Source: a virus | IMG/VR virus record: IMGVR_UViG_3300009183_000103 | Span: 1 to 60,596 of that record | Strand: one strand, 5' to 3' | DNA: 60,596 nt | Shown: piece after piece, positions 1 through 60,596 of the stretch | Position numbering within the stretch: the first letter of the stretch is position 1 | Layout: each line of letters opens with the position of its first letter | Program-made: the position numbers and the translations under genes | Notes under the pieces: generated by a model | What the model saw: only the letters and a program-made list of their open reading frames with translations | Databases searched by the model: none | What the model was told of the DNA's origin: nothing

Positions 1-1
1 A

Positions 2-322
2 CTAAGTTGTCAGATGTACCAGCGTTCCTGCGATATGTTCTTGGGCGTGCCCTTTAACATAGCATCCTATTCCTTGCTCACACATATGATCGCGCAGGTA
101 TGTGGGCTTGAGGCAGGTGAGTTCGTTCACGTGCTCGGCGACGCACACATATATCTGAACCACGTGGAGCAGGTAAAAGAACAATTGGCACGTGAACCCC
201 TACCGCTCCCCACCCTGTGGATTAATCCCGATGTCCAAGACATCTTAAACTTTACCATGGAGGACTTTAGACTAGATGGATACACAAGCCATGACAGCAT
301 CAAAGCGCCAATGGCGGTATGA
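2..322 (+). CDS. thyA: Thymidylate synthase, C-terminal part (5' end outside window)
   Basis: The reading frame is open from base 2 with no start in view, so only the last 106 residues are present. They contain the dUMP-binding signature [17 protein letters not shown], the HMIAQ helix, the GDAHIYLNH block and the usual end IKAPMAV, which are diagnostic for the folate-dependent ThyA family. That enzyme converts dUMP to dTMP using methylene-tetrahydrofolate. The catalytic Cys lies just upstream of the window. Phages carry it to raise thymidine supply during replication. The next gene starts inside its last 47 bases, suggesting co-transcription and coupled translation. Confidence 0.95.
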
Positions 323-596
323 ACGTCCTCATCGTGTGAGGTTGTTTAGTCACGCTATACATTTTAAGAATGCCAGCGAGTTGACTGCTCGTCAGATCTA
401 TTTGCAGTGTGCAGGACACTTTAGCACCACTGATGAATATCGCTGGGTTGAAGAAAATGCTATCGAGATAGATTACTTCTTTGATGATCAAGTCACCAGT
501 TGGCATAAGACTGTATTGTTTTACGCAGATTTAAGTGAATCAGAATATGTTGATTACGCACTTAGATTTTTCAAGCATGGAGAGGAATGGAAATGA
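276..596 (+). CDS. Conserved phage hypothetical protein (106 aa)
   Basis: Function unknown. The start at 276 is chosen because GGAGGA lies at 259-264, about 11 bases upstream; an alternative ATG at 291 would remove five residues. The protein is small, soluble and rich in aromatic and charged residues ([18 protein letters not shown] near the start, [12 protein letters not shown] in the middle), with no signal peptide or membrane segment. It overlaps the end of thyA by 47 bases and shares an ATGA stop/start with the next gene, so it belongs to the same plus-strand transcript. Confidence 0.75.
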
Positions 597-856
597 AATT
601 ACTTTTAATAGCGTTATTAGTATTTCCTTTAACGACCATGGCATTCTGTGAGCGTGAAGAAACCCTATATGCTAACAGTGTTAGCCTACACGTTAAAACA
701 AAAGAACTACATGAAACTAGTAAACAATTATTTGAACAAAAGAAGTTATCAGCAGAAAAACTAGTTGAAAGTTTTAACTTATTAAAAAGAACATTTGATA
801 TGGTGATTAAATCGCAACATCTTTATTATGAATGTAAAACAAGGACCATGGTATGA
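593..856 (+). CDS. Small exported protein with signal peptide and two cysteines
   Basis: 87 residues. The start at 593 forms an ATGA overlap with the upstream stop and has AGAGGAA at 581-587; an in-frame ATG at 587 is less likely. Residues 1-17 form a typical signal peptide (Lys, a leucine-rich core, then TTMA). The mature part is a Lys/Glu-rich predicted helix with Cys19 near its start and one Cys (YYECKTR) near its end, which could form a periplasmic disulfide. There is no lipobox. It could be a periplasmic lysis regulator or an envelope-modifying factor, but nothing here proves either. Confidence 0.7.
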   Translation: MKLLLIALLVFPLTTMAFCEREETLYANSVSLHVKTKELHETSKQLFEQKKLSAEKLVESFNLLKRTFDMVIKSQHLYYECKTRTMV

Positions 857-1071
857 AAATATCAGCAGACGGAGTAGAAGGACACTTACTATATACAGGC
901 ACTGGACAATATGTATTCAGAGTCTATACAGATAACTTTGAATTTACTGATTATGATTTGCTACACAGCGACTTATGTGTTACGATAACAGATAAGGATG
1001 CTACGTTCTATTCAGATAACAAAGGTAACAGATTAGATCATAATCCAGAAACACTAGGAGAAATTAAATGA
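853..1071 (+). CDS. Conserved small phage protein (72 aa)
   Basis: 72 residues with ATGA overlaps at both ends. From memory, the pattern LLYTGTGQYVFRVY followed by FTDYDLLHSDLCVTI resembles a family that recurs in marine T4-like phages, where it has no assigned function. The composition is mainly beta-prone and acidic and there is no export signal. Its place in the run of overlapping genes behind thyA suggests an early or middle metabolic role, which is inference. Confidence 0.75.
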   Translation: MKISADGVEGHLLYTGTGQYVFRVYTDNFEFTDYDLLHSDLCVTITDKDATFYSDNKGNRLDHNPETLGEIK

Positions 1072-1727
1072 AAGTTTATATAAGCAAGTATAGAGATCAC
1101 TGGCTAAGCCCATACACGATCTGCGAGCGGATCTGTTGGTGGCGTGAGATCGACTATGATGAGCCCTGGGTCCAACGTGTTAACAAAGTATTAGGACCTG
1201 TTATGGACATATATAAAAAGATTTTAGACTTTATTCATCCACCTATCAACTATGTTAAGATTGACAATTATGATACATGGTCAATGGACTCAACTCTGAC
1301 TCCAATCATCTTGCCAATGTTAAAACAGCTTAAAGAAACCAAACACGGTGCTCCATACACAGAAGACTGTGATGTACCAGAACGCCTACGTAGCACTACT
1401 AAATCAGCACAGAAAGCTAAGAAGAATGATTGGGACAGTGATGGCAATCACTTCAAGCGTTGGGATTGGATCATGGATGAAATGATCTGGGCGTTTGAAC
1501 AGCTTGCTGATGATGAGTGGGAGGCACAGTTCCACACAGGTACCAGTGATATCGTATGGGTTCCAAGTAAAGAACTTGATGCTAAAGGTAAACCCTTGAC
1601 CTATGAAATGAAAGCGGGTCCTAAAGACACACGCAAGTGGGATAAGAAAGGCTATAATAAACACAGTACTCGTATAGACAACGGAACACGCTTGTTTGGT
1701 AAGTATTTCCGGGCTCTTTGGGATTAG
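1068..1727 (+). CDS. Conserved T4-like phage protein of unknown function (219 aa)
   Basis: 219 residues, starting in an ATGA overlap. I recognise it, from memory, as a protein widespread in marine T4-like phages. Diagnostic blocks are YDTWSMDSTLTPIILPMLKQ (about residues 67-86), the following LKETKHGAP, HFKRWDWIMDEMIWAFEQ (about 127-144) and the end RLFGKYFRALWD. It is rich in Trp, Asp and Lys and has no signal peptide or membrane helix. No catalytic motif is visible and the biochemical role is unknown. Confidence 0.85.
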   Translation: MKVYISKYRDHWLSPYTICERICWWREIDYDEPWVQRVNKVLGPVMDIYKKILDFIHPPINYVKIDNYDTWSMDSTLTPIILPMLKQLKETKHGAPYTEDCDVPERLRSTTKSAQKAKKNDWDSDGNHFKRWDWIMDEMIWAFEQLADDEWEAQFHTGTSDIVWVPSKELDAKGKPLTYEMKAGPKDTRKWDKKGYNKHSTRIDNGTRLFGKYFRALWD

Positions 1728-1728
1728 C

Positions 1729-1911
1729 ATGGAAGTCGCAGAAGCTGAACGATTAATAGTTGAATCATGTGATTATCATATCGCCGAACACGATCAACTA
1801 TTAGGTATCATGTCTGGAATGAAAGGTAATGCTAAATTTGATCTTGTTAAAAAGAATATAAAAGCACAGCGCAAACATTTTATCGCGATGAAGAAAATAT
1901 TTGAAGAATGA
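1729..1911 (+). CDS. Small hypothetical protein (60 aa)
   Basis: 60 residues. The ATG at 1729 is preferred over an in-frame ATG at 1696, because 1729 lies one base after the preceding stop. It is a mostly helical, charged protein (EVAEAERLIVESCDYHIAEH and then a Lys-rich tail) with no export signal. It ends in an ATGA overlap with the next gene. Its function cannot be inferred beyond membership of the compact plus-strand operon. Confidence 0.65.
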   Translation: MEVAEAERLIVESCDYHIAEHDQLLGIMSGMKGNAKFDLVKKNIKAQRKHFIAMKKIFEE

Positions 1912-2162
1912 AATACATCGTTCACACTATTGAGATGGGTGATGTAGAAGATCCTGAGATCTATGCCGCAGCACCTATAATAGACTTTGAACGCAGTGAA
2001 AAAGGTCGTTGGTTGATGGCTAATAGTTATAAACAATTAGAGTTTACTATACGTCCAAATGAACGTACCTACGGTTGGAAAATATTAATTTGGAGTTATT
2101 TAAACGAGCAAGATTTAACTTTTTATAGTTTAAAATGGGGAGAAGCAGAAGATGAGTTATGA
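1908..2162 (+). CDS. Conserved small phage protein (84 aa)
   Basis: 84 residues, starting in an ATGA overlap. The block DPEIYAAAPIIDFERSEKG followed by TYGWKILIW and an LKWGE ending resembles a small protein I have seen repeatedly in T4-like cyanophage and pelagic phage genomes, without known function. It is acidic, probably alpha/beta, and has no membrane segment. The next gene begins inside its last 11 bases. Confidence 0.75.
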   Translation: MKYIVHTIEMGDVEDPEIYAAAPIIDFERSEKGRWLMANSYKQLEFTIRPNERTYGWKILIWSYLNEQDLTFYSLKWGEAEDEL

Positions 2163-2307
2163 TATTTTAAAAGCCGCATTAGAAAAAAAGAAACAACAAC
2201 AGCAACAAGGTGTAAAAGGTAGTAAGGTTGACAGCAAAGGTGGTCCTGCTAAATCACAGGTTACTGTGAATAAACCTACTAAAAAATCAGCCGGAAGGGG
2301 AAGGTAG
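2152..2307 (+). CDS. Very small Lys/Gln-rich basic protein (51 aa)
   Basis: 51 residues. It starts with ATG at 2152 after a GGGGAG at 2137-2142 and stops with TAG at 2305-2307, whose last G is the first base of the GTG start of the epimerase gene. The sequence has a helical start (MSYDILKAALEKKK), a run of glutamines, then a Gly/Lys/Ser/Pro-rich disordered tail ending in GRGR. Such basic, disordered mini-proteins often bind nucleic acid, but no family is recognised. Position and SD support translation. Confidence 0.6.
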   Translation: MSYDILKAALEKKKQQQQQGVKGSKVDSKGGPAKSQVTVNKPTKKSAGRGR

Positions 2308-3272
2308 TGAAATACTTAGTTACAGGTGGTGCTGGATTTATAGGACACAATGTTGTTCGCCTCCTTGAACAACAAGGTCATGAATGTGTCGTCATTGATA
2401 CCTGCACTGACTATGGATTTATTCCCAAAGAAGAATTAACTTATCTAATAGATAATCGTCTTAAACGTATCAATACCCGAATAAGAAAGATTGATATACG
2501 TGAAGAGATCTTTGTGGATACTATATTCAAAACCTACGAGCCAGATGTTGTTATACATATGGCAAGTTTTCCTAGGCAAAAAGTGGTTGAACAGAATCCT
2601 AGACTAGCCAGTGATGTCATGTCCAATGGGTTGATTAATCTATTAGAAAAAAGCAAACGACATAAAGTTAAGAAGTTTGTGTATATTTCAAGTAGTATGG
2701 TCTATGGAGACTTTACCTCTGATGTATTAGAAGCGCATCCGTGTAAGCCACAAGGGCAATACGGCATCATGAAACTCATGGGTGAGAAACTTGTAGAAGA
2801 CTATTCACGTCAAGGTGCGTTTGATTATACTATCATCCGTCCAAGTGCTGTATATGGCGAGTGGGACGTAGAGGATCGTGTGGTTAGTAAGTTCATGACG
2901 ACTGCCATGCGTGGTGAAACACTAAAGGTAAAAGGTGCTGATGAAGTCCTAGACTTTACCTATGTAGAAGATACTGCTCAAGGCATAGTCTTAGCCGCAA
3001 CCAAAGATGTAGCAAATGGTAAAGTATACAATGTCACACGCAGTGATGAAACGCAATATACTCTCAAAGATGCCGCAGAACTTGCTATTAAGATAGCAGG
3101 TCGAGGTAGTTTAGAAATTGCAGATCGTGATCTAAGTTTCCCCAAGCGTGGCCGTTTAAGTATCATGCGAGCACAGCGTGATCTAGGATATAATCCTCAA
3201 GTAGGTGTAGAAGAAGGTTTTCAAAGGTATTATGACTGGTATTCCCAAAATCCCATTCTTTGGCGTAGATAG
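2307..3272 (+). CDS. NAD-dependent epimerase/dehydratase (extended SDR, nucleotide-sugar)
   Basis: 321 residues from a GTG start at 2307, with a strong purine-rich SD (GGAAGGGGAAGG). The Rossmann signature TGGAGFIG is at residues 6-13, the active-site Ser lies in YISSSMVYG (about 126-134), and the YxxxK pair is Y152/K156. Length and motifs fit the GalE/RfbB-type extended SDR family, which uses NAD(P) to epimerise, reduce or dehydrate NDP-sugars. It overlaps the aminotransferase gene by 41 bases, a typical pairing for making an amino-deoxy sugar. The exact substrate cannot be read from sequence. Confidence 0.9.
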   Translation: MKYLVTGGAGFIGHNVVRLLEQQGHECVVIDTCTDYGFIPKEELTYLIDNRLKRINTRIRKIDIREEIFVDTIFKTYEPDVVIHMASFPRQKVVEQNPRLASDVMSNGLINLLEKSKRHKVKKFVYISSSMVYGDFTSDVLEAHPCKPQGQYGIMKLMGEKLVEDYSRQGAFDYTIIRPSAVYGEWDVEDRVVSKFMTTAMRGETLKVKGADEVLDFTYVEDTAQGIVLAATKDVANGKVYNVTRSDETQYTLKDAAELAIKIAGRGSLEIADRDLSFPKRGRLSIMRAQRDLGYNPQVGVEEGFQRYYDWYSQNPILWRR

Positions 3273-4353
3273 ACAATATAACGATCTACGTGAAGAGATC
3301 TTAGACGTCACTGATCTAGTCTATGCCTCTGGCCAGGTGCTTGACGGTCCTAGAACTAAAATGTTTGAACAGGCTATCGCCAAGATGACTGAACGCAAGT
3401 ATGCTGTAGCAGTTGGTAGTGGCACCCAGGCTCTTATATTTGCTCTACACGCCTTAAATGATCATGTTAAATTAGACATAGACAAGTCCAATGTTTTAAT
3501 CCCTGGCCAAAGTTATGTCGCCACGGTTAATTCAGTATTAGAAGCTGGCTATGATCCTGTGTTCTGTGATGTAGATCCCATCAGTGGATTGATGGATCTT
3601 AATACTATCCCATTACATGCAAGTAAAATCAGTGCTATGATGTATGTTAATCTATTTGGCAACATACTTGACCAAGAACGTTTAATCACCTATCAAGAAA
3701 TATTTGCTGATGGCAAGATACCTGTTATTGAAGATGCCGCACAGAGCTTTGGTGCTTACTATCGCGGAGTACCCAGTGGTAAACTAGGTGACATCAGCAT
3801 CTTAAGTTTTGATCCTACTAAGAATTTAAACAACTATGGATCAGGTGGCATGGTTTTAACTGATAATCCAGACCATGCTGAAATGTTTCGCAGTTACCGT
3901 GATAATGGCAAGTCCTTAGCTCACAACGTCACCGGCACTAACAGCAAGATGTCAGAAGCAGACTGTGCGCAGATGTTGGTTAAGTTAAAATACTTTGACG
4001 ATTGGCAAAAGCGTAGAGCAGAAATTGCAGAATACTATACTACAGAATTAGATGGCTACGTAGAATTGATACCTATAGATCCAAACGTTGAACATGCATG
4101 GAGTAAATTCGTTGTACATCACCATAGTCGCAATGTATTAAATATTGACTTAGCTGATAAAGGTATTGAAACTAAAATAAATTATCCTATACCATTACAT
4201 CTGCATCCAGTGTCGTATGTTAATGCTGATGTGGGAATATTGGAAGGTGCTGAACAGTTTAGTCGCACTTGTTTGAGTTTACCCATCTATCCAGAACTAG
4301 AAGACTATGAAGTCGAATACATAGTTGATGCTATCAAACAGAGTATCTACTAG
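3232..4353 (+). CDS. DegT/DnrJ/EryC1/StrS-family PLP aminotransferase
   Basis: 373 residues, the usual length for this family, which transaminates keto-sugars on NDP carriers. PLP-site features are GSGT at 62-65, Asp168 in IEDAAQSFGAYYRG, and the Schiff-base Lys197 in SFDPTKNLNNYGSGG. All expected residues are present, so it should be active. It is translated from inside the end of the epimerase gene, so the two probably act in sequence to make an amino-sugar nucleotide. Its 3' end overlaps the converging minus-strand cassette by 20 bases and no terminator separates them. Confidence 0.92.
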   Translation: MTGIPKIPFFGVDRQYNDLREEILDVTDLVYASGQVLDGPRTKMFEQAIAKMTERKYAVAVGSGTQALIFALHALNDHVKLDIDKSNVLIPGQSYVATVNSVLEAGYDPVFCDVDPISGLMDLNTIPLHASKISAMMYVNLFGNILDQERLITYQEIFADGKIPVIEDAAQSFGAYYRGVPSGKLGDISILSFDPTKNLNNYGSGGMVLTDNPDHAEMFRSYRDNGKSLAHNVTGTNSKMSEADCAQMLVKLKYFDDWQKRRAEIAEYYTTELDGYVELIPIDPNVEHAWSKFVVHHHSRNVLNIDLADKGIETKINYPIPLHLHPVSYVNADVGILEGAEQFSRTCLSLPIYPELEDYEVEYIVDAIKQSIY

Positions 4354-5635
4354 AGTAGTATTCTCGTAACCACGCCCATTCAAAGCTCCGCATTAGCTCC
4401 GTGTAATCACCGTTGACTTTATTATAATAGTCAACAGCATCAGCAGCACCTAATAAACTAAATTCAGCATGGTCACCATCACCAACGCTTAACCAAGTGT
4501 CCATGCGATAACCGCTTTCAACGCTACCTGTTTTAACTATATCATCTTTGAGTTTTAACACTTCACGGAAAGCAGTGCGCCAAGTTAGTTCTGGTGTGGT
4601 GTTGTAATGAGCGATGGCACTTACCCGAGGAACCACTGCATGGGCACGACTTAGGGTAAAGTCTAACCCCCAATCGTCTGTTTCTAATACTAATCGTTTA
4701 TTATAAGCAATAACACCCATGTGTCCATATTCTAATCCGTTTACAGGATTACGACTGTTGAATATATAATGTTTGGGTTCTTGTAGCCAGTCTGGTTGCC
4801 ATGCCCAATCAAAGTCTTTGACTACTTCTAGTTTAGCAAACACAGTAAAGAACCAAGGTGTGCTACTTAATTCAGCAGCTGCTTTGTATGCTAGTGCCCG
4901 GCCATTGACATTTATTATTCGTTTAACTTCGCGCCCACAGGTTTGAGCAAGGTGGGTATACCAACGTTCTGCTTCGGGTTCGCCGTTGCTGATATAGATA
5001 ATATCTAATAGATCAGGGGTCAAATACTCCTGTTTTTGCTTGATAATATATGGATAATCATAGATTTGCTTGCCTAAATATGCCTGAACGTCACGTGGGG
5101 CTATACTGATACTACCCGCATCGTTAAAACTATAAAAGGCACGTTTATTCCATAATGGAGGATAAAAATCTACTGCTTCATTTACCCAAACATAAGGTGC
5201 GTCAAACTTGTATTGTTTAAGTTCTTGAGTAATATCTTCTGTGGCAGTTTCTAATACAGGCCATGGTAGTCTGGGCACACCTGGGTAATGCCAATTGACT
5301 TCTTTATACCATTCTAATAGGGCTATGTCCCATTGCTTTTTAAACTCATCTACGTTGATTAAGAACGTGTCACCAAATTTTTCGTAGCCACTATGCCAAC
5401 AGTGTAGTTGATATGCTTCCCATGGAACTGCCCGATATTCAAAATCAAAATCTGTGTAATCACAGCAACTGGCAATGACCCAGATCCAAGGTGTGCGGGC
5501 TTTGGCTATACAACGACGGATAGTATCTAGATGATTATCATAGTAACGAACTGTTTTAGCGTGTGGGAACCGTTCAGCCAATGTTTGGACATTAGCATCA
5601 TGCCCACCTAAGTCCATGATAAAAAGATCATACAT
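4334..5635 (-). CDS. Glycosyltransferase-like protein with two related halves (433 aa)
   Basis: 433 residues. The start at 5635 gives a TAATG overlap with the upstream kinase-like gene; an ATG at 5680 would add 15 residues. The C-terminal half (about 211-330: IIYISNGEPEAE, STPWFF, RNPVNGLEYGHMG) matches the 297-residue protein at 19726-20619 block by block. The N-terminal half (about 1-100: YDLFIMDLGG, ARTPWIWVIAS, DFDF) looks like a diverged second copy. In both halves the canonical DxD is absent where the homologue has DGDN. It is probably GT-A-like, perhaps sugar-binding rather than catalytic, and is the last gene of the minus-strand cassette. Confidence 0.6.
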   Translation of the reverse strand: MYDLFIMDLGGHDANVQTLAERFPHAKTVRYYDNHLDTIRRCIAKARTPWIWVIASCCDYTDFDFEYRAVPWEAYQLHCWHSGYEKFGDTFLINVDEFKKQWDIALLEWYKEVNWHYPGVPRLPWPVLETATEDITQELKQYKFDAPYVWVNEAVDFYPPLWNKRAFYSFNDAGSISIAPRDVQAYLGKQIYDYPYIIKQKQEYLTPDLLDIIYISNGEPEAERWYTHLAQTCGREVKRIINVNGRALAYKAAAELSSTPWFFTVFAKLEVVKDFDWAWQPDWLQEPKHYIFNSRNPVNGLEYGHMGVIAYNKRLVLETDDWGLDFTLSRAHAVVPRVSAIAHYNTTPELTWRTAFREVLKLKDDIVKTGSVESGYRMDTWLSVGDGDHAEFSLLGAADAVDYYNKVNGDYTELMRSFEWAWLREYYSSRYSV

Positions 5636-6069
5636 TATGGTAGCAACATATGGATTAAATCTGCCAAGGTCTCTGACCATTTGTCGCTGGCAAATTCATC
5701 TATCCTTATATCATATTCCTCTTCTGTAGGTTTTTGGAAAATAGCGTTAGTATCTTTGTATTCGCTTCTCCTAACTGTATCCATCCAAATAACCATATCC
5801 GCATCAAACACTTCACGTAGTTCACGTGTAGGACAAACGAAATCACAGATCATTATAAATCCAGCTTCAACTCCACGATCAGCGATAGCACGCATTCGTA
5901 CTGCTTGACGGCGGCGACCTTCTGAACTAAAGTCCCAATCATTGGTTTCTTTACGTAGATCATCAGCATTGGTCCACTCAGTATGATGATTCTTTAATAA
6001 TTCATCAAATAACTTTTGTGCTAGTGTAGTTTTTCCGCTACCCGGCAGTCCCATTATTAATATTTTCAT
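5635..6069 (-). CDS. APS-kinase-like P-loop kinase (CysC family)
   Basis: 144 residues. The P-loop GLPGSGKTT is at 7-15, followed by NADDLRKETNDWDFSSEGRR, FVCPTRELREVFDADMVIWM and YKDTNAIFQKP, which follow the order of adenylylsulfate kinase motifs (DGDxxR, SPxRxxR, DTNAxF). It is shorter than CysC (about 200 aa) because the C-terminal part is reduced. Family members phosphorylate APS to PAPS or related nucleotides. A phage version next to carbamoyl- and glycosyl-transferases may activate a decorating group, which is inference. It overlaps both neighbours. Confidence 0.75.
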   Translation of the reverse strand: MKILIMGLPGSGKTTLAQKLFDELLKNHHTEWTNADDLRKETNDWDFSSEGRRRQAVRMRAIADRGVEAGFIMICDFVCPTRELREVFDADMVIWMDTVRRSEYKDTNAIFQKPTEEEYDIRIDEFASDKWSETLADLIHMLLP

Positions 6070-6793
6070 AATTTTTATATTCTCGGTAAAAATCTTCCAT
6101 TACATCTCGATGCCACCATCCGCAGAAATGTTCATTATCTCGAGCTTTTAGATATGCTCCGGGATCGTGATCTTTTAAGGCTTGCTCCATGTCAATAGAC
6201 AATAGTTTAAAACTATATACTTTTTTTAATAATTCAACAATCGTTTTGTTTTTCATTTGATTATTGTAGATATCATTGTCTTCAAAATATAGTCTATATT
6301 CGGATTCATTCCACGGACCATTAAATTGAGTGCCGGTTTTATTTTGTCCATGATGATAGGTTTCAAATCTATACACACTAGGCCACAAAATTGCAACAAT
6401 TTTTGGTTTTAATATTGGTATTAAATTTACAGCCAGTCTGGTTACGGTATCTGCGCTGGCTCCACCTAAGCCGGCATTATAAACAACGTGATCATTAAAA
6501 TACGTTGCACCTAACTGTTCGGGCCAATTATCTTCTACAGGTATCCCAACTCCAACTGTATGACTACAACCCAATGTCAATAAAATTAGATTATCGGGAT
6601 GGATTTCAAACTCTCTACTTCTAAATCCTTGACTGTTATATTTGTAGCTTAAACTATGTTCTTCCCAATGGGGCGATGGATTTTTATTGTAATTTTCTTT
6701 AGTATCAGAGTCAGCCAAACTGAACCACATTTCTTGTCCGGGAGGATACGTTCCTACGTTTAACGAACAACCTAATTCCCAATAGTTCTTCAT
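6038..6793 (-). CDS. SGNH/GDSL-like hydrolase or acyltransferase
   Basis: 251 residues. Block I is LLTLGCSHTVGVG with the likely nucleophile Ser77, and the Gly-containing block II is YNAGLGGASADT. The end carries DNEHFCGWWH, which gives a D-x-x-H as expected for the Asp-His pair. A roughly 60-residue N-terminal extension precedes block I (PPGQEMWFSLADSD; YKYNSQGFRSREF), a form seen in SGNH proteins associated with surface glycans. Family members remove or transfer acyl groups on sugars or lipids. It starts in an ATGA overlap with the carbamoyltransferase gene and ends inside the APS-kinase-like gene. Confidence 0.75.
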   Translation of the reverse strand: MKNYWELGCSLNVGTYPPGQEMWFSLADSDTKENYNKNPSPHWEEHSLSYKYNSQGFRSREFEIHPDNLILLTLGCSHTVGVGIPVEDNWPEQLGATYFNDHVVYNAGLGGASADTVTRLAVNLIPILKPKIVAILWPSVYRFETYHHGQNKTGTQFNGPWNESEYRLYFEDNDIYNNQMKNKTIVELLKKVYSFKLLSIDMEQALKDHDPGAYLKARDNEHFCGWWHRDVMEDFYREYKNYENINNGTAG

Positions 6794-8256
6794 GACAACA
6801 CTCGAACTCCATATAACTTTTCAAAACGGTCAGCATCACTACGGTCATTGACCATGGGCTCACCACGGATATTTAGACTAGTATTTAACAGCATGGGACA
6901 ACCAGTCCACTCAAACCATGCTTCTAATAGTTGTCTTATTCCCGACCCATCAGCGGCAACAGTTTGTACACGAGATGTACGGTCAGCATGAATGATGGCA
7001 GGATAAAGATCAGGCTGCCGACAATAAGCGACTGTCTGCATATACCTGCTAGTAGGCCAACCACTAGGCATATCAAAATATTCCTTACATACCTCTTCCA
7101 AAATAACGGGTGCAAATGGCCTGAACTGTTGACGTTGTTTGATTGCATTTACTCTCTCCTTGATATCAGCACCACGTGGGTCTGCTAATAAACTACGATT
7201 GCCTAGTGCTCTAGGTCCAAATTCTGCACGGCCATTGGCGACTCCAACTATTTTATTAGTTAGTAATTCACTTATTAAATCTTTAACAGGATAGGGACCA
7301 GCTATGTCTGTACCTAGATAAGCATTCTGCCAGTTTAACTTACCGCCATAACTCAATGCCGCAGCACCTAGGCTACTACCACAATCACCAGGGTTAGGCA
7401 TGATCCAAATATTTTGAAAGTAAGCACCTATTAGGTCATTGGCTTTACAGTTTAGTGCCACTCCGCCCATGTAAACTAAGTTACCAGTCGTATCTAATTC
7501 TTCAGCACGTAGCATGATATGATGTAGGCATTGTTCTAATGTATATTGCGCACTGGCAGCTATCTCAAAGTCTGTCATACCAGGATGATATTCATCACAG
7601 CCAACATGTAGGTTTTGTTTAAATTGTAGATTATGTGCGTTAGCCAAGAAGTCGCCATACATATTTGCATCAAACTGAGCATAAGCAGCCATTCCCATTA
7701 AGATATATTCTTCATCTAAAGGTTTAAGTCCAGCACGTTTAGTCATAGCTGAATAAAATAAACCTAGACTATGTGGATACTTCTGGCTCCATAATTTTTT
7801 ATATACTGCACGGCCGTTAACGTATTCAGCTGACCAAATACTTGCTGTATCCCATTCGCCTATAGCATCAATAACAACTACTGTAGCACGATCATATGGG
7901 CTAGTTTGGAATCCTGCGGCTGCGTGACTTAAATGGTGACCATGATATTCGATGTCTGGTGGATTTTTATTTGGCCAAATTTTACGTATCTTGTCCTCAA
8001 TACTAGTATCAAACAAGTCTTTGTATTGTCCGGCATAGAGTTGACGTGTTTTCTTTAACCAAGGGCGTTCGTAATAGGCGATACGATCCGGTATGCCACA
8101 ATGTGCAAAACAATCGGCAAGAATCTCACGATTGAACTCACTGTCGTGTTTAACTTTACTATAACGTTCACTGTGCGCGGCAAACAAGATCTCACCATCA
8201 CAGATGAGACTTACGCCTGCATCATGGAAGCCGGACGATATTCCTAAGATATTCAT
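6790..8256 (-). CDS. Carbamoyltransferase, NodU/CmcH/TobZ family
   Basis: 488 residues, slightly shorter than the usual 550-600. The N-terminus MNILGISSGFHDAGVSLI, the metal-binding H107-H-x-x-H111 motif, VVVIDAIGEWDTAS (about 126-139), GRAEFGPRALGNRSLLADPR (about 340-360) and the near-terminal LNTSLNIRGEP are all family hallmarks. The enzyme makes carbamoyl-adenylate from carbamoyl phosphate and ATP and transfers the carbamoyl group to a hydroxyl, typically on a sugar or antibiotic. The C-terminus ends soon after the LNTSLN block, a modest truncation. It overlaps the SGNH genes on both sides (35 and 4 bases). Confidence 0.93.
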   Translation of the reverse strand: MNILGISSGFHDAGVSLICDGEILFAAHSERYSKVKHDSEFNREILADCFAHCGIPDRIAYYERPWLKKTRQLYAGQYKDLFDTSIEDKIRKIWPNKNPPDIEYHGHHLSHAAAGFQTSPYDRATVVVIDAIGEWDTASIWSAEYVNGRAVYKKLWSQKYPHSLGLFYSAMTKRAGLKPLDEEYILMGMAAYAQFDANMYGDFLANAHNLQFKQNLHVGCDEYHPGMTDFEIAASAQYTLEQCLHHIMLRAEELDTTGNLVYMGGVALNCKANDLIGAYFQNIWIMPNPGDCGSSLGAAALSYGGKLNWQNAYLGTDIAGPYPVKDLISELLTNKIVGVANGRAEFGPRALGNRSLLADPRGADIKERVNAIKQRQQFRPFAPVILEEVCKEYFDMPSGWPTSRYMQTVAYCRQPDLYPAIIHADRTSRVQTVAADGSGIRQLLEAWFEWTGCPMLLNTSLNIRGEPMVNDRSDADRFEKLYGVRVLS

Positions 8257-8983
8257 ATATTATTTTTTCTGCTTCAATGTGTGCTTCTTCTAATGGATGT
8301 GTTGTTCCTATAGGAAAACCTTTTTCTTTTGCCCACTCATAAAATCCTAAATTAGTAGGAAACCATAACCATCTTTCACGATCAAATTGATTTAATAATG
8401 TAGTTAATGTGTTATCATTTTTAAAATGGTCGACATTGGTCAGACCATGGTCAACACTAGTAAACAAATAAGGTATATTTTTTAACTGTAAATATTGCTG
8501 TAACATAATAATTTCGCAAAGACTATTGTAAAGTTCCCAATATTCAAATGTACCCACGTAGTGATAAAATACTTTAGCAAACTGCCTAATTCCTTTTTCT
8601 TTTTCTTCTTTTAACTTACTAACATGCCAATCAAATACAACAGGATTGTCCACTGCAAATTCTTTTTTGATATCGTTAACGTTGTCTACAATAGACCACG
8701 CACTTATTTGCTCCCACGTTTCATCAAATTTAAATTCGTATCTACTCAAAAAACTCCAAGTAACTAGCACTAATCCAATTTCTTCTTTAGTTTGTTCGCA
8801 GACCGTCATTACAGTCCTACGTATAGCGTTATTACTATATCCCGGTTGTGCCGCACAATGGTAAGACATTCCCAAATGATTGGCCAATAATGCTGCATAA
8901 CTAGATTTACTATATTCAGTATAGCCATCAGCTAGCTCACTACCATAGGTAAAACTATCGCCGCCGGCGATTAACTTACCCAA
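8222..8983 (-). CDS. SGNH hydrolase-like protein, TTG start
   Basis: 253 residues from a TTG at 8983, preceded by GGAGAA about seven bases upstream and overlapping the previous stop by 13 bases. An ATG at 9082 would add 33 residues that are absent from the three sister proteins. Block I GGDSFTYGSEL puts Ser10 as nucleophile. The C-terminal block THPLEEAHIEAEKI has ExxH where classical SGNH enzymes have DxxH. With the genes at 8971 and 9691 it forms a paralogous series sharing GDSxxxGxEL and PLE-x-x-H. It probably acts as an esterase or O-acyltransferase on glycans. Confidence 0.72.
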   Translation of the reverse strand: MGKLIAGGDSFTYGSELADGYTEYSKSSYAALLANHLGMSYHCAAQPGYSNNAIRRTVMTVCEQTKEEIGLVLVTWSFLSRYEFKFDETWEQISAWSIVDNVNDIKKEFAVDNPVVFDWHVSKLKEEKEKGIRQFAKVFYHYVGTFEYWELYNSLCEIIMLQQYLQLKNIPYLFTSVDHGLTNVDHFKNDNTLTTLLNQFDRERWLWFPTNLGFYEWAKEKGFPIGTTHPLEEAHIEAEKIIYEYLRNIVRLP

Positions 8984-9615
8984 GATAATTTCTCCATATG
9001 CCCATAAATTTTTTCTGCTACCTTTATATGTCCTTCTTCTAAAAAATGCCCCCGATCTCCTACCGGACATTGATAAGCCCATTCCATCATAGTATCAACA
9101 GGCCAACCTACATAAAATCTACCATCAATTTGATCTAATAAATCTTTGTTAACATTAGCGGTGCGGTTATTGACCTGATGATTACCAAAACTATCTAGCA
9201 TCAAATAAGGTTTATTATTTGCTTTAAAAAAGTTTTGTATAAGAATGATGTTTAGCAAGTATTGTCTATATAGGTAATCATCGTTGTGATGACGACTAAA
9301 ATATTCTATTACTTCCCAGCGCCATGGACTGTATTGTTTATGTGGCAATGTTCCACCGCCTGGCCATAGGTCATAAAATCCATTTTCATCTGCCATTTCG
9401 ATACGTGCAAAGTGACTCCATGCTATAATGGCCATATCGTAGTTGTTAATTTGCTCTACGCAATGTCTGACCATGCGTGTATTACCACTACCCGGTTTAG
9501 CTAGGTTAATGACTTCATATCCTATTTTTTTACCCAAAACAAAAGGCCAAGCGTTGTTTAAATCGCTTAGTTCTTCCCCATAGGTAAAGCTATCCCCAAC
9601 CGATAATAAACGCAT
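8971..9615 (-). CDS. SGNH hydrolase-like protein
   Basis: 214 residues. Block I LLSVGDSFTYGEEL has Ser9, block II is PGSGNTRMVRH, and the C-terminal block is RGHFLEEGHIKVAEKI with ExxH. It is closest to the neighbours on either side, so tandem duplication is likely. Its ATG at 9615 is formed by the TAATG overlap with the micro-gene upstream. There is no signal peptide, so it should act in the cytoplasm, for instance on activated or lipid-linked glycan intermediates (inference). Confidence 0.75.
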   Translation of the reverse strand: MRLLSVGDSFTYGEELSDLNNAWPFVLGKKIGYEVINLAKPGSGNTRMVRHCVEQINNYDMAIIAWSHFARIEMADENGFYDLWPGGGTLPHKQYSPWRWEVIEYFSRHHNDDYLYRQYLLNIILIQNFFKANNKPYLMLDSFGNHQVNNRTANVNKDLLDQIDGRFYVGWPVDTMMEWAYQCPVGDRGHFLEEGHIKVAEKIYGHMEKLSWVS

Positions 9616-9716
9616 TATTTGTAGATAAAAGGATCTCTTTTACGTAGTTCTTTTAATTTCTTGCGGTAAGCTATTTCTAGTTTGATTCGATTATATAGAT
9701 TTCTTAACCAACTCAT
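9615..9716 (-). CDS. Micro-protein, 33 aa, basic, ending in DPFIYK
   Basis: 33 residues, from ATG at 9716 to TAA at 9615-9617. The sequence is an amphipathic, strongly basic helix (MSWLRNLYNRIKLEIAY, then KKLKELRKR) with a fixed-looking end DPFIYK. It overlaps the upstream SGNH gene by 26 bases and shares one base with the downstream one, so it keeps the fully overlapped gene pattern. From memory, tiny proteins ending in KDPFIY occur in other marine T4-like phages with no known function. It could be a peptide substrate for the radical SAM proteins, but that is speculation. Confidence 0.65.
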   Translation of the reverse strand: MSWLRNLYNRIKLEIAYRKKLKELRKRDPFIYK

Positions 9717-10245
9717 TGAATTTCTCCTTAATTAATTCTGCGGCTTCTACATGTGCATCTTCCAAAGGATGTCCATCAGTGCCTATACTATACTTATTTT
9801 CCACAGCCCATTGATAAAATCCTCTTGGTCGCTGGGTATCATATGATTCTGTACCAGCCGGAAATAAGTACCAATGGTCCCAGTTAGTTTTAGGATCTAA
9901 TAGATCTATTAGACAATTATCCACACAGGTAAACAGATAAGGGACCTGATGATATTCACAATATTGTTGGAATTCTAATATAACCTTAGGACTAGTATAA
10001 ATTGTATCTCTAGTAGGCCATGTCCAACAAACAACTACTGCTTTTGAGCCACCTTTATGTAACTCTTCTCTAGCACGCCGAGCTATTTCATAATTGCTAA
10101 TGCCAGGATAAGCAACACAGATATAGTTATTACCTGATAACAATGCAGGAAAGGTGTTGCGGCTATACCCATCGATACCCCCATGTGGGCTATCCTGTAG
10201 CTCACTACCCCAAATCATACTATCACCCGCGGCTACTATAGTCAT
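9691..10245 (-). CDS. SGNH hydrolase-like protein (short form)
   Basis: 184 residues, the shortest of the SGNH group. Block I VAAGDSMIWGSEL places Ser9, block II is YPGISNYEIARR, and the C-terminal block GHPLEDAHVEAAELI has both LED and the terminal His (ExxH). It lacks about 60 residues in the middle compared with the copy at 8222-8983. It overlaps the unknown 366-residue gene upstream by 23 bases. Catalytic residues look intact, and the substrate is unknown. Confidence 0.73.
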   Translation of the reverse strand: MTIVAAGDSMIWGSELQDSPHGGIDGYSRNTFPALLSGNNYICVAYPGISNYEIARRAREELHKGGSKAVVVCWTWPTRDTIYTSPKVILEFQQYCEYHQVPYLFTCVDNCLIDLLDPKTNWDHWYLFPAGTESYDTQRPRGFYQWAVENKYSIGTDGHPLEDAHVEAAELIKEKFNELVKKSI

Positions 10246-11323
10246 AACCTGGTTTCATTATATCTATTTGCATCTGTTTATAGTTAGAATCACTCCAACA
10301 GTAATCAAATATATTTTTTATTCCATCGATTTCTATGCTATAAATGTCCAAATGATTACTTAGTATGTCCCATATCTTTTGATATTCTGTAGTTTCAAAA
10401 CTACGTTGTAAATCGACTTGCCCTATCGCAAGATATCCCAGGCTTAATTTAGAATCTTGTGGGTCTCGACCGTTGGACTTTAACCAACGTTTGAAACGTT
10501 CTTGCTCTTCATTGTGCCAAGAATTTTCACCACCAAGCACAACATCGTTGGCCCATTCTATATCAAATTCACCGCTATAATATTGCAATTCAGTAATCGC
10601 TTCACAAACGGTATCTGTTAATTCTGGTGCATTTTCATCTCGAAAAACTTCAAATAATGTTTTGCCTATTTGTGTCCAATGCATATAAACTCCACCAAAC
10701 TTTCGATCATATCCATTAATAATAAATCCCTGGCGATGTTCATCAATGAGATCATATCGAGTAGTATTCAGAAATGTAGTGATTTGGCTAGGACGCACCC
10801 AATAAGGATCATTTACTAGTTTCCTTTGACTCAATATGAGATTTTCCATTTCATGACAAATAGTGTTTAATTCACGTATAGCATATTTGGTTTCGTAGTC
10901 AGCACGCTTATAATAGTCGCTAAGATTCCATACAGTGCCCTGTAGACGTTCAAAATGATTATGTAGTTTGTTTAGCAATCCATGATTAGGCCCATTTTCT
11001 GCATAGTCAGTAGCCACTGTATTTTCTGGAGTAAAATATTCTTCGATTTGATAATCTGGGAAGAATGCATTTATAGTTGCTATGGCTTGATTAACTTGGT
11101 CACATAGATAAGGTAGTGTGCGAGCAGTCTTAGGAAACCCCATAAAACAGAAATTCTTTTCTAATAGATTACCAGACTGTAACAAAATTGTTAATGCCTG
11201 TATCCAGTCTTGTGCTAATTTAGTATCGTTAGGTATAATATAGTAATCTATTAAATCATTATGATCTAAGGGATTACGTAATGTTACTTTAACAGTTGAT
11301 TGATTGATACCACTCAAAAGCAT
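10223..11323 (-). CDS. Unknown protein (366 aa) between radical SAM and SGNH genes
   Basis: Not recognised. It starts at 11323 after an excellent SD (AAGGAAAG), inside the last 35 bases of the radical SAM gene. The protein is soluble and rich in Asn, Tyr and acidic residues. Notable patches are GPNHGLLNKLHNHFERLQG (about 125-143), a helical ELNTICHEMENLILSQRK, and FGGVYMHWTQIGKTLFEVF. It has no cysteine cluster, P-loop or membrane helix. Because every neighbour is an enzyme, it may be a scaffold, a substrate-binding partner or a novel enzyme of the same pathway. Confidence 0.7.
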   Translation of the reverse strand: MLLSGINQSTVKVTLRNPLDHNDLIDYYIIPNDTKLAQDWIQALTILLQSGNLLEKNFCFMGFPKTARTLPYLCDQVNQAIATINAFFPDYQIEEYFTPENTVATDYAENGPNHGLLNKLHNHFERLQGTVWNLSDYYKRADYETKYAIRELNTICHEMENLILSQRKLVNDPYWVRPSQITTFLNTTRYDLIDEHRQGFIINGYDRKFGGVYMHWTQIGKTLFEVFRDENAPELTDTVCEAITELQYYSGEFDIEWANDVVLGGENSWHNEEQERFKRWLKSNGRDPQDSKLSLGYLAIGQVDLQRSFETTEYQKIWDILSNHLDIYSIEIDGIKNIFDYCWSDSNYKQMQIDIMKPGYDYSSRG

Positions 11324-12629
11324 CTTTCCTTTGTAATAGAATGTCAGCCAAAGTTAGCTTGTCTCGGCGGATACTCTCTAATTGTAGCATACGAGCTTTA
11401 CCTTTTGCAAGAGATGCTTGCCAAGTATCGGGATATTGTTCTTGAAAGGTTGGGCGTTGTTTCAGCTGGATCAGTATGTCCTTTAGCGAGCTATTTTGCA
11501 GGCATCCTGCAGGGTCTTGGCTAACCAGTAATTCATCTATCCAAGGATCTAAGATCTCTCGGGGTAGGGCCAAGGGCGACATAATAATGTCAGGACTAAA
11601 ACTAAAGACTACTTTGGCAAGTATGTCCACGCCCAATTCTGTAGCTAACTTCTCGATGTTACGAAGTTCAAACATACCCGGTAGGGTAAGTGTAAAGTCT
11701 ATTCTTGCTTGTCTACGGTGAGTAGAGACGCGAATAACTTCCTGAAAGTTTGCAAGCCACGCTTCATAGTCAAGACCTGTTCGGATATACTCTCCAATTG
11801 CTCCCGTACCGTCGAGGCTTGCACAGATTTGCCAGTCACGTAACCTAGCCAAAATATCAGTGCAGAGATTGATGCCGCGATAATTGATGCGACTAAGATT
11901 AGTATTGTATCTAGCGTAAACATTTGGTCCATCTCCCAGTTCAACAATGCGGTGCATATATCGCCAATGTTGTTCGTACATCAGTGGCTCTCCGCCTACC
12001 CAATATACTTCCTCGATTCGATGTTCCTCTACTGCGGTAGCGAACTCTTGCTCAATTTGTGAGCTCTGGAACTTTTCAATTTCGCTTTTAACGTCTGGGC
12101 GCATCCAATTATTCTTTGGATCACTCCAGTTGATCATGTCATGTTGTCTCTGTTCAGTTTCCCACGCACTAGACAACATGTCACCACACATACGACACTT
12201 AAAGTTACATAGATTACTAAAGCGATAATCCCAACTTACAGGCCGCATAGTTGTATTTCCCTCTGCGTCTGTTGTGTCCCATATACTCAAATACTTATGA
12301 TTAAACAGTTGATCAAAATAACTACGGTAAACGGAAGTATTTAAAAGTTTGTCGTTACATACTTCGCACTCAGGTAATACTTCACCAGCCATCATACGAC
12401 GACGCACACTTTTCATGTGATCGCTGTTCCAATGTTCCTCTAAGGTAATAGGGATATATTTCCCAGTACCATCACTGGTGTCAATGTACTGCTTAAAGTT
12501 CTGCGCTGGCTCACGGCTAGCACAGCACATACGGCGTTCAGTCTGTGGACTAACATAGGTATGTACCCATGGTGCTAAACATAATGTCGCTGGTTTATTC
12601 AAAATATGATTTCCACTCTGGTACCACAT
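11289..12629 (-). CDS. Radical SAM protein with N-terminal cysteine cluster (twitch/SPASM-like)
   Basis: 446 residues. The SAM-cluster motif CNFKCRMC has Cys141, 145 and 148; the SAM-binding GGEP motif follows in VYWVGGEPLMYEQHW. Before the core lie C17 (CLAPW), C35-C36 and C88xxC91, a set that could bind a second Fe-S cluster. Such proteins cleave S-adenosylmethionine to a 5'-deoxyadenosyl radical and modify peptides, sugars or other substrates. The ATG at 12629 has a weak SD; an in-frame TTG at 12602, eight bases before the upstream stop and starting just ahead of NKPATLCLAPW, is a strong alternative. Confidence 0.88.
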   Translation of the reverse strand: MWYQSGNHILNKPATLCLAPWVHTYVSPQTERRMCCASREPAQNFKQYIDTSDGTGKYIPITLEEHWNSDHMKSVRRRMMAGEVLPECEVCNDKLLNTSVYRSYFDQLFNHKYLSIWDTTDAEGNTTMRPVSWDYRFSNLCNFKCRMCGDMLSSAWETEQRQHDMINWSDPKNNWMRPDVKSEIEKFQSSQIEQEFATAVEEHRIEEVYWVGGEPLMYEQHWRYMHRIVELGDGPNVYARYNTNLSRINYRGINLCTDILARLRDWQICASLDGTGAIGEYIRTGLDYEAWLANFQEVIRVSTHRRQARIDFTLTLPGMFELRNIEKLATELGVDILAKVVFSFSPDIIMSPLALPREILDPWIDELLVSQDPAGCLQNSSLKDILIQLKQRPTFQEQYPDTWQASLAKGKARMLQLESIRRDKLTLADILLQRKDAFEWYQSINC

Positions 12630-13794
12630 CTACTAATTTCTGTTTGCTTACTAAATCTTCTATTCTAATCTGTTCAATGAATTTAGGCAGCAATGATGTG
12701 TCATATTTGGTGATAACTAGTATATCTATTACTTGATCAAGTAATTTAATATAACGTTCATTGGTGTAATTATTTTTAGACCATTGAAGTTTTTCTATTA
12801 GAGGAGTTTTAAGTTCAGGTGGGATAATAGATACTGATAAATTTTTATTTCGTTCGTATACCAAACTAATAATAATGCGATCCATGTTATGTTTATGCAC
12901 CCATGCAACAAATTGATCAAAACTAAAAACATTAACGGCAGTTAATACATAATTAACCACACACCCAAATTCTTGTTGTAGCTGGATAGCATTAGCTTCA
13001 ACATCCTGCCATATCGCACCTCGACGTTGATATTCAATAACTTCGCCTGTTCCATCAATGCTTAATGTATAAAACACATTTTTAAATTGTTTAAATTTTT
13101 CCTGTAATGCTTTGGGATATTTACTAACATTAGTTAATAAACTAATAGTAATATTCTTAGCAAAATCCTGTTCTATTAGACGATCTATTAATTCATGAAC
13201 TTGTTTCTGTAATAACGTCTCGCCACCAGTAAAATTTAATATTTCTACATATTTTAATATGTCATAAAAATCATCGGCAATAGTATTGTCAAATTTTCTA
13301 TTCAATTTAGCATTAAAGAATTTAATTTCAAACGTTCCGCGTTTTGAACTTGCACCTGAAAAACACATAATGCACTCATAATTACAATAGTTACTAGGGC
13401 AAAAATCTAAACTCAATATATGATCAATTTTATAATCATTGTCAATAATTGATTGTACGTGTTCTACAATATCTGTAGTTATATGTTCTACAAAATAATA
13501 ATTATTAAGTTGTCTTGGACTAGATCCGCCATTTTTTTCTGCTAAACTACAAGTTTTGCAGAATTCACTAGTATGACAGCTACCTTGAATAAAATTCTTT
13601 CTAAGATCTTGCCATTGCTGACTATTCATTGATTCTAAAATAGATTGATCATGTACCTGCCACCCATCTACTTTAATTGAACTACACGGCATAACCGTTG
13701 ATGAAGGACCAACTAAAGAATAAAATCCTGCGGTAAATGGGAAAAGGCAGATATTACTGCCAAATTCATTATAAATTTTATCTAAATTATTCAT
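12595..13794 (-). CDS. Radical SAM protein, diverged member
   Basis: 399 residues. CNYECIMC gives Cys137, 141 and 144, with GGET instead of GGEP in the SAM-contacting strand. Upstream cysteines are C16 (CLFPF), a single C37 (VMPCSSI) rather than CC, and C79xxC82. The C-terminus LVDVVPEWKSYF keeps the family's FPE-like ending. It is visibly more A/T-rich and more diverged than its neighbours, suggesting separate acquisition. It starts 8 bases inside the upstream radical SAM gene. Its substrate is unknown. Confidence 0.87.
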   Translation of the reverse strand: MNNLDKIYNEFGSNICLFPFTAGFYSLVGPSSTVMPCSSIKVDGWQVHDQSILESMNSQQWQDLRKNFIQGSCHTSEFCKTCSLAEKNGGSSPRQLNNYYFVEHITTDIVEHVQSIIDNDYKIDHILSLDFCPSNYCNYECIMCFSGASSKRGTFEIKFFNAKLNRKFDNTIADDFYDILKYVEILNFTGGETLLQKQVHELIDRLIEQDFAKNITISLLTNVSKYPKALQEKFKQFKNVFYTLSIDGTGEVIEYQRRGAIWQDVEANAIQLQQEFGCVVNYVLTAVNVFSFDQFVAWVHKHNMDRIIISLVYERNKNLSVSIIPPELKTPLIEKLQWSKNNYTNERYIKLLDQVIDILVITKYDTSLLPKFIEQIRIEDLVSKQKLVDVVPEWKSYFE

Positions 13795-14998
13795 ATCCCA
13801 TGGCCTTGGCTATTTCTAGATGAGTGTCTACAAAACTTTGTTCTCGATATTGATCAGTAGTTTTCATTTTACTTAAAAACTCGTGCCCATCACTGCCCTG
13901 ACCATTCTTAATAAATTGCACAATCCGTAAGATTTCTGCACAATATTTAGGATGAAATTTGTGATGTTCTAAACGATCAATTACTAGTTCCCGTGCAGCT
14001 GGTGTCATACTACTGATACACATGTGCCATGGATCATGTAACATATTAAAGTAGACGTGATCAAATATTTGATCCTGTATCCAATCACATATTTCTGGCA
14101 GATAATAGACATTTTGTATGTTTACTGTCAGACACAACTGAGTAGAGAATTTGGCGTCACGCAGTTCAGTAAACTGTTTTAGATTACGGTTAACTTCTTC
14201 CCAATTGGCGCCATAGCGTTCATATTCAAATCGCGGACCTGTATTGTCTATACTAAATGCTACTTCGACGTGTTTAAAATGACTCCACAGTCTGTAACCA
14301 TCTGGCAAGACTGTGCCGTTGGTATTATAGTGTATTTCAATATTCTTACTGTAGTTGTTATCAACAGCGTAACGTAGTAGTTCAAAGTGTTGTTCTATTA
14401 AAAATGGTTCGCCGCCAGTAAATTCAAAATACCTAATGTTGGGCAATAGAATTTTTAAATTCTCCCAAAACTGAGGATTCTCTCTTGGCCACGCACCATC
14501 TTGCAAGAATTTGTAAGCCAGGTGTTCTTTACGATTTTCTAAACTAGGTACATAGTCTATTTCTTCTTTAGCCCATTTGCTACTTGACCAACTACCGCAT
14601 ATACGACATTTTAGATTACAGATATTTCCTAACTTAAGATCAATAAACCAAAGTTGATTAGGATCAAGATCATCAAATTTGATGTCGTCAACATATTCTT
14701 TTAAGCGTATGCGACTATTCATACGCTTGCTAACGCGGCCGGCAGCTTCTTCATCCCAGCAGCGTTGACAAGTAGCTGGTTTTTGACCATACAAAAAATC
14801 TCTGCGTAGAATCTGCATATAACGACTATGATAAATTTCTTCTAAGGTGTGTGTTTTAAGATTATATTTGCGTTCGTATCCTTGTTCATCAAAGTAAGTA
14901 ATCTCATCTTTGGCGAGACAGCAAGGACGTGCTGTCCCTACTGGACTAGTTTCGATACTGATCCAAGGCAGTATACAGATTTTATCTGATAATGGCAT
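13787..14998 (-). CDS. Radical SAM protein with N-terminal cysteine cluster
   Basis: 403 residues. The core motif CNLKCRIC has Cys127, 131 and 134 followed by GSWSSSKWAKEE, and GGEP occurs in FEFTGGEPFLIEQH. N-terminal cysteines are C8 (CILPW), C26-C27 (ARPCC) and C77xxC80. The organisation matches the proteins at 14998-16335 and 57627-59153. Stop and start share a single base with the upstream gene (TAATG). It is predicted to be a cytoplasmic Fe-S enzyme needing SAM; the target is not identifiable. Confidence 0.9.
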   Translation of the reverse strand: MPLSDKICILPWISIETSPVGTARPCCLAKDEITYFDEQGYERKYNLKTHTLEEIYHSRYMQILRRDFLYGQKPATCQRCWDEEAAGRVSKRMNSRIRLKEYVDDIKFDDLDPNQLWFIDLKLGNICNLKCRICGSWSSSKWAKEEIDYVPSLENRKEHLAYKFLQDGAWPRENPQFWENLKILLPNIRYFEFTGGEPFLIEQHFELLRYAVDNNYSKNIEIHYNTNGTVLPDGYRLWSHFKHVEVAFSIDNTGPRFEYERYGANWEEVNRNLKQFTELRDAKFSTQLCLTVNIQNVYYLPEICDWIQDQIFDHVYFNMLHDPWHMCISSMTPAARELVIDRLEHHKFHPKYCAEILRIVQFIKNGQGSDGHEFLSKMKTTDQYREQSFVDTHLEIAKAMGYE

Positions 14999-16335
14999 TA
15001 TTTCTTAGCCCATTTATCATAGCAGAAGTTACGCAACTCGACATATTCAGGAAATACATCCTCAAACTTTTCCTGACGAGATACATCTAACTTATCATTT
15101 ACTGAGAAAAATTCATGCAATAGCCAATCTTTATTATCTGAATCCATATAACTTAAGATACTTTCATATCCAACAATAGCACGAGTTAGCGGATCATGGG
15201 GTCTCAACCATTCGATGTGTGCTAGGATTTTTTCGCGAACCTGTTGTTTATATATTTCTGGTAGCACATCTATGCGTTCTCTATCAGGACCTTGAAGTAT
15301 ATTAATATTCCAATCTTGAGCTTTGATTAATCCGCGTTCGACCCAATCACGATGAAAATCCATAACGTGCAGGACATTGTAAATACTAACTGTCGAGCTA
15401 ACATAAAAATCTACATCAGGGCAGATCTCTAGCATCTTTTCACGATTACGAACAATCTGATCCCAATCGGTTCCTTTACGTATGTATTCTGCACGAGCTC
15501 CCATAGCATCTAAACTGGCTCCGATACTAATATTTTTAAATAATCGCCAATAGTCTAAAACATTTTCATCCTTAAGAGTCAGTCGACTGAAGTTTGTATT
15601 ATATATTAATCTAACATCAAACATTTTACGTGCAGCTAATTCTTTTAATATACGATAATGCTCCTCCATTATCAATGGTTCGCCACCAGCAAAGTAAATT
15701 TGTTCTAAGTATGGGATATGTTCTTGCATTTGATTCCACATGTCATCTTTATCTTTGCCTGCATACATAAACTGAGGATGATCGCGTGGGCCAAACAATT
15801 CCACTTCTTCATTGTACCAACTGCTGCTAAACCATCCACCACAGGTGCGACAACTCATATTACATAAATTTGTAAAACGTATATCATAATATCTTATTTT
15901 AAAATCATCAAATTGACCGTCGGCAGATGTTTGATCTACAAGATTGATGTGATGCCCAAAGTTTTTGTTGCTATCATTTCGCATGCTGACAAATCCGTGT
16001 TGTTCACGTTCGTAACATTTAGTGCATTCTCGACATTCTACTTCATTTATCATGTTAATACGCATTTGTTTATATTCGGGGCTATTCCAAACTTCTCGCA
16101 TATTGTTATTGTGTAGATTTCCTAGCGGGTAATGACTGTCACTTAAACAACAAGGATATGCTTGGCCATTAGGAAAGGCATGCAGATGAATCCATGGCAA
16201 TATACAAAATACTTTACTTTCAGTTAGTCGATGCATCTGCTCTTGATTGAGAGTACCCTTTTCAACATAGATAGGTTGATTATCTGTATAATTATGATTT
16301 TTATAATATTCTTCTTTTTGTTTATCTCTACTCAT
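14998..16335 (-). CDS. Radical SAM protein with N-terminal cysteine cluster
   Basis: 445 residues. The core motif CNMSCRTC has Cys158, 162 and 165, followed by GGWFSSSWYNEE; GGEP is in IYFAGGEPLIMEEHY. Pre-core cysteines are C44 (CILPW), C62-C63 and C101/C104xxC107. The C-terminus ends with RQEKFEDVFPEY. It is the closest relative of the radical SAM protein inserted between gp47 and gp46: both have HH-[IL]-[SN]-L before the core, AGGEPLIMEEHY and FEDVFPEY. It starts inside an ATGA overlap. Confidence 0.9.
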   Translation of the reverse strand: MSRDKQKEEYYKNHNYTDNQPIYVEKGTLNQEQMHRLTESKVFCILPWIHLHAFPNGQAYPCCLSDSHYPLGNLHNNNMREVWNSPEYKQMRINMINEVECRECTKCYEREQHGFVSMRNDSNKNFGHHINLVDQTSADGQFDDFKIRYYDIRFTNLCNMSCRTCGGWFSSSWYNEEVELFGPRDHPQFMYAGKDKDDMWNQMQEHIPYLEQIYFAGGEPLIMEEHYRILKELAARKMFDVRLIYNTNFSRLTLKDENVLDYWRLFKNISIGASLDAMGARAEYIRKGTDWDQIVRNREKMLEICPDVDFYVSSTVSIYNVLHVMDFHRDWVERGLIKAQDWNINILQGPDRERIDVLPEIYKQQVREKILAHIEWLRPHDPLTRAIVGYESILSYMDSDNKDWLLHEFFSVNDKLDVSRQEKFEDVFPEYVELRNFCYDKWAKK

Positions 16336-16997
16336 AGTTTATATCGTTCCAATATTTGTTTTACAACTATCTCATGTTCTTGTCTGTTAGGGTGTCTACA
16401 TTCACTTACCCACGGGCTAATAGTATCTATTCTAATATCAACTCCGCTGATTATATCTGACCAACTGGTTTCAATTAATTTTATATTATTTAATTGGCAA
16501 TATGCTCTGACTACATCTATTAATAGACCCCTTTTCTTTCTATATTCAGCATCATCAAATTTATAAGTCAATAACATTTGATATAAGTTAAATACCGTAT
16601 CAATATTATCTTCTGAGTCTGCACAAATACAAGGTTCAGATAATGTCCATGTTCCGACATTTTTGAAATGTGCAAAGGGGTTGGTTAAATCTGTTGTAGT
16701 AGCACACCAATTTGGTATAAATTGCCACGTGCGACCTTCATTGGTCCACACTTCCCTGACAGGGCTAGTCCATCCTACTATGACAGCAGTAATATTTTTA
16801 TATTTAGGTATTTCCTCTATCATTTTATAAAAAATGTTTTCATTGCTATTTCCAGGAAAAGCAAAGTTAACACATTCAACGCCTAATTGTTTTGCTATTA
16901 AATTAGGATAACTTAATTCAAGGTTTTTAATGGTAGCTTGATCACTTGCTAATCCCACACCGTGGGTGACACTACACCCAAACGCCAATATTGTCAT
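16332..16997 (-). CDS. SGNH hydrolase-like protein nested between radical SAM genes
   Basis: 221 residues. Block I LAFGCSVTHGVG gives Ser9, with GCS instead of GDS, as in the SGNH protein at 6038-6793. Block II is FPGNSNENIFY, and the C-terminal HPNRQEHEIVV holds a possible catalytic His without a clear acidic partner at the usual spacing. It belongs to a different subgroup from the three-gene series at 8222-10245. ATGA overlaps on both sides tie it to two radical SAM genes. Cytoplasmic, no signal peptide. Confidence 0.72.
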   Translation of the reverse strand: MTILAFGCSVTHGVGLASDQATIKNLELSYPNLIAKQLGVECVNFAFPGNSNENIFYKMIEEIPKYKNITAVIVGWTSPVREVWTNEGRTWQFIPNWCATTTDLTNPFAHFKNVGTWTLSEPCICADSEDNIDTVFNLYQMLLTYKFDDAEYRKKRGLLIDVVRAYCQLNNIKLIETSWSDIISGVDIRIDTISPWVSECRHPNRQEHEIVVKQILERYKL

Positions 16998-18358
16998 AAT
17001 GTATTATACCATTCGGCTAGTTGTGGGAATGTATGTCTAAAGTCTTTACCACGGCGTTGATCATATTGTTCATAAAAGTTCTTAAAGTCACGTTGCAGGA
17101 TACTGTTTGTCATAGCACCGCTGTGTGGGCTGACAACTTCTTTCAAATAACTAACTAATCTACCAATTTGGTTAATTTCAAACTCGTGTAATACATCTAC
17201 ACTAAGATCACCAAGCGGAATTAATTGTCTAATACATTCTTCACGCACCTCTAAAGGTAATATCAATGGGCTTTGAAAACTAGGAAAGCGTAGAATATTT
17301 AGACTAAAGTTAATCGCATCTTTGCCATATTTCTTCTTAAGTTCAACAATACTCCACAGGAACTCTGGTAGACTTATCAAGCATAGTGCGTTTATGGTAC
17401 ACATGACATGTAGGCCACGCAGTTTACCACTAGCCAATAAGTAAGAAAGATTGCTAGTCCATTGATCCCAATCCAGGCCATCACGAATATATATTGCGTG
17501 TTGACCAATGCTTTCGTTGCTTGTATACAGATCCAATTTAATACCTTCTGTGGCATCTAATAACCTTTCTAATTTATCTTGTTCAAATCCTAGGTTGCTG
17601 TTTATAGCAAGCCGTGTTTTACTCTCGCCTCGGTGATCTTTGAACCATTCGATGAGCCGCCAGGTGTATCCTGACATAAGTGGCTCTCCTCCTGTGATCC
17701 GTAGTTCCTTAAGCGTTTTGTGTAGGTCTGATTCCCACCATTTGAAGAAGGCTTCAACGTATGGATTAACGTCAGTGATAGTATAAAGTTGGCTACTGTC
17801 ATGAGTGTGAGTAAAATGATTGCGACCGTCGGAAACCAGATTGGTATATGGTCCATTACGATGAATGTCACGAACCCAAGTAGTGCTGAAAGCAGGATTG
17901 CAATAGCTGCAAGCAAACTGACAAGTGCGATCGAAAGCAATTTCCAAGGTTTGTAGGTTAACGTCTTGTTCTGGTGGAGTATTGAAAGCTTCATCTAGGT
18001 CTTTATCCTCATAAATTACTGTTTTATAAACACGGTCACTGATAATTTCATCAGACGCATCTTCTCTGTCTGCCATATCCTCAATCTTCCAGCAGTATTC
18101 ACACCCGCTTGGCCTTAGGCCATCTTGCATCAATGCACGATCATTTTTCTTTTCACGTGTATTGTGTAATGCTCGAGGATTTGCTATTACCTGTTCTACA
18201 CTTACCTGATGTGGTAATGGGTGGTGACAACTGGTAGTCTGCCCACTGCCTAACCATATGGTAGCGTTATACCATTTGGCACCGCAGAAGCTTGTTGACT
18301 TAATGTCAATCACTCTGCGTTTGTATCCTAAATCGGTTTCGTTATGGAGTTTCGGCAT
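16994..18358 (-). CDS. Radical SAM protein, CQFACSYC subgroup
   Basis: 454 residues. Cys146, 150 and 153 form the SAM cluster (CQFACSYC, then NPAFSTTW), and GGEP occurs in LRITGGEPLMSG. Pre-core cysteines are C25 (FCGAKW), C44 in SCHHPLPH (a His replaces the second Cys of the CC pair seen in other copies) and C86xxC89. The C-terminus is YDQRRGKDFRHTFPQLAEW. With the next gene upstream it forms a distinct pair sharing CxAKW, SCxHP and YDQRRG, presumably a duplication with divided roles. Confidence 0.9.
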   Translation of the reverse strand: MPKLHNETDLGYKRRVIDIKSTSFCGAKWYNATIWLGSGQTTSCHHPLPHQVSVEQVIANPRALHNTREKKNDRALMQDGLRPSGCEYCWKIEDMADREDASDEIISDRVYKTVIYEDKDLDEAFNTPPEQDVNLQTLEIAFDRTCQFACSYCNPAFSTTWVRDIHRNGPYTNLVSDGRNHFTHTHDSSQLYTITDVNPYVEAFFKWWESDLHKTLKELRITGGEPLMSGYTWRLIEWFKDHRGESKTRLAINSNLGFEQDKLERLLDATEGIKLDLYTSNESIGQHAIYIRDGLDWDQWTSNLSYLLASGKLRGLHVMCTINALCLISLPEFLWSIVELKKKYGKDAINFSLNILRFPSFQSPLILPLEVREECIRQLIPLGDLSVDVLHEFEINQIGRLVSYLKEVVSPHSGAMTNSILQRDFKNFYEQYDQRRGKDFRHTFPQLAEWYNTL

Positions 18359-19733
18359 GCCACTTACACTCCTGCCAAAACTCTTTCATTTGCGGGAAGG
18401 TTTGTTCAAAACTTAAACCTCGACGTTGATCATATTCATGGAAGAAACGATAAAAGTCAGCACGTGTGTCATGTAGATACTTCTCACTTAACTTTTTGCC
18501 TTTTTTCATCCAATCAATATCTCGATGTAAACGTTGGATTTCATAATCTTTAAATCCATCATAGCGACCGCTGCCTTCTTCTAAGCGATGTAATTCCATC
18601 CATTTAGCAACATTTTCTAAAATGCGTACATAACTTTCTGGAAGTATCTGTAGACTTTGCCAACTTGGCGTTCTCAACACAGGAGTATCAAACCAAACAC
18701 GTTGATAGGTAGTACTGTATAACTTACGCAACTCTAAGATGTGTTCTAATAGACGTTGTAGTCCCAAGATACTAAGATTATTCATTGTGATGATATAGGT
18801 CAAGCTATTACGATTAGGCACTTCAGTTAGGTAACGATGTACATAGGCTTGATTGCGTTGGAATTCTAATCCATCGCGGATATATTCAGCATGTTCAGCG
18901 ATGCCTGTATCTAAACTTACATACTGCATGAAGTGTTCTATCTTAGTACCTGTACATAAGTCTTTAACTTTAGCAATATATTTTACAAACAAGTCTTCTG
19001 GGACGCTAAAATTACTTGTAACGTCAACGTGTAAATCGCTCTTAGGTGCAGCCAGAATATAATCAAATACACGATGCGTATTCTTATCCATAAGAGGTTC
19101 GCCACCCGTCATACGGAAGTGTTTAAGACTACCATATAGCTCAGGCCACCAACGCCAGAATGCTTCTACATAGGGATTGTTCTCACGCACAGGAATAGGT
19201 TGGCGGCGGCCTTTGAAATGCATGGGATCGTTGTGTGGACTCTTTGTAGGATATGCTCCCCAACGGTCAATATCCTTGCCCCATTCAGTTGAAAACTGCG
19301 GGCTACAATAACTACATGCTAGATTACACCCATGACTAAAGTTTACTTCAACATAACTTGGAGTAACATCTGCGTCCCATGGTAGATCTTTGATTTCATC
19401 GTAATGACTAGCGGCCCAAGGCTCGCCACTACGATAATGGCGATCACTTAAATGTCCAGCATCTTCCATATTCCAGCAATAGTTACATTCTTTAGGACGC
19501 TCGCTGTTGAGCATCTTTTTACGTTGTTCTTTCTTATATGCTGTGTTATGTAAGGCACTAGGGTGAAACTCCAATGGGTGTACATCAATCTCATGCAATG
19601 GAGGATGGTAACAACTGTTATTAAGTCCTGTTGGTAAGTGTAGGCTTACCTGTTGCCATTTGGCTAGACATAATGCAGGACCTAACTTGTCTTTCATCTC
19701 CTCTGCCGCTGTCATAAATGTACTTTTACTCAC
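18342..19733 (-). CDS. Radical SAM protein, CNLACSYC subgroup
   Basis: 463 residues. The SAM cluster CNLACSYC has Cys136, 140 and 143, followed by SPQFSTEWGKD; GGEP is in FRMTGGEPLMDKNTH. Pre-core residues are C22 (CLAKW), C41 in NSCYHPPLH and C83xxC86. The end DQRRGLSFEQTFPQMKEFW matches the downstream paralogue at 16994-18358. It overlaps the glycosyltransferase-like gene by 8 bases, placing radical chemistry and sugar transfer in one transcript. Confidence 0.9.
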   Translation of the reverse strand: MSKSTFMTAAEEMKDKLGPALCLAKWQQVSLHLPTGLNNSCYHPPLHEIDVHPLEFHPSALHNTAYKKEQRKKMLNSERPKECNYCWNMEDAGHLSDRHYRSGEPWAASHYDEIKDLPWDADVTPSYVEVNFSHGCNLACSYCSPQFSTEWGKDIDRWGAYPTKSPHNDPMHFKGRRQPIPVRENNPYVEAFWRWWPELYGSLKHFRMTGGEPLMDKNTHRVFDYILAAPKSDLHVDVTSNFSVPEDLFVKYIAKVKDLCTGTKIEHFMQYVSLDTGIAEHAEYIRDGLEFQRNQAYVHRYLTEVPNRNSLTYIITMNNLSILGLQRLLEHILELRKLYSTTYQRVWFDTPVLRTPSWQSLQILPESYVRILENVAKWMELHRLEEGSGRYDGFKDYEIQRLHRDIDWMKKGKKLSEKYLHDTRADFYRFFHEYDQRRGLSFEQTFPQMKEFWQECKWHAETP

Positions 19734-20619
19734 GTTCCATTACTCCTTGATTTTTAAACACACTCTTATAGTGATGTTTAAAGAATTTACTTTCTTCTGC
19801 GTCCATGTCTACGATAGGTAGACTTAATTTTTGCCTTAAAATATTTCCAATACTGGTACAATTATCTGGTTCGTGGTCTTTAAATTCTTTCCATAGTATG
19901 GCTAACTTATCAAAGTCTTGTACATCACGATAATCCCAATTATTCAGCATGGTCATCCAGGTGCCTAACCTGGCTCCATATATACTCCAAAAGCCATTTT
20001 CTACATCTGCGCCCACTGATTGCCAAATACACAAATGATCGTAGTTGCGATTATGTACACGAACTTCAAAGTCTACCAGACCTGGCTTACGACCACGATC
20101 CAAACACATCTTAACTCCTTCACGAAATCCGGCGCGCCATGCTTGGAATGGTGTTGCATTAGGATATGTGGTACTATAGCAATCGTGCATGGCCCAATAA
20201 TCCGGATAAAAACAAAATTCTACATCATTGGCTTCTGTACCATCTGTGTTCTCATGTGTCTTCATAGCATAGACGAATTCTTTAGTCCAGCAACTTAGTC
20301 CACCGTTGCCATACATCAATCCATTTATTGTATTACGTGCCTTCCATCGGAATACTTTATTGCTGGAATCTTTATCTAACTTTAACTGTAGATTAAAAAA
20401 TTCTGCGTCAGGAATATTATCACCGTCAATCAATAAGAAACGGTCTGTGGTGCTAGCATCTGCTGCGGCTTTATGTGCGGCATCACTGCCTTTAATGCCA
20501 TCTACACGTTGAGCCCAGGGCACCATGTTTTGTATCTGTATCCAAGTTTCTTCTTTCCTAGGTTCATCATAACTCAGATATATACAATCTAAGTCTGCTA
20601 TATCAATTAATTGTGTCAT
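19726..20619 (-). CDS. Glycosyltransferase-like protein with DGDN motif
   Basis: 297 residues. The start DLDCIYLSYDEP, a helix HKAAADASTTDRFLLIDGDN with a DxD-type motif at D65-G-D67, and RNTINGLMYGNGGLSCW are consistent with a GT-A fold that uses a metal-bound nucleotide sugar. The later FCFYPDYWAMHDC and AFREGVKM blocks are also conserved in the C-terminal half of the protein at 4334-5635. Family members I recall from T4-like aquatic phages are annotated only as glycosyltransferase-like. Donor and acceptor are unknown. Confidence 0.65.
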   Translation of the reverse strand: MTQLIDIADLDCIYLSYDEPRKEETWIQIQNMVPWAQRVDGIKGSDAAHKAAADASTTDRFLLIDGDNIPDAEFFNLQLKLDKDSSNKVFRWKARNTINGLMYGNGGLSCWTKEFVYAMKTHENTDGTEANDVEFCFYPDYWAMHDCYSTTYPNATPFQAWRAGFREGVKMCLDRGRKPGLVDFEVRVHNRNYDHLCIWQSVGADVENGFWSIYGARLGTWMTMLNNWDYRDVQDFDKLAILWKEFKDHEPDNCTSIGNILRQKLSLPIVDMDAEESKFFKHHYKSVFKNQGVMERE

Positions 20620-20959
20620 AATATTCTACATCCAAATATGTTTCATTTGATTCCAATACCAAACCTGCATGATGTTTAACTACAGCATATCCATGATTAC
20701 TTTTCTTTAATTTTACACGAATTCCCAGGTCAATTGCAATCTTTTCAAGACATTTTCTTTGTACGTTTACCTTATATTGGTAATAATGATCATATAGATT
20801 CCTGTCAACAACCAAATACTGTGTATCTTTTGGGTGTTGTTGCATAGTACACATAGTAATCCTACCTGTATCGTCATAGTGTATACGATATTCGAATGGT
20901 TCTGGTGTCACTGCACCAAAACTCGCAAGAGCTTGATTAAATTCTTCTTCCCAACTCAT
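20603..20959 (-). CDS. Conserved phage protein of unknown function (118 aa)
   Basis: 118 residues. The start at 20959 (MSWEEEFNQALASFG) is preferred over ATG 20974, because GGGGAA sits at the right distance upstream. The pattern EYRIHYDDTGRITMCTMQQH, YLVVDRNLYDHYY and NHGYAVVKHHAGLVLE resembles, from memory, a small protein that recurs near fibre and glycosylation genes of marine T4-like phages. It has no catalytic motif, is probably beta-rich and is cytoplasmic. It overlaps both neighbours. Confidence 0.75.
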   Translation of the reverse strand: MSWEEEFNQALASFGAVTPEPFEYRIHYDDTGRITMCTMQQHPKDTQYLVVDRNLYDHYYQYKVNVQRKCLEKIAIDLGIRVKLKKSNHGYAVVKHHAGLVLESNETYLDVEYYDTIN

Positions 20960-21800
20960 CTTTATATTCCCCAATCAACTCATCTGTTATCCAAGATTTT
21001 TCTTGATAATGCAAAGGATGATATTGATTAATATTGTTAATGCGCACCATCGGCAAATCTGTTTCACACATTACAGAGTCAACCCACTGTGATTGCTGAC
21101 TAAATCCGTTTATTAAAGGCTTCATATGCACAAAATTAATAAAATCTACTCCAGGTAGTGTGCATTTTTCTATTCCTAAAATTTTAGCAGCCAGAGCGTA
21201 GACTACATCTGTAGTAGCATCATTATCTCTACAATTAATCAATACGTGATCCCTAATGTGATCCCAATGTTTATATATTAATCTAGCATGATTAAAAAAG
21301 TTAGCCGATTCTTGACTATAGCGAAAATACATAAGTCCATTGTATACGTCAGGCAATTCATTATCTTCAAACACTTGCCTATATGCACGACTTGGACTTA
21401 GTTGCTGTAGATAATTTCTACAGCCTTGACTTAAAACTATATTACGTAATCTGAATGTATTCCACCAATGCTCTATGCTTCGAGTAAAAATTAAATCACT
21501 TTCTAGTTTAATAGTTTCCTTAAATGGTGTTAGATAAAACGCCTGCCATTCATTGGATAGTTTCCATTCACTGTGTTTAGCGTGATCTTCATCTAAAACT
21601 ATCACATAGTCAAATACTTTGCGATGCTGATCTTGTATTTGTTCATTTGTGTTAGCATCAACTATCACAGCGTATTCACTGCCAGGCATGGTTAATTTAA
21701 TGCTCATGGCTTGAACATAAGCTAATCGTAGATAATCAACAGTACTGTTCTGAGCAATAGTTAAAAATCCCTGGTGACTTTGATGTGCTAGCTTACGCAT
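20937..21800 (-). CDS. Glycosyltransferase-like protein (GT-A type)
   Basis: 287 residues. The pattern resembles GT8-type or related transferases: an N-terminal strand then DYLRLAYVQAMSIKL, a strand EYAVIVDAN, and FKETIKLESDLIF (about 93-105) with an acidic S-D pair at the place of DxD. YNGLMYFRY follows, and HMKPLINGFS near the end. It is a sister of the next gene upstream (same order: DY-x-x-LA, then P-[YF]-x-E-T, then SD). It is probably a cytoplasmic sugar transferase; the acceptor is unknown. Confidence 0.62.
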   Translation of the reverse strand: MRKLAHQSHQGFLTIAQNSTVDYLRLAYVQAMSIKLTMPGSEYAVIVDANTNEQIQDQHRKVFDYVIVLDEDHAKHSEWKLSNEWQAFYLTPFKETIKLESDLIFTRSIEHWWNTFRLRNIVLSQGCRNYLQQLSPSRAYRQVFEDNELPDVYNGLMYFRYSQESANFFNHARLIYKHWDHIRDHVLINCRDNDATTDVVYALAAKILGIEKCTLPGVDFINFVHMKPLINGFSQQSQWVDSVMCETDLPMVRINNINQYHPLHYQEKSWITDELIGEYKDELGRRI

Positions 21801-22564
21801 ATAGAATTAATAAAATCTTTGAAATTGTCACTCAGTAAATAATCTTTGTCCATTATATGTATGTTTTGTCTAGGTATTATGTAGGCTCGATCCTTTTCTT
21901 TGATTGTTATCATTCCGTGCTTAACTGCCATCGATTTAACTACTTCAGTAAATGTCAGCATAGGCCAAGGGATACCTCGATCTAGTGTTTGATCATACCC
22001 ATTTAATATGTTATCAGCGATAGTGAACGCATAGTCATTTCTAAAACTAGAATAATTTATTTGATAAAGGTTGCAATAGTAATTATAATTTCGTTGTATG
22101 CGACCGACTAGTTCAAATAACATTTTGGTCTTATTTGTTTTCCTAAATAATACTGCGGTAGCCCATTGATATGGCAATCCATACGGTCCCATGCGATCGG
22201 GCCAGCTACCAGATTGGCTATAGTTATGGGTCATGATACGATAATCAAATTCTTGCTCAAACAATTTTAATAGATTCTGATCTAACATAAGATAATCACT
22301 GTCAATTAACAGTGTTTCATCATACGGGCTCAATTTATATGCACAGTAACGATCTCCATTACGCCAAGTTGTCCCTTTACCAGGTTTAGTGTTGATTAAG
22401 GTATTTGTGATATCATTATCTGATATGATAGTAACAGGTAATCCTAGCGTATGTGCAATTAATCGTGCTGAACGTCTGGCTAGTTTAACGTAATCAGTTT
22501 GTTCAGTATTAAACGCAAACAGTAGAACTCCTCTAGACTTTTCTTGTGTGTTTAAGATTGTCAT
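21788..22564 (-). CDS. Glycosyltransferase-like protein with DSD motif
   Basis: 258 residues. The layout is GVLLFAFNTEQTDYVKLARR, LPVTIISDND, then YDETLLIDSDYL with a clear DxD motif at D88-S-D90, and YQWATAVLFRK. The DxD strand after a long N-terminal Rossmann-like half fits GT-A transferases of the GT8/stationary nucleotide-sugar type. It is paralogous to the downstream gene. The start lies 32 bases inside the first gene of the cassette. Active-site motifs look more intact than in its sister. Confidence 0.65.
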   Translation of the reverse strand: MTILNTQEKSRGVLLFAFNTEQTDYVKLARRSARLIAHTLGLPVTIISDNDITNTLINTKPGKGTTWRNGDRYCAYKLSPYDETLLIDSDYLMLDQNLLKLFEQEFDYRIMTHNYSQSGSWPDRMGPYGLPYQWATAVLFRKTNKTKMLFELVGRIQRNYNYYCNLYQINYSSFRNDYAFTIADNILNGYDQTLDRGIPWPMLTFTEVVKSMAVKHGMITIKEKDRAYIIPRQNIHIMDKDYLLSDNFKDFINSICVS

Positions 22565-22847
22565 GTTGGATATGCCAAGAATTCATAACCATCTGATAAT
22601 GTTGCTTAGACAGTGTTAAAAATTCTGCTCGATTGATTTTAATTGGATTTTGATATGTATCTTCTAGGAACAGTTCATCTGTGTCCCAGCTATTTAGAAA
22701 TGCGATAAGTTCTGGCGAAACCTTAAATAAACCTCCATTATAAGGAACCTGTAGATCTGTTTGGATTTTTTCTCTCAAGATACGTTTGTTTACTTGGTAG
22801 TCAGTGGCTAATCGAATTTCATTCGTAATTTGTTCTAGATCGCTCAT
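22533..22847 (-). CDS. Conserved phage protein, first gene of the late accessory cassette (104 aa)
   Basis: 104 residues starting at ATG 22847. An ATG at 22946 would add 33 residues, but these would be encoded by the terminator. GATAAATA lies exactly five bases upstream of ATG 22847, with no SD. The blocks EIRLATDYQVNKRILREKIQ, VPYNGGLFKVSPELIAFL and LEDTYQNPIKINRAEFL resemble a small protein I recall from other marine T4-like phages, function unknown. It is helical and cytoplasmic. Its position makes it the lead gene of the 21-gene overlapping run. Confidence 0.78.
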   Translation of the reverse strand: MSDLEQITNEIRLATDYQVNKRILREKIQTDLQVPYNGGLFKVSPELIAFLNSWDTDELFLEDTYQNPIKINRAEFLTLSKQHYQMVMNSWHIQHDNLKHTRKV

Positions 22848-22852
22848 GCAGC

Positions 22853-22860
22853 TATTTATC
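22853..22860 (-). promoter_or_regulatory. T4-late-type promoter motif GATAAATA for the accessory cassette
   Basis: On the minus strand the 8-mer GATAAATA is followed by five bases (GCTGC) and then the ATG at 22847. T4 late promoters carry TATAAATA about 13 to 6 bases before the start of transcription, so +1 would be the A of ATG. It is the only such motif I found for the whole 4334-22847 gene run. Confidence 0.6.
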
Positions 22861-22877
22861 GGCCTAAAATTTAACCT

Positions 22878-22907
22878 AAAAAAAAAGCACTCTAGAGGAG
22901 TGCTTTT
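22878..22907 (-). terminator. Rho-independent terminator between virion genes and accessory cassette
   Basis: A perfect 6-bp stem (GCACTC / GAGTGC, 22887-22892 with 22898-22903), extended by A/T pairs, has a five-base loop. On the minus strand it is followed by nine T residues (22886 down to 22878). It lies just after the stop of the fibre gene at 22922-23875 and just before the cassette's late promoter, so it separates the two transcription units. Confidence 0.88.
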
Positions 22908-22921
22908 ATATAATTTGTATT

Positions 22922-23875
22922 TTAAGTTATTCCGATAACACCCCAAGTGTTGGCTAAGAATGTAGTTTCTGGAAGGATAATATCAACTCGTGTTGTAACC
23001 GTAACGTTGACCGCATCATTGAAGTTTGAATTAGTCTGTGCTGGTTGAGCTGTTGCTAGGGTAAATGTGATTGTTGATCCTTGATCTCTATTAGAACCTT
23101 GCGGACCATTGGTGCTGACATCCAATCTTAGCCAATCAACGGTATAAGTGTAAGTTGCACTGCTAGATGTTAAATTAGCGTATGTGGTTGGGGTAGTACT
23201 TAAACTAAAATATCCCGCACTCGAATTACTGCTGTTAAGCGTGCCACTAGAACCGGTGCGTGCTGTGTCTGTTTGAGCTCCTACTATTGCGCCACCTAGA
23301 TTAGTTTGGAATAGTGTTACATAGTCACCACTGCGACTTGTAGCATTATTGTTTGTTGCAGTAATCACTAATTGCAGTCTACCGCCTGCATTAAAGAAAT
23401 AACGAGCGGCATCACCCCCACTAGCGAATGTCACTGTCCTACTTGTGGTAAATGTCTTAAATGTTGTAGAATCAGCATATGATTGTGAAGCAGTAAAGTT
23501 TGCTCCAGTAACAGTTGATCCTTGGCTACCCCAATTCCTGTGATTTGTAGCTACGTTACTAACTGCTGATGCTACGTTTGCAAAATAGGTAATAGTTGCG
23601 CCTGCGGTAATACCGATATTAGATCCCGAAGCTAATCTTGCGCCTGCAGCATATTGGTGACCGAGAGTCTGATTTACTGTGTAAACTAATCCTGCCCATT
23701 GTGTAGCTGTCACTAGAGATGATGCTGACACACTTGCGATTTGCGTGGTTGTTTGGCCATATCCCCATTCGGCGCTACCTGTACCCCAAACATAAGCGAT
23801 ATTGCCGGCGACGGTAGTTTGTGCTAGACCATTATAATCTGTTGCTGCTATTAACCCACCAGATGCGTATGCCAT
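22922..23875 (-). CDS. Virion structural protein, probable fibre/appendage (317 aa)
   Basis: 317 residues, rich in Thr, Ser, Ala, Gly and Asn, as expected for a beta-structured virion appendage. The N-terminus MAYASGGLIAATDYNGLA is a pattern I know from structural proteins of marine T4-like phages, followed by WGYGQTT and a central QSYADSTTFKTF region. There is no enzyme motif. It is translated from AGGATAG upstream and is the last gene before the terminator, so it is the promoter-distal end of the fibre module. The role in attachment is inference. Confidence 0.72.
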   Translation of the reverse strand: MAYASGGLIAATDYNGLAQTTVAGNIAYVWGTGSAEWGYGQTTTQIASVSASSLVTATQWAGLVYTVNQTLGHQYAAGARLASGSNIGITAGATITYFANVASAVSNVATNHRNWGSQGSTVTGANFTASQSYADSTTFKTFTTSRTVTFASGGDAARYFFNAGGRLQLVITATNNNATSRSGDYVTLFQTNLGGAIVGAQTDTARTGSSGTLNSSNSSAGYFSLSTTPTTYANLTSSSATYTYTVDWLRLDVSTNGPQGSNRDQGSTITFTLATAQPAQTNSNFNDAVNVTVTTRVDIILPETTFLANTWGVIGIT

Positions 23876-23889
23876 TTTTCTATCCTATT

Positions 23890-25326
23890 TTAACTATTTA
23901 GCTTGACTATGGCTTCTACTATACCTTCGCCTGCTGTTCTTTTATCTTGTAAGCTACGTCCAATGACGTTAAATGCTGTAATTTCTGCGCGACTAGCTGA
24001 TCTAGCCAGGCCAGCACCTGCTGAAACTAATCGATCACCTTTACGCACAGTGCCCGTTACACGCACAGGAACACGTCCTTGCACCGCTACAGCTGGGTGA
24101 GTCGCGTCATTTCCGGCATCACCATTCATTAAGAATGCAGCACGAGTGCTAACGACACCAAATACATCTTCTGTCAGATCTTCGGCAGCCGCTGTAATTT
24201 CTTTAGCACCGCCCAATGCTACCACTGTGCCTGCTGGATATGCAGAATCTGATTCAAAACGTTCTGCCAAGTCAGCGTATTGTGCTGTGATTGCTTGACC
24301 ACGGAATGTTGTAGCCCATACGTTAGCAAAGCTCAATACACTAGATCCAATGCTGATAGCATTGGCACTGCTTGGTAAGATTGAACCAGCAACGATAGTC
24401 GTATTAGCCACTGTTAAAGAACTACCAACTGCTAGATTACCTATTAGACTTGCGGCTCTACTCGAAGCTGCTAGTGTTAAGATAGCTGTTTGGACCCCGT
24501 TTGAATTAACGTCGAAACGTATATTTTTGTTGTTTGTTGTTTCTTGGACTACTGCCACAGAGCCTGAGCTTGCATCTAATACCAAGTCACTACCAATAGT
24601 TGCGCCACCACCTAGAGTTAACGCACCCGTAGTAGTTTGTGGAGTATCTTTAAGCAAGAATTGGCTAGCTGTATAGCCGCCTAATGTGCTAGCACCTGTT
24701 GTAGCACCTGTAAACTGTGCACCAGTTAATGTGCTGGCACTGATTAAGTTAAGTCCTGGAATAATAGTACTGAACCCAGAAATCGCTGTCTGCGGAGTAA
24801 ATGTTGCATCTTTACTTAGGATAGCGATAGCACTATTACTGATATAAAATTTAACTACTACATGACTAGCTGAACTGGTATCTAGTATCGTTTCAACTAC
24901 AGCACCTGATGTACCTGCTGTTGATGTATATGATGGTCCGATAGTGATCCAGGCTGAACCTGACCATACTTTTAACTGTGCATTAGTCGTATCCCACCAA
25001 ATATCACCAGTAACGCTAATTGCGGCGCTAGGTGCTGTTGATGATGTTATCGAACTAGAAATTGGTTTCCATACATTAGTATCAGCATTGTATACCTTTA
25101 GGATATCGTTGACATTGTCGTACCAAAGTTGGCCTGTTAAAGGTTGATTTGGTGGTGTGCTGTTAGAGAAGTTCTCTAGGTGTTGTATGTAGTTTTCGTT
25201 AAGGAAAATACCATAACCAGCATAGTTTTTACCAATTAAGGTAATACTAGTTGCTGTGGTATTTACGGTACCGTCTGCCACTGTAGCTATGACCGCACCT
25301 GCTGTTGTAGTAACTGTATATGCCAT
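23890..25326 (-). CDS. Tail fibre-like protein with C-terminal ADLAERFESD domain (478 aa)
   Basis: 478 residues. The N-terminal domain (NYAGYGIFLNENYIQHLENF, then PLTGQLWYDN and VWKPI) is shared with the proteins at 26223 and 27520 and probably anchors to the virion. The middle is repetitive beta-rich sequence with AQFTGATTGAS. The last roughly 120 residues (QYADLAERFESDSAYPAGTV, FGVVSTRAAFLMN, VPVRVTGTVRKGDRL) match a C-terminal fibre domain common in T4-like and other phages, likely for trimer assembly or host contact. Only this copy of the three carries that end. Confidence 0.8.
   Translation of the reverse strand: MAYTVTTTAGAVIATVADGTVNTTATSITLIGKNYAGYGIFLNENYIQHLENFSNSTPPNQPLTGQLWYDNVNDILKVYNADTNVWKPISSSITSSTAPSAAISVTGDIWWDTTNAQLKVWSGSAWITIGPSYTSTAGTSGAVVETILDTSSASHVVVKFYISNSAIAILSKDATFTPQTAISGFSTIIPGLNLISASTLTGAQFTGATTGASTLGGYTASQFLLKDTPQTTTGALTLGGGATIGSDLVLDASSGSVAVVQETTNNKNIRFDVNSNGVQTAILTLAASSRAASLIGNLAVGSSLTVANTTIVAGSILPSSANAISIGSSVLSFANVWATTFRGQAITAQYADLAERFESDSAYPAGTVVALGGAKEITAAAEDLTEDVFGVVSTRAAFLMNGDAGNDATHPAVAVQGRVPVRVTGTVRKGDRLVSAGAGLARSASRAEITAFNVIGRSLQDKRTAGEGIVEAIVKLNS
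24716..24737. repeat. 22-bp identical repeat, copy 1 (fibre gene)
   Basis: These 22 bases are identical to 26890-26911 in the paralogous fibre gene and encode the shared segment around STLTGAQF. Flanking bases are also nearly identical. Such short identity between paralogues could support recombination between fibre genes. Confidence 0.85.
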
Positions 25327-25336
25327 TTTTCTAACC

Positions 25337-25358
25337 TATTTATATTATATTATTTATC
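25337..25358 (-). promoter_or_regulatory. Double T4-late-type motif (GATAAATA and TATAAATA)
   Basis: On the minus strand GATAAATA (25358-25351) is followed six bases later by TATAAATA (25344-25337), upstream of the ATG at 25326. The first would start transcription at about 25345, giving a leader of about 19 bases with TAGGTTAG as SD. The second would start at about 25331. Confidence 0.6.
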
Positions 25359-25362
25359 ACTG

Positions 25363-26223
25363 TTACGGTGCTATGGTTACATAACCGTCGCCACCTGGAT
25401 TTGAAGCTGGTCCACCATTGGTTCCAATGGTAGGAGTAACACCTATAGGTGTTAAATTCTGACCATTTATGCCGGAATAAGCACCACTATCGCCGCCTGG
25501 TGTTGCTCCACCGGCACCTCCTAGCAAGTAGCCGCCACCACCGCCACCACCGCCACCACCGTCACCGGATTTGTCAACGCCTTGAGCACCGGCTGATGTA
25601 GCATTATACGCTGTAGCACCCTGTCCTAATCCGCCACTACCCAATCCTGCACCCCCAGCTCCGCCGCCGCCTGCGGCTACGATAATTTGAGTAGCACCTA
25701 GTCTTACTGTGGTTGCAGCTCCACCGCCGCCACCAGCACCCGATGTGCCTGATCCGCCTGCGTTACCACCGCGGCCACCATTGTATGTTCCAGCTGGATC
25801 TACACCTCCGGCTCCGCTACCAGTTCCACGGACTCCGCCTGCTCCAGCACGGCCACCGCCACCAACTATAAATGTAAATACATCACCGGGTGTTACTTGT
25901 ATAGTAGCTGTTACAACGTTACCAGCAAAGCCAACAGTAGCCGGGTTGCCTCCATCACCACCACCAGATCCACCACCGGCACCAGCTACGATTAAGTTAG
26001 CAGAATGCACACCAGCTGGGATAGTATAGGTATAAGTTCCCGGAGTGCTATAAGTTGTTGTGGTTATATTGTCGGGGTAGAATTGTTTCCAGGTACCATT
26101 ATCATTAACGTATCCGTATCTTACATTAGCAAAAGCACCACCAGTATGCACATAAAGTTGTTGGACCTGATATTGAACATTTCCCGGGCTTGCAGTAGTT
26201 CCGTAGACATATAACTTTGGCAT
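25363..26223 (-). CDS. Glycine-rich adhesin-like fibre protein
   Basis: 286 residues. The N-terminal about 85 residues contain LYVHTGGAFANVRYGYVNDN and a TYTYTIPAGVHSANL strand; the rest is a Gly-rich array with long Gly runs, such as GAGGGSGGGDGG and GDGGGGGGGGGGYLLGG, ending PGGDGYVTIAP. VTPGDVFTFIVGGGG is typical of glycine-rich phage and bacterial surface domains. By analogy with T-even gp38 adhesins, which stack polyglycine helices at the fibre tip, it may determine receptor specificity. It starts in a TAATG overlap with the fibre gene upstream. A late motif in the next interval suggests the downstream gene is separately promoted. Confidence 0.75.
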   Translation of the reverse strand: MPKLYVYGTTASPGNVQYQVQQLYVHTGGAFANVRYGYVNDNGTWKQFYPDNITTTTYSTPGTYTYTIPAGVHSANLIVAGAGGGSGGGDGGNPATVGFAGNVVTATIQVTPGDVFTFIVGGGGRAGAGGVRGTGSGAGGVDPAGTYNGGRGGNAGGSGTSGAGGGGGAATTVRLGATQIIVAAGGGGAGGAGLGSGGLGQGATAYNATSAGAQGVDKSGDGGGGGGGGGGYLLGGAGGATPGGDSGAYSGINGQNLTPIGVTPTIGTNGGPASNPGGDGYVTIAP

Positions 26224-27506
26224 TATACTTGATACCAGATATCTCCATTACTGCCACCGCTCGGGGGCGATGCAGATATGGTTTTATTACCTTGGCTGTT
26301 CTTACCGGCTGTTGCGATAGTTGTAGTTACATAACTTTGAGTAGCCACAACATTACTTGCGATTAGGATAGATCCAGCTACAGTTAAATTACTTGATACA
26401 TTGATAATATTGGCAGTTACGTTACCAACGATATTACCAAAGAATGTCCGAGCATGTACGTTAGCAAAATTAGTAGATGAACTACCAATATCAATGGTTC
26501 CTACATTGGTTGGTAACAATCCATTCTGGATACTTACTGCTCCTATCAATGTGCTAGTACCAGCTACTGACAGTGCTCCGCCTGCTGAGAAGTTGTCTGT
26601 AACAGCAATAGATTTTTCAAAACTCACACTGCCTGTGCTACCGCTGATCGCAATAGGTTTGACAGTGTTATCCCCAGCAACGTTGGCATAAAAATTAATA
26701 TCTTTGTTATTAGTCGTTCCGGTAAAGTTAACTTCGGTGGCCTGTGTTGATATATTCAATCCACTACCTACGATTAAATTACCACCAACTGTTAGTTGAT
26801 ACGCAGTAGAAGTATTTTGATCGCTACGGAGGAATTGGCCAGCAGTGACCCCATTTAAGAATAATGCATTACTAGCATCACCCGTAAATTGTGCACCAGT
26901 TAATGTGCTGGAACTTACTAGATTAAATCCGGGTTTGATCGTAGCAAAGCCAGCGATGGATGTCTGTGGAGTAAATGTTGCGTCATAGCTGATGATACCA
27001 ACTATGTTATTATTAACCTTAAATTGTATGACTACGTGATTGTTACTGCTAGAGTCTACGATAGTAGTAACCACTGCTCCTGATCCAGCTAGGGTGCTGG
27101 GAGGACCGATAAGTATCCAATCTAAATCTACTTCACTCCAAGCATAAAGCTGATTATTGGCAGTATCGAACCATAAGTCCCCGGGCGACCCAGATGCAGG
27201 AGCTCCATCTTGTGAAATACTGCTGCCGACAGGTTTCCAAACATTCGCTCCAGTATTCCATACTTTCAATGTGTTTATAGTTGGAGTGGTGTCATACCAA
27301 AGCATACCTGTAAGTCTTTTTGCTTGATCAGGTGCTGTATTAGCGGCAAAATTTTCTAGAAGATGTACAAAGTTTTCATTTAAGAAAGCACCATAACCTG
27401 CGTAGTCTCTACCAATTAAAGTTAGTGGAGTAGCAGAGGTATTGATTGTTGCGTCTTGGACTGTGGCAATTGGATTGCCAATCGTAGTAGTTATTGAATA
27501 TGCCAT
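26223..27506 (-). CDS. Tail fibre-like protein, paralogue 2 (427 aa)
   Basis: 427 residues. The N-terminal domain DYAGYGAFLNENFVHLLENF, then LTGMLWYD and VWKPVGSS, repeats that of 23890-25326. The central part shares STLTGAQFTG. The C-terminus differs: instead of the ADLAERFESD domain it ends in a repeat region (VAGSILIASNVVATQSYV) and SNGDIWYQV. A common base and variable tips are the usual pattern of recombining fibre genes. It directly precedes the glycine-rich protein, which might be its tip adhesin (inference). Confidence 0.75.
   Translation of the reverse strand: MAYSITTTIGNPIATVQDATINTSATPLTLIGRDYAGYGAFLNENFVHLLENFAANTAPDQAKRLTGMLWYDTTPTINTLKVWNTGANVWKPVGSSISQDGAPASGSPGDLWFDTANNQLYAWSEVDLDWILIGPPSTLAGSGAVVTTIVDSSSNNHVVIQFKVNNNIVGIISYDATFTPQTSIAGFATIKPGFNLVSSSTLTGAQFTGDASNALFLNGVTAGQFLRSDQNTSTAYQLTVGGNLIVGSGLNISTQATEVNFTGTTNNKDINFYANVAGDNTVKPIAISGSTGSVSFEKSIAVTDNFSAGGALSVAGTSTLIGAVSIQNGLLPTNVGTIDIGSSSTNFANVHARTFFGNIVGNVTANIINVSSNLTVAGSILIASNVVATQSYVTTTIATAGKNSQGNKTISASPPSGGSNGDIWYQV
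26890..26911. repeat. 22-bp identical repeat, copy 2 (fibre gene)
   Basis: Partner of 24716-24737. It lies at the corresponding codons of the second fibre paralogue, so it reflects shared ancestry and perhaps ongoing exchange rather than an independent mobile sequence. Confidence 0.85.
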
Positions 27507-27519
27507 TCTTTCGCCTTAA

Positions 27520-28902
27520 TTAACTTTCTATTTGGAACCAGAAATCACCATCAAACGTTCCAGCATCATTTACACCTACTTGAGGTTCGGCTGTGCTGAC
27601 GATCTTAGCACTGCGATGTGCCGCGTTACCCCACCATTGTCCTGCTGTTCTTACATAACCTGTTGATGCTACTGAAGAATCACCCGATCCTCCTCGGTTA
27701 GCCGTAATAACGTTAGCTGTAGCACCGTTTTCTAAATAAACACCAGCACTGGTAGCTGTCATCACCGTGGATCCATCAATGACTAAGTTTGCAGATCCAG
27801 ATCCACTGTCATTGATCCACATCCAACTATTGTTTTGATAGATCTTGTATGGGAATAAGCCCGATAATCCTGATGATACAAATTCTGTAGTTGCAATCAT
27901 CGTATTACTTGTACCAGCTGGTGCTGTTACTGCTGTTGAAATGCCCCATAGGTTAGCATTGATAAATCTATTATCAACATATTGTTTAGTAGTAACGCCC
28001 AATACCGTTGTTGGATCAGCAGCAACTTCAACCGCACCCGTAACTGCATTGATGCTGAGATATTGTGTAGCAACACCTGCTGTTGTAGCTTTAACACTAA
28101 TGTTACCACCGTTGATATTGTTCGTAATAGTTAGCGCATTACCTGCTGTTGATAGTGTAGCAACTTGATAGTTACCAAGCGTGACCCCGCCATTGTTTAG
28201 GATTGTCAATGTGCCTGTGCCACTGTTGTTGATATTGTTTCGGAAATAATTGGCCGCTGGTTGTGTGCCTAGATAACTGGAATTATTAGCTGTACCGTAG
28301 ATAGTATAGGCACTGCTCATATTCCAACCAACTTGTATCGTAGAGAAACCTGTGATTGGTGTTGCTGGAGTAAATGCCACTGAACTGATTATCGCTGTGC
28401 GTGTTCCATTGAGGTATTGTGATACCACGTTAAATGTGGTTGTGCCATCACTGATCTGTTCCCAAAGTGCGCCACTCTTACCATAGACCACGCTGTAGCC
28501 TGGACCCACTAGGATCCACCCTGAGGCAGCATACGGTGTTGTACCATCATAGCAGTATAACTGTTTGTTGACACTATCCCACCATAGGTCACCAGCTACT
28601 GTTGAGCTCGGTGGCGAAGATTGGCTGGTGCAGCTACCTACGTTTTTCCATACAGAACTAGCTGTATAAACTTTTAGGGTTTTAGCATTGGTATCATACC
28701 ATAATTGACCTGTGTTAGGACTAGTTGGAGCCACGCTATAGGCAAAGTTTACCAGTAGATCTACTAGATCTTCTGCAATGATCTCACCATAGCCGCTATA
28801 GTTACGCCCTACCAGGGTCAAGCTAGAAGCAGTATTATTTACTGTGCCATCTAATATGGTGCACAGCACTGAGTTATCTGGTAAATTAATTGTATACGAC
28901 AT
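27520..28902 (-). CDS. Tail fibre-like protein, paralogue 3 (460 aa)
   Basis: 460 residues. The N-terminal domain is NYSGYGEIIAEDLVDLLVNF, NTGQLWYDTNAKTLKVY, then a second GDLWWDS...QLYCYDG unit. It is more distant from the other two paralogues. The middle is beta-rich with NNINNSGTGTLTI, and the end is DAGTFDGDFWFQIES, comparable to the DIWYQV end of its neighbour. The SD is AGGATAA. Probably a virion fibre component; no enzyme motif is visible. Confidence 0.75.
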   Translation of the reverse strand: MSYTINLPDNSVLCTILDGTVNNTASSLTLVGRNYSGYGEIIAEDLVDLLVNFAYSVAPTSPNTGQLWYDTNAKTLKVYTASSVWKNVGSCTSQSSPPSSTVAGDLWWDSVNKQLYCYDGTTPYAASGWILVGPGYSVVYGKSGALWEQISDGTTTFNVVSQYLNGTRTAIISSVAFTPATPITGFSTIQVGWNMSSAYTIYGTANNSSYLGTQPAANYFRNNINNSGTGTLTILNNGGVTLGNYQVATLSTAGNALTITNNINGGNISVKATTAGVATQYLSINAVTGAVEVAADPTTVLGVTTKQYVDNRFINANLWGISTAVTAPAGTSNTMIATTEFVSSGLSGLFPYKIYQNNSWMWINDSGSGSANLVIDGSTVMTATSAGVYLENGATANVITANRGGSGDSSVASTGYVRTAGQWWGNAAHRSAKIVSTAEPQVGVNDAGTFDGDFWFQIES

Positions 28903-28917
28903 GTTCTATTATCCTAA

Positions 28918-29586
28918 TTATGCTGTCAAGTTTGTTAGCGTTTGAACTCTCACTGTATATTCTATTTGAATAAGCCTATTCAGTGCCTTCTGCACTGGGC
29001 TAAAAATCACGTGTGTCAGTAATGGTAATCCTGCACCCAATCCTGATTCACCCTCTAAGTAACCAAATAATCCCAATTCGTCAAATACGAAATCCCCATT
29101 GAGCGTTTGGCTGTTGTCAAATACTGCCTGTCCACTAGGTTCACCGTAGTCAAGTAAACAACTTACTACTATATCTGTATATTTTAAACCTGGAGTGTGG
29201 TTAACTATCATTTTATTATTTACTGGGTCAGTATTAGCTGAATTAGTATCGTCTACGATTTTAAAATATGTAGGATTATATAGGTCAGCGTTAGCTACAT
29301 TAGTATTTGTAGGCAAGTATGTGATAACACCTGTAGGGTCAACAGTGGTTCCACCGTTGCCAAAGTGCATTTCGCTGATAAATTTAACACCACTACCTGT
29401 GTAGTTTTTATTAGCCACAGAATTAGCTAGGGCATAACTAAAATTTTCATAGTGAATAGCATTACGCTTGTCCACAAAAACTTCTTTGGTTACAGGATCA
29501 AATATCTTGATATGTCCCTGTAGGTGTATACCACCTCGCTCATCCGGCTGTTTTTTTGGTTGATTATCTTGTGTATTAGTAGTCAT
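28918..29586 (-). CDS. Conserved virion structural protein (222 aa)
   Basis: 222 residues from ATG 29586. An upstream ATG at 29613 would add nine residues but would put the late motif GATAAATA inside the coding sequence and has no good SD. The blocks GGIHLQGHIKIFDPVTKEVF, NAIHYENFSYALANS and MHFGNGGTTVDPTGVITYLP recur, from memory, in structural proteins of marine T4-like phages. There is no enzymatic motif. It is likely a baseplate- or fibre-associated component encoded between the large fibre and the three paralogues. Confidence 0.75.
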   Translation of the reverse strand: MTTNTQDNQPKKQPDERGGIHLQGHIKIFDPVTKEVFVDKRNAIHYENFSYALANSVANKNYTGSGVKFISEMHFGNGGTTVDPTGVITYLPTNTNVANADLYNPTYFKIVDDTNSANTDPVNNKMIVNHTPGLKYTDIVVSCLLDYGEPSGQAVFDNSQTLNGDFVFDELGLFGYLEGESGLGAGLPLLTHVIFSPVQKALNRLIQIEYTVRVQTLTNLTA

Positions 29587-29591
29587 ATTCT

Positions 29592-29599
29592 TATTTATC
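29592..29599 (-). promoter_or_regulatory. T4-late-type motif GATAAATA, five bases before ATG
   Basis: The minus-strand order is GATAAATA, AGAAT, then ATG at 29586. With the T4 late spacing the first transcribed base is the A of ATG, predicting a leaderless message for the structural gene. Confidence 0.6.
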
Positions 29600-29622
29600 G
29601 CTTTATTATCCATGGAATTTTC

Positions 29623-31932
29623 TTACCATATCGCTAAATTAGCGCGACGCCATGTATTATTAGCAATACACACATAAACATAACTGCTGTCGTAGCTGAT
29701 TTGTCCGGTAGTTCCTACTGAGTTATTAGCTGCTGGAACATAAACATTGCAGACAATTAAATTGCCGCAAATGGTTACATTTGAATTACTAAACGTAGTA
29801 ATTACATTTCCAGCTAATGTTCCACCAACGTGGACTTTAACTGTGGTATTGGGTGTATCTGTTCCTAGGGTTAAGTTTCCTGAATTGATGTAAACATATC
29901 CGTCATTTTTACCGCTGATCGTCCAGGCGCTAGATACAAAATTATTACCATTTATGCCCATGTCAATATATTTGCTAGTGTCTGTGCCGTTGGGGGCTGT
30001 GGCAATAAAGTCTGCGCTTACTAGATTACCAAAACTGTTAATATTTTGTACGTTTAATTGTATATAACTGTTAGCATCGTTAATAGCATTGACTATTATA
30101 TTACCATATGAGATTTGACTAGGGAATCCAATGTTGGCAACTCCAAATACTGTTAAGTTTCCATTGACTGTCGTGGCTCCAATATTACCATTATACGTTG
30201 GTAGATATGAAGTTACTTGAACGTTACTATAATTAGTACCAGCAGTGGTTTGTAGAGTATTATCCGGGAATGTCACGCTGCCGTTGCTGTTAAAGTTCCA
30301 CGCTGTAGAGCCAGCATTGGCCGCTAGTCTTACAGCTTTGCCACTCTCTGCTCCTATGTATAAGTTACCACTGCTTAATGTATTGATCTCTCCGGCTGGT
30401 AGTGTTAAGTTACCACTGGCATTAAATATCCATTGTTGAGAAACATTACCATCACTGTTGGTTTCTAATACTACATTATCACTAGCATAAACTGCGGCAT
30501 TACCTGCGTCTGTTAAATATATGCTGGTAGCATCGCTGTTAACGTTGCTGGTAAAAACTGCTGTGTTTGCGTCTTCATTATAGATCGCTGTATTATCAGG
30601 TAAGGCGATATTACCATCAATGAATAGTTCGCCGGTTGGACTAGAAATAGTGTCTGTTGATAAAGGAGCAAGATTACCAAATGCTACCAATGTATTGGCA
30701 ACAAAGTTTGGAGTTACGTTTTGTAATGGTGTGCAAGAAACGTTACCAGATGTCACACCTGTGACCGAGCCTATTGGATACGCTCCCCAATAGATCTGCA
30801 TACCCACTTCAACTCCGGTGGTATCGGCTACATAGAACCATGTAATTCCGCTTGGGTTGAATCCCCAATATTGGCTTCCGACTATGGTGGTTGTTGTTGC
30901 TTCACTGAATGTAATACTGCCATCTGCACCGTATAATTCTGTAGCACCTAATCCAACAGTGTCAGTAGTAACTCCATAAACATCAATATTACCAGCTGAT
31001 ATATCACCATTGACATCAATAGTTGTATCACCAGGGAATGTTGTAGTGCCGTCTGTGTCAAATGTCCAGGTACCTGCACCTGCGTATACGCTAGCATTGC
31101 CACCATCAGTTAAAGACAATCTTGTAGTTTCGGCAATGATATTACTTGTAAAGACTGCTGTGCTTGAATCTTCATTGTAGATTGCTGTGCTGTCAGGTAA
31201 TAATATACTACCTGGGGTGGTTAATTCTCCTTCCGCTCCAAATCTCCATGCAGTGTTGCCAACATAGATCGCTGGCGGAGGAGCACCTATGATTTCAGTG
31301 ACTCTAATTGTAGCATTACTTACAGGAAATCCATTACCCGGATTAGGAACATTATCGTTAACAACCGTTATAAGATCACCCACATGGAATGCGTTACCAG
31401 AGTCAACTATGGCCACACTTGTGATTGACCTATCTGGTGGTTGACTAACGGATTGAGCACTAACGGTACAATAAGCTCCATTTACTTGATTAATACCTAG
31501 TAGAAAGGTTGGGCCTGCAATAAATCCTTGACCACCAGCGACCACTGATGCACTGCTGATTCCCCCTACTGCACCACTTAAACTAACCGCGCGACCACTG
31601 ACATTACCAGTATAGGTATCTAACCCAGTTGTGCCTACATTAGCACCAGCAAAAGTTAGTCGTCCGCCTGCTGTGGCTAACGCAACACCACCAATATAAA
31701 TCGTTGTATTGCTGATCCAAAGATCTTTCCACCATGTAGTAGAGTTACCAAGGCTATAAGTATTGCTGGCTAACGGAATAACGTTACCGGCTTGTCCTAA
31801 GATATAATTTTGTAGTTGATCAACGTTGGCTTTTACGGTTGTTGGTGTGCCCGTGATGTTGCTGACTATAGGTAACAGGACATTACCCTGTACCGCAGCT
31901 ACATTTCCAAGTTGGCTAATCTTAATTGTCAT
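29623..31932 (-). CDS. Large fibre-like virion protein with internal repeats (769 aa)
   Basis: 769 residues. The start MTIKISQLGNVAAVQGNVLLP is of the kind seen in T4-like aquatic phage fibres. Two internal copies of a unit (LPDSTAIYNEDSSTAVFTS and LPDNTAIYNEDANTAVFTS, near residues 244 and 443) each continue with SL/IYLTD-G-GNA-VYA, and many W-F and TFP beta-repeat signatures (WTFDTDGTTTFPG, WNFNSNGSVTFPDN) follow. This is typical of trimeric beta-fibres. It starts three bases after the giant gene with SD GAGGAA; a GATAAATA lies 46 bases upstream. Confidence 0.78.
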   Translation of the reverse strand: MTIKISQLGNVAAVQGNVLLPIVSNITGTPTTVKANVDQLQNYILGQAGNVIPLASNTYSLGNSTTWWKDLWISNTTIYIGGVALATAGGRLTFAGANVGTTGLDTYTGNVSGRAVSLSGAVGGISSASVVAGGQGFIAGPTFLLGINQVNGAYCTVSAQSVSQPPDRSITSVAIVDSGNAFHVGDLITVVNDNVPNPGNGFPVSNATIRVTEIIGAPPPAIYVGNTAWRFGAEGELTTPGSILLPDSTAIYNEDSSTAVFTSNIIAETTRLSLTDGGNASVYAGAGTWTFDTDGTTTFPGDTTIDVNGDISAGNIDVYGVTTDTVGLGATELYGADGSITFSEATTTTIVGSQYWGFNPSGITWFYVADTTGVEVGMQIYWGAYPIGSVTGVTSGNVSCTPLQNVTPNFVANTLVAFGNLAPLSTDTISSPTGELFIDGNIALPDNTAIYNEDANTAVFTSNVNSDATSIYLTDAGNAAVYASDNVVLETNSDGNVSQQWIFNASGNLTLPAGEINTLSSGNLYIGAESGKAVRLAANAGSTAWNFNSNGSVTFPDNTLQTTAGTNYSNVQVTSYLPTYNGNIGATTVNGNLTVFGVANIGFPSQISYGNIIVNAINDANSYIQLNVQNINSFGNLVSADFIATAPNGTDTSKYIDMGINGNNFVSSAWTISGKNDGYVYINSGNLTLGTDTPNTTVKVHVGGTLAGNVITTFSNSNVTICGNLIVCNVYVPAANNSVGTTGQISYDSSYVYVCIANNTWRRANLAIW

Positions 31933-31934
31933 TG

Positions 31935-34900
31935 TTATTCCTCAGTGTAAATTGCTACATTGCCTTCAGTGTTTATCGTATTTATCGCATCTTCAGTGAT
32001 GAGTTCGTTCGGTACTCCAGGAATAATGCCATTGACTATTGGGAATTGTTTCAAGAACAATGTTGCTGGTGTAGTAGATCCTCCCATTCCGGTGCCGTCT
32101 AAAGCAGTTCCGGTTCCTGCGTTATAGAATACGTTAGCATTATATAATAGGTTACCGACTGTGGTATTACCTAATATAGTATTAGGTATGATTTGATTCT
32201 GTCCAGCATCTATTACATTTTCGCCTGCTGAATGTGTAAAGTAAGCACCGGTTCCTTGTGTTCCTCTACGTAGTTGTCCTAAGACGTGTCGTCCTGGCAA
32301 CACTGAAACATTAGCATAGCTAAATGTGCTTGCATATACATTACCTGTAGTTAAGAAATCAACACCGTCATAGGTAATTGCTGACCCAACTGCATACATT
32401 GTGTTAGCTGTCCATAATGCAGGAGTGTATACAGTCTTGGTATAGAACGTGATACGTTCGCCGTTGATGAATATTGCACCCGGACGAGCATATAATGTGC
32501 TAGGGCTACTTAACCCTGATGAATCAGCTACATAGATATTAGCATCTGTCAGATACAATGTCTGAGTTAATATAGTGGTGTTAGCTGTAGAAATTCTCAG
32601 ATAACTAGCTTCATCTGTCATGTTATCAAATATACGATAAGCTACTACATTAGCGTTACCATCGATCTGAGTATAGATACGCATATCTAAGGTATCATAG
32701 GTTCTACCCGGAACTAGTTCTTCCGGAGCATGACTATTAACTGGATCAACGAATGCACCACCATAGGTAACGATATCTTGTGGCGCTGTTCCTAGGCTTA
32801 GTTGGCTAAACAAGCTATACATAGCTACATCAACTGAACGTGTAGATAGTAATGCTATACCATCTGTGCTGTATTGGACAGCGTCATATGATGCTATATC
32901 ATATCTACGACCATACAGTGGGCTTAATGTAAAGTCTGCACCTTGCACCGGTAGTGCTGGGTAATCAATACCAGGAACTAATTGATCTAGACTATTGTAA
33001 GTTGCAGTAATAGTATCATCTGTAGTTAAGTTAATATTAACTGACAGAGTTACCTGTGTTACTTTGATTGGTATACCGCCGTAACTGAATGGTACTAGGT
33101 TAGCTGTGACTGTGGATTGGGCATCTAAATTAATACTGTGAGCAAACCAGCTGTTAGTTTCAACTGAAGCTTCAAATGGAATACCTATTCCACTAACATA
33201 TTCGCCTTTAGCATATAGGTTGTTAATAAATCTGCCAGGCTTTGGTGAAGATTCAAGTGCAGGACTGATATTACCTACGATACCTGAAATAACACTGCTG
33301 CCGTTGGCAATATTACCAACAATAGTGCCTCGACTGTTGATCATTATAGTCACATCAGCAACCACATTAGCTACATAGCATGATGGTACATTACCAGTGA
33401 TTTCATTTCCAGTGATATACATGCCCGGGATTAATGTAGGGGCATTGAATACATAGATAGTATTAGTATTGGTCGCAGAATTAGCTAGTGTTAATGGAAT
33501 TGATATCACATCAATGGCCGGCATCACGTCAGTTGGTTCATAGTAACCAATAATGCGATCGTTGGCATTAGTAAATAAATTAGCTGTGTATTCAGTATAG
33601 TTATTTGGAATAAAACTACTACCAGTTGTAATATTACTATTAACGGTGTAGGCTTTACGGATCATCACATTACCATCTGGGAATGCATAACTAACTATCT
33701 GACCTGCGGTATACGTTGTGTTACTTGCCCAGCGTGTAACCGTAGTATCATAGCTAATACGATCAAATTTTATCTTAGTGTCAAAGCTACGAGCAAACGG
33801 GCTCTTCATCACTGCATAGGCATTAGCCCTGCTGGTGTTGCTACCGTTGATAATTACTGCCGGAGTTGTAGTATACCCACTACCTGCGTTGGTTAGTGTA
33901 ATTGCTGTTATAGCACCAATGTTTCCATCAATAGTTGCTACCGCTGTAGCACCAGACCCATTACCGTCTACACTAGTAATAGTCACTGAGGGCGGAGTTT
34001 GATAGTTAGCACCCGGCGATGATATCTGTATGCTTGACACTATAAGATTCCTATTTGCATACCATTGATTATACGGGAATGTCTGCCAAGTAGCAGAGTC
34101 TTCCTCAACATAAGGATTTTCACCACTCGGACTACGGAATATACCGTAACCAGTTGATGTGTCATAATACGCCGGAAGATCAAAGTCAGTGATACTACCT
34201 TCAAATACGTCATCACCTGTATAGTTAATCAGATATTCACGTATCTTAGTCCTATAGGGCTTAATCTCATCGATGTAATCTTCATAGTATGTTTGATTAT
34301 CAACCACATAGCTTGGGTATTGTGCTAATGATCTTAATTTGTGTGTGACGCTGATAAAGCTAGATTTAAACAACCAGTCAACATAGTTTTGTTCTGTTAA
34401 TAGATAGTTGATCAAGATAAAAAACAGATTATTAAATTCTCCCTGCAACGTATTAGTAAATATGGTATCATTTAATGTAGATACGATAGCACGTATTTCG
34501 TCATTGGGATTTTGATCGAATCTGTTGCTGTCAAAATCCTGATTACCAAATCCAAGCCCGTTACCAGCAAAATCACCCAATGATGTGGATAGCTGTATAG
34601 TACCGTTTTGTATACCCACAACCTGTAATGATCCATCATTCTGTACCACTACTAATTGCCAGGTACCTGCGCCAGTAGCATTGCTGATGTAGATGATTAT
34701 ACCTTCAGTGGCTTGTAATTTTAGCGCATCATTGGTAGTCGCCACGCTGAAGTCTGGTTTAGTTGCTGAGCTATATCCGTCAGCATACCAATCAATGTAG
34801 ATCCAGTATTGATTGGTCTTGTATGATTGTACCCGTGCAATACTCCATGCTTTATCAACAGTTAATTCATATAATACCCAAAGACCATTCTGAGTAGTAT

Positions 34901-37900
34901 CGCTAGTGACTAATACTAGATATCCAGGATCAAGAGGATCTGTGTCTATGTAATATAATTCAGTATCAGTGGTCACACTCTGATCATACTCACCTAGTTT
35001 AAAATTAGGCTGTGGATCTTCTGCATTTAATCCGCTCAGATCAAATTGTTCAGTGATAGCATTGACAGCAAAAATTTTATTGACGTATGCGATCATTTCA
35101 TCAACAGCACGGAGCCTGTCTATAAACATGCTTTGTCTTGGTCGGACGCTGATACCATAACGATCAGCAGTACTGAGTGTTGGATCAGGTACAGTCCTAC
35201 CTGATTGATCAAGACCAGATAAGCTGTCGATTAATTTATTAACTATTTTGGCAGGTATTTGATTCGCTGGGTTGCCTTTCTGTACCAATTCGTATTCGCT
35301 ATGGATGATATCAGTATTGATCGTCAATTGATGATCTAAGTGCATGATTGTATTATCAGCACTTAGGTACTCGCTGACATTATAGAATGCGATCGCGTCG
35401 CTGCGAATCATCGCAGCGAATCCGATATCCTGATTCTTAGGATTTAAAATATAGTCTTGGACAGCACTAACAGGTATATTCCTACTAGGGTCATTGGGAT
35501 CGACAGTGGTTTTATCTTTAACCCAATAGTAATAACGATTGGTAATAATACCAGTAACTGGATCAACAAATATTTCTTCTACGTAGGCACTGTCATCAGC
35601 ATATTTGGGCACGCCACTGCCTGTATATTGACTAGGAACCACATTGCTTTGAACCCATTCTAACACTTCGATCGTTGATCCTGGAAATAGTTGTCCCCAA
35701 TACAGTGAACGATAAGTTAAGGTATCTTGTTCGTAGTCTATATATCGGACACTGCTGAGATTCCACCACACTTTACCAATCTGTAGGTCTCCCCAATAGA
35801 CACTTTGATTAATATCTGCTTTGGGATTGAATCCTCTATTATAGATAGCAGGATCATATTCTGTCTTGAAAGAAATTTCCTGTTCAGCTTGTCCTAAGAT
35901 GCGACCTTTAGCAGGATCAATAAACTGTAGATCATACTTGATTAAATTAGTAGTATTATCATATAAGAATGCACGTGTAAGACTGTCGATGTCTACTTTA
36001 TCTCGTTGCCAACGGATCAACTGCCATCCTCGTGTCATTGTTGGATTAGAAAATATATAAACAGTTCCCGATCTCTCTGGAGCTCCATCGACTGTGGAAG
36101 CCGGAGCACTGACTGTGATATATGTTCCTTCAATATCTAAACTGTAACCAAACCCGGCACCCGGAATAAGATCATCGGGGTTAAGTTGCTGTGCATAAGC
36201 GTAACGTCCCGGATGTTCAACTTCATTACGTGGATCGTCATATAATTCGTAGATATAAACACTACCACTACCTTGAATACTGTCATATAATCTTGTAGTA
36301 GATTGGTCTAATGTAGTGCCTTTTGGTGTTGTGGTTACGTCAAACGTAGTGAAATCTTTGGTAGTGCCGCGGGCACTACCAATTACTAACATATAAGCAT
36401 TAGCAGCCAATTTAACCTTATTACCAAAATATTCCCCCGGAAGGCCAAACGGATTGACGATGATCTGCATGAATGCAAATATGATCAAATCAGCATCGGC
36501 ATACACACCTGGGCTGTTAGGTTGATTAGCGCCTGACAGGATACGTAGCAAGTTTTTAGCTACTGTACTGTCGGAGTCAAATCTCAATGTTCCTGCACTA
36601 TTGCTTGCTGTAATACCTAGTAGATTAGCATCATTGACATCTTTAACAAAACTATCTAAGCTGGCTCTTAACTGTGCAGTGGTTGTTGTACCATTGACAC
36701 TGACAACATTACCTGATGACCAACTAAACACATTAGCATTGTCGTTATAGTCACCAACTGTGATATATCTACTACCTGTCACGGGCGTATCAACTAACAC
36801 CGTTACATTAGCTACACCAGTAGAGGATACAGTCTGTGTGATATAATCGCCTATATTGGCTCGGACATTGGCACTTAATGTTATAATATTACCAACAGTA
36901 GCAGGCATCCAACGACCACTAACAGTGATCTCAAAGTTGTCTAAGCGTATCTTGTCGCCTGGCATAAACACTGGATTTATTGTATAGCCAGTGTTGGTAC
37001 CATATAGTCGACCTCTATTATGGAATTTCCATACAGCACCTGAGTTATATTCTGTACCATTGTCATAGTTAGGTGCGCCAATATAGATCGCACAGTTGTT
37101 TGAACAGATCGTCAGGCTGGTACCAAATGCCGCATTTGATTGGATAGCTTTTAATCCACCACTTAAACTATCTACACCAATTAATCGTTCTAGTAGTGCG
37201 AACTGATTAACTTCAATATATAACACGCGACCAATCGGGGGTGGAGTGATAAAACGTATCCTATTACTGCTTACTATGATATAGTTGTTTACTTCAACAT
37301 TATCTAACAAGACCTTATAAACTAATGCTATGGAATTTTGTGTGATATAATCCTGACCACCAGATCCTGGGACGGCATCTATTACTGTGTTAAACGCTTC
37401 AATCACTCGATCGTATACGTAAACAGCTCCTGCACCAATTTTAAGTTCGCCGCCGGAGCCAACGATATTATCATTGGGTGTGCCAACTGCTAGTTGTGCG
37501 CCATCAAAACTGCTTGACAATGCAAAGCCAAATTGTGCTCCAATGTTGCTGGTTGGTAATGTTAATGTTTTTAACCATTGGTAATAAGGTTTTTGTTTAA
37601 TGCTAATAGTACCAGTATCAAGTTTTTGCGGGTTTGCGATATTACCATTATTAACAAAATTAATTGTGGTTCCATTTAGATAATAATCAATGTTTGGAAT
37701 AAATGTTTTAGTTCCTGTTGTAATTAACAACGAGCTAGGGTCGCCCACAGGACCAGTAACCGCCGGAGTAAATGATGTAACGGAAATATTACTGGTTACC
37801 GCATAGCTATTTGAAGTTAACGGATAAGCTGCCACATTAGACAAGAAGCTGCCGGTGGTAATACTGATATCGGTTGAATACACCGTTGTTACATTGCCAA

Positions 37901-40900
37901 CAGTTATGCTTAAATTAGGTGCATAAACAAAATTAGTTAAATTATCAACCTGATAGGTGCTGGCATTCTCAACCCAGGTAATCCTAGCAGTAGCACCAGT
38001 TATCGCCTGTGTAATTATATCACCAACGTTGGCTGTGGTACCTAATGCTGAACTCAGTGTCAGTGTATATAAACTGTTAATAGATGTGATCTGTTCTTCA
38101 ACAGGGATAAATCTATTCAATCCGTAGACATGCACATTACCTGATGATACAGCAGCATTACCGGGAGCCCCGACATATAACCAATCGCCTGTTTGACTGA
38201 ATGCTAGGCTGTAGCCAAATTTTCCTTCTGAACCTATGTTGCCTACTAAAATTTGACTGCGATTAAAGGCTGTGGCAAATTCTGATTTATTGTAGATATA
38301 AACATAACCAACATTACCATAACTTGCAGGTGCGCCAACAGCTAATACGCTGTTTGATGCTGGATCAATACCTATTTCTACTGCATGACCAAATGCATGA
38401 GTGTTTGCGCTCAATGGACTGATGCTGAAGCTTTCTTGGAACACTCCAGCATAATCTCTTAGGAACGTATTAACTATGCCAACGTTGCTATTAGCGTTGG
38501 GGCTACCAGTAACAACTATCAGTCCATCGGCGGACATCTTAACGCTAGAGCCGTAACCATCGTTGGTCGCATATTCACCTATGTTTTTGGTTAGCTGTTG
38601 ATCTACTGTCCACGGTGCTTGTTTTTCATAGACTTTCCAGGTATTAGTAGGGCTATAAGGTTGTCCTTGAACTGGTGTTGTTTCTGCATCATCATCGATC
38701 CAGATCTTGTCACCCACTTTCCATCCATTTGGTGGATTTAATAGTCCATAGATACGTGCATCTTCCATGTATAGAAAACGCATACTATCCATGCGGAATA
38801 ATATACCTTGACCCTCTTCTGTGGTTAGATTTGATAGATTAGCTGGATCACCTGCATAGTCTACTAGTATGCTAGTTTGACTAACAACTTTGAATACTTG
38901 ATAAAATCCATTGAATCCATCAATGAAGTCTTTGACAAGGAACACGCTACCAACTACAAACTTATGTGGTTTTTCTGTGGTAAATGTCACACGATTGTTT
39001 AATGAGTTTGCGATACCGATAACAAAATTATTAGTTTCTGTTACGCGATAAACGTTCCAATCTTGGCTAAAGTCTTTAGCACACCATATGATATATCCAC
39101 TACCCATGTTGGCAATTTGTCCATCTAGATCAACATAATTAGCGAGATCGTAGATAGTTGTATCTATATCATCAATGTTAACGTATCCTGCTGTAGGTAT
39201 ATCATTGTCATAATCACTAGATGCTGATCGATTGAGAGCAATATTACCCGTATAGATTCCATCTGATTTGTACAGTTGTGATTTATTAAATACCGTAATG
39301 CCGTCTGCCAGATTATTATCTGCTTCACCTACGAATTGTGCAATACTTGGATTAACACCAAACGCACTTTCATTTAACGGAATTTCTATAAATGGATTAG
39401 TATCTAATGCGCCATACTCGCCAACACGCATAGCCCATTCTTCATAGAAGTTGATATCACTGCTTAGATTATTAAACGTTGCTTTGAGCATCTGATTAAC
39501 AGCATTAGCAGTGCCTTTCTGTGCGATGAACCCTTTGTAGAATTCTATCTGTGTAGTTTCAGTTACACCGAGATCGCTGAGATATCGTCTAGGTTTAAAC
39601 CCAATTAGTGCATGGCTATAATTTATCTGATCTTGATCTTTAACCTTAGCATATGAATCATAATATCCTTGGCTCTGCACTGCTAGCGTTGAGAAATTTG
39701 ATAGCAGTCCTTTTTGTATCTGATTTTGGTCAATCTGTTGCCAGTATTGGAATTCAAATGTGTTGCTAGCCACTACATCTTGTAATGCTGTATAATATTG
39801 ACTCTTATATTTTACTAGGTCGCCTTTGAGATAATCTTTACCTTGTCTCCAATCATTGACAACTCCATTGAAGTATACAAAACCTGGAGCAGTGAGACTA
39901 CCATCCCAGGCGCCAGTTTTTTGACCAATTAGTTTTAATCTATATTGTCTATTGCCGCTTTCTGGTTGATAGATAACATCATTAAACACCGTAGTGTTGT
40001 CAAAGATTAGTGCGTGTTCATACTGGACTAAATCTACTTCTACATAGGCGATCACTGATGCAGCATCTGTTAAGGATAATTTGAAACTGCTAGGTGTTCT
40101 AAGAACACTATAGTTATTATTCCTAACTAGATTAAAGTTTTGGTCTAAGACTTTGCTACCATATTGGCTGTCATCCAGACCATCGGTGATAGCACCTATT
40201 GTTATAGCATTTAATGTTTCTGCTACCGGACTTAATACGATAATACTGCCAGAACGCCATCCTTGCTGTGCCCAGTATAAAAATTCTTTTACTGATAGTT
40301 TCCAGTTGCGCATTTCATTTAGCTGAGAATCCATATCAGTAAATGTCCAACCTTGCGATATTAGATAACGCTCATAGCCAACTAAGAAATCTGCAACCTG
40401 TTGCTGAGTGATAAATTCGTATCCATATGGAATATTAAGTTTTAGAGATTGATAATTATTATAAATTACCGCACTGCTGTTTAATACTGTAATCTTATAG
40501 GCGTTGCTATTGACTACACTAGGAATGATAGTAAAGAAACTATTGAATAGATCATATCCTCTGACAGTCCAACCATTATTAGTTTTCTCAACAATAACTG
40601 CACTATAGATTAATTTGTCTACAGGAATAGGATTTTCGTTTAAGAAAATACTATAGTTTTCGTTAGGTAACAAGATGCTGTCATTGGTGCTAGTAGGGCT
40701 AACTTGTTCTGCTAGAATCTCCAGATATTTTTGATCAGTAAATCCAGCTGCTTTATAGGCTAGATTAACTTGATATTTTTTTAACAACGGTAAGATATAC
40801 GTTGAAGGACTTATACCCTGGCTGATTAGATAATCCGCTATCCAATTGATATAACCAGCACCTCTATATATCGTTCCAGCTGTAGTATCACCGTTAAAAT

Positions 40901-43900
40901 TAATCGAATCTTGAGTAAGATGGTGATTATTAATGCGTGTTAGGTATTGTTCAGATCCTGTTATATTGCCTGCTGAATCTTCGTCAAGGGTATATAATAA
41001 ATTGATATAGGTATAGTTATAGGTGTCAATCAATGATCCAAAATATTTCGCTGGTTTACTTAGAGCCAATGCCTGTTGAACAGCATAAGGAAACTCACTG
41101 CTCAATCGCCAAGCAAATTCTGTAGGACCGTATTGTCCTATTGACCAAGCGCCAGCCGCACGTTTGCTATTAAAGGATCTTGTCAATACCTGATTTGGTG
41201 CTAGTAGATTACCATTTTCATCTACAGGAATAACTGTTGACAATCCTGGACGAGCATAATTAGTATCTATACCTGCGCGATCACCGTAACGGATCAGACC
41301 TGCTTCTAGATCGTCCCATAGGAGTTTATTGCCGCCAGTGTATGGTCCCGGACCATAGAATCCTTCCCACCAGTCTGGTTTAGCTGCAAACCCTAACATT
41401 TCCCACGGCATGATATGTGGGCGGAATGTATCATAGAAGTATTGATAACAAGCACGCCAGCTACCTTGTAGTTGTTCGCCATTGATTACATCTGTGCTGC
41501 CTGCGTAGTTCCAAGTAAATGGGTCATTGGGGTCAAATGTGTCGTTGGTGCTGAAATCTAATTTATTATTACCGATCCAGTTTAAGAAGTAGATAGATAT
41601 CAGCTGATTAATATCACCTATTAGATAATCGCTGGTGCGGAACTTACCAGGTACCACAGTAAAGATATCACCAAACGTACCAATCAATGATAATTTAATA
41701 TTATTGTAGATACGTAGTTCTAATTCAAGCAAGAAGTCATCGCGGAAGTCGCCAAACGCCGGAGTAATACTACCGTCATGACCCTGGATTACTGTAGTTG
41801 GTGTCCTATAGGTATCATCTAAGAATGTTTTAGGAACAAAGCTAGGCCATAATCCTAACTTAGTTGGTGTTTCTGGAATATAGTTACCATCGGTATTGCT
41901 ATATTCTACTATCTTGATAATATCATCAACTTCGAGACCAATTTGAAAATCTATAGATGGAGTGGTGCTATTGAATGTATAGTCAACGCCTTTAACTAAC
42001 TGCACACCATTGCGATAAACTAAAACTGCTTGATTGCTGAGTTCTGTATCATTAAATATATTTGTTATTTCATAGTTGGTCTTTAATGGATCAAATACTA
42101 AAAATCCATCTACACCAGCCTGTTGGCTCACGATAGTTTTTAACGGACCATATGGTACCATATCGCTGTAGAACCATGGAAAATTTTTATTCTTAACAGA
42201 ATTAATTTTAGTTAAAATTAAATCAACACTGGATACAGGATCTGTTGGATCAATACCAGTTAGCGTTGTGCTAAGTTCAAGGAACTTGTTCTTAAATTTA
42301 GTATATTCTTGCTGTGCGTAACGTAGGCTGTTGACAAAGTTTGCTGTCTTATCTATCAAAAATAGACTCGCATAAGGAGTTGGACTGCTATGCTGTAATA
42401 TAGTTCCGCCCTGTTGTTTGATATCAATGTCACGTAGATTACTCTGTGCTAGGATATTACCGTCAAGGATAGTGCTGTTCTGACCTAAGGCTATTAAATG
42501 GTTTCGCAGTTGTCCTAGTGTCAGGGTATTAATGTCAGCGTTCTGAGCATTTAAATCTAAGTTCTGTGGTACTTGATAGAAACCAAGTTTACTAATCTCT
42601 AAACTGTAGACCAGTATGTCAATCTGATCTCCAACAGTTAATGTAGTAGATAGAGTAACGGCATTGTTGGCTAATGTCCATTGTGTTGGTTGTATATACT
42701 GGAAGTTTTGGAATACTTTAGTATAAGGTATTGTGGACTCTACTTCAGGAACAACGTCGATGGTAAATGGATTATTAGTACCATCATAAACATAACTGAT
42801 CTGTTGATATTGCTTGCTATGTTCAGGTACAGTTAACCAAGTATTTTTAGGTTGTAGTATTTCAGCATTGATTATTTTTTGTAAGTATCCAAGATTAATC
42901 AATACATCTGACAGAATAGTGTCAGATTCACTTGCATAGCTAAACGTATCAGTGTTGAAATAATTTTGGAAATTAATATCGCCCTGAGTTTGGAAATTTT
43001 TATAGCTTAGATAGAAGTCTGTAACAGGATTATTGTTACTGTCGTAGATCGTAGGTATGATACCTCTCGACAAGACTGGATCAGCAGTGCCGCTAGTAGC
43101 TCTGACATAACCAAATAATTGTGTACCGGTAAATGTACTTCTGGTATAGGTAGAAAAACTCTTGCCCGTAGGATCTAACACATCAAACAGTGGTGGTTGT
43201 TGTAGTGCTGTTTTAGCCTGGCTTTCGTTCCAGGTAACACCATCATACCACCATTGGCTGCCTTTGTATTTGCCTAGTTTAACTACTGTAGTAGAGTAAG
43301 ATATGATATCTCCGTCTTCAGCTAAGGTCAATTCAATATGCTTGTCGCCTGTTGGCAAGCCTTGATCATCGACTTCATACTGGACTAAATTTAACACATA
43401 GATTTTATTACGAACCAATGGGTCATTATCAACTCCAAATATCACACGCATACCGTCAAACAATGTTATACCAAATGCTGTTGGATACGTTTTACCTTGT
43501 AGTTCAGTAAAGGCGTTCTGCGTGTCAGTATCTAAGATATCGATTGGTGCAAGACCAATGCGACCTTCGTTGATTAATTGCAGATCACAGTCAAACTGCA
43601 CGATAGGTCTCTGTGCTCGACTGGTTTGATCAAATACTGGTGTTACTTGATTATAATTTGCAGTAGCCAGTAGAACATCAATGTGGAACCAACGATTATT
43701 ACGTGACCAAGCATTGCGATCAATACTGCCGCGATTGATAGTGATGTAGTCAGGGAATATATCAGTTGGGTAATTTAATATTAATTCGTCGTTATATAAT
43801 TCCGGAGTGATCAGCTCATCAACAGGCACTAATCTAATACCACCATTGAATTGGTTAGTATCGCCAACTTGTTCAACATAGAACTGACGATTTTGATAGT

Positions 43901-45497
43901 AAGCAGGTGATACATCATCCCCAAACTGTACTTTTAATCCTGATGTAAATTCAACTCCATTGGGGCTAGTATAATTTAGTTGTCCTAGAATGTCTGTGTC
44001 AATATCGATAGTCCAGGCATTATATTCTACTATCTTAGTATTTGTATAGATATCGCTGCGGATTCCGTCTTGTATCCATAGATTATTCAATTGACAACTG
44101 ATCAATGGTACTTGTTTAAGGAATCCGTCGTAGTCTTTATAGTATTCTTTATTAGCATTAGCGACACCAAATCGTATATAGACTTTTTCATCAAAGTTGA
44201 CCGCTTGTTCAAATATTATTCGAACCACCGGATCTGGTGATCCGTCTGCATTAGTGATTCCAGCATTAACATACACCACGCGGAATACCCCATAGCGTTC
44301 TGCTTCTGGAACCACATAGCCGGCATTAAATCCCGGAGCATTGAATGTATATGTTCCTGACGCTGTGGTAGTAAGATTAGCACTGAGTGTTACATTAGCA
44401 TTTGCTGAGTCAACACTAATAATAGTAGTTCCGCTAGGAATGCCTGTACCAGATACTTCTAAATTAGCTATCAACTTAGCTGCAGAACTTAATGTGATAA
44501 CGTTTGTTCCAGATGTTCCAGAGACTGCTGTTGGAGTTGATACAACGACATTACCATAGGTCCATGCTTCTTCACCAACGTTGGTCGCTTGTTGGACATT
44601 GACGAATACTAGGTGTTTGCCGTTAAGCTGACCTGTAATACCACCATACTGTGGATAATTATTTAAAAATGTTGACAGTAATTGATTATTAAAACTGCTG
44701 AATGGCAATGTATTAAATGGAGTAGCATAGTCTACTGAATAGACCACCGGCATAGCGATAAATCTATCCTGTGCTGTTGCTGACGGCACACGGAATGTCA
44801 CCGTGCCGCTGTCTATTCCGTTATTTTCTACTCCCAACACGTCTCGACTGCTCAGAGTAGGAGTCGCAGATACTACCCCGTCGACCCCCAATTCCGTTTG
44901 TATCCAAAACGGATATCCTGGTTGATCTACTACAAATCTATAAACTCCACCGCGAGCTAGAATAATACTATTGTCAATCACACCATTATTGGTATATATG
45001 TAACGACCATTGGCAGCATCACGTGTTACTACGTAGGTAATGTCTAAGTCTAACCCATTAGTTGAAACTTCCACAGGATTAGGACCGCCAGGCAACCAAT
45101 AGTATTGACTAAAGTTAACGAACTTATCAAAGCTGACATGCGGATCAAATGTATAATATTCTTGTTCGAATAGACGACTATGATCTGTAGTGATACCACC
45201 GTAGTAACTGATCTTATCTAAGAGATCAACATAGGTAGCAAAGAATGTGATATTCAGTTGATTGTCTTTGATGACCACACTAGGTTCAAGTTGATAGTTT
45301 TGACGATCAGCAGTAGATTCTAAAACATAGCTATCGGTACTCTTGTAAGTAGGTGCAAATCTACGACCAATATATCCATACAAGGTTGTAAAATTTGGAT
45401 CTGATACCAGCTGATCCATAGTCGCTGACAGGAATTTCTGATTCGTATCGGATCTAAAGGTAGTTGGTAAAAAATTATAGGTTTTTCTTTCAGCCAT
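31935..45497 (-). CDS. Giant baseplate-proximal virion protein with FG-GAP propeller (4520 aa)
   Basis: 4,520 residues without interruption, directly after gp6 and so in the gene position of the gp7-type wedge. The N-terminus (YNFLPTTFRSDTNQKFLSAT, NFSQYYWLPGGPNP) resembles proteins of marine T4-like phages annotated as virion structural. Residues about 2305-3152 hold seven FG-GAP-like repeats ([FY]G...SxD...[VI][GT][AS]P), the first at 2314 and the last at 3115, implying a seven-bladed propeller with large insertions. Near the C-terminus are GANYQTPPSVTI and GSGYTTTPAVII beta motifs. There is no signal peptide. Probably a baseplate spoke and receptor-contacting arm (inference). Confidence 0.85.
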   Translation of the reverse strand: MAERKTYNFLPTTFRSDTNQKFLSATMDQLVSDPNFTTLYGYIGRRFAPTYKSTDSYVLESTADRQNYQLEPSVVIKDNQLNITFFATYVDLLDKISYYGGITTDHSRLFEQEYYTFDPHVSFDKFVNFSQYYWLPGGPNPVEVSTNGLDLDITYVVTRDAANGRYIYTNNGVIDNSIILARGGVYRFVVDQPGYPFWIQTELGVDGVVSATPTLSSRDVLGVENNGIDSGTVTFRVPSATAQDRFIAMPVVYSVDYATPFNTLPFSSFNNQLLSTFLNNYPQYGGITGQLNGKHLVFVNVQQATNVGEEAWTYGNVVVSTPTAVSGTSGTNVITLSSAAKLIANLEVSGTGIPSGTTIISVDSANANVTLSANLTTTASGTYTFNAPGFNAGYVVPEAERYGVFRVVYVNAGITNADGSPDPVVRIIFEQAVNFDEKVYIRFGVANANKEYYKDYDGFLKQVPLISCQLNNLWIQDGIRSDIYTNTKIVEYNAWTIDIDTDILGQLNYTSPNGVEFTSGLKVQFGDDVSPAYYQNRQFYVEQVGDTNQFNGGIRLVPVDELITPELYNDELILNYPTDIFPDYITINRGSIDRNAWSRNNRWFHIDVLLATANYNQVTPVFDQTSRAQRPIVQFDCDLQLINEGRIGLAPIDILDTDTQNAFTELQGKTYPTAFGITLFDGMRVIFGVDNDPLVRNKIYVLNLVQYEVDDQGLPTGDKHIELTLAEDGDIISYSTTVVKLGKYKGSQWWYDGVTWNESQAKTALQQPPLFDVLDPTGKSFSTYTRSTFTGTQLFGYVRATSGTADPVLSRGIIPTIYDSNNNPVTDFYLSYKNFQTQGDINFQNYFNTDTFSYASESDTILSDVLINLGYLQKIINAEILQPKNTWLTVPEHSKQYQQISYVYDGTNNPFTIDVVPEVESTIPYTKVFQNFQYIQPTQWTLANNAVTLSTTLTVGDQIDILVYSLEISKLGFYQVPQNLDLNAQNADINTLTLGQLRNHLIALGQNSTILDGNILAQSNLRDIDIKQQGGTILQHSSPTPYASLFLIDKTANFVNSLRYAQQEYTKFKNKFLELSTTLTGIDPTDPVSSVDLILTKINSVKNKNFPWFYSDMVPYGPLKTIVSQQAGVDGFLVFDPLKTNYEITNIFNDTELSNQAVLVYRNGVQLVKGVDYTFNSTTPSIDFQIGLEVDDIIKIVEYSNTDGNYIPETPTKLGLWPSFVPKTFLDDTYRTPTTVIQGHDGSITPAFGDFRDDFLLELELRIYNNIKLSLIGTFGDIFTVVPGKFRTSDYLIGDINQLISIYFLNWIGNNKLDFSTNDTFDPNDPFTWNYAGSTDVINGEQLQGSWRACYQYFYDTFRPHIMPWEMLGFAAKPDWWEGFYGPGPYTGGNKLLWDDLEAGLIRYGDRAGIDTNYARPGLSTVIPVDENGNLLAPNQVLTRSFNSKRAAGAWSIGQYGPTEFAWRLSSEFPYAVQQALALSKPAKYFGSLIDTYNYTYINLLYTLDEDSAGNITGSEQYLTRINNHHLTQDSINFNGDTTAGTIYRGAGYINWIADYLISQGISPSTYILPLLKKYQVNLAYKAAGFTDQKYLEILAEQVSPTSTNDSILLPNENYSIFLNENPIPVDKLIYSAVIVEKTNNGWTVRGYDLFNSFFTIIPSVVNSNAYKITVLNSSAVIYNNYQSLKLNIPYGYEFITQQQVADFLVGYERYLISQGWTFTDMDSQLNEMRNWKLSVKEFLYWAQQGWRSGSIIVLSPVAETLNAITIGAITDGLDDSQYGSKVLDQNFNLVRNNNYSVLRTPSSFKLSLTDAASVIAYVEVDLVQYEHALIFDNTTVFNDVIYQPESGNRQYRLKLIGQKTGAWDGSLTAPGFVYFNGVVNDWRQGKDYLKGDLVKYKSQYYTALQDVVASNTFEFQYWQQIDQNQIQKGLLSNFSTLAVQSQGYYDSYAKVKDQDQINYSHALIGFKPRRYLSDLGVTETTQIEFYKGFIAQKGTANAVNQMLKATFNNLSSDINFYEEWAMRVGEYGALDTNPFIEIPLNESAFGVNPSIAQFVGEADNNLADGITVFNKSQLYKSDGIYTGNIALNRSASSDYDNDIPTAGYVNIDDIDTTIYDLANYVDLDGQIANMGSGYIIWCAKDFSQDWNVYRVTETNNFVIGIANSLNNRVTFTTEKPHKFVVGSVFLVKDFIDGFNGFYQVFKVVSQTSILVDYAGDPANLSNLTTEEGQGILFRMDSMRFLYMEDARIYGLLNPPNGWKVGDKIWIDDDAETTPVQGQPYSPTNTWKVYEKQAPWTVDQQLTKNIGEYATNDGYGSSVKMSADGLIVVTGSPNANSNVGIVNTFLRDYAGVFQESFSISPLSANTHAFGHAVEIGIDPASNSVLAVGAPASYGNVGYVYIYNKSEFATAFNRSQILVGNIGSEGKFGYSLAFSQTGDWLYVGAPGNAAVSSGNVHVYGLNRFIPVEEQITSINSLYTLTLSSALGTTANVGDIITQAITGATARITWVENASTYQVDNLTNFVYAPNLSITVGNVTTVYSTDISITTGSFLSNVAAYPLTSNSYAVTSNISVTSFTPAVTGPVGDPSSLLITTGTKTFIPNIDYYLNGTTINFVNNGNIANPQKLDTGTISIKQKPYYQWLKTLTLPTSNIGAQFGFALSSSFDGAQLAVGTPNDNIVGSGGELKIGAGAVYVYDRVIEAFNTVIDAVPGSGGQDYITQNSIALVYKVLLDNVEVNNYIIVSSNRIRFITPPPIGRVLYIEVNQFALLERLIGVDSLSGGLKAIQSNAAFGTSLTICSNNCAIYIGAPNYDNGTEYNSGAVWKFHNRGRLYGTNTGYTINPVFMPGDKIRLDNFEITVSGRWMPATVGNIITLSANVRANIGDYITQTVSSTGVANVTVLVDTPVTGSRYITVGDYNDNANVFSWSSGNVVSVNGTTTTAQLRASLDSFVKDVNDANLLGITASNSAGTLRFDSDSTVAKNLLRILSGANQPNSPGVYADADLIIFAFMQIIVNPFGLPGEYFGNKVKLAANAYMLVIGSARGTTKDFTTFDVTTTPKGTTLDQSTTRLYDSIQGSGSVYIYELYDDPRNEVEHPGRYAYAQQLNPDDLIPGAGFGYSLDIEGTYITVSAPASTVDGAPERSGTVYIFSNPTMTRGWQLIRWQRDKVDIDSLTRAFLYDNTTNLIKYDLQFIDPAKGRILGQAEQEISFKTEYDPAIYNRGFNPKADINQSVYWGDLQIGKVWWNLSSVRYIDYEQDTLTYRSLYWGQLFPGSTIEVLEWVQSNVVPSQYTGSGVPKYADDSAYVEEIFVDPVTGIITNRYYYWVKDKTTVDPNDPSRNIPVSAVQDYILNPKNQDIGFAAMIRSDAIAFYNVSEYLSADNTIMHLDHQLTINTDIIHSEYELVQKGNPANQIPAKIVNKLIDSLSGLDQSGRTVPDPTLSTADRYGISVRPRQSMFIDRLRAVDEMIAYVNKIFAVNAITEQFDLSGLNAEDPQPNFKLGEYDQSVTTDTELYYIDTDPLDPGYLVLVTSDTTQNGLWVLYELTVDKAWSIARVQSYKTNQYWIYIDWYADGYSSATKPDFSVATTNDALKLQATEGIIIYISNATGAGTWQLVVVQNDGSLQVVGIQNGTIQLSTSLGDFAGNGLGFGNQDFDSNRFDQNPNDEIRAIVSTLNDTIFTNTLQGEFNNLFFILINYLLTEQNYVDWLFKSSFISVTHKLRSLAQYPSYVVDNQTYYEDYIDEIKPYRTKIREYLINYTGDDVFEGSITDFDLPAYYDTSTGYGIFRSPSGENPYVEEDSATWQTFPYNQWYANRNLIVSSIQISSPGANYQTPPSVTITSVDGNGSGATAVATIDGNIGAITAITLTNAGSGYTTTPAVIINGSNTSRANAYAVMKSPFARSFDTKIKFDRISYDTTVTRWASNTTYTAGQIVSYAFPDGNVMIRKAYTVNSNITTGSSFIPNNYTEYTANLFTNANDRIIGYYEPTDVMPAIDVISIPLTLANSATNTNTIYVFNAPTLIPGMYITGNEITGNVPSCYVANVVADVTIMINSRGTIVGNIANGSSVISGIVGNISPALESSPKPGRFINNLYAKGEYVSGIGIPFEASVETNSWFAHSINLDAQSTVTANLVPFSYGGIPIKVTQVTLSVNINLTTDDTITATYNSLDQLVPGIDYPALPVQGADFTLSPLYGRRYDIASYDAVQYSTDGIALLSTRSVDVAMYSLFSQLSLGTAPQDIVTYGGAFVDPVNSHAPEELVPGRTYDTLDMRIYTQIDGNANVVAYRIFDNMTDEASYLRISTANTTILTQTLYLTDANIYVADSSGLSSPSTLYARPGAIFINGERITFYTKTVYTPALWTANTMYAVGSAITYDGVDFLTTGNVYASTFSYANVSVLPGRHVLGQLRRGTQGTGAYFTHSAGENVIDAGQNQIIPNTILGNTTVGNLLYNANVFYNAGTGTALDGTGMGGSTTPATLFLKQFPIVNGIIPGVPNELITEDAINTINTEGNVAIYTEE
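31979..31986 (-). promoter_or_regulatory. T4-late-type motif GATAAATA inside the 3' end of the giant gene
   Basis: This minus-strand GATAAATA lies 46 bases before the ATG at 31932 of the 769-residue fibre gene. Predicted +1 is at about 31973, giving a leader of about 41 bases that contains the GAGGAA SD. It could give the fibre gene its own late transcript. Confidence 0.5.
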
Positions 45498-45508
45498 TAT
45501 GTTCCCAA

Positions 45509-48500
45509 TTAAGCAGTAATAAGTGCACCAGTTTGATTAATCTGTGCGGCAGTGATAGCACTGATGATCTTAACATCATTTACTGTCGCTGCACTGGTAA
45601 TGATTTCATTAATTTCACAATTGACCTGCATCAAGCTACCAAATACGCTGGCTTCGTTGGCCGGCACTATAACGATACTAGAAATATTTGGAACTAATTG
45701 TACATGTAGGTATGCTGCGAGTTCACTGAAATAGAAAGTTTCTCCAAAGTCCCAATTTTCTACAGCAAAATAACTATTAATGGCAGAGATCACTGATGTT
45801 TGTATTTCGTTATCGCTGATAACCACATTAGGATTTTTAACCACTTTAAACTGTGCCTGTAGTGTAGGATCGGCTTTGGCGCCAAATAGTGGTTTAAACT
45901 GTGCTGGATTATAGATGATCGTATCACTAACTGTCTTATAGTCATCTAATGTGCTGTAGTTAGTTTCTAATTCTTCGCTGGTTGGTAAACTAGGCTGTGC
46001 GATAGTTCCGGTAATATCCTGCACCCAGGCGGAATAATCAATGCTGTATTGTTGTGTGAGGATATATAAGTCGATGATATTATTTGGGCTTGGGTCAATA
46101 CGTCGATTATTTGGACTGTTGTGACGATATTGGAAATACATATCTTGGCGACCTAATTTAGCCACATAACCTGTAACAGCATTTAATATATAAGTTGCAC
46201 CGCTGATGGTCAATTGATAGAATGTATCAGTGGGGGCAATATAAAATAACTGTCCATTTTGATACAGAGTAGCTGCTACCTGTGCATCGCGCAGAGTAGC
46301 GTATTGTGATACTACAGTATTATTATCAACTGGAGTTTCCGTTACAAAATTATCGTAACCAGTAGTTGATTGGAAATAGACATACTTGTTAGTGGTATCT
46401 ACATTAGGATTTACTAGTAATTCAAACAATTCAGGATTATCCGGAATACCGTCGTTGTCGGTATCACTGAATGTCACTAAGATCCTATTGGTATCTATAT
46501 ACCCATCAACTTCGGTAATACTCTTGTAGATATTCCAAATGTAGTCAAGTGCTAGTGGATTACTATTATCAGGTTGCGTATTAACTTTTAATACTTTGAT
46601 CTGATCTTTAACTGTTAAGCCTGTTGACGCATCAAATATCTTAGTAGTGCCATCGTAGTAGAAGTTAGTTTCTTGCACACTTTCAAATATATAGTCAAGT
46701 CCGCGATAGCTGACTGTATAGGTTTTACCAACTGTTTGGAATGCGATAATCCAACTACTATCACGTGCATTTCCGCTAGTATCGCCCGCATAGGTTAAAC
46801 TAAATTCATCTGTAGTATTAAGATCTTGTGGTGCTATGATCGTCCATGCTGATGTGTCTACATCGTAACGTAGACCAAAATTAGCAAAGGCCTGTATATA
46901 ACCTACCATAGCTGAAACCAATGCTGTTGGAAAATCAACGTTAAACACAGCAAACACGCGATCAGCTTCTGCTGTTTCTGCTGCCGGAATAATCTGATTT
47001 ATAGTCACTGGGCCTTCACCATTTGACAAGTTGCCTTGACCACCATTGGTCCCATCTCCTACCACTAGTTCGATGGCTGCATAGACATAATATTTGTCGC
47101 CCGGATTGCGGGGCGTTCCTGTCTTTATACGATTCTGTGAATCAAAGTAATTGCCTGTGCCAGCGGAAAATTTAACGATTGAACTCTGTTGTATATATTT
47201 GTTAGTGCTGGTTACTGCTGAACCAATTTGTAGTATCTTACCTTGGCTATCTTGGAAAAATCCTGTGCAACCGTTGGCAATTATAGTTGATGTATGCCAG
47301 TAAATATCAGTTAGATCTAACAGTGGATAGTGTGCATAGAAAAACTGTAGAGTTTCGGGAGATTGTGCTATTGGTGCTATGCGATCATAGATCACACGAT
47401 AGATGTCATTGGTAGTAAAATAATCAAAACTAAAAGTATTAGTGGTATTATCTCTATATAAAATACCATCTTGGGCAAAAATGTTAGTGCTGGAATATTT
47501 TCCAGTAACATCAATAACATCTAGATAACGACTGATACCTGAGCTGGTTCTATTAACTGCTTTGACTTTTAACACGTCAGTAAACAATGTATAAGGTAAG
47601 ATATTATAATCTTCACCGGTGACCATACGATTCTGAGTATAGAATTGCTGTGGTGCTTTTTGTTTAACTGAATCTAAACTTTCTCTAGTAGTAGCATTAG
47701 CTACTGTGTATTGTAAGCTAGCCGTGATGGTAATAGTTTCAACTCGACCAGTGGCACTTACATAATTAATTGGTATTACTACACCTTGCATTTCGTCGGG
47801 AGTAATTTTATATTGTAGTCCATTGCTGACACGATAGTATATACGGAAGTTGCCTTGCGGAATATTTGCAAATGACCCGTCACCAAAGATCAAATCAATT
47901 TGATCGCCTGCTCGGCTATTGACTTGATAGATGTTTTTGTTTAAAGTAGCATTATAGATAACATTAGTGTTGGCTACTGCTGGAACTTTTTCCCATAGGG
48001 TATCCAAGTTGCCATTACTATCTAAACTATATAACCAAACATCTGTATTATTGATATTATTAGCATTAACTCCATATACCCTATTAGGAATACTCTCAGC
48101 AAGATTAAAATCTAAGCTCTTTAATTCACCTTGTTTAAAATATAAGAAATAACCTGTATTAGAACTACCGTTACCTAAATTGTCATTTTTATATAGAAAA
48201 TTAAACGGAGCATTTAGTTTAGGATCAGCTTCGTAGATATATGTCTTACCTGAACTGGTAGGACTGATCATCTCAAATGCCATTTGAGACCCAGCTACTG
48301 TAGATTTAAAACTATAGGTAGATAGTATATTAGGCACCAGATTGATCTGATATTCTTCATTGGTAATACCATTGATTATTTGACTGTATGCTGGTTTGCT
48401 GACTGCTTGATTATTGACTAAACTAGCATTGATTATCAGAGTCATCTGTTCTAACCAATTGCTATTACCTGCATCTGCCCAGTTGATCACCAGACCACTT

Positions 48501-48910
48501 AGATTAAGTCCGTTGCTGTCATAGACATTTTCTGTAGTGCTAACGCTGTTAAACTTTAAGAAGCCTTGGCTAGTGACATTACGTTTTGGGTTATAGCTGA
48601 TCAAACGTGCAAGTTTAAGGATACTGTCGCGACGCTGTGCAGTATCAATGAAATTTTCACGGGCATTTAGATCGGCGCGGAATGCTAGGCTTTGACCTAG
48701 GAACGCGATCATATCGATCAGGGCGATAAACTCACTGGATTCAATAAAGTCATTGAAATCTTCAGGATAATATAACTGTAGATAGCTGACCATGCTAGCA
48801 CGAAGTGTTTCGTAGTCATAGCTTTGGAAGTCAGCATTGCGGAATGATTGATATAGCTTAGTCCAATCTTCCGCAACTAGTAAAGTGGTTTGTCTTGTGG
48901 TGGTTGCCAT
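45509..48910 (-). CDS. 6: Baseplate wedge protein gp6-like
   Basis: 1,133 residues, clearly longer than T4 gp6 (about 660). The N-terminal part (WTKLYQSFRNADFQSYDYET, LYYPEDFNDFIESSEFIALI, LGQSLAFRADLNARENFIDT, ARLISYNPKRNVTSQGFL) is the highly conserved gp6 signature of T4-like phages. gp6 dimers form the inner ring of the baseplate wedge and contact gp25 and gp53. The gene follows gp25 as in T4. It has its own late motif 20 bases upstream and SD CAGGGAA. The extended C-terminal half carries Ca-site-like DTDNDGIPDN, which may be an added decoration domain. Confidence 0.92.
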   Translation of the reverse strand: MATTTRQTTLLVAEDWTKLYQSFRNADFQSYDYETLRASMVSYLQLYYPEDFNDFIESSEFIALIDMIAFLGQSLAFRADLNARENFIDTAQRRDSILKLARLISYNPKRNVTSQGFLKFNSVSTTENVYDSNGLNLSGLVINWADAGNSNWLEQMTLIINASLVNNQAVSKPAYSQIINGITNEEYQINLVPNILSTYSFKSTVAGSQMAFEMISPTSSGKTYIYEADPKLNAPFNFLYKNDNLGNGSSNTGYFLYFKQGELKSLDFNLAESIPNRVYGVNANNINNTDVWLYSLDSNGNLDTLWEKVPAVANTNVIYNATLNKNIYQVNSRAGDQIDLIFGDGSFANIPQGNFRIYYRVSNGLQYKITPDEMQGVVIPINYVSATGRVETITITASLQYTVANATTRESLDSVKQKAPQQFYTQNRMVTGEDYNILPYTLFTDVLKVKAVNRTSSGISRYLDVIDVTGKYSSTNIFAQDGILYRDNTTNTFSFDYFTTNDIYRVIYDRIAPIAQSPETLQFFYAHYPLLDLTDIYWHTSTIIANGCTGFFQDSQGKILQIGSAVTSTNKYIQQSSIVKFSAGTGNYFDSQNRIKTGTPRNPGDKYYVYAAIELVVGDGTNGGQGNLSNGEGPVTINQIIPAAETAEADRVFAVFNVDFPTALVSAMVGYIQAFANFGLRYDVDTSAWTIIAPQDLNTTDEFSLTYAGDTSGNARDSSWIIAFQTVGKTYTVSYRGLDYIFESVQETNFYYDGTTKIFDASTGLTVKDQIKVLKVNTQPDNSNPLALDYIWNIYKSITEVDGYIDTNRILVTFSDTDNDGIPDNPELFELLVNPNVDTTNKYVYFQSTTGYDNFVTETPVDNNTVVSQYATLRDAQVAATLYQNGQLFYIAPTDTFYQLTISGATYILNAVTGYVAKLGRQDMYFQYRHNSPNNRRIDPSPNNIIDLYILTQQYSIDYSAWVQDITGTIAQPSLPTSEELETNYSTLDDYKTVSDTIIYNPAQFKPLFGAKADPTLQAQFKVVKNPNVVISDNEIQTSVISAINSYFAVENWDFGETFYFSELAAYLHVQLVPNISSIVIVPANEASVFGSLMQVNCEINEIITSAATVNDVKIISAITAAQINQTGALITA

Positions 48911-48930
48911 GCTATTTCCCTGTTATATAG

Positions 48931-48938
48931 TATTTATC
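48931..48938 (-). promoter_or_regulatory. T4-late-type motif GATAAATA for gp6
   Basis: This minus-strand GATAAATA is 20 bases before the gp6 ATG at 48910. The predicted start at about 48925 leaves a 15-base leader including CAGGGAA, the conventional arrangement of a late promoter followed by an SD. Confidence 0.65.
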
Positions 48939-48961
48939 AGGAAAATAAACTGTGTAGTTAA

Positions 48962-49339
48962 TTACTGTGCTGTAAGAGTATTTGTGGCGTTGTTGAAGTT
49001 CATCAACATGAGATTAACTTGATTAGTTGGAACATATCGTAGTTGCAGCTCTATCTGTATGCCTTGATCATACTCTGTGATAACGATATTGTCAAAGCTA
49101 ACACGTGGATCATAGCTGGCGATAGCTTTAACATCCTGTGCGATCACGCTTTTTAGATCTTCAGTAAAGGGTTCATGCAATACATTCCAGATGATAGTGC
49201 CAAAATTTGGACGCATTAACTTTTCACCTTTGCGTATATTGAAGTGATTGATAATATCCTGCTTGATCAGGTCAAAATCAGTCAGGCGGAAGTTTCTGCT
49301 AGGTGCTAGAGTGCTAAATCCTTTATATGTATTGGCCAT
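48962..49339 (-). CDS. 25: Baseplate wedge protein gp25-like
   Basis: 125 residues, the typical gp25 length. The signature RKGEKLMRPNFGTIIWN, followed by LHEPFTEDLKSVIAQDVKAI and YDPRV, matches the gp25/GPW family, the sheath-initiating wedge component of contractile tails (VgrG/TssE relatives). It lies between the gp5-like and gp6-like genes as in T4. The late motif overlaps the stop codon of the upstream gene and lies five bases before its ATG; no SD is placed at normal distance. Confidence 0.95.
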   Translation of the reverse strand: MANTYKGFSTLAPSRNFRLTDFDLIKQDIINHFNIRKGEKLMRPNFGTIIWNVLHEPFTEDLKSVIAQDVKAIASYDPRVSFDNIVITEYDQGIQIELQLRYVPTNQVNLMLMNFNNATNTLTAQ

Positions 49340-49344
49340 GTAAA

Positions 49345-49352
49345 TATTTATC
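49345..49352 (-). promoter_or_regulatory. T4-late-type motif GATAAATA, five bases before the gp25 ATG
   Basis: The minus-strand order is GATAAATA, TTTAC, then ATG at 49339. The TAA inside the motif is also the stop codon of the gp5-like gene. With T4 late spacing, +1 coincides with the start codon. Confidence 0.6.
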
Positions 49353-51408
49353 CTTGATTTACAGCCTGGACCTGCCCAGCTAATACTGAGGCTGCATACT
49401 TGCCTTGATTAAATATATCTGCTCCTGTGCCTTGACCTTCCCTAAAGTTTTTAGCCGCATTAACTCCGACATCATGTGCCAAGGCTAACATACCCGCTAC
49501 ATCTTCAGGCGGTTGTTCTTCTGAGATTGCACCACTGGCGACCATAGCAGTATAGTTATTATTGGTCAGTTCTTCCATGATAGATTCTTGTTCGGGTCCG
49601 TTATCTAATAATGCATCAACTGAGTCTATACCATTCTTTCCAATCCAACTGTTGGGATTTTGTAAATCTTCATTGCTAGCCACTGTGCTTTTTACGTAGC
49701 CGCCATCTATTAATGCTTGATAATCAATCTGGTATTTGCCTACTGCGCCTGTATCGGCATCAACTGATGTATAATCATTGCCAGCACCTGCCTGTGCTAG
49801 TAAAGCTGTGGTTTGGTCTTGGCTTAGTGTACCTACCGGTGCACTGGCCGCGGGTTGATTTCTCAGGTCTTTTAAGGTTGCGGGATTTTGCACTCCTATT
49901 TCACCCGCATTTTTAGTAGCATCAATGGCGCCTTTGTAAGGTTTTGGTTGTATGCCCGGGCTAGTTGGTTTATAGAATACTCCGTTATAGCCACGTGAGT
50001 ATGGTTCGTGTGTTGGCGCTACTGTTACTATGGTGCTCAAAGCATTAGGAACAACACGCCAAACACCGTTGGTATTTAATCCTGCACTGGGTAAGCTGTT
50101 TACCTGTAAAGGATCTACTCCTTTGACTGCGGTAGACGCACCGCTGTTCTGGTAGATGCCGCTGGCATCTACAGCAAACTTAGCAGCGGCCTTTAAAGAC
50201 ATTGCCGCAGAGGATTCTACATTAAACGCCGCACCTGATTTAAATTCGGTCAATCCAGACGATTCTACTTTTAGTGTTCCTGTTAGTAATTCTGTTTTGG
50301 TAGTTTCTAACTTGATTTTTGATCCGGATTTCATATTAATACTACCACCGGCATTGATATTAATATTAGTGTCACTGTGTAGATTCAGTGTGCCTTCACT
50401 GCGGACATTAAATGATCCTGATGCATAAGCACTGATACTGCCACTAGGTCCTAGTTCAATCCAACTACCACCATCTGCGTGTGCGATATAGATAGTTTTA
50501 TTGGTATCGTGCATTAATATCTGATGACCGTTAGCAGTGCGAAGTCTGACCAATTGATCTTCACCTAGAGCCGCACCATCATCCATGACAAATACATGCC
50601 CACCTTTGCGTGATTTAATTTTTAGATATTTAGGATCAATTTTACCTGCAGACAGCTCTGATGTATATTTGTCTTTAGATTCTTTAGTGTCTGCTGGATC
50701 ATCTAGTGGGCGGCCCGGTGTGCTGATACCAAATACCTGGCTTGGACTTTCACGTTGGCTTGAACTAGATATAGCACCGCGAGTAGTATCTTGATCTAGT
50801 CCCTGTTTGCGTAGGATATTATACTGTATCACATGCACAGGTTTATTGTTTAGATAAAATGATGTGTTGGTAAAATCTTTAGTGTATTCATTAAATTCAA
50901 CTACTGGAACGATGTCGCCTTTGGCATATGATTTACGTTGATCAGCAGTCAGACTAGTAACGTCTACATTTTGTGTACCTGCGATACCTGGCAACATGAA
51001 ATGGCTAAGATTACTATTAACACAACCAATAAAATATCCACGTAATGGATCGCCTGCAATGAATATAACGATAACTTCTACACCAATGTCGGGTGGCACC
51101 ATCCACATACCATAGGTATGGCTCACCCTAGTAAAACTATTATCTGGGCTAGGGGAATCTGTTTGTGATTGGACTTGGCTGGTATAGCCCATATAAGGAC
51201 TGCTATAGCTAACCGTGCGCCAATTGTTTGGGTCGTCTGCTGGGCCACCTAGGTCGGGAATATATACCTGTAATCTTCCTGACAAGGTTGGATCAAGATT
51301 ATTTTTAACGATGCCTACGTATGGGTAGGGATCGACACGAGTGCCTGGGGCGTCTTCACGTCTTGCTGATTTAACTACCTTACTACCTATCCTATCATTG
51401 GTTGCCAT
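49348..51408 (-). CDS. 5: gp5-like baseplate spike with C-terminal lysozyme-like domain
   Basis: 686 residues. The OB-fold region (about 25-150: YPYVGIVKNNLDPTLSGRLQ, MWMVPPDIGVEVIVIFIAGD) is followed by a linker and a needle of beta-helix repeats (about 330-430: TLNLHSDTNININAGGSINM and onward), as in gp5/VgrG spikes. In T4 gp5 the lysozyme lies between OB and needle; here a lytic-transglycosylase-like domain (about 530-680, DADTGAVGKYQID, MLALAHDVG) is C-terminal. Where such enzymes have a catalytic Glu in ESG, this one reads AGAGNDY, so it may be inactive. Confidence 0.85.
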   Translation of the reverse strand: MATNDRIGSKVVKSARREDAPGTRVDPYPYVGIVKNNLDPTLSGRLQVYIPDLGGPADDPNNWRTVSYSSPYMGYTSQVQSQTDSPSPDNSFTRVSHTYGMWMVPPDIGVEVIVIFIAGDPLRGYFIGCVNSNLSHFMLPGIAGTQNVDVTSLTADQRKSYAKGDIVPVVEFNEYTKDFTNTSFYLNNKPVHVIQYNILRKQGLDQDTTRGAISSSSQRESPSQVFGISTPGRPLDDPADTKESKDKYTSELSAGKIDPKYLKIKSRKGGHVFVMDDGAALGEDQLVRLRTANGHQILMHDTNKTIYIAHADGGSWIELGPSGSISAYASGSFNVRSEGTLNLHSDTNININAGGSINMKSGSKIKLETTKTELLTGTLKVESSGLTEFKSGAAFNVESSAAMSLKAAAKFAVDASGIYQNSGASTAVKGVDPLQVNSLPSAGLNTNGVWRVVPNALSTIVTVAPTHEPYSRGYNGVFYKPTSPGIQPKPYKGAIDATKNAGEIGVQNPATLKDLRNQPAASAPVGTLSQDQTTALLAQAGAGNDYTSVDADTGAVGKYQIDYQALIDGGYVKSTVASNEDLQNPNSWIGKNGIDSVDALLDNGPEQESIMEELTNNNYTAMVASGAISEEQPPEDVAGMLALAHDVGVNAAKNFREGQGTGADIFNQGKYAASVLAGQVQAVNQG

Positions 51409-51423
51409 TTGTATTTCCTTTGA

Positions 51424-54285
51424 TTATTGCACCGCGGCCTCACCTGGCACTCTATTACCCCTAGCAGATATTGGAGTAAAGTTTGGTGCTATGGCCTGCG
51501 GTTCTGTTTGAGCAGTTATAGTTTCCTCTGGTGCAGTTTCATTTACTATACGCAGATCCTGTGCGTTCTGTGTTAATAATGGCGGTACTGTATTGACTGC
51601 TTCCGCCGCAGGTTGGTCTTGGCCAGGTGTTTGATTAGTTGCTGTATCACTTGCATCAGCCGTGGTTCGAGGAGCTGTACCACTTTGTAATAACCCAGGA
51701 ATGATTGGTGGGGTTTGCGTAATACCTAGTTTACCCGGAAATGAATCTGGATTAGATTCTTGTCGTTGTGTTCTTTCTGTTCCGTCGGTATTTTGTAATT
51801 CAGTATAGTCAAATGCAGCTTGTCGAGGTAAGCGGGCCAATTCTAATTCTTGCGTAAATTGTCCATTTTGAAAATTGCTAGTAACTTGTATAACTCGATA
51901 TAGGCCGCTGAATAAACTATTTTTATAATTAGAATCAAATTCCATTAATCCCGTCGATTCGTCGATGTCAACAGGAGTGCGGAATAATACCTGTGCATAT
52001 AATTCTCCGTTATCCATTACCAAACTACTGTTATTTGGTAATAGTCTTTCGTCGGATGTAGGTTTGGTTGGAGTAGCAGTGATACTAGTCAATGGTGTTC
52101 TATAGAATATATCATCTTGTTTGATAAAATCTGGATCTCCTAGGATCTTTAATTTTAAAACCATCATATCACCTAGGGTATTGGTCATGATACTATCAGC
52201 TAAATCAACAGCTGCAACTTGTTTTGTATCGCTTGCTCCGCCAGTGGCACTGGCAGTAGAATTCTGTACCACAGGATGTAGGATTGATGGCATGACTGCA
52301 TTAGGTTCCATTGATGCATCACCGCCACCGTAATTTGGGAAATTTTGTGTTTGTTTGGCAACAGCATTGCTGTCAGCTGTGGGATTAAGTTCTGCCAGGC
52401 TATTCCTGTAGGCTGTGACTTGATTAAAGTATAGGGCGTTAAAGTTAATATCAAAATCAAATACATCATCATTCTTACCAGTGTAGATATAGTTATAATT
52501 TTTACAAGGACTTAATTGCACCCCTTGTGGAGCTATGTCGAGGCGCACATTGAAAATCTTATATGGTGTTATCCTATATGTTATTTCTCTAGCAAAAACA
52601 CCTCTAATTTTATCAAATGTTCGTAATCTAACAATTGGTACAATCTTAAACCAATTTAATGGCTCTTCAGCCATTTGTTTTCTTTTTTGATCGTAATCAG
52701 GGTCTTCAGGTAGGATCAATTGATTTTGTATATAATCGCTGTTACGTATCACATATTCTAATAATTTTTCAATAGTCGTACCATAGTTTACTTGGAATAC
52801 GATCTTGCTAGGATCATATATTGCCTGTTGTTCACCTGCGGCTTGTCTTTTTATATTTACGAAGTCATTGGGTGTTCTGGCATCTTGCATTCTGGTTCGT
52901 TTAGGAGTAACTGTATCTGCGTGGGTAAAAAGACTTTTACCAATGATATCATCAAATTCAAATCTATAAACATCGTTCTCACTTACTTTACCGTAGGATT
53001 TTAACTTTTCACACCATTCATTGATAGCAGTGCCATAGCTCTTAACACGTGTATAGGTAGTATTACTAGCAGTGCCAAGGAAGTTTGGGCCTTGATTATA
53101 CTGTTCTGTTATAGCACGTTCGCCAGGCACTTGATTGCCGGCAAATGGTACAGTGTCAGCGGCTGTGCCTTCGATTGATTGGAAAAATTCAGATACAGAT
53201 CCGGCTACTACTTCAAAATTGGCCGGGGTAGTTACGGTATTTTTATCGTATGCTGAATGGTTGTATGCCGCGGCAGTTATTCTATATTCTGCACCTTTAC
53301 CACTGACCTTTACATCAAATTTAGTAAGTTTAATGGGTATGCGTTTGCGTAATTCTTCAACTGAGCCAACGATCTTACCGGCATCATCTATGGTAAAGAA
53401 ATCTATCTGTAGTAGATATGGCATCATTGTATAGCTTTCACTTTTAATAGCTTTGGCCGCTTTGATTATGCGTTCAATTAGTGTAAACCCGTAAGGTTCA
53501 ATAATAGTAAATGATGTTTCTATAGCATTAGTATTTCTACTAGTATTATTTGGTGCTATGGTTGTTAGTAAATTAAGATTTTCAAAATAGAAATCTTTGT
53601 CAAAGAATTCACTGCGTGGAAACGTATCCGGGCTATACCGCCCAGCACTGGCTATCAATACACGCTTGGGTGTATAGGTCTGTGTGTTGACCATGTCGTT
53701 GTATTCATCTTCTGTTAATAGATGAAGACTTAGGCCATAGATATAGCTAGGATATTGATGTAATCTATTGGGAATTGGATATAATATGCCGGGACGTTTT
53801 GCAGTAACAACATTATCTTCACCTACGGCAACATCTGTAGGCGCCTGTATGTTAGGATCACCAGGTCCTGCTCCTACTAGAGCATTAGCATTATTAATAC
53901 GTTTTTGTAGATCTGTGCCTTCACTGCGTTCATAGTATTTGTCCACTACCGTGGCGGCATCAGCCGCATTGGTAGTGGCTTTAAGTTTAGTTCCGGCTGA
54001 TTTTTCGGTTCCCTGGGTTAATTCATAGTTTACAAAATCTAATTGCTCTTCTAAGGTTCCTTGGCTTACTGGTTTGCCATAACGTTGTTCAAAATTAGTC
54101 TGCCTAGGCCCTCGCCATTGTGCGATACCCGCAGCACCTTTGCCACCTCCTGCAGCATTAAATGCCTTAGGATTGATTTGTGATTCTGTTTGTAAGTTAC
54201 CGACGATGCCTGCGGCCTGTGCTGGAGTCCATCCTTTGCTTTCAAAGAATCGTAAAGCGGTTTGACTTGATTGACTAATAGCCAT
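51424..54285 (-). CDS. Baseplate hub protein with N-terminal tail lysozyme domain (953 aa)
   Basis: 953 residues. Residues about 5-140 form a phage tail-lysozyme domain: GIVGNLQTESQINPKAF with Glu34 as the candidate catalytic acid, then GAAGIAQWRGPRQTNF and YYERSEGT. The remainder fits a gp27-like hub (PIPNRLHQYPSYIYGLSLHL, NYIYTGKNDDVFDFDINFNA, YNHSAYDKN), and the Pro/Thr-rich C-terminal about 120 residues are probably flexible. It lies between gp53 and the gp5-like spike, the expected place. It should cut peptidoglycan during tail penetration. No late motif sits directly upstream, so it is read with gp53. Confidence 0.82.
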   Translation of the reverse strand: MAISQSSQTALRFFESKGWTPAQAAGIVGNLQTESQINPKAFNAAGGGKGAAGIAQWRGPRQTNFEQRYGKPVSQGTLEEQLDFVNYELTQGTEKSAGTKLKATTNAADAATVVDKYYERSEGTDLQKRINNANALVGAGPGDPNIQAPTDVAVGEDNVVTAKRPGILYPIPNRLHQYPSYIYGLSLHLLTEDEYNDMVNTQTYTPKRVLIASAGRYSPDTFPRSEFFDKDFYFENLNLLTTIAPNNTSRNTNAIETSFTIIEPYGFTLIERIIKAAKAIKSESYTMMPYLLQIDFFTIDDAGKIVGSVEELRKRIPIKLTKFDVKVSGKGAEYRITAAAYNHSAYDKNTVTTPANFEVVAGSVSEFFQSIEGTAADTVPFAGNQVPGERAITEQYNQGPNFLGTASNTTYTRVKSYGTAINEWCEKLKSYGKVSENDVYRFEFDDIIGKSLFTHADTVTPKRTRMQDARTPNDFVNIKRQAAGEQQAIYDPSKIVFQVNYGTTIEKLLEYVIRNSDYIQNQLILPEDPDYDQKRKQMAEEPLNWFKIVPIVRLRTFDKIRGVFAREITYRITPYKIFNVRLDIAPQGVQLSPCKNYNYIYTGKNDDVFDFDINFNALYFNQVTAYRNSLAELNPTADSNAVAKQTQNFPNYGGGDASMEPNAVMPSILHPVVQNSTASATGGASDTKQVAAVDLADSIMTNTLGDMMVLKLKILGDPDFIKQDDIFYRTPLTSITATPTKPTSDERLLPNNSSLVMDNGELYAQVLFRTPVDIDESTGLMEFDSNYKNSLFSGLYRVIQVTSNFQNGQFTQELELARLPRQAAFDYTELQNTDGTERTQRQESNPDSFPGKLGITQTPPIIPGLLQSGTAPRTTADASDTATNQTPGQDQPAAEAVNTVPPLLTQNAQDLRIVNETAPEETITAQTEPQAIAPNFTPISARGNRVPGEAAVQ

Positions 54286-54288
54286 CTA

Positions 54289-54591
54289 CTATAGTCCCAA
54301 TGCGTTGGTTAGATTCTGTTTCTGTGGCACGTAGATCGTAACACCGGGTTGGAAATCAAATATGGGATCTTGGATGACATTTGGATTGCGAACTGCAAAT
54401 ACCCACCATAGAGCACTGTCACCATACAAGTCATAGGCTAATAGATCAGGACGATTCTTGTAGATAGCATCGATTTCATAAGCTACATCACCTGCGTCAA
54501 TCGGAACTGCTGGAATATTAGCCACATCTAAAAAGAAACCATAGACGTCAGTGTTGGCATAGGGACTGGTCCTTGAATAAGTGATTGCCAT
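54289..54591 (-). CDS. 53: Baseplate wedge protein gp53-like
   Basis: 100 residues. The sequence YSRTSPYANTDVYGFFLDV, YEIDAIYKNRPDLLAYDLYG, ALWWVFAVRNPN and PGVTIYVP (a LysM-like end) is the small gp53 wedge protein of T4-like phages, which clamps wedge components. The start shares a base with the stop of the upstream gene (TAATG). T4 gp53 is longer (about 196 aa); short forms are known from aquatic T4-like phages. Confidence 0.88.
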   Translation of the reverse strand: MAITYSRTSPYANTDVYGFFLDVANIPAVPIDAGDVAYEIDAIYKNRPDLLAYDLYGDSALWWVFAVRNPNVIQDPIFDFQPGVTIYVPQKQNLTNALGL

Positions 54592-55610
54592 TAGATAAAT
54601 CCTCCAAATCCTTTGTCGTTGTCTGCTAGTAATCCACCTGAGGCAAATTTACTTAAATCAAAGCGTTCATGTATGTTTTTGCGACTGTAAATTGGTTTGA
54701 GTGTAACAGCTAAGGTACTGACTGCCGGCACACGAGTTGTTGTTGTGATAGTATTATATTGTAAATTGGGTGCCGATGTAGCTCTAGTGCCTTCTTTGCT
54801 GGACTGTAATAGGCTAGGAACATATTTTTGTTCTTCTTCACTCAGTTGAACGCTGCCAAAATTACTATTACCCGGCGTAGATTGGGTCTCAGACAGTGTG
54901 GTTTTGCTGATTGGTACTTGTATGTAATCTACCTCAGCTGGCATAGTGTGTTGGAATGTTGAGATTACACAGGGCACGTGGGGAAAGTAATGACTACCAT
55001 ATCCGTCTAAGAACACTATCGGTGGTGGATTACCCACGTTAGCACCTTGTCCAAAGAACATCTTGGTCGCTGCACGGAAAAAGTATATGGCCGCCATTAG
55101 ATATTGTCCGTCTGCAGGACTTTGCACTGTAAATTCACCTGATACCTGTATGTCTGCCACTTCTGAATTGTTGTAAAAGTGTGCGGGATAATTACTATGT
55201 GTAAGGGCTGCTGAATTATAGTTGGCTTGATGTGTTACGCTGATCTGTGGGACATAGGGCCAAATAACACCGTTAGTTTCGATCAATGGATACATTAGTG
55301 CATTATCTAATATTGTTGGATCTTGATAGAATATATCAGCACCAGCAGCTAAACTTACACGGACACGCCAATCGTCTTCAGCGGCAGCAGTAGCACCACC
55401 AGACCCTGAAGCATTTTGGAATCCAATATTAGGTATAGATTTGGCTTGACTACTGGCTCCGCCAGGCAATAGCCCGCTGACAGCACTACGAGCTTTACTG
55501 GGATTCAGCAGATCAAACACAGTATTACTACCCGAAGCATGTCCTTTGTCGGACGTGTATCCTGGTAGGAAACTGTTTGACTGATTATAGATTCCAGATA
55601 ATATAGACAT
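54591..55610 (-). CDS. Tail-tube initiator/baseplate cap-like structural protein (339 aa)
   Basis: 339 residues. The core (DDWRVRVSLAAGADIFYQDP, YPLIETNGVIWPYVPQISVT, FYNNSEVADIQVSGEFTVQS, AIYFFRAATKMFFG) is conserved in T4-like aquatic phages at this position beside gp53 and the hub. By position and beta-rich composition it may be the gp48/gp54-type cap from which the tube grows, but I cannot tell which. The C-terminus is Gly/Phe-rich. It is the first gene of the virion transcription unit, with a perfect TATAAATA and an AAGAGGT SD. Confidence 0.65.
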   Translation of the reverse strand: MSILSGIYNQSNSFLPGYTSDKGHASGSNTVFDLLNPSKARSAVSGLLPGGASSQAKSIPNIGFQNASGSGGATAAAEDDWRVRVSLAAGADIFYQDPTILDNALMYPLIETNGVIWPYVPQISVTHQANYNSAALTHSNYPAHFYNNSEVADIQVSGEFTVQSPADGQYLMAAIYFFRAATKMFFGQGANVGNPPPIVFLDGYGSHYFPHVPCVISTFQHTMPAEVDYIQVPISKTTLSETQSTPGNSNFGSVQLSEEEQKYVPSLLQSSKEGTRATSAPNLQYNTITTTTRVPAVSTLAVTLKPIYSRKNIHERFDLSKFASGGLLADNDKGFGGFI

Positions 55611-55624
55611 AATTAAAATACCTC

Positions 55625-55653
55625 TTGTATCTTATATTTATAGGTATTATAAT
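55625..55653 (+). promoter_or_regulatory. Sigma70-like promoter of the gp55 gene
   Basis: On the plus strand TTGTAT (55625-55630) and TATAAT (55648-55653) are separated by 17 bases, close to the bacterial sigma70 consensus. Predicted +1 at about 55660 gives a 22-base leader with AAAAGG before the ATG at 55682. The spacer contains the opposing late promoter. Confidence 0.7.
55635..55642 (-). promoter_or_regulatory. T4 late promoter TATAAATA heading the virion operon
   Basis: A perfect minus-strand TATAAATA lies 24 bases before the ATG at 55610. Predicted +1 at about 55629 leaves a 19-base leader with AAGAGGT as SD. It overlaps the spacer of the plus-strand gp55 promoter. Confidence 0.75.
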
Positions 55654-55681
55654 AGTAGTAGTTTAAAAGGAAAATTACATA

Positions 55682-56563
55682 ATGAGAAAGGTCAACTACC
55701 TCAACAATAAAGACATTTTAAAAGAAATTGCAAAAAGCAAGCTGACTTATTGTAGTTTTATAGACGATAGTGTTAAAAGCTATGATATGATTGTCACAGG
55801 TGTAGATAAGATTACCAAAAAAGCCGTACAGGAAGCACGAAAATCTCGTGCAGAACGACTAGCTAAAGAAGCACAAGAAGTGGATTTATTAAATGGTGTT
55901 AAGAAAAAACTAGACGAATACTTAACTCCTACTAAAGATATTCCCGTAACAGATGTAGTTTTCCGTGTAATGACCTGGGAACATATACCAATTGACGAAG
56001 CAAAACAGAAAAAAGCTGATGCTAAAGCACAGGAAGAATATGATTCCGACGAAGATAACTTTGAAACAGAGTATGATGAACCTGTGGTAGTCAAAGGTGC
56101 AACCAAGTATACCAAAGTTAACTTTCCACCGTTCCAACATTTTAAAGTTGATGAGGCAGGCACACCTGTCTGCGTAGGCAAAAGTCATTGGAAGGGCGGA
56201 GTTGAAAAAGGTAAATTTTCAAAAGATCACGGTACCATGACAGGTAAACTAGCTCATATGTTTATCAAACTATGTGAGCGTTATGCTACAAGATCAAACT
56301 GGCGTGGTTATACCTATAACGATGAAATGCGTAGTCAAGCATTACTTCAACTAAGTCAAATTGGTCTACAATTTGATGAAGCAAAAAGTCAAAACCCATT
56401 TGCTTACTACACGGCAGCTATCACCAACAGTTTCACTCGTGTATTAAACATAGAAAAACGTAATCAAAATATCCGTGATGATATTTTAGAGATGAACAAT
56501 TATTCACCAAGCTACACCCGTCAAGGCGATTGGGGTGCTGGTGGTGGGCACTACGAAGAATAA
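55682..56563 (+). CDS. 55: Late-transcription sigma factor gp55-like
   Basis: 293 residues; T4 gp55 is 185. The C-terminal region (KLAHMFIKLCERYATRSNWR, then YTYNDEMRSQALLQLSQIG, about 190-225, and NPFAYYTAAITNSFTRVLN, about 238-256) is the conserved gp55 signature, corresponding to sigma region 2. The N-terminal half is Lys/Glu-rich and coiled, with VFRVMTWEHIP, and is longer than in T4. gp55 directs host RNA polymerase to TATAAATA promoters. It is expressed from a sigma70-like promoter and reads away from the virion operon it would activate. Confidence 0.92.
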   Translation: MRKVNYLNNKDILKEIAKSKLTYCSFIDDSVKSYDMIVTGVDKITKKAVQEARKSRAERLAKEAQEVDLLNGVKKKLDEYLTPTKDIPVTDVVFRVMTWEHIPIDEAKQKKADAKAQEEYDSDEDNFETEYDEPVVVKGATKYTKVNFPPFQHFKVDEAGTPVCVGKSHWKGGVEKGKFSKDHGTMTGKLAHMFIKLCERYATRSNWRGYTYNDEMRSQALLQLSQIGLQFDEAKSQNPFAYYTAAITNSFTRVLNIEKRNQNIRDDILEMNNYSPSYTRQGDWGAGGGHYEE

Positions 56564-56578
56564 TTGGCAACATAAGAT

Positions 56579-56607
56579 TTGCACTTTAACGTTGACTCAC
56601 GTATACT
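56579..56607 (+). promoter_or_regulatory. Sigma70-like promoter immediately before gp47
   Basis: TTGCAC (56579-56584) and TATACT (56602-56607) are 17 bases apart. The usual seven-base distance from the -10 box puts +1 at 56614, the A of the gp47 ATG. No SD is present between the -10 box and ATG, so the message would be leaderless from this promoter. Confidence 0.6.
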
Positions 56608-56613
56608 ATAACT

Positions 56614-57630
56614 ATGGCTAATCTATTCAAGAAAGCGGCTGTTCTGACTGACATCCATTTTGGATTAAAGTCAAACAGTGCCACACACAACGACGACTGT
56701 CTTAACTTTGTCAAATGGTTTATAGAAACCGCTAAAGCCGAAGGCTGTGATACCTGTTTCATGACAGGCGACTGGCATAACAATCGTGCGGCAATCAACA
56801 TAGTCACACTGAATTACAGTCTTACTGCCCTAGAGTTATTGGGCAAGGCCTTTGATCGTGTGTTCTTTATTCCAGGTAATCACGATCTATACTATAGAGA
56901 TAAACGTGACATACAATCAGCTGAGTGGGCCAGACATATACCAAACATTGAGATCATCAACGACTTCTACAAAGAAGGTGATGTCAGTATCGTTCCTTGG
57001 CTAGTTGGTGATGATCATAAGAAACTAGGTAAGATTTCGGCCAAGTATATGTTCGGACATTTAGAACTACCGCACTTCTATATGAATGCCATGGTTGCCA
57101 TGCCAGACACTGGTGAGATCAAAGAAGGTGCGTTTAATGGTGTAGAAAAGGTATTCACCGGACATTTCCATAAACGTCAGACACGGGGCAACATTACCTA
57201 TATGGGCAACTGTTTCCCGCATAATTATGCCGATGCTGGAGATGATGCACGTGGTATGATGGTATTAGAGTGGGGGCAAGAACCTGTGTTCCATACTTGG
57301 CCAGGACAACCTATGTATCGTGTGTTGAATCTCAGTGATGTATTACGAACACCAGAAGCACTGCTATTACCAAACATGCACTGTCGTGTCAATCTAGACA
57401 TCGATATCAGTTACGAAGAAGCAACATTTATCAAAGAAACATTTGTTGGCACATATCAATTACGTGAACTGACATTACTACCAGTCAAGAATGCTGACAT
57501 TGGGTCTGATATCATGCTGGGTAATATCAAATTTGAAAGTATCGACAGTATTGTAACTAGCCAATTGACCAATATCGCCAGCGATCATTATGATCCAAAT
57601 TTACTTTTGGATATCTACAGACATCTATGA
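56614..57630 (+). CDS. 47: Recombination endonuclease subunit gp47 (SbcD/Mre11-like)
   Basis: 338 residues, matching T4 gp47 length. Metallophosphoesterase motifs are D13-x-H15 (LTDIHFG), G52-D53 (TGDWHNN), G88-N-H-D91 (PGNHDLYY), GHLELPH and GHFHKRQ, so the two-metal site is complete. With gp46 it forms the nuclease that resects DNA ends for recombination-dependent replication. The gp46 gene normally follows closely, but here a radical SAM gene intervenes, starting in the ATGA overlap. Codon choice is less A/T-rich than in the inserted gene. Confidence 0.95.
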   Translation: MANLFKKAAVLTDIHFGLKSNSATHNDDCLNFVKWFIETAKAEGCDTCFMTGDWHNNRAAINIVTLNYSLTALELLGKAFDRVFFIPGNHDLYYRDKRDIQSAEWARHIPNIEIINDFYKEGDVSIVPWLVGDDHKKLGKISAKYMFGHLELPHFYMNAMVAMPDTGEIKEGAFNGVEKVFTGHFHKRQTRGNITYMGNCFPHNYADAGDDARGMMVLEWGQEPVFHTWPGQPMYRVLNLSDVLRTPEALLLPNMHCRVNLDIDISYEEATFIKETFVGTYQLRELTLLPVKNADIGSDIMLGNIKFESIDSIVTSQLTNIASDHYDPNLLLDIYRHL

Positions 57631-59153
57631 TCATTAATCTGGACGAATATTTTTTAAAAGGTGATAAATGGTTACACGACGAATTAAAAAATCTTAAGCA
57701 AGTTATATTTCCAAAAGATTTTCAATTAATTGTTAATTATACTTCTGATTGTTATTATAATGATGAGTCTCCCGGTCTGGCTATTTCAAAACTACAAGAA
57801 ATTTTAGCATTATTAGATTTTCCTAATTTTTTTGTTACTATTGTTACTACTAATACTCAGATAGAAAAAGATTTAGAAAAAGTTAAAGACCTATATTGTC
57901 CATACGAGTCTGCATTGACTAAAAAAATAATTGCGGGAGAATTTAAAAAAATATTGCTTTCCGGTAATACAACCTGTATATTGCCTTGGATACACTTGTA
58001 TGTTAATTCTCAAGGATTGGTTGGCACGTGCTGTGACTTTAATAACGACTATCCTCTAGGAAAATTAACCGAAAACACCTTGGACCAAATTGCTAATTCT
58101 GATTACATGAAGACTGTAAGAAAACAAATGTTGACCGGATTGAGACCAAGTGTATGTTCTACCTGCTGGACTAAAGAAGATTCCGGATTACCATCAGCAA
58201 GACAAGGATTTAATCAGATATTTTCCCACCATTTAAGTTTAATAAATCAAACAGAAATCGACGGAGAATTTAAAAATTTTAAATTAAGATATTTGGATTT
58301 TCGTGCTAATAATATTTGTAATCTAAAATGTAGGATGTGTGGAGGTAAATTCAGCAGTAGGATCGCCAAAGAAGAGAATGATCTATACGGAAACTCAACT
58401 TTTATTGATCTTAAATTAACTTCTGCAGAGATCGATTCTACGCTATCCTACATCAGAGAAAATATCGACTATTTAGAACACATATATTTTGCCGGTGGCG
58501 AACCTTTAATCATGGAAGAACATTATAAAATATTAGATTTATTGATCGAAAATAATAAAACGGATATAAAAATAGCCTACAATACCAATCTAACTCAGCT
58601 GTCTTATAAGAAATATAACGTCACTAATTATTGGAAAAAATTCTCCGATATTACTGTAGGCGCTAGTATTGATCTGATAGGGCCGCAGGCGGAATACGTT
58701 CGATCAGGGACTGATTACAACGAGATCGAAAAAAATTATGACATTATAAAGACTCATGTAAAATTTACCATTACTAGTATCGTACATCTATGTAATATAT
58801 TTAATTTACCTAAACTACAACAACATTGGATCGTTAATAAAAAACTGAATCCTAAAAATTTATCTTTCCGTGCATTGATCTACCCTGAAAATATGACTTT
58901 ACAGATATTACCGTTAACATATAAAAAACTTGCTACAGAAAAAATAAATGATCATATCAACTGGTTATTATCTATCCCTAATTCAGAATCTCTTGTAGAC
59001 ACCTGGCAAAATGTGTTACAATATATGAATGCCAAAGATCAAAGCCATTTGTTATCAGATTTTTTCAGATTAAATGATGATAAGGATCGTATACGTAATG
59101 AACGATTTGAAGATGTATTTCCGGAATACCAAACCCTGAGATCATATGTTTAA
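57627..59153 (+). CDS. Radical SAM protein inserted between gp47 and gp46
   Basis: 508 residues, the longest of the seven radical SAM proteins. Residues 1-110 are an extra domain with no visible motif. Then come C117 (CILPW), C135-C136, C177xxC180, the SAM cluster CNLKCRMC (Cys231, 235, 238) and AGGEPLIMEEHY. The C-terminus FEDVFPEYQTLRSYV, and HHLSLINQ before the core, show it is a close relative of the protein at 14998-16335. The gene is visibly more A/T-rich than gp47 and gp46. It overlaps both (4 and 8 bases), so the insertion kept coupled translation. Confidence 0.92.
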   Translation: MIINLDEYFLKGDKWLHDELKNLKQVIFPKDFQLIVNYTSDCYYNDESPGLAISKLQEILALLDFPNFFVTIVTTNTQIEKDLEKVKDLYCPYESALTKKIIAGEFKKILLSGNTTCILPWIHLYVNSQGLVGTCCDFNNDYPLGKLTENTLDQIANSDYMKTVRKQMLTGLRPSVCSTCWTKEDSGLPSARQGFNQIFSHHLSLINQTEIDGEFKNFKLRYLDFRANNICNLKCRMCGGKFSSRIAKEENDLYGNSTFIDLKLTSAEIDSTLSYIRENIDYLEHIYFAGGEPLIMEEHYKILDLLIENNKTDIKIAYNTNLTQLSYKKYNVTNYWKKFSDITVGASIDLIGPQAEYVRSGTDYNEIEKNYDIIKTHVKFTITSIVHLCNIFNLPKLQQHWIVNKKLNPKNLSFRALIYPENMTLQILPLTYKKLATEKINDHINWLLSIPNSESLVDTWQNVLQYMNAKDQSHLLSDFFRLNDDKDRIRNERFEDVFPEYQTLRSYV

Positions 59154-60596
59154 AATAAAATATCTCACAGTTAAAAACTTTATGAGCGTGGGTAATAGCA
59201 CCCAGGCTGTTAATTTTGACCGCAAAGACCTAACTTTAGTCCTAGGTGAAAACATTGACTTGGGTGGCGACGACACTGGTGCACGTAATGGTACAGGTAA
59301 GACTACTATTATCAACGCATTAAGTTATGCCTTATATGGCACAGCACTTACTAATATCCGTAAAGACAATCTAGTAAATAAAACCAATACCAAGGCCATG
59401 CTGGTCACTATTGACTTTGAAGTCAATGGCGTTGATTATAAGATTGAACGTGGACGTAAACCTAATGTGCTTAAATTCTACATAGGCGAACAAGAACAAG
59501 AAGCCAAAGACGACAACAGTCAAGGCGACAGCAGAGAAACGCAGCAAGAGATTGAACGTTTATTGGGCATGAGTCATGAGATGTTCAAGCACGTGGTGGC
59601 TCTGAATACATATACAGAACCATTCCTAGCATTAAAGCCAAACGATCAACGTGCTATAATTGAGCAACTGTTAGGTATTACCTTATTGAGTGAGAAAGCA
59701 GAAGCACTCAAAGAGCAGAGTAAGGCTACAAGGGACGCCATTCAACAGGAAGAAGCCAACATCAAGGCAGTGTCTGATGCTAATAAACGTATTGAAGAAC
59801 AGATCGAAGCCACACAGCGTCGCCAGATGTTATGGTTAACTAAACGTCGAGATGATGTTGCTAAGTTACAGACAGCATTAGATGAATTACTTAAATTAGA
59901 TATTGATGCAGAGATTCTAGCACACAAAGAGTTGTCTGTATATAATCAAAAGCGTAAGGACATCACAGATCTAGACAAAGCTATAGCACGCAGTGAGCAA
60001 GATTTATCTCGTGAAGTTAAAGGTATCGCTAACTTAACTGGCGACATCGCTACCTTACGTGAACATAAATGCAATACCTGTGGGCAGGATTTGCATGATA
60101 GCAAACATGAAGAACTATTAGCTATCAAAGAAAGCAAACTTAAAGATGCAGAGACACAGCAAGGAGTTCATGCTGGAGATTTAGAAGCATTGATCGCTGC
60201 CAAAGCAGAACTTGGTGAACTAGGATCTATGCCTAAAACATTCTACGACAATGAGGGTCTTGCTATCCAACACCGTAGCAGTATCGCCAGCATACAAGAA
60301 CAGATCACCAGCAAGACTGCAGAAGAAGATCCCTACACTGAACAGATCGCAGATATGAAAACTACTGCACTTGCTGAGATCGATTATACTAAGATGAATG
60401 AACTTAGTCGCATCAAAGATCATCAAGAGTTCTTATACAAACTATTAACTAATAAAGATTCTTATATCCGTAAGAGAATCATCGATCAAAATCTGAGCTA
60501 CTTGAACGCCAGACTGAGCCAATATCTTGACCGTATTGGCTTACCCCATACCGTGGTGTTTATGAATGACCTAAGTGTCAACATCACTGAACTAGG
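59146..60596 (+). CDS. 46: Recombination endonuclease subunit gp46 (SbcC/Rad50-like), 3' end outside window
   Basis: 483 residues are visible; the frame stays open at the window end. The Walker A motif GARNGTGKTT is at residues 45-54, YALYGTALTNIRKDNLVNK follows, and the zinc-hook-like CNTC motif (C309, C312; CNTCGQDL) lies in a coiled-coil region rich in Glu, Gln and Lys. The usual gp46 is about 560 residues, so only the C-terminal Walker B and signature part is missing. It is the ATPase partner of gp47. The ATG at 59146 lies 8 bases inside the inserted radical SAM gene. Confidence 0.95.
   Translation, partial: MFKIKYLTVKNFMSVGNSTQAVNFDRKDLTLVLGENIDLGGDDTGARNGTGKTTIINALSYALYGTALTNIRKDNLVNKTNTKAMLVTIDFEVNGVDYKIERGRKPNVLKFYIGEQEQEAKDDNSQGDSRETQQEIERLLGMSHEMFKHVVALNTYTEPFLALKPNDQRAIIEQLLGITLLSEKAEALKEQSKATRDAIQQEEANIKAVSDANKRIEEQIEATQRRQMLWLTKRRDDVAKLQTALDELLKLDIDAEILAHKELSVYNQKRKDITDLDKAIARSEQDLSREVKGIANLTGDIATLREHKCNTCGQDLHDSKHEELLAIKESKLKDAETQQGVHAGDLEALIAAKAELGELGSMPKTFYDNEGLAIQHRSSIASIQEQITSKTAEEDPYTEQIADMKTTALAEIDYTKMNELSRIKDHQEFLYKLLTNKDSYIRKRIIDQNLSYLNARLSQYLDRIGLPHTVVFMNDLSVNITEL

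Follow-up and report, generated by a model that had tools for sequence, protein, structure and literature searches.

A conserved cassette of overlapping late genes in T4-like aquatic phages that may build and decorate a sugar-based structure

INTRODUCTION

What is made by a long run of overlapping enzyme genes that lies behind the tail fiber genes of a virus of aquatic bacteria? The DNA analyzed here, referred to as the window, is the whole stretch of 60,596 nucleotides at positions 1 to 60,596 of IMG/VR record IMGVR_UViG_3300009183_000103. In pelagimyophages, the host recognition cluster is a hypervariable, non-syntenic island between VrlC and gp14 (PMC7029224). In the accessible text of another report, the 12 radical SAM genes of a T4-like environmental genome are discussed in terms of Fe-S metabolism (PMC5332604).

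RESULTS

Every junction of the cassette overlaps

A first-pass annotation had described 21 genes with 20 overlapping junctions. All of these were confirmed on the minus strand, running from 22847 down to 4334, with every junction overlapping by 1 to 35 bases. These overlap lengths rest on starts at 22847 (g01), 20959 (g04), 8983 (g17), and 5635 (g21); choosing the most upstream starts instead makes a few of them longer. The 21st gene, g15, is a 33-codon open reading frame with AAGGAG ahead of its ATG and is missed by standard ORF size cutoffs; it had been counted earlier, but its importance had been overlooked. The genes are as follows.

22533..22847, minus: g01, small conserved protein, function not assigned
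21788..22564, minus: g02, GT-A/GT8-like putative glycosyltransferase; D88-x-D90 invariant in 14 homologues; no Pfam match
20937..21800, minus: g03, GT8-like putative glycosyltransferase; invariant E-x-D in alignment; weak glycogenin match (E 0.05)
20603..20959, minus: g04, small conserved protein, function not assigned
19726..20619, minus: g05, putative GT-A-like protein, related to g21; AlphaFold pLDDT 78.6
18342..19733, minus: g06, N-terminal-twitch radical SAM enzyme; NF033640, 296 bits; CxxxCxxC
16994..18358, minus: g07, N-terminal-twitch radical SAM enzyme; NF033640; CxxxCxxC
16332..16997, minus: g08, SGNH/GDSL-like protein, variable slot; just below the Pfam Lipase_GDSL cutoff; few relatives
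14998..16335, minus: g09, N-terminal-twitch radical SAM enzyme; NF033640, 403 bits
13787..14998, minus: g10, N-terminal-twitch radical SAM enzyme; NF033640, 339 bits
12595..13794, minus: g11, N-terminal-twitch radical SAM enzyme, variable slot; 236 bits; few relatives
11289..12629, minus: g12, N-terminal-twitch radical SAM enzyme, core; 71-90% identity in near relatives
10223..11323, minus: g13, core protein, no assigned fold; AlphaFold pLDDT 88, pTM 0.85
9691..10245, minus: g14, SGNH-like protein, variable slot
9615..9716, minus: g15 (PEP), 33-aa peptide MSWLRNLYNRIKLEIAYRKKLKELRKRDPFIYK, ending ...KRDPFIYK
8971..9615, minus: g16, SGNH-like, DUF6071 (PF19547); 30.7 bits, cutoff 27
8222..8983, minus: g17, SGNH-like, DUF6071-related; 22.0 bits, below the cutoff of 27; start inferred from relatives
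6790..8256, minus: g18, NodU/TobZ/NovN-type carbamoyltransferase, short form, 488 aa; Pfam N and C domains
6038..6793, minus: g19, SGNH-like protein, variable slot
5635..6069, minus: g20, small P-loop kinase, APS-kinase/AAA_33-like
4334..5635, minus: g21, putative tandem glycosyltransferase-like protein, related to g05 (sequence reading and profile matches)

In line with the gene mix first noted, the inventory comprises six N-terminal-twitch radical SAM, five SGNH-like, and four glycosyltransferase-like proteins, one TobZ/NovN-type carbamoyltransferase, and one small kinase. Among relatives, cassette junctions overlapped in 553 of 578 cases versus 5 of 186 in the gene block just upstream at the same loci, both counts being computed with most-upstream starts. 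This overlap pattern is far above chance and strongly supports the translational coupling proposed earlier, which would presumably operate in vivo.

A terminator and a late motif at the head

Tail fiber genes lie directly upstream of the cassette, with the following elements at the boundary.

22883..22907, minus (present on both strands): intrinsic terminator-like hairpin separating the last tail gene from the cassette
22853..22860, minus: late-type promoter motif GATAAATA, 5 bases ahead of the g01 ATG

The hairpin matches the terminator reported upstream of the cassette. As also reported, no second late-type motif was found inside: [TG]ATAAATA has eight copies on the minus strand and none on the plus strand, and within the cassette it occurs only at the head, while the looser core CTAAATA is present inside at about chance frequency. 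The window also has a gene for a gp55-like late sigma factor, at 55682-56563. In relatives, the late-type motif was found at 12 of 79 cassette heads versus 7 of 614 internal starts, and a terminator-like hairpin occupied the corresponding place in 40 of 79. One late promoter at the cassette head, as first described, fits the window and a close relative; across the relatives it fits only a minority.

The core is collinear in related viruses

Across 154 related loci, on viral contigs of up to 354 kb, the core was collinear in 148, and gene pairs were in order in 6705 of 6715 cases; the order of 15 core genes was kept across the collinear loci. The cassette is a conserved operon. The first-pass annotation had named scattered, unlinked genes in related genomes as refuting its reading, and this check failed to refute it. 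Variable slots hold aminotransferases, methyltransferases, Trp halogenase, Stf0 sulfotransferase, and AMP-binding enzymes, and two A-type Fe-S carriers are present in 7 of 11 records of jumbo relatives. NDP-sugar genes converge on the cassette end in over half of the relatives; in the window these are the following.

3232..4353, plus: DegT-type sugar aminotransferase, convergent at the cassette end; opposite strand in 49 of 79 relatives reaching g21
2307..3272, plus: NDP-sugar epimerase, convergent; 45 of 79 relatives

Strict synteny of this kind resembles that of structural genes, and the adjoining tail fibers and the unassigned functions of g01, g04, and g13 would also suit core late genes that are mainly virion-assembly or tail-fiber maturation factors, with enzymes acting on the tail-fiber protein and not on a sugar. 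We give this explanation very little weight, given the sugar genes at the cassette end and the small-molecule or sugar precedents of the enzyme families.

A near-identity DNA search of GenBank phages gave no match, nor did searches of GenBank phages with g03, g05, and g13. Vibrio phages K566 and K567 have distant radical SAM genes only and no cassette. Radical SAM matches in Pelagibacter, Betaproteobacteria, and Verrucomicrobia MAGs were rejected as cellular and are taken to come from phage contigs placed in host bins, because those contigs hold the phage cassette. On a Bdellovibrionia contig, a twitch radical SAM pair adjoins two GT2 genes.

Family assignments of the enzymes

All six radical SAM proteins scored 236-403 bits on N_Twi_rSAM (NF033640; whole-protein cutoff, 170) and carry the CxxxCxxC cluster motif. 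The earlier label "glycosyltransferase-like" has weak fold support: g02, g03, g05, and g21 gave no glycosyltransferase family match at curated cutoffs, and their fold matches were not significant. The best matches of the AlphaFold model of g05 were mostly GT-A enzymes or nucleotidyltransferases, with GT-A folds at E 0.02 or worse and none significant. PDB profile searches with g02, g05, g12, and g13 returned nothing meaningful, and the confident g13 model had no significant match to a solved fold in the PDB. The description of g20 as APS-kinase-like stands insofar as it is a P-loop kinase above the Pfam APS_kinase cutoff; however, full APS-kinase identity is rejected on its 38.3 bits, far under the APS-kinase equivalog cutoff (138.7) and below all NCBIfam equivalog cutoffs.

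The carbamoyltransferase resembles sugar and small-molecule enzymes

Both domains of g18 exceeded their Pfam cutoffs (Carbam_trans_N, 124 bits; Carbam_trans_C, 161 bits), and its closest PDB matches were NovN, GdmN, and TobZ, O-carbamoyltransferases of sugars and small molecules that tailor antibiotics. It shares with these enzymes and NodU the two domains and the canonical FGPRALGNR motif, but is shorter (about 490 aa) and linked to DUF6071 and the DPFIY peptide. At the positions of TobZ W408/G421/R423, mapped by motif spacing, g18 has V/G/R, of which G and R are canonical, and G-x-R is kept in all relatives with a readable motif. In cultured Pelagibacter phages, carbamoyltransferases stand among UDP-sugar, ArnB-like aminotransferase, methyltransferase, and MoaA-like genes. 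Pelagibacter phage Mosig (MT647606) likewise has a carbamoyltransferase with MoaA-like radical SAM, aminotransferase, and methyltransferase genes, but in its cluster the gene families and order differ, and a search for the DPFIY peptide found none. From its sequence, g18 is predicted to O-carbamoylate a hydroxyl of a sugar or small molecule.

Hydroxymethylated bases might be the target of the carbamoyltransferase, kinase, glycosyltransferase-like, and radical SAM enzymes. In favor of this, a phage-encoded 5hmC carbamoyltransferase of the same superfamily exists (PMC8670742), there is a thymidylate synthase gene close to the cassette end, and other phages carry the peptide-carbamoyltransferase pair with primase and helicase-like genes on either side. 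However, g18 and the 5hmC enzyme share 25% identity, and g18 is without the DNA-associated residues, keeping RALGNR where that enzyme has RALCNT. The neighboring thymidylate synthase is canonical, with a dUMP-type Asn (...GVPFNIASY) unlike the Asp177 enzymes of modified phages, and the enzymes of relatives have the canonical PPCH motif. Cytosine hypermodification is disfavored by two residue tests (thymidylate synthase and g18), and with the late position behind tail genes, DNA hypermodification in general is highly doubtful.

A peptide with a near-invariant tail accompanies the carbamoyltransferase

The most conserved cassette product is g15, whose C-terminal tail, ...KRDPFIYK, is nearly unchanged, with DPFIY near-invariant. 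A tblastn search of phages with the peptide gave no match; since the low-complexity filter may mask it, DNA patterns were used for the peptide search instead. In a sample drawn by the peptide motif alone, 63 of 73 copies had a carbamoyltransferase no more than 1.5 kb downstream, and most had no radical SAM genes, which were present at only 19 of 80 peptide loci. Where other phages carry the peptide-carbamoyltransferase pair flanked by primase and helicase-like genes, it has no glycan context. In soil bacteria, the peptide tail lies beside a carbamoyltransferase of the cassette type; on rhizobial and Streptomyces plasmids, a DUF6071 SGNH gene completes the unit, which occurs in Mesorhizobium, Streptomyces, and three other bacteria. 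The DUF6071 protein of two bacteria carries the peptide as its own C-terminal tail. The short-form carbamoyltransferase is rare in Alphaproteobacteria, and a search of 291 genomes from the phylum to which a Bdellovibrionia genome belongs gave none. In the literature searched, no description of the DUF6071 SGNH-DPFIY peptide-carbamoyltransferase triad, or of DUF6071 or DPFIY, was found.

Twitch/SPASM enzymes often mature peptides. A short, nearly invariant peptide within an operon of six radical SAM genes might accordingly be what these radical SAM/twitch enzymes act on in a RiPP system, with the remaining genes decorating it. This is very improbable: the constant peptide-maturase linkage of PQQ- or mycofactocin-like systems is absent for the DPFIY peptide, which keeps company with carbamoyltransferases far more than with radical SAM genes and serves as a protein tail in two bacteria, and no peptidase or exporter was recognized.

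In HypF-HypE carbamoyl transfer, the carbamoyltransferase works with a partner bearing a conserved C-terminal tail; the DPFIY tail differs in having no cysteine. We tentatively raise the possibility that the peptide, free or as a DUF6071 tail, is a carrier, acceptor, or obligatory docking tail of the short-form O-carbamoyltransferase. Such peptide-directed carbamoyl transfer would be common to phages, Alphaproteobacteria, and actinomycetes, with the near-invariant Tyr hydroxyl or the tail itself receiving or positioning the carbamoyl group.

A polyketide synthase lies next to the closest DUF6071-carbamoyltransferase units in two bacteria, and one of these also has a methyltransferase close by. 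Together with the Trp halogenase, AMP-binding, and Stf0 sulfotransferase genes of the variable slots and the antibiotic-tailoring relatives of g18, this would fit a natural-product-like pathway whose end product is a metabolite, either diffusible or membrane-bound, instead of a glycan on the virion or envelope. We consider a small-molecule product rather unlikely, as no scaffold synthase (PKS or NRPS) was recognized in the phage cassette, which sits behind tail fibers and has NDP-sugar genes at its end.

DISCUSSION

On balance, we lean toward the view that, in a lineage of T4-like aquatic phages, the cassette is a translationally coupled late biosynthetic operon whose products build and decorate a sugar-based structure. 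A single late transcript would start behind the tail-fiber genes, and its overlapping ORFs would be translated in a coupled manner. The convergent NDP-aminosugar genes and the glycosyltransferase-like g02, g03, g05, and g21 would assemble the structure; decoration may follow through radical SAM oxidation or rearrangement, O-carbamoylation by g18, phosphorylation by g20, and acyl transfer or removal by SGNH proteins. Tail fibers, the virion, or the host envelope would be the probable location of the product. Within the inner unit of DUF6071 SGNH protein, DPFIY peptide, carbamoyltransferase, and P-loop kinase, found in bacteria too, the peptide may serve both the carbamoyltransferase and the SGNH protein as a dedicated partner.

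The anatomy, overlap pattern, conservation, radical SAM, carbamoyltransferase, and kinase family assignments, and peptide-enzyme linkage are directly supported. Collinearity and overlap in relatives, the tail fibers upstream, the late motif at the head, the PDB neighbors of g18, the convergent epimerase and DegT genes, the Pelagibacter phage sugar clusters, and the Bdellovibrionia GT2 neighborhood all favor this reading. The variable-slot enzymes, jumbo-relative Fe-S carriers, and bacterial DUF6071-peptide-carbamoyltransferase units add further support. Against this stand the missing curated matches and nonsignificant fold matches of g02, g03, g05, and g21; moreover, within the cassette no flippase, polymerase, or sugar-nucleotide pathway was recognized. 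The enzymes of the variable slots and the bacterial polyketide synthase neighborhood suit a small molecule equally, and the pair between primase and helicase-like genes also counts against a glycan. The glycan-decoration reading of the first-pass annotation fits the gene families, tail-fiber neighborhood, convergent NDP-sugar genes, and sugar clusters of named phages, while its product and acceptor are only inferred.

The pelagimyophage host recognition cluster (PMC7029224) is alike in belonging to T4-like aquatic phages and in joining tail fibers with glycosyltransferase and radical SAM genes in a structural region; tail fibers also accompany putative glycan-related genes here. That cluster is non-syntenic, whereas the present core is collinear. 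Neither VrlC nor gp14, which bound the pelagimyophage cluster, was identified in the window. The T4-like genome of PMC5332604 similarly combines many radical SAM and Fe-S carrier genes, but the accessible text of that report describes no operon, peptide, or carbamoyltransferase unit.

Earlier descriptions of glycan clusters in marine T4-like phages portray them as variable islands; the 15-gene core of the present cassette is fixed in order across viral contigs and therefore has a specific, important role in the lineage. Its radical SAM chemistry has no assigned substrate, and the DPFIY peptide is an ultra-conserved, easily missed gene of aquatic phages. Because the peptide-enzyme linkage recurs in phages, rhizobia, and Streptomyces, its function is directly testable in laboratory bacteria without phage culture.

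Organization of the cassette and its surroundings

The 21 genes and 20 overlapping junctions described in the first-pass annotation were all present in the window. The count is completed by a 33-codon ORF whose ATG is preceded by AAGGAG; ORF lists made with ordinary size limits have a 75-base hole at this position. The terminator said to lie upstream of the late-type motif was also recovered, as a hairpin (22907-22883) followed by GATAAATA, 5 bases 5' of the first ATG. In the window, the motif [TG]ATAAATA is confined to the minus strand, with eight copies; within the cassette it was found only at the head, in agreement with the claim that no other late-type motif lies inside, and the looser core CTAAATA is present inside at approximately chance frequency. 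The 60,596-base IMG/VR virus record that forms the window encodes T4-like proteins, including a late sigma factor, baseplate wedge and hub proteins, and gp46/gp47-like nucleases, and the cassette is immediately preceded by a cluster of genes for tail and virion proteins (PHROGs: tail-fiber, virion structural). Over the part compared, proteins of a second IMG/VR contig (L019) are 100% identical to those of the window.

2-322 (+), C-terminal part of a canonical dUMP-type thymidylate synthase
9615-9716 (-), the 33-codon ORF (g15), encoding a peptide with a DPFIY motif
31935-45497 (-), tail-region ORF of 4520 residues, more than one-fifth of the window
55682-56563, gp55-type late sigma factor
57627-59153 (+), seventh radical SAM gene (PHROG 14086), outside the cassette, flanked by the genes for the gp47-like and gp46-like nucleases

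The thymidylate synthase family also occurs in 7 of 11 large relatives, near the cassette in at least some. The jumbo relatives G011-G013 and G015-G018 carry two A-type Fe-S carrier genes apiece, which perhaps have a role in loading the numerous radical SAM enzymes.

Conservation of the cassette in relatives

Relatives were gathered by scanning IMG/VR with the carbamoyltransferase (g18), one radical SAM enzyme, the peptide, and the glycosyltransferase-like g05, the g05 and peptide scans each giving at least the matches listed; profile searches of the relatives' ORFs then showed a fixed core order, g01-g02-g03-g04-g05-g06-g07-g09-g10-g12-g13-(SGNH)-peptide-(SGNH)-g18-g20-g21. Among the matches listed, it held strictly in 148 of the 154 loci in which seven or more core families were present (6705 of 6715 gene pairs); these loci represent approximately 139 contigs by hand count, some nearly identical, and were picked by similarity to cassette genes, so that they show how the cassette is built where present and not its frequency. 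Cassette junctions overlapped in 553 of 578 cases, compared with 5 of 186 for the genes immediately preceding the cassette in these loci.

Slots between core genes lie mainly at g05-g06, g06-g07, g10-g12, and g18-g21, and the window's own slot genes are g08, g11, g14, and g19. The 118 slot proteins tallied, most of them lacking a Pfam match, include extra radical SAM proteins, aminotransferases, AMP-binding enzymes, methyltransferases, a Trp halogenase, an Stf0 sulfotransferase, and a hexapeptide transferase. An NDP-sugar epimerase gene converges on the cassette end in at least 45 of the 79 loci reaching g21, and DegT in at least 49, both counts being lower bounds because many loci stop soon after g21.

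Contigs with the phage cassette in Pelagibacter, Betaproteobacteria, and Verrucomicrobia MAGs (L188, L189, and L191) look like binned phage DNA. A Bacteriovoracaceae MAG has three twitch radical SAM genes resembling those of the cassette near ordinary cellular genes (L190:8696-12551); one of the three is 45% identical to g12.

The general kind is already known: pelagimyophage host recognition clusters (PMC7029224) bring together tail fibers, glycosyltransferases, and radical SAM genes, and a T4-like virus carrying 12 radical SAM genes has been described (PMC5332604). A literature search retrieved no account of a system sharing this fixed core or containing the DPFIY peptide, and the cassette was not found in the GenBank phages searched, where the nearest trace was a single-cell marine virus fragment with a carbamoyltransferase 50% identical and, upstream of it, a variant peptide ending DPYIYEE.

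Enzyme families

All six cassette radical SAM proteins scored above the cut-off of NF033640 (twitch domain-containing radical SAM protein) and retain CxxxCxxC; as their pairwise identity is only 20-32%, they probably catalyze different reactions. Invariant D-x-D in g02 and E-x-D in g03 are typical of GT-A enzymes, and g03 weakly matches glycogenin. The g05 model (pLDDT, 78.6) matched mainly GT-A enzymes and related nucleotidyltransferases, all below significance, and its glycosyltransferase activity is therefore only putative. g13 gave a confident structure model without a known fold match. DUF6071 scores were over the cut-off for g16 and under it for g17. g20 is an APS-kinase/AAA_33-like P-loop kinase; as a true APS kinase it was rejected, falling far under the equivalog cut-offs.

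Profile searches placed both carbamoyltransferase domains in g18, whose closest PDB relatives are novobiocin carbamoyltransferase, GdmN, and TobZ. With a 5hmC carbamoyltransferase already described from a phage (PMC8670742), cytosine hypermodification is the most serious named rival; it is disfavored by the dUMP-type Asn of the window's thymidylate synthase and by G-x-R in g18 and all relatives with a readable motif, where the DNA enzyme has C-x-T (TobZ numbering placed by motif spacing, not by structure).

The DPFIY peptide in phages

Peptide identity averages 87% across 11 aligned relatives, and among 101 distinct coding sequences constraint falls on codon positions 1 and 2, with more freedom at position 3, indicating a translated, selected protein. 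A context-blind search for the KRDPFIYK pattern found the motif at the C terminus of a small ORF in all 80 loci examined. The peptide's N-terminal half varies and, by eye, is amphipathic or membrane-like. A carbamoyltransferase lies within 1.5 kb downstream in 63 of 73 loci (seven further loci with too little downstream DNA being left out), often with a 4-base overlap, whereas radical SAM genes occur at only 19 of 80, some of the 80 loci being short. The carbamoyltransferase is thus the steady partner, and this linkage disfavors a RiPP matured by radical SAM enzymes. At many of the remaining loci a DNA primase gene lies upstream (28 of 39 upstream proteins examined), and the carbamoyltransferase 3' of the peptide is followed by a putative helicase gene.

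This primase-type order is seen in other aquatic phages (L196, L208, L226, L233, L234, and L264), in some of which the carbamoyltransferase has just 316-318 residues and lacks the C-terminal motif. At L240:1143-8964, a GatZ/KbaZ-like aldolase, the peptide, and the carbamoyltransferase precede a g21-like protein of 1454 residues, in a sugar context outside the cassette. Peptides ending DPFIYK (plus 0-2 residues) without a carbamoyltransferase nearby occur in L201, L235, L263, L265, and L267; a transketolase-like gene adjoins one, and epimerase, DegT, and B12-radical SAM genes lie near another.

A related unit in bacteria

The nearest plasmid carbamoyltransferases, from Mesorhizobium huakuii and Streptomyces goshikiensis, each adjoin a DUF6071 gene and are directly preceded by peptides, ending RRRDPFIYE and RRTDPFMYK, respectively, that are missing from the gene tables examined. 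In Mesorhizobium, a small P-loop protein (weak AAA_33 match) lies 3' of the carbamoyltransferase, so that the order DUF6071-peptide-carbamoyltransferase-kinase is that of the phage. These units predict the same companions for other cellular short-form carbamoyltransferases. Three more were found among 399 Pseudomonadota genomes (a fourth match being the phage contig in the Pelagibacter MAG), and all three had the companions, with the motif diverged in one. One carries, between a DUF6071-like gene and the carbamoyltransferase, a free peptide ending RKRDPYIYK; in the other two, DUF6071 precedes the carbamoyltransferase and itself ends in ADPFIYP or VKPFIYP. This fusion points to joint action of the peptide, the DUF6071 protein, and the carbamoyltransferase. 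A polyketide synthase adjoins both fusion loci (one of them covered by a domain scan), which, together with slot enzymes such as the Trp halogenase, Stf0 sulfotransferase, and AMP-binding proteins, makes a small-molecule product a real alternative.

Proposed mechanism

In the scaffold-tailoring pathway that we propose, late transcription from a start site behind the tail genes would yield a single long mRNA, and the overlapping ORFs would couple translation and keep one pathway's enzymes in step. Glycosyltransferase-like proteins and NDP-aminosugar genes would supply a scaffold, to be tailored by the twitch radical SAM enzymes, carbamoyltransferase, kinase, and SGNH proteins. We infer all four of the late transcript, the coupling in vivo, the chemistry, and the acceptor. 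The likeliest role of the peptide is to dock the carbamoyltransferase to the SGNH protein or the membrane, or to accept the carbamoyl group itself.
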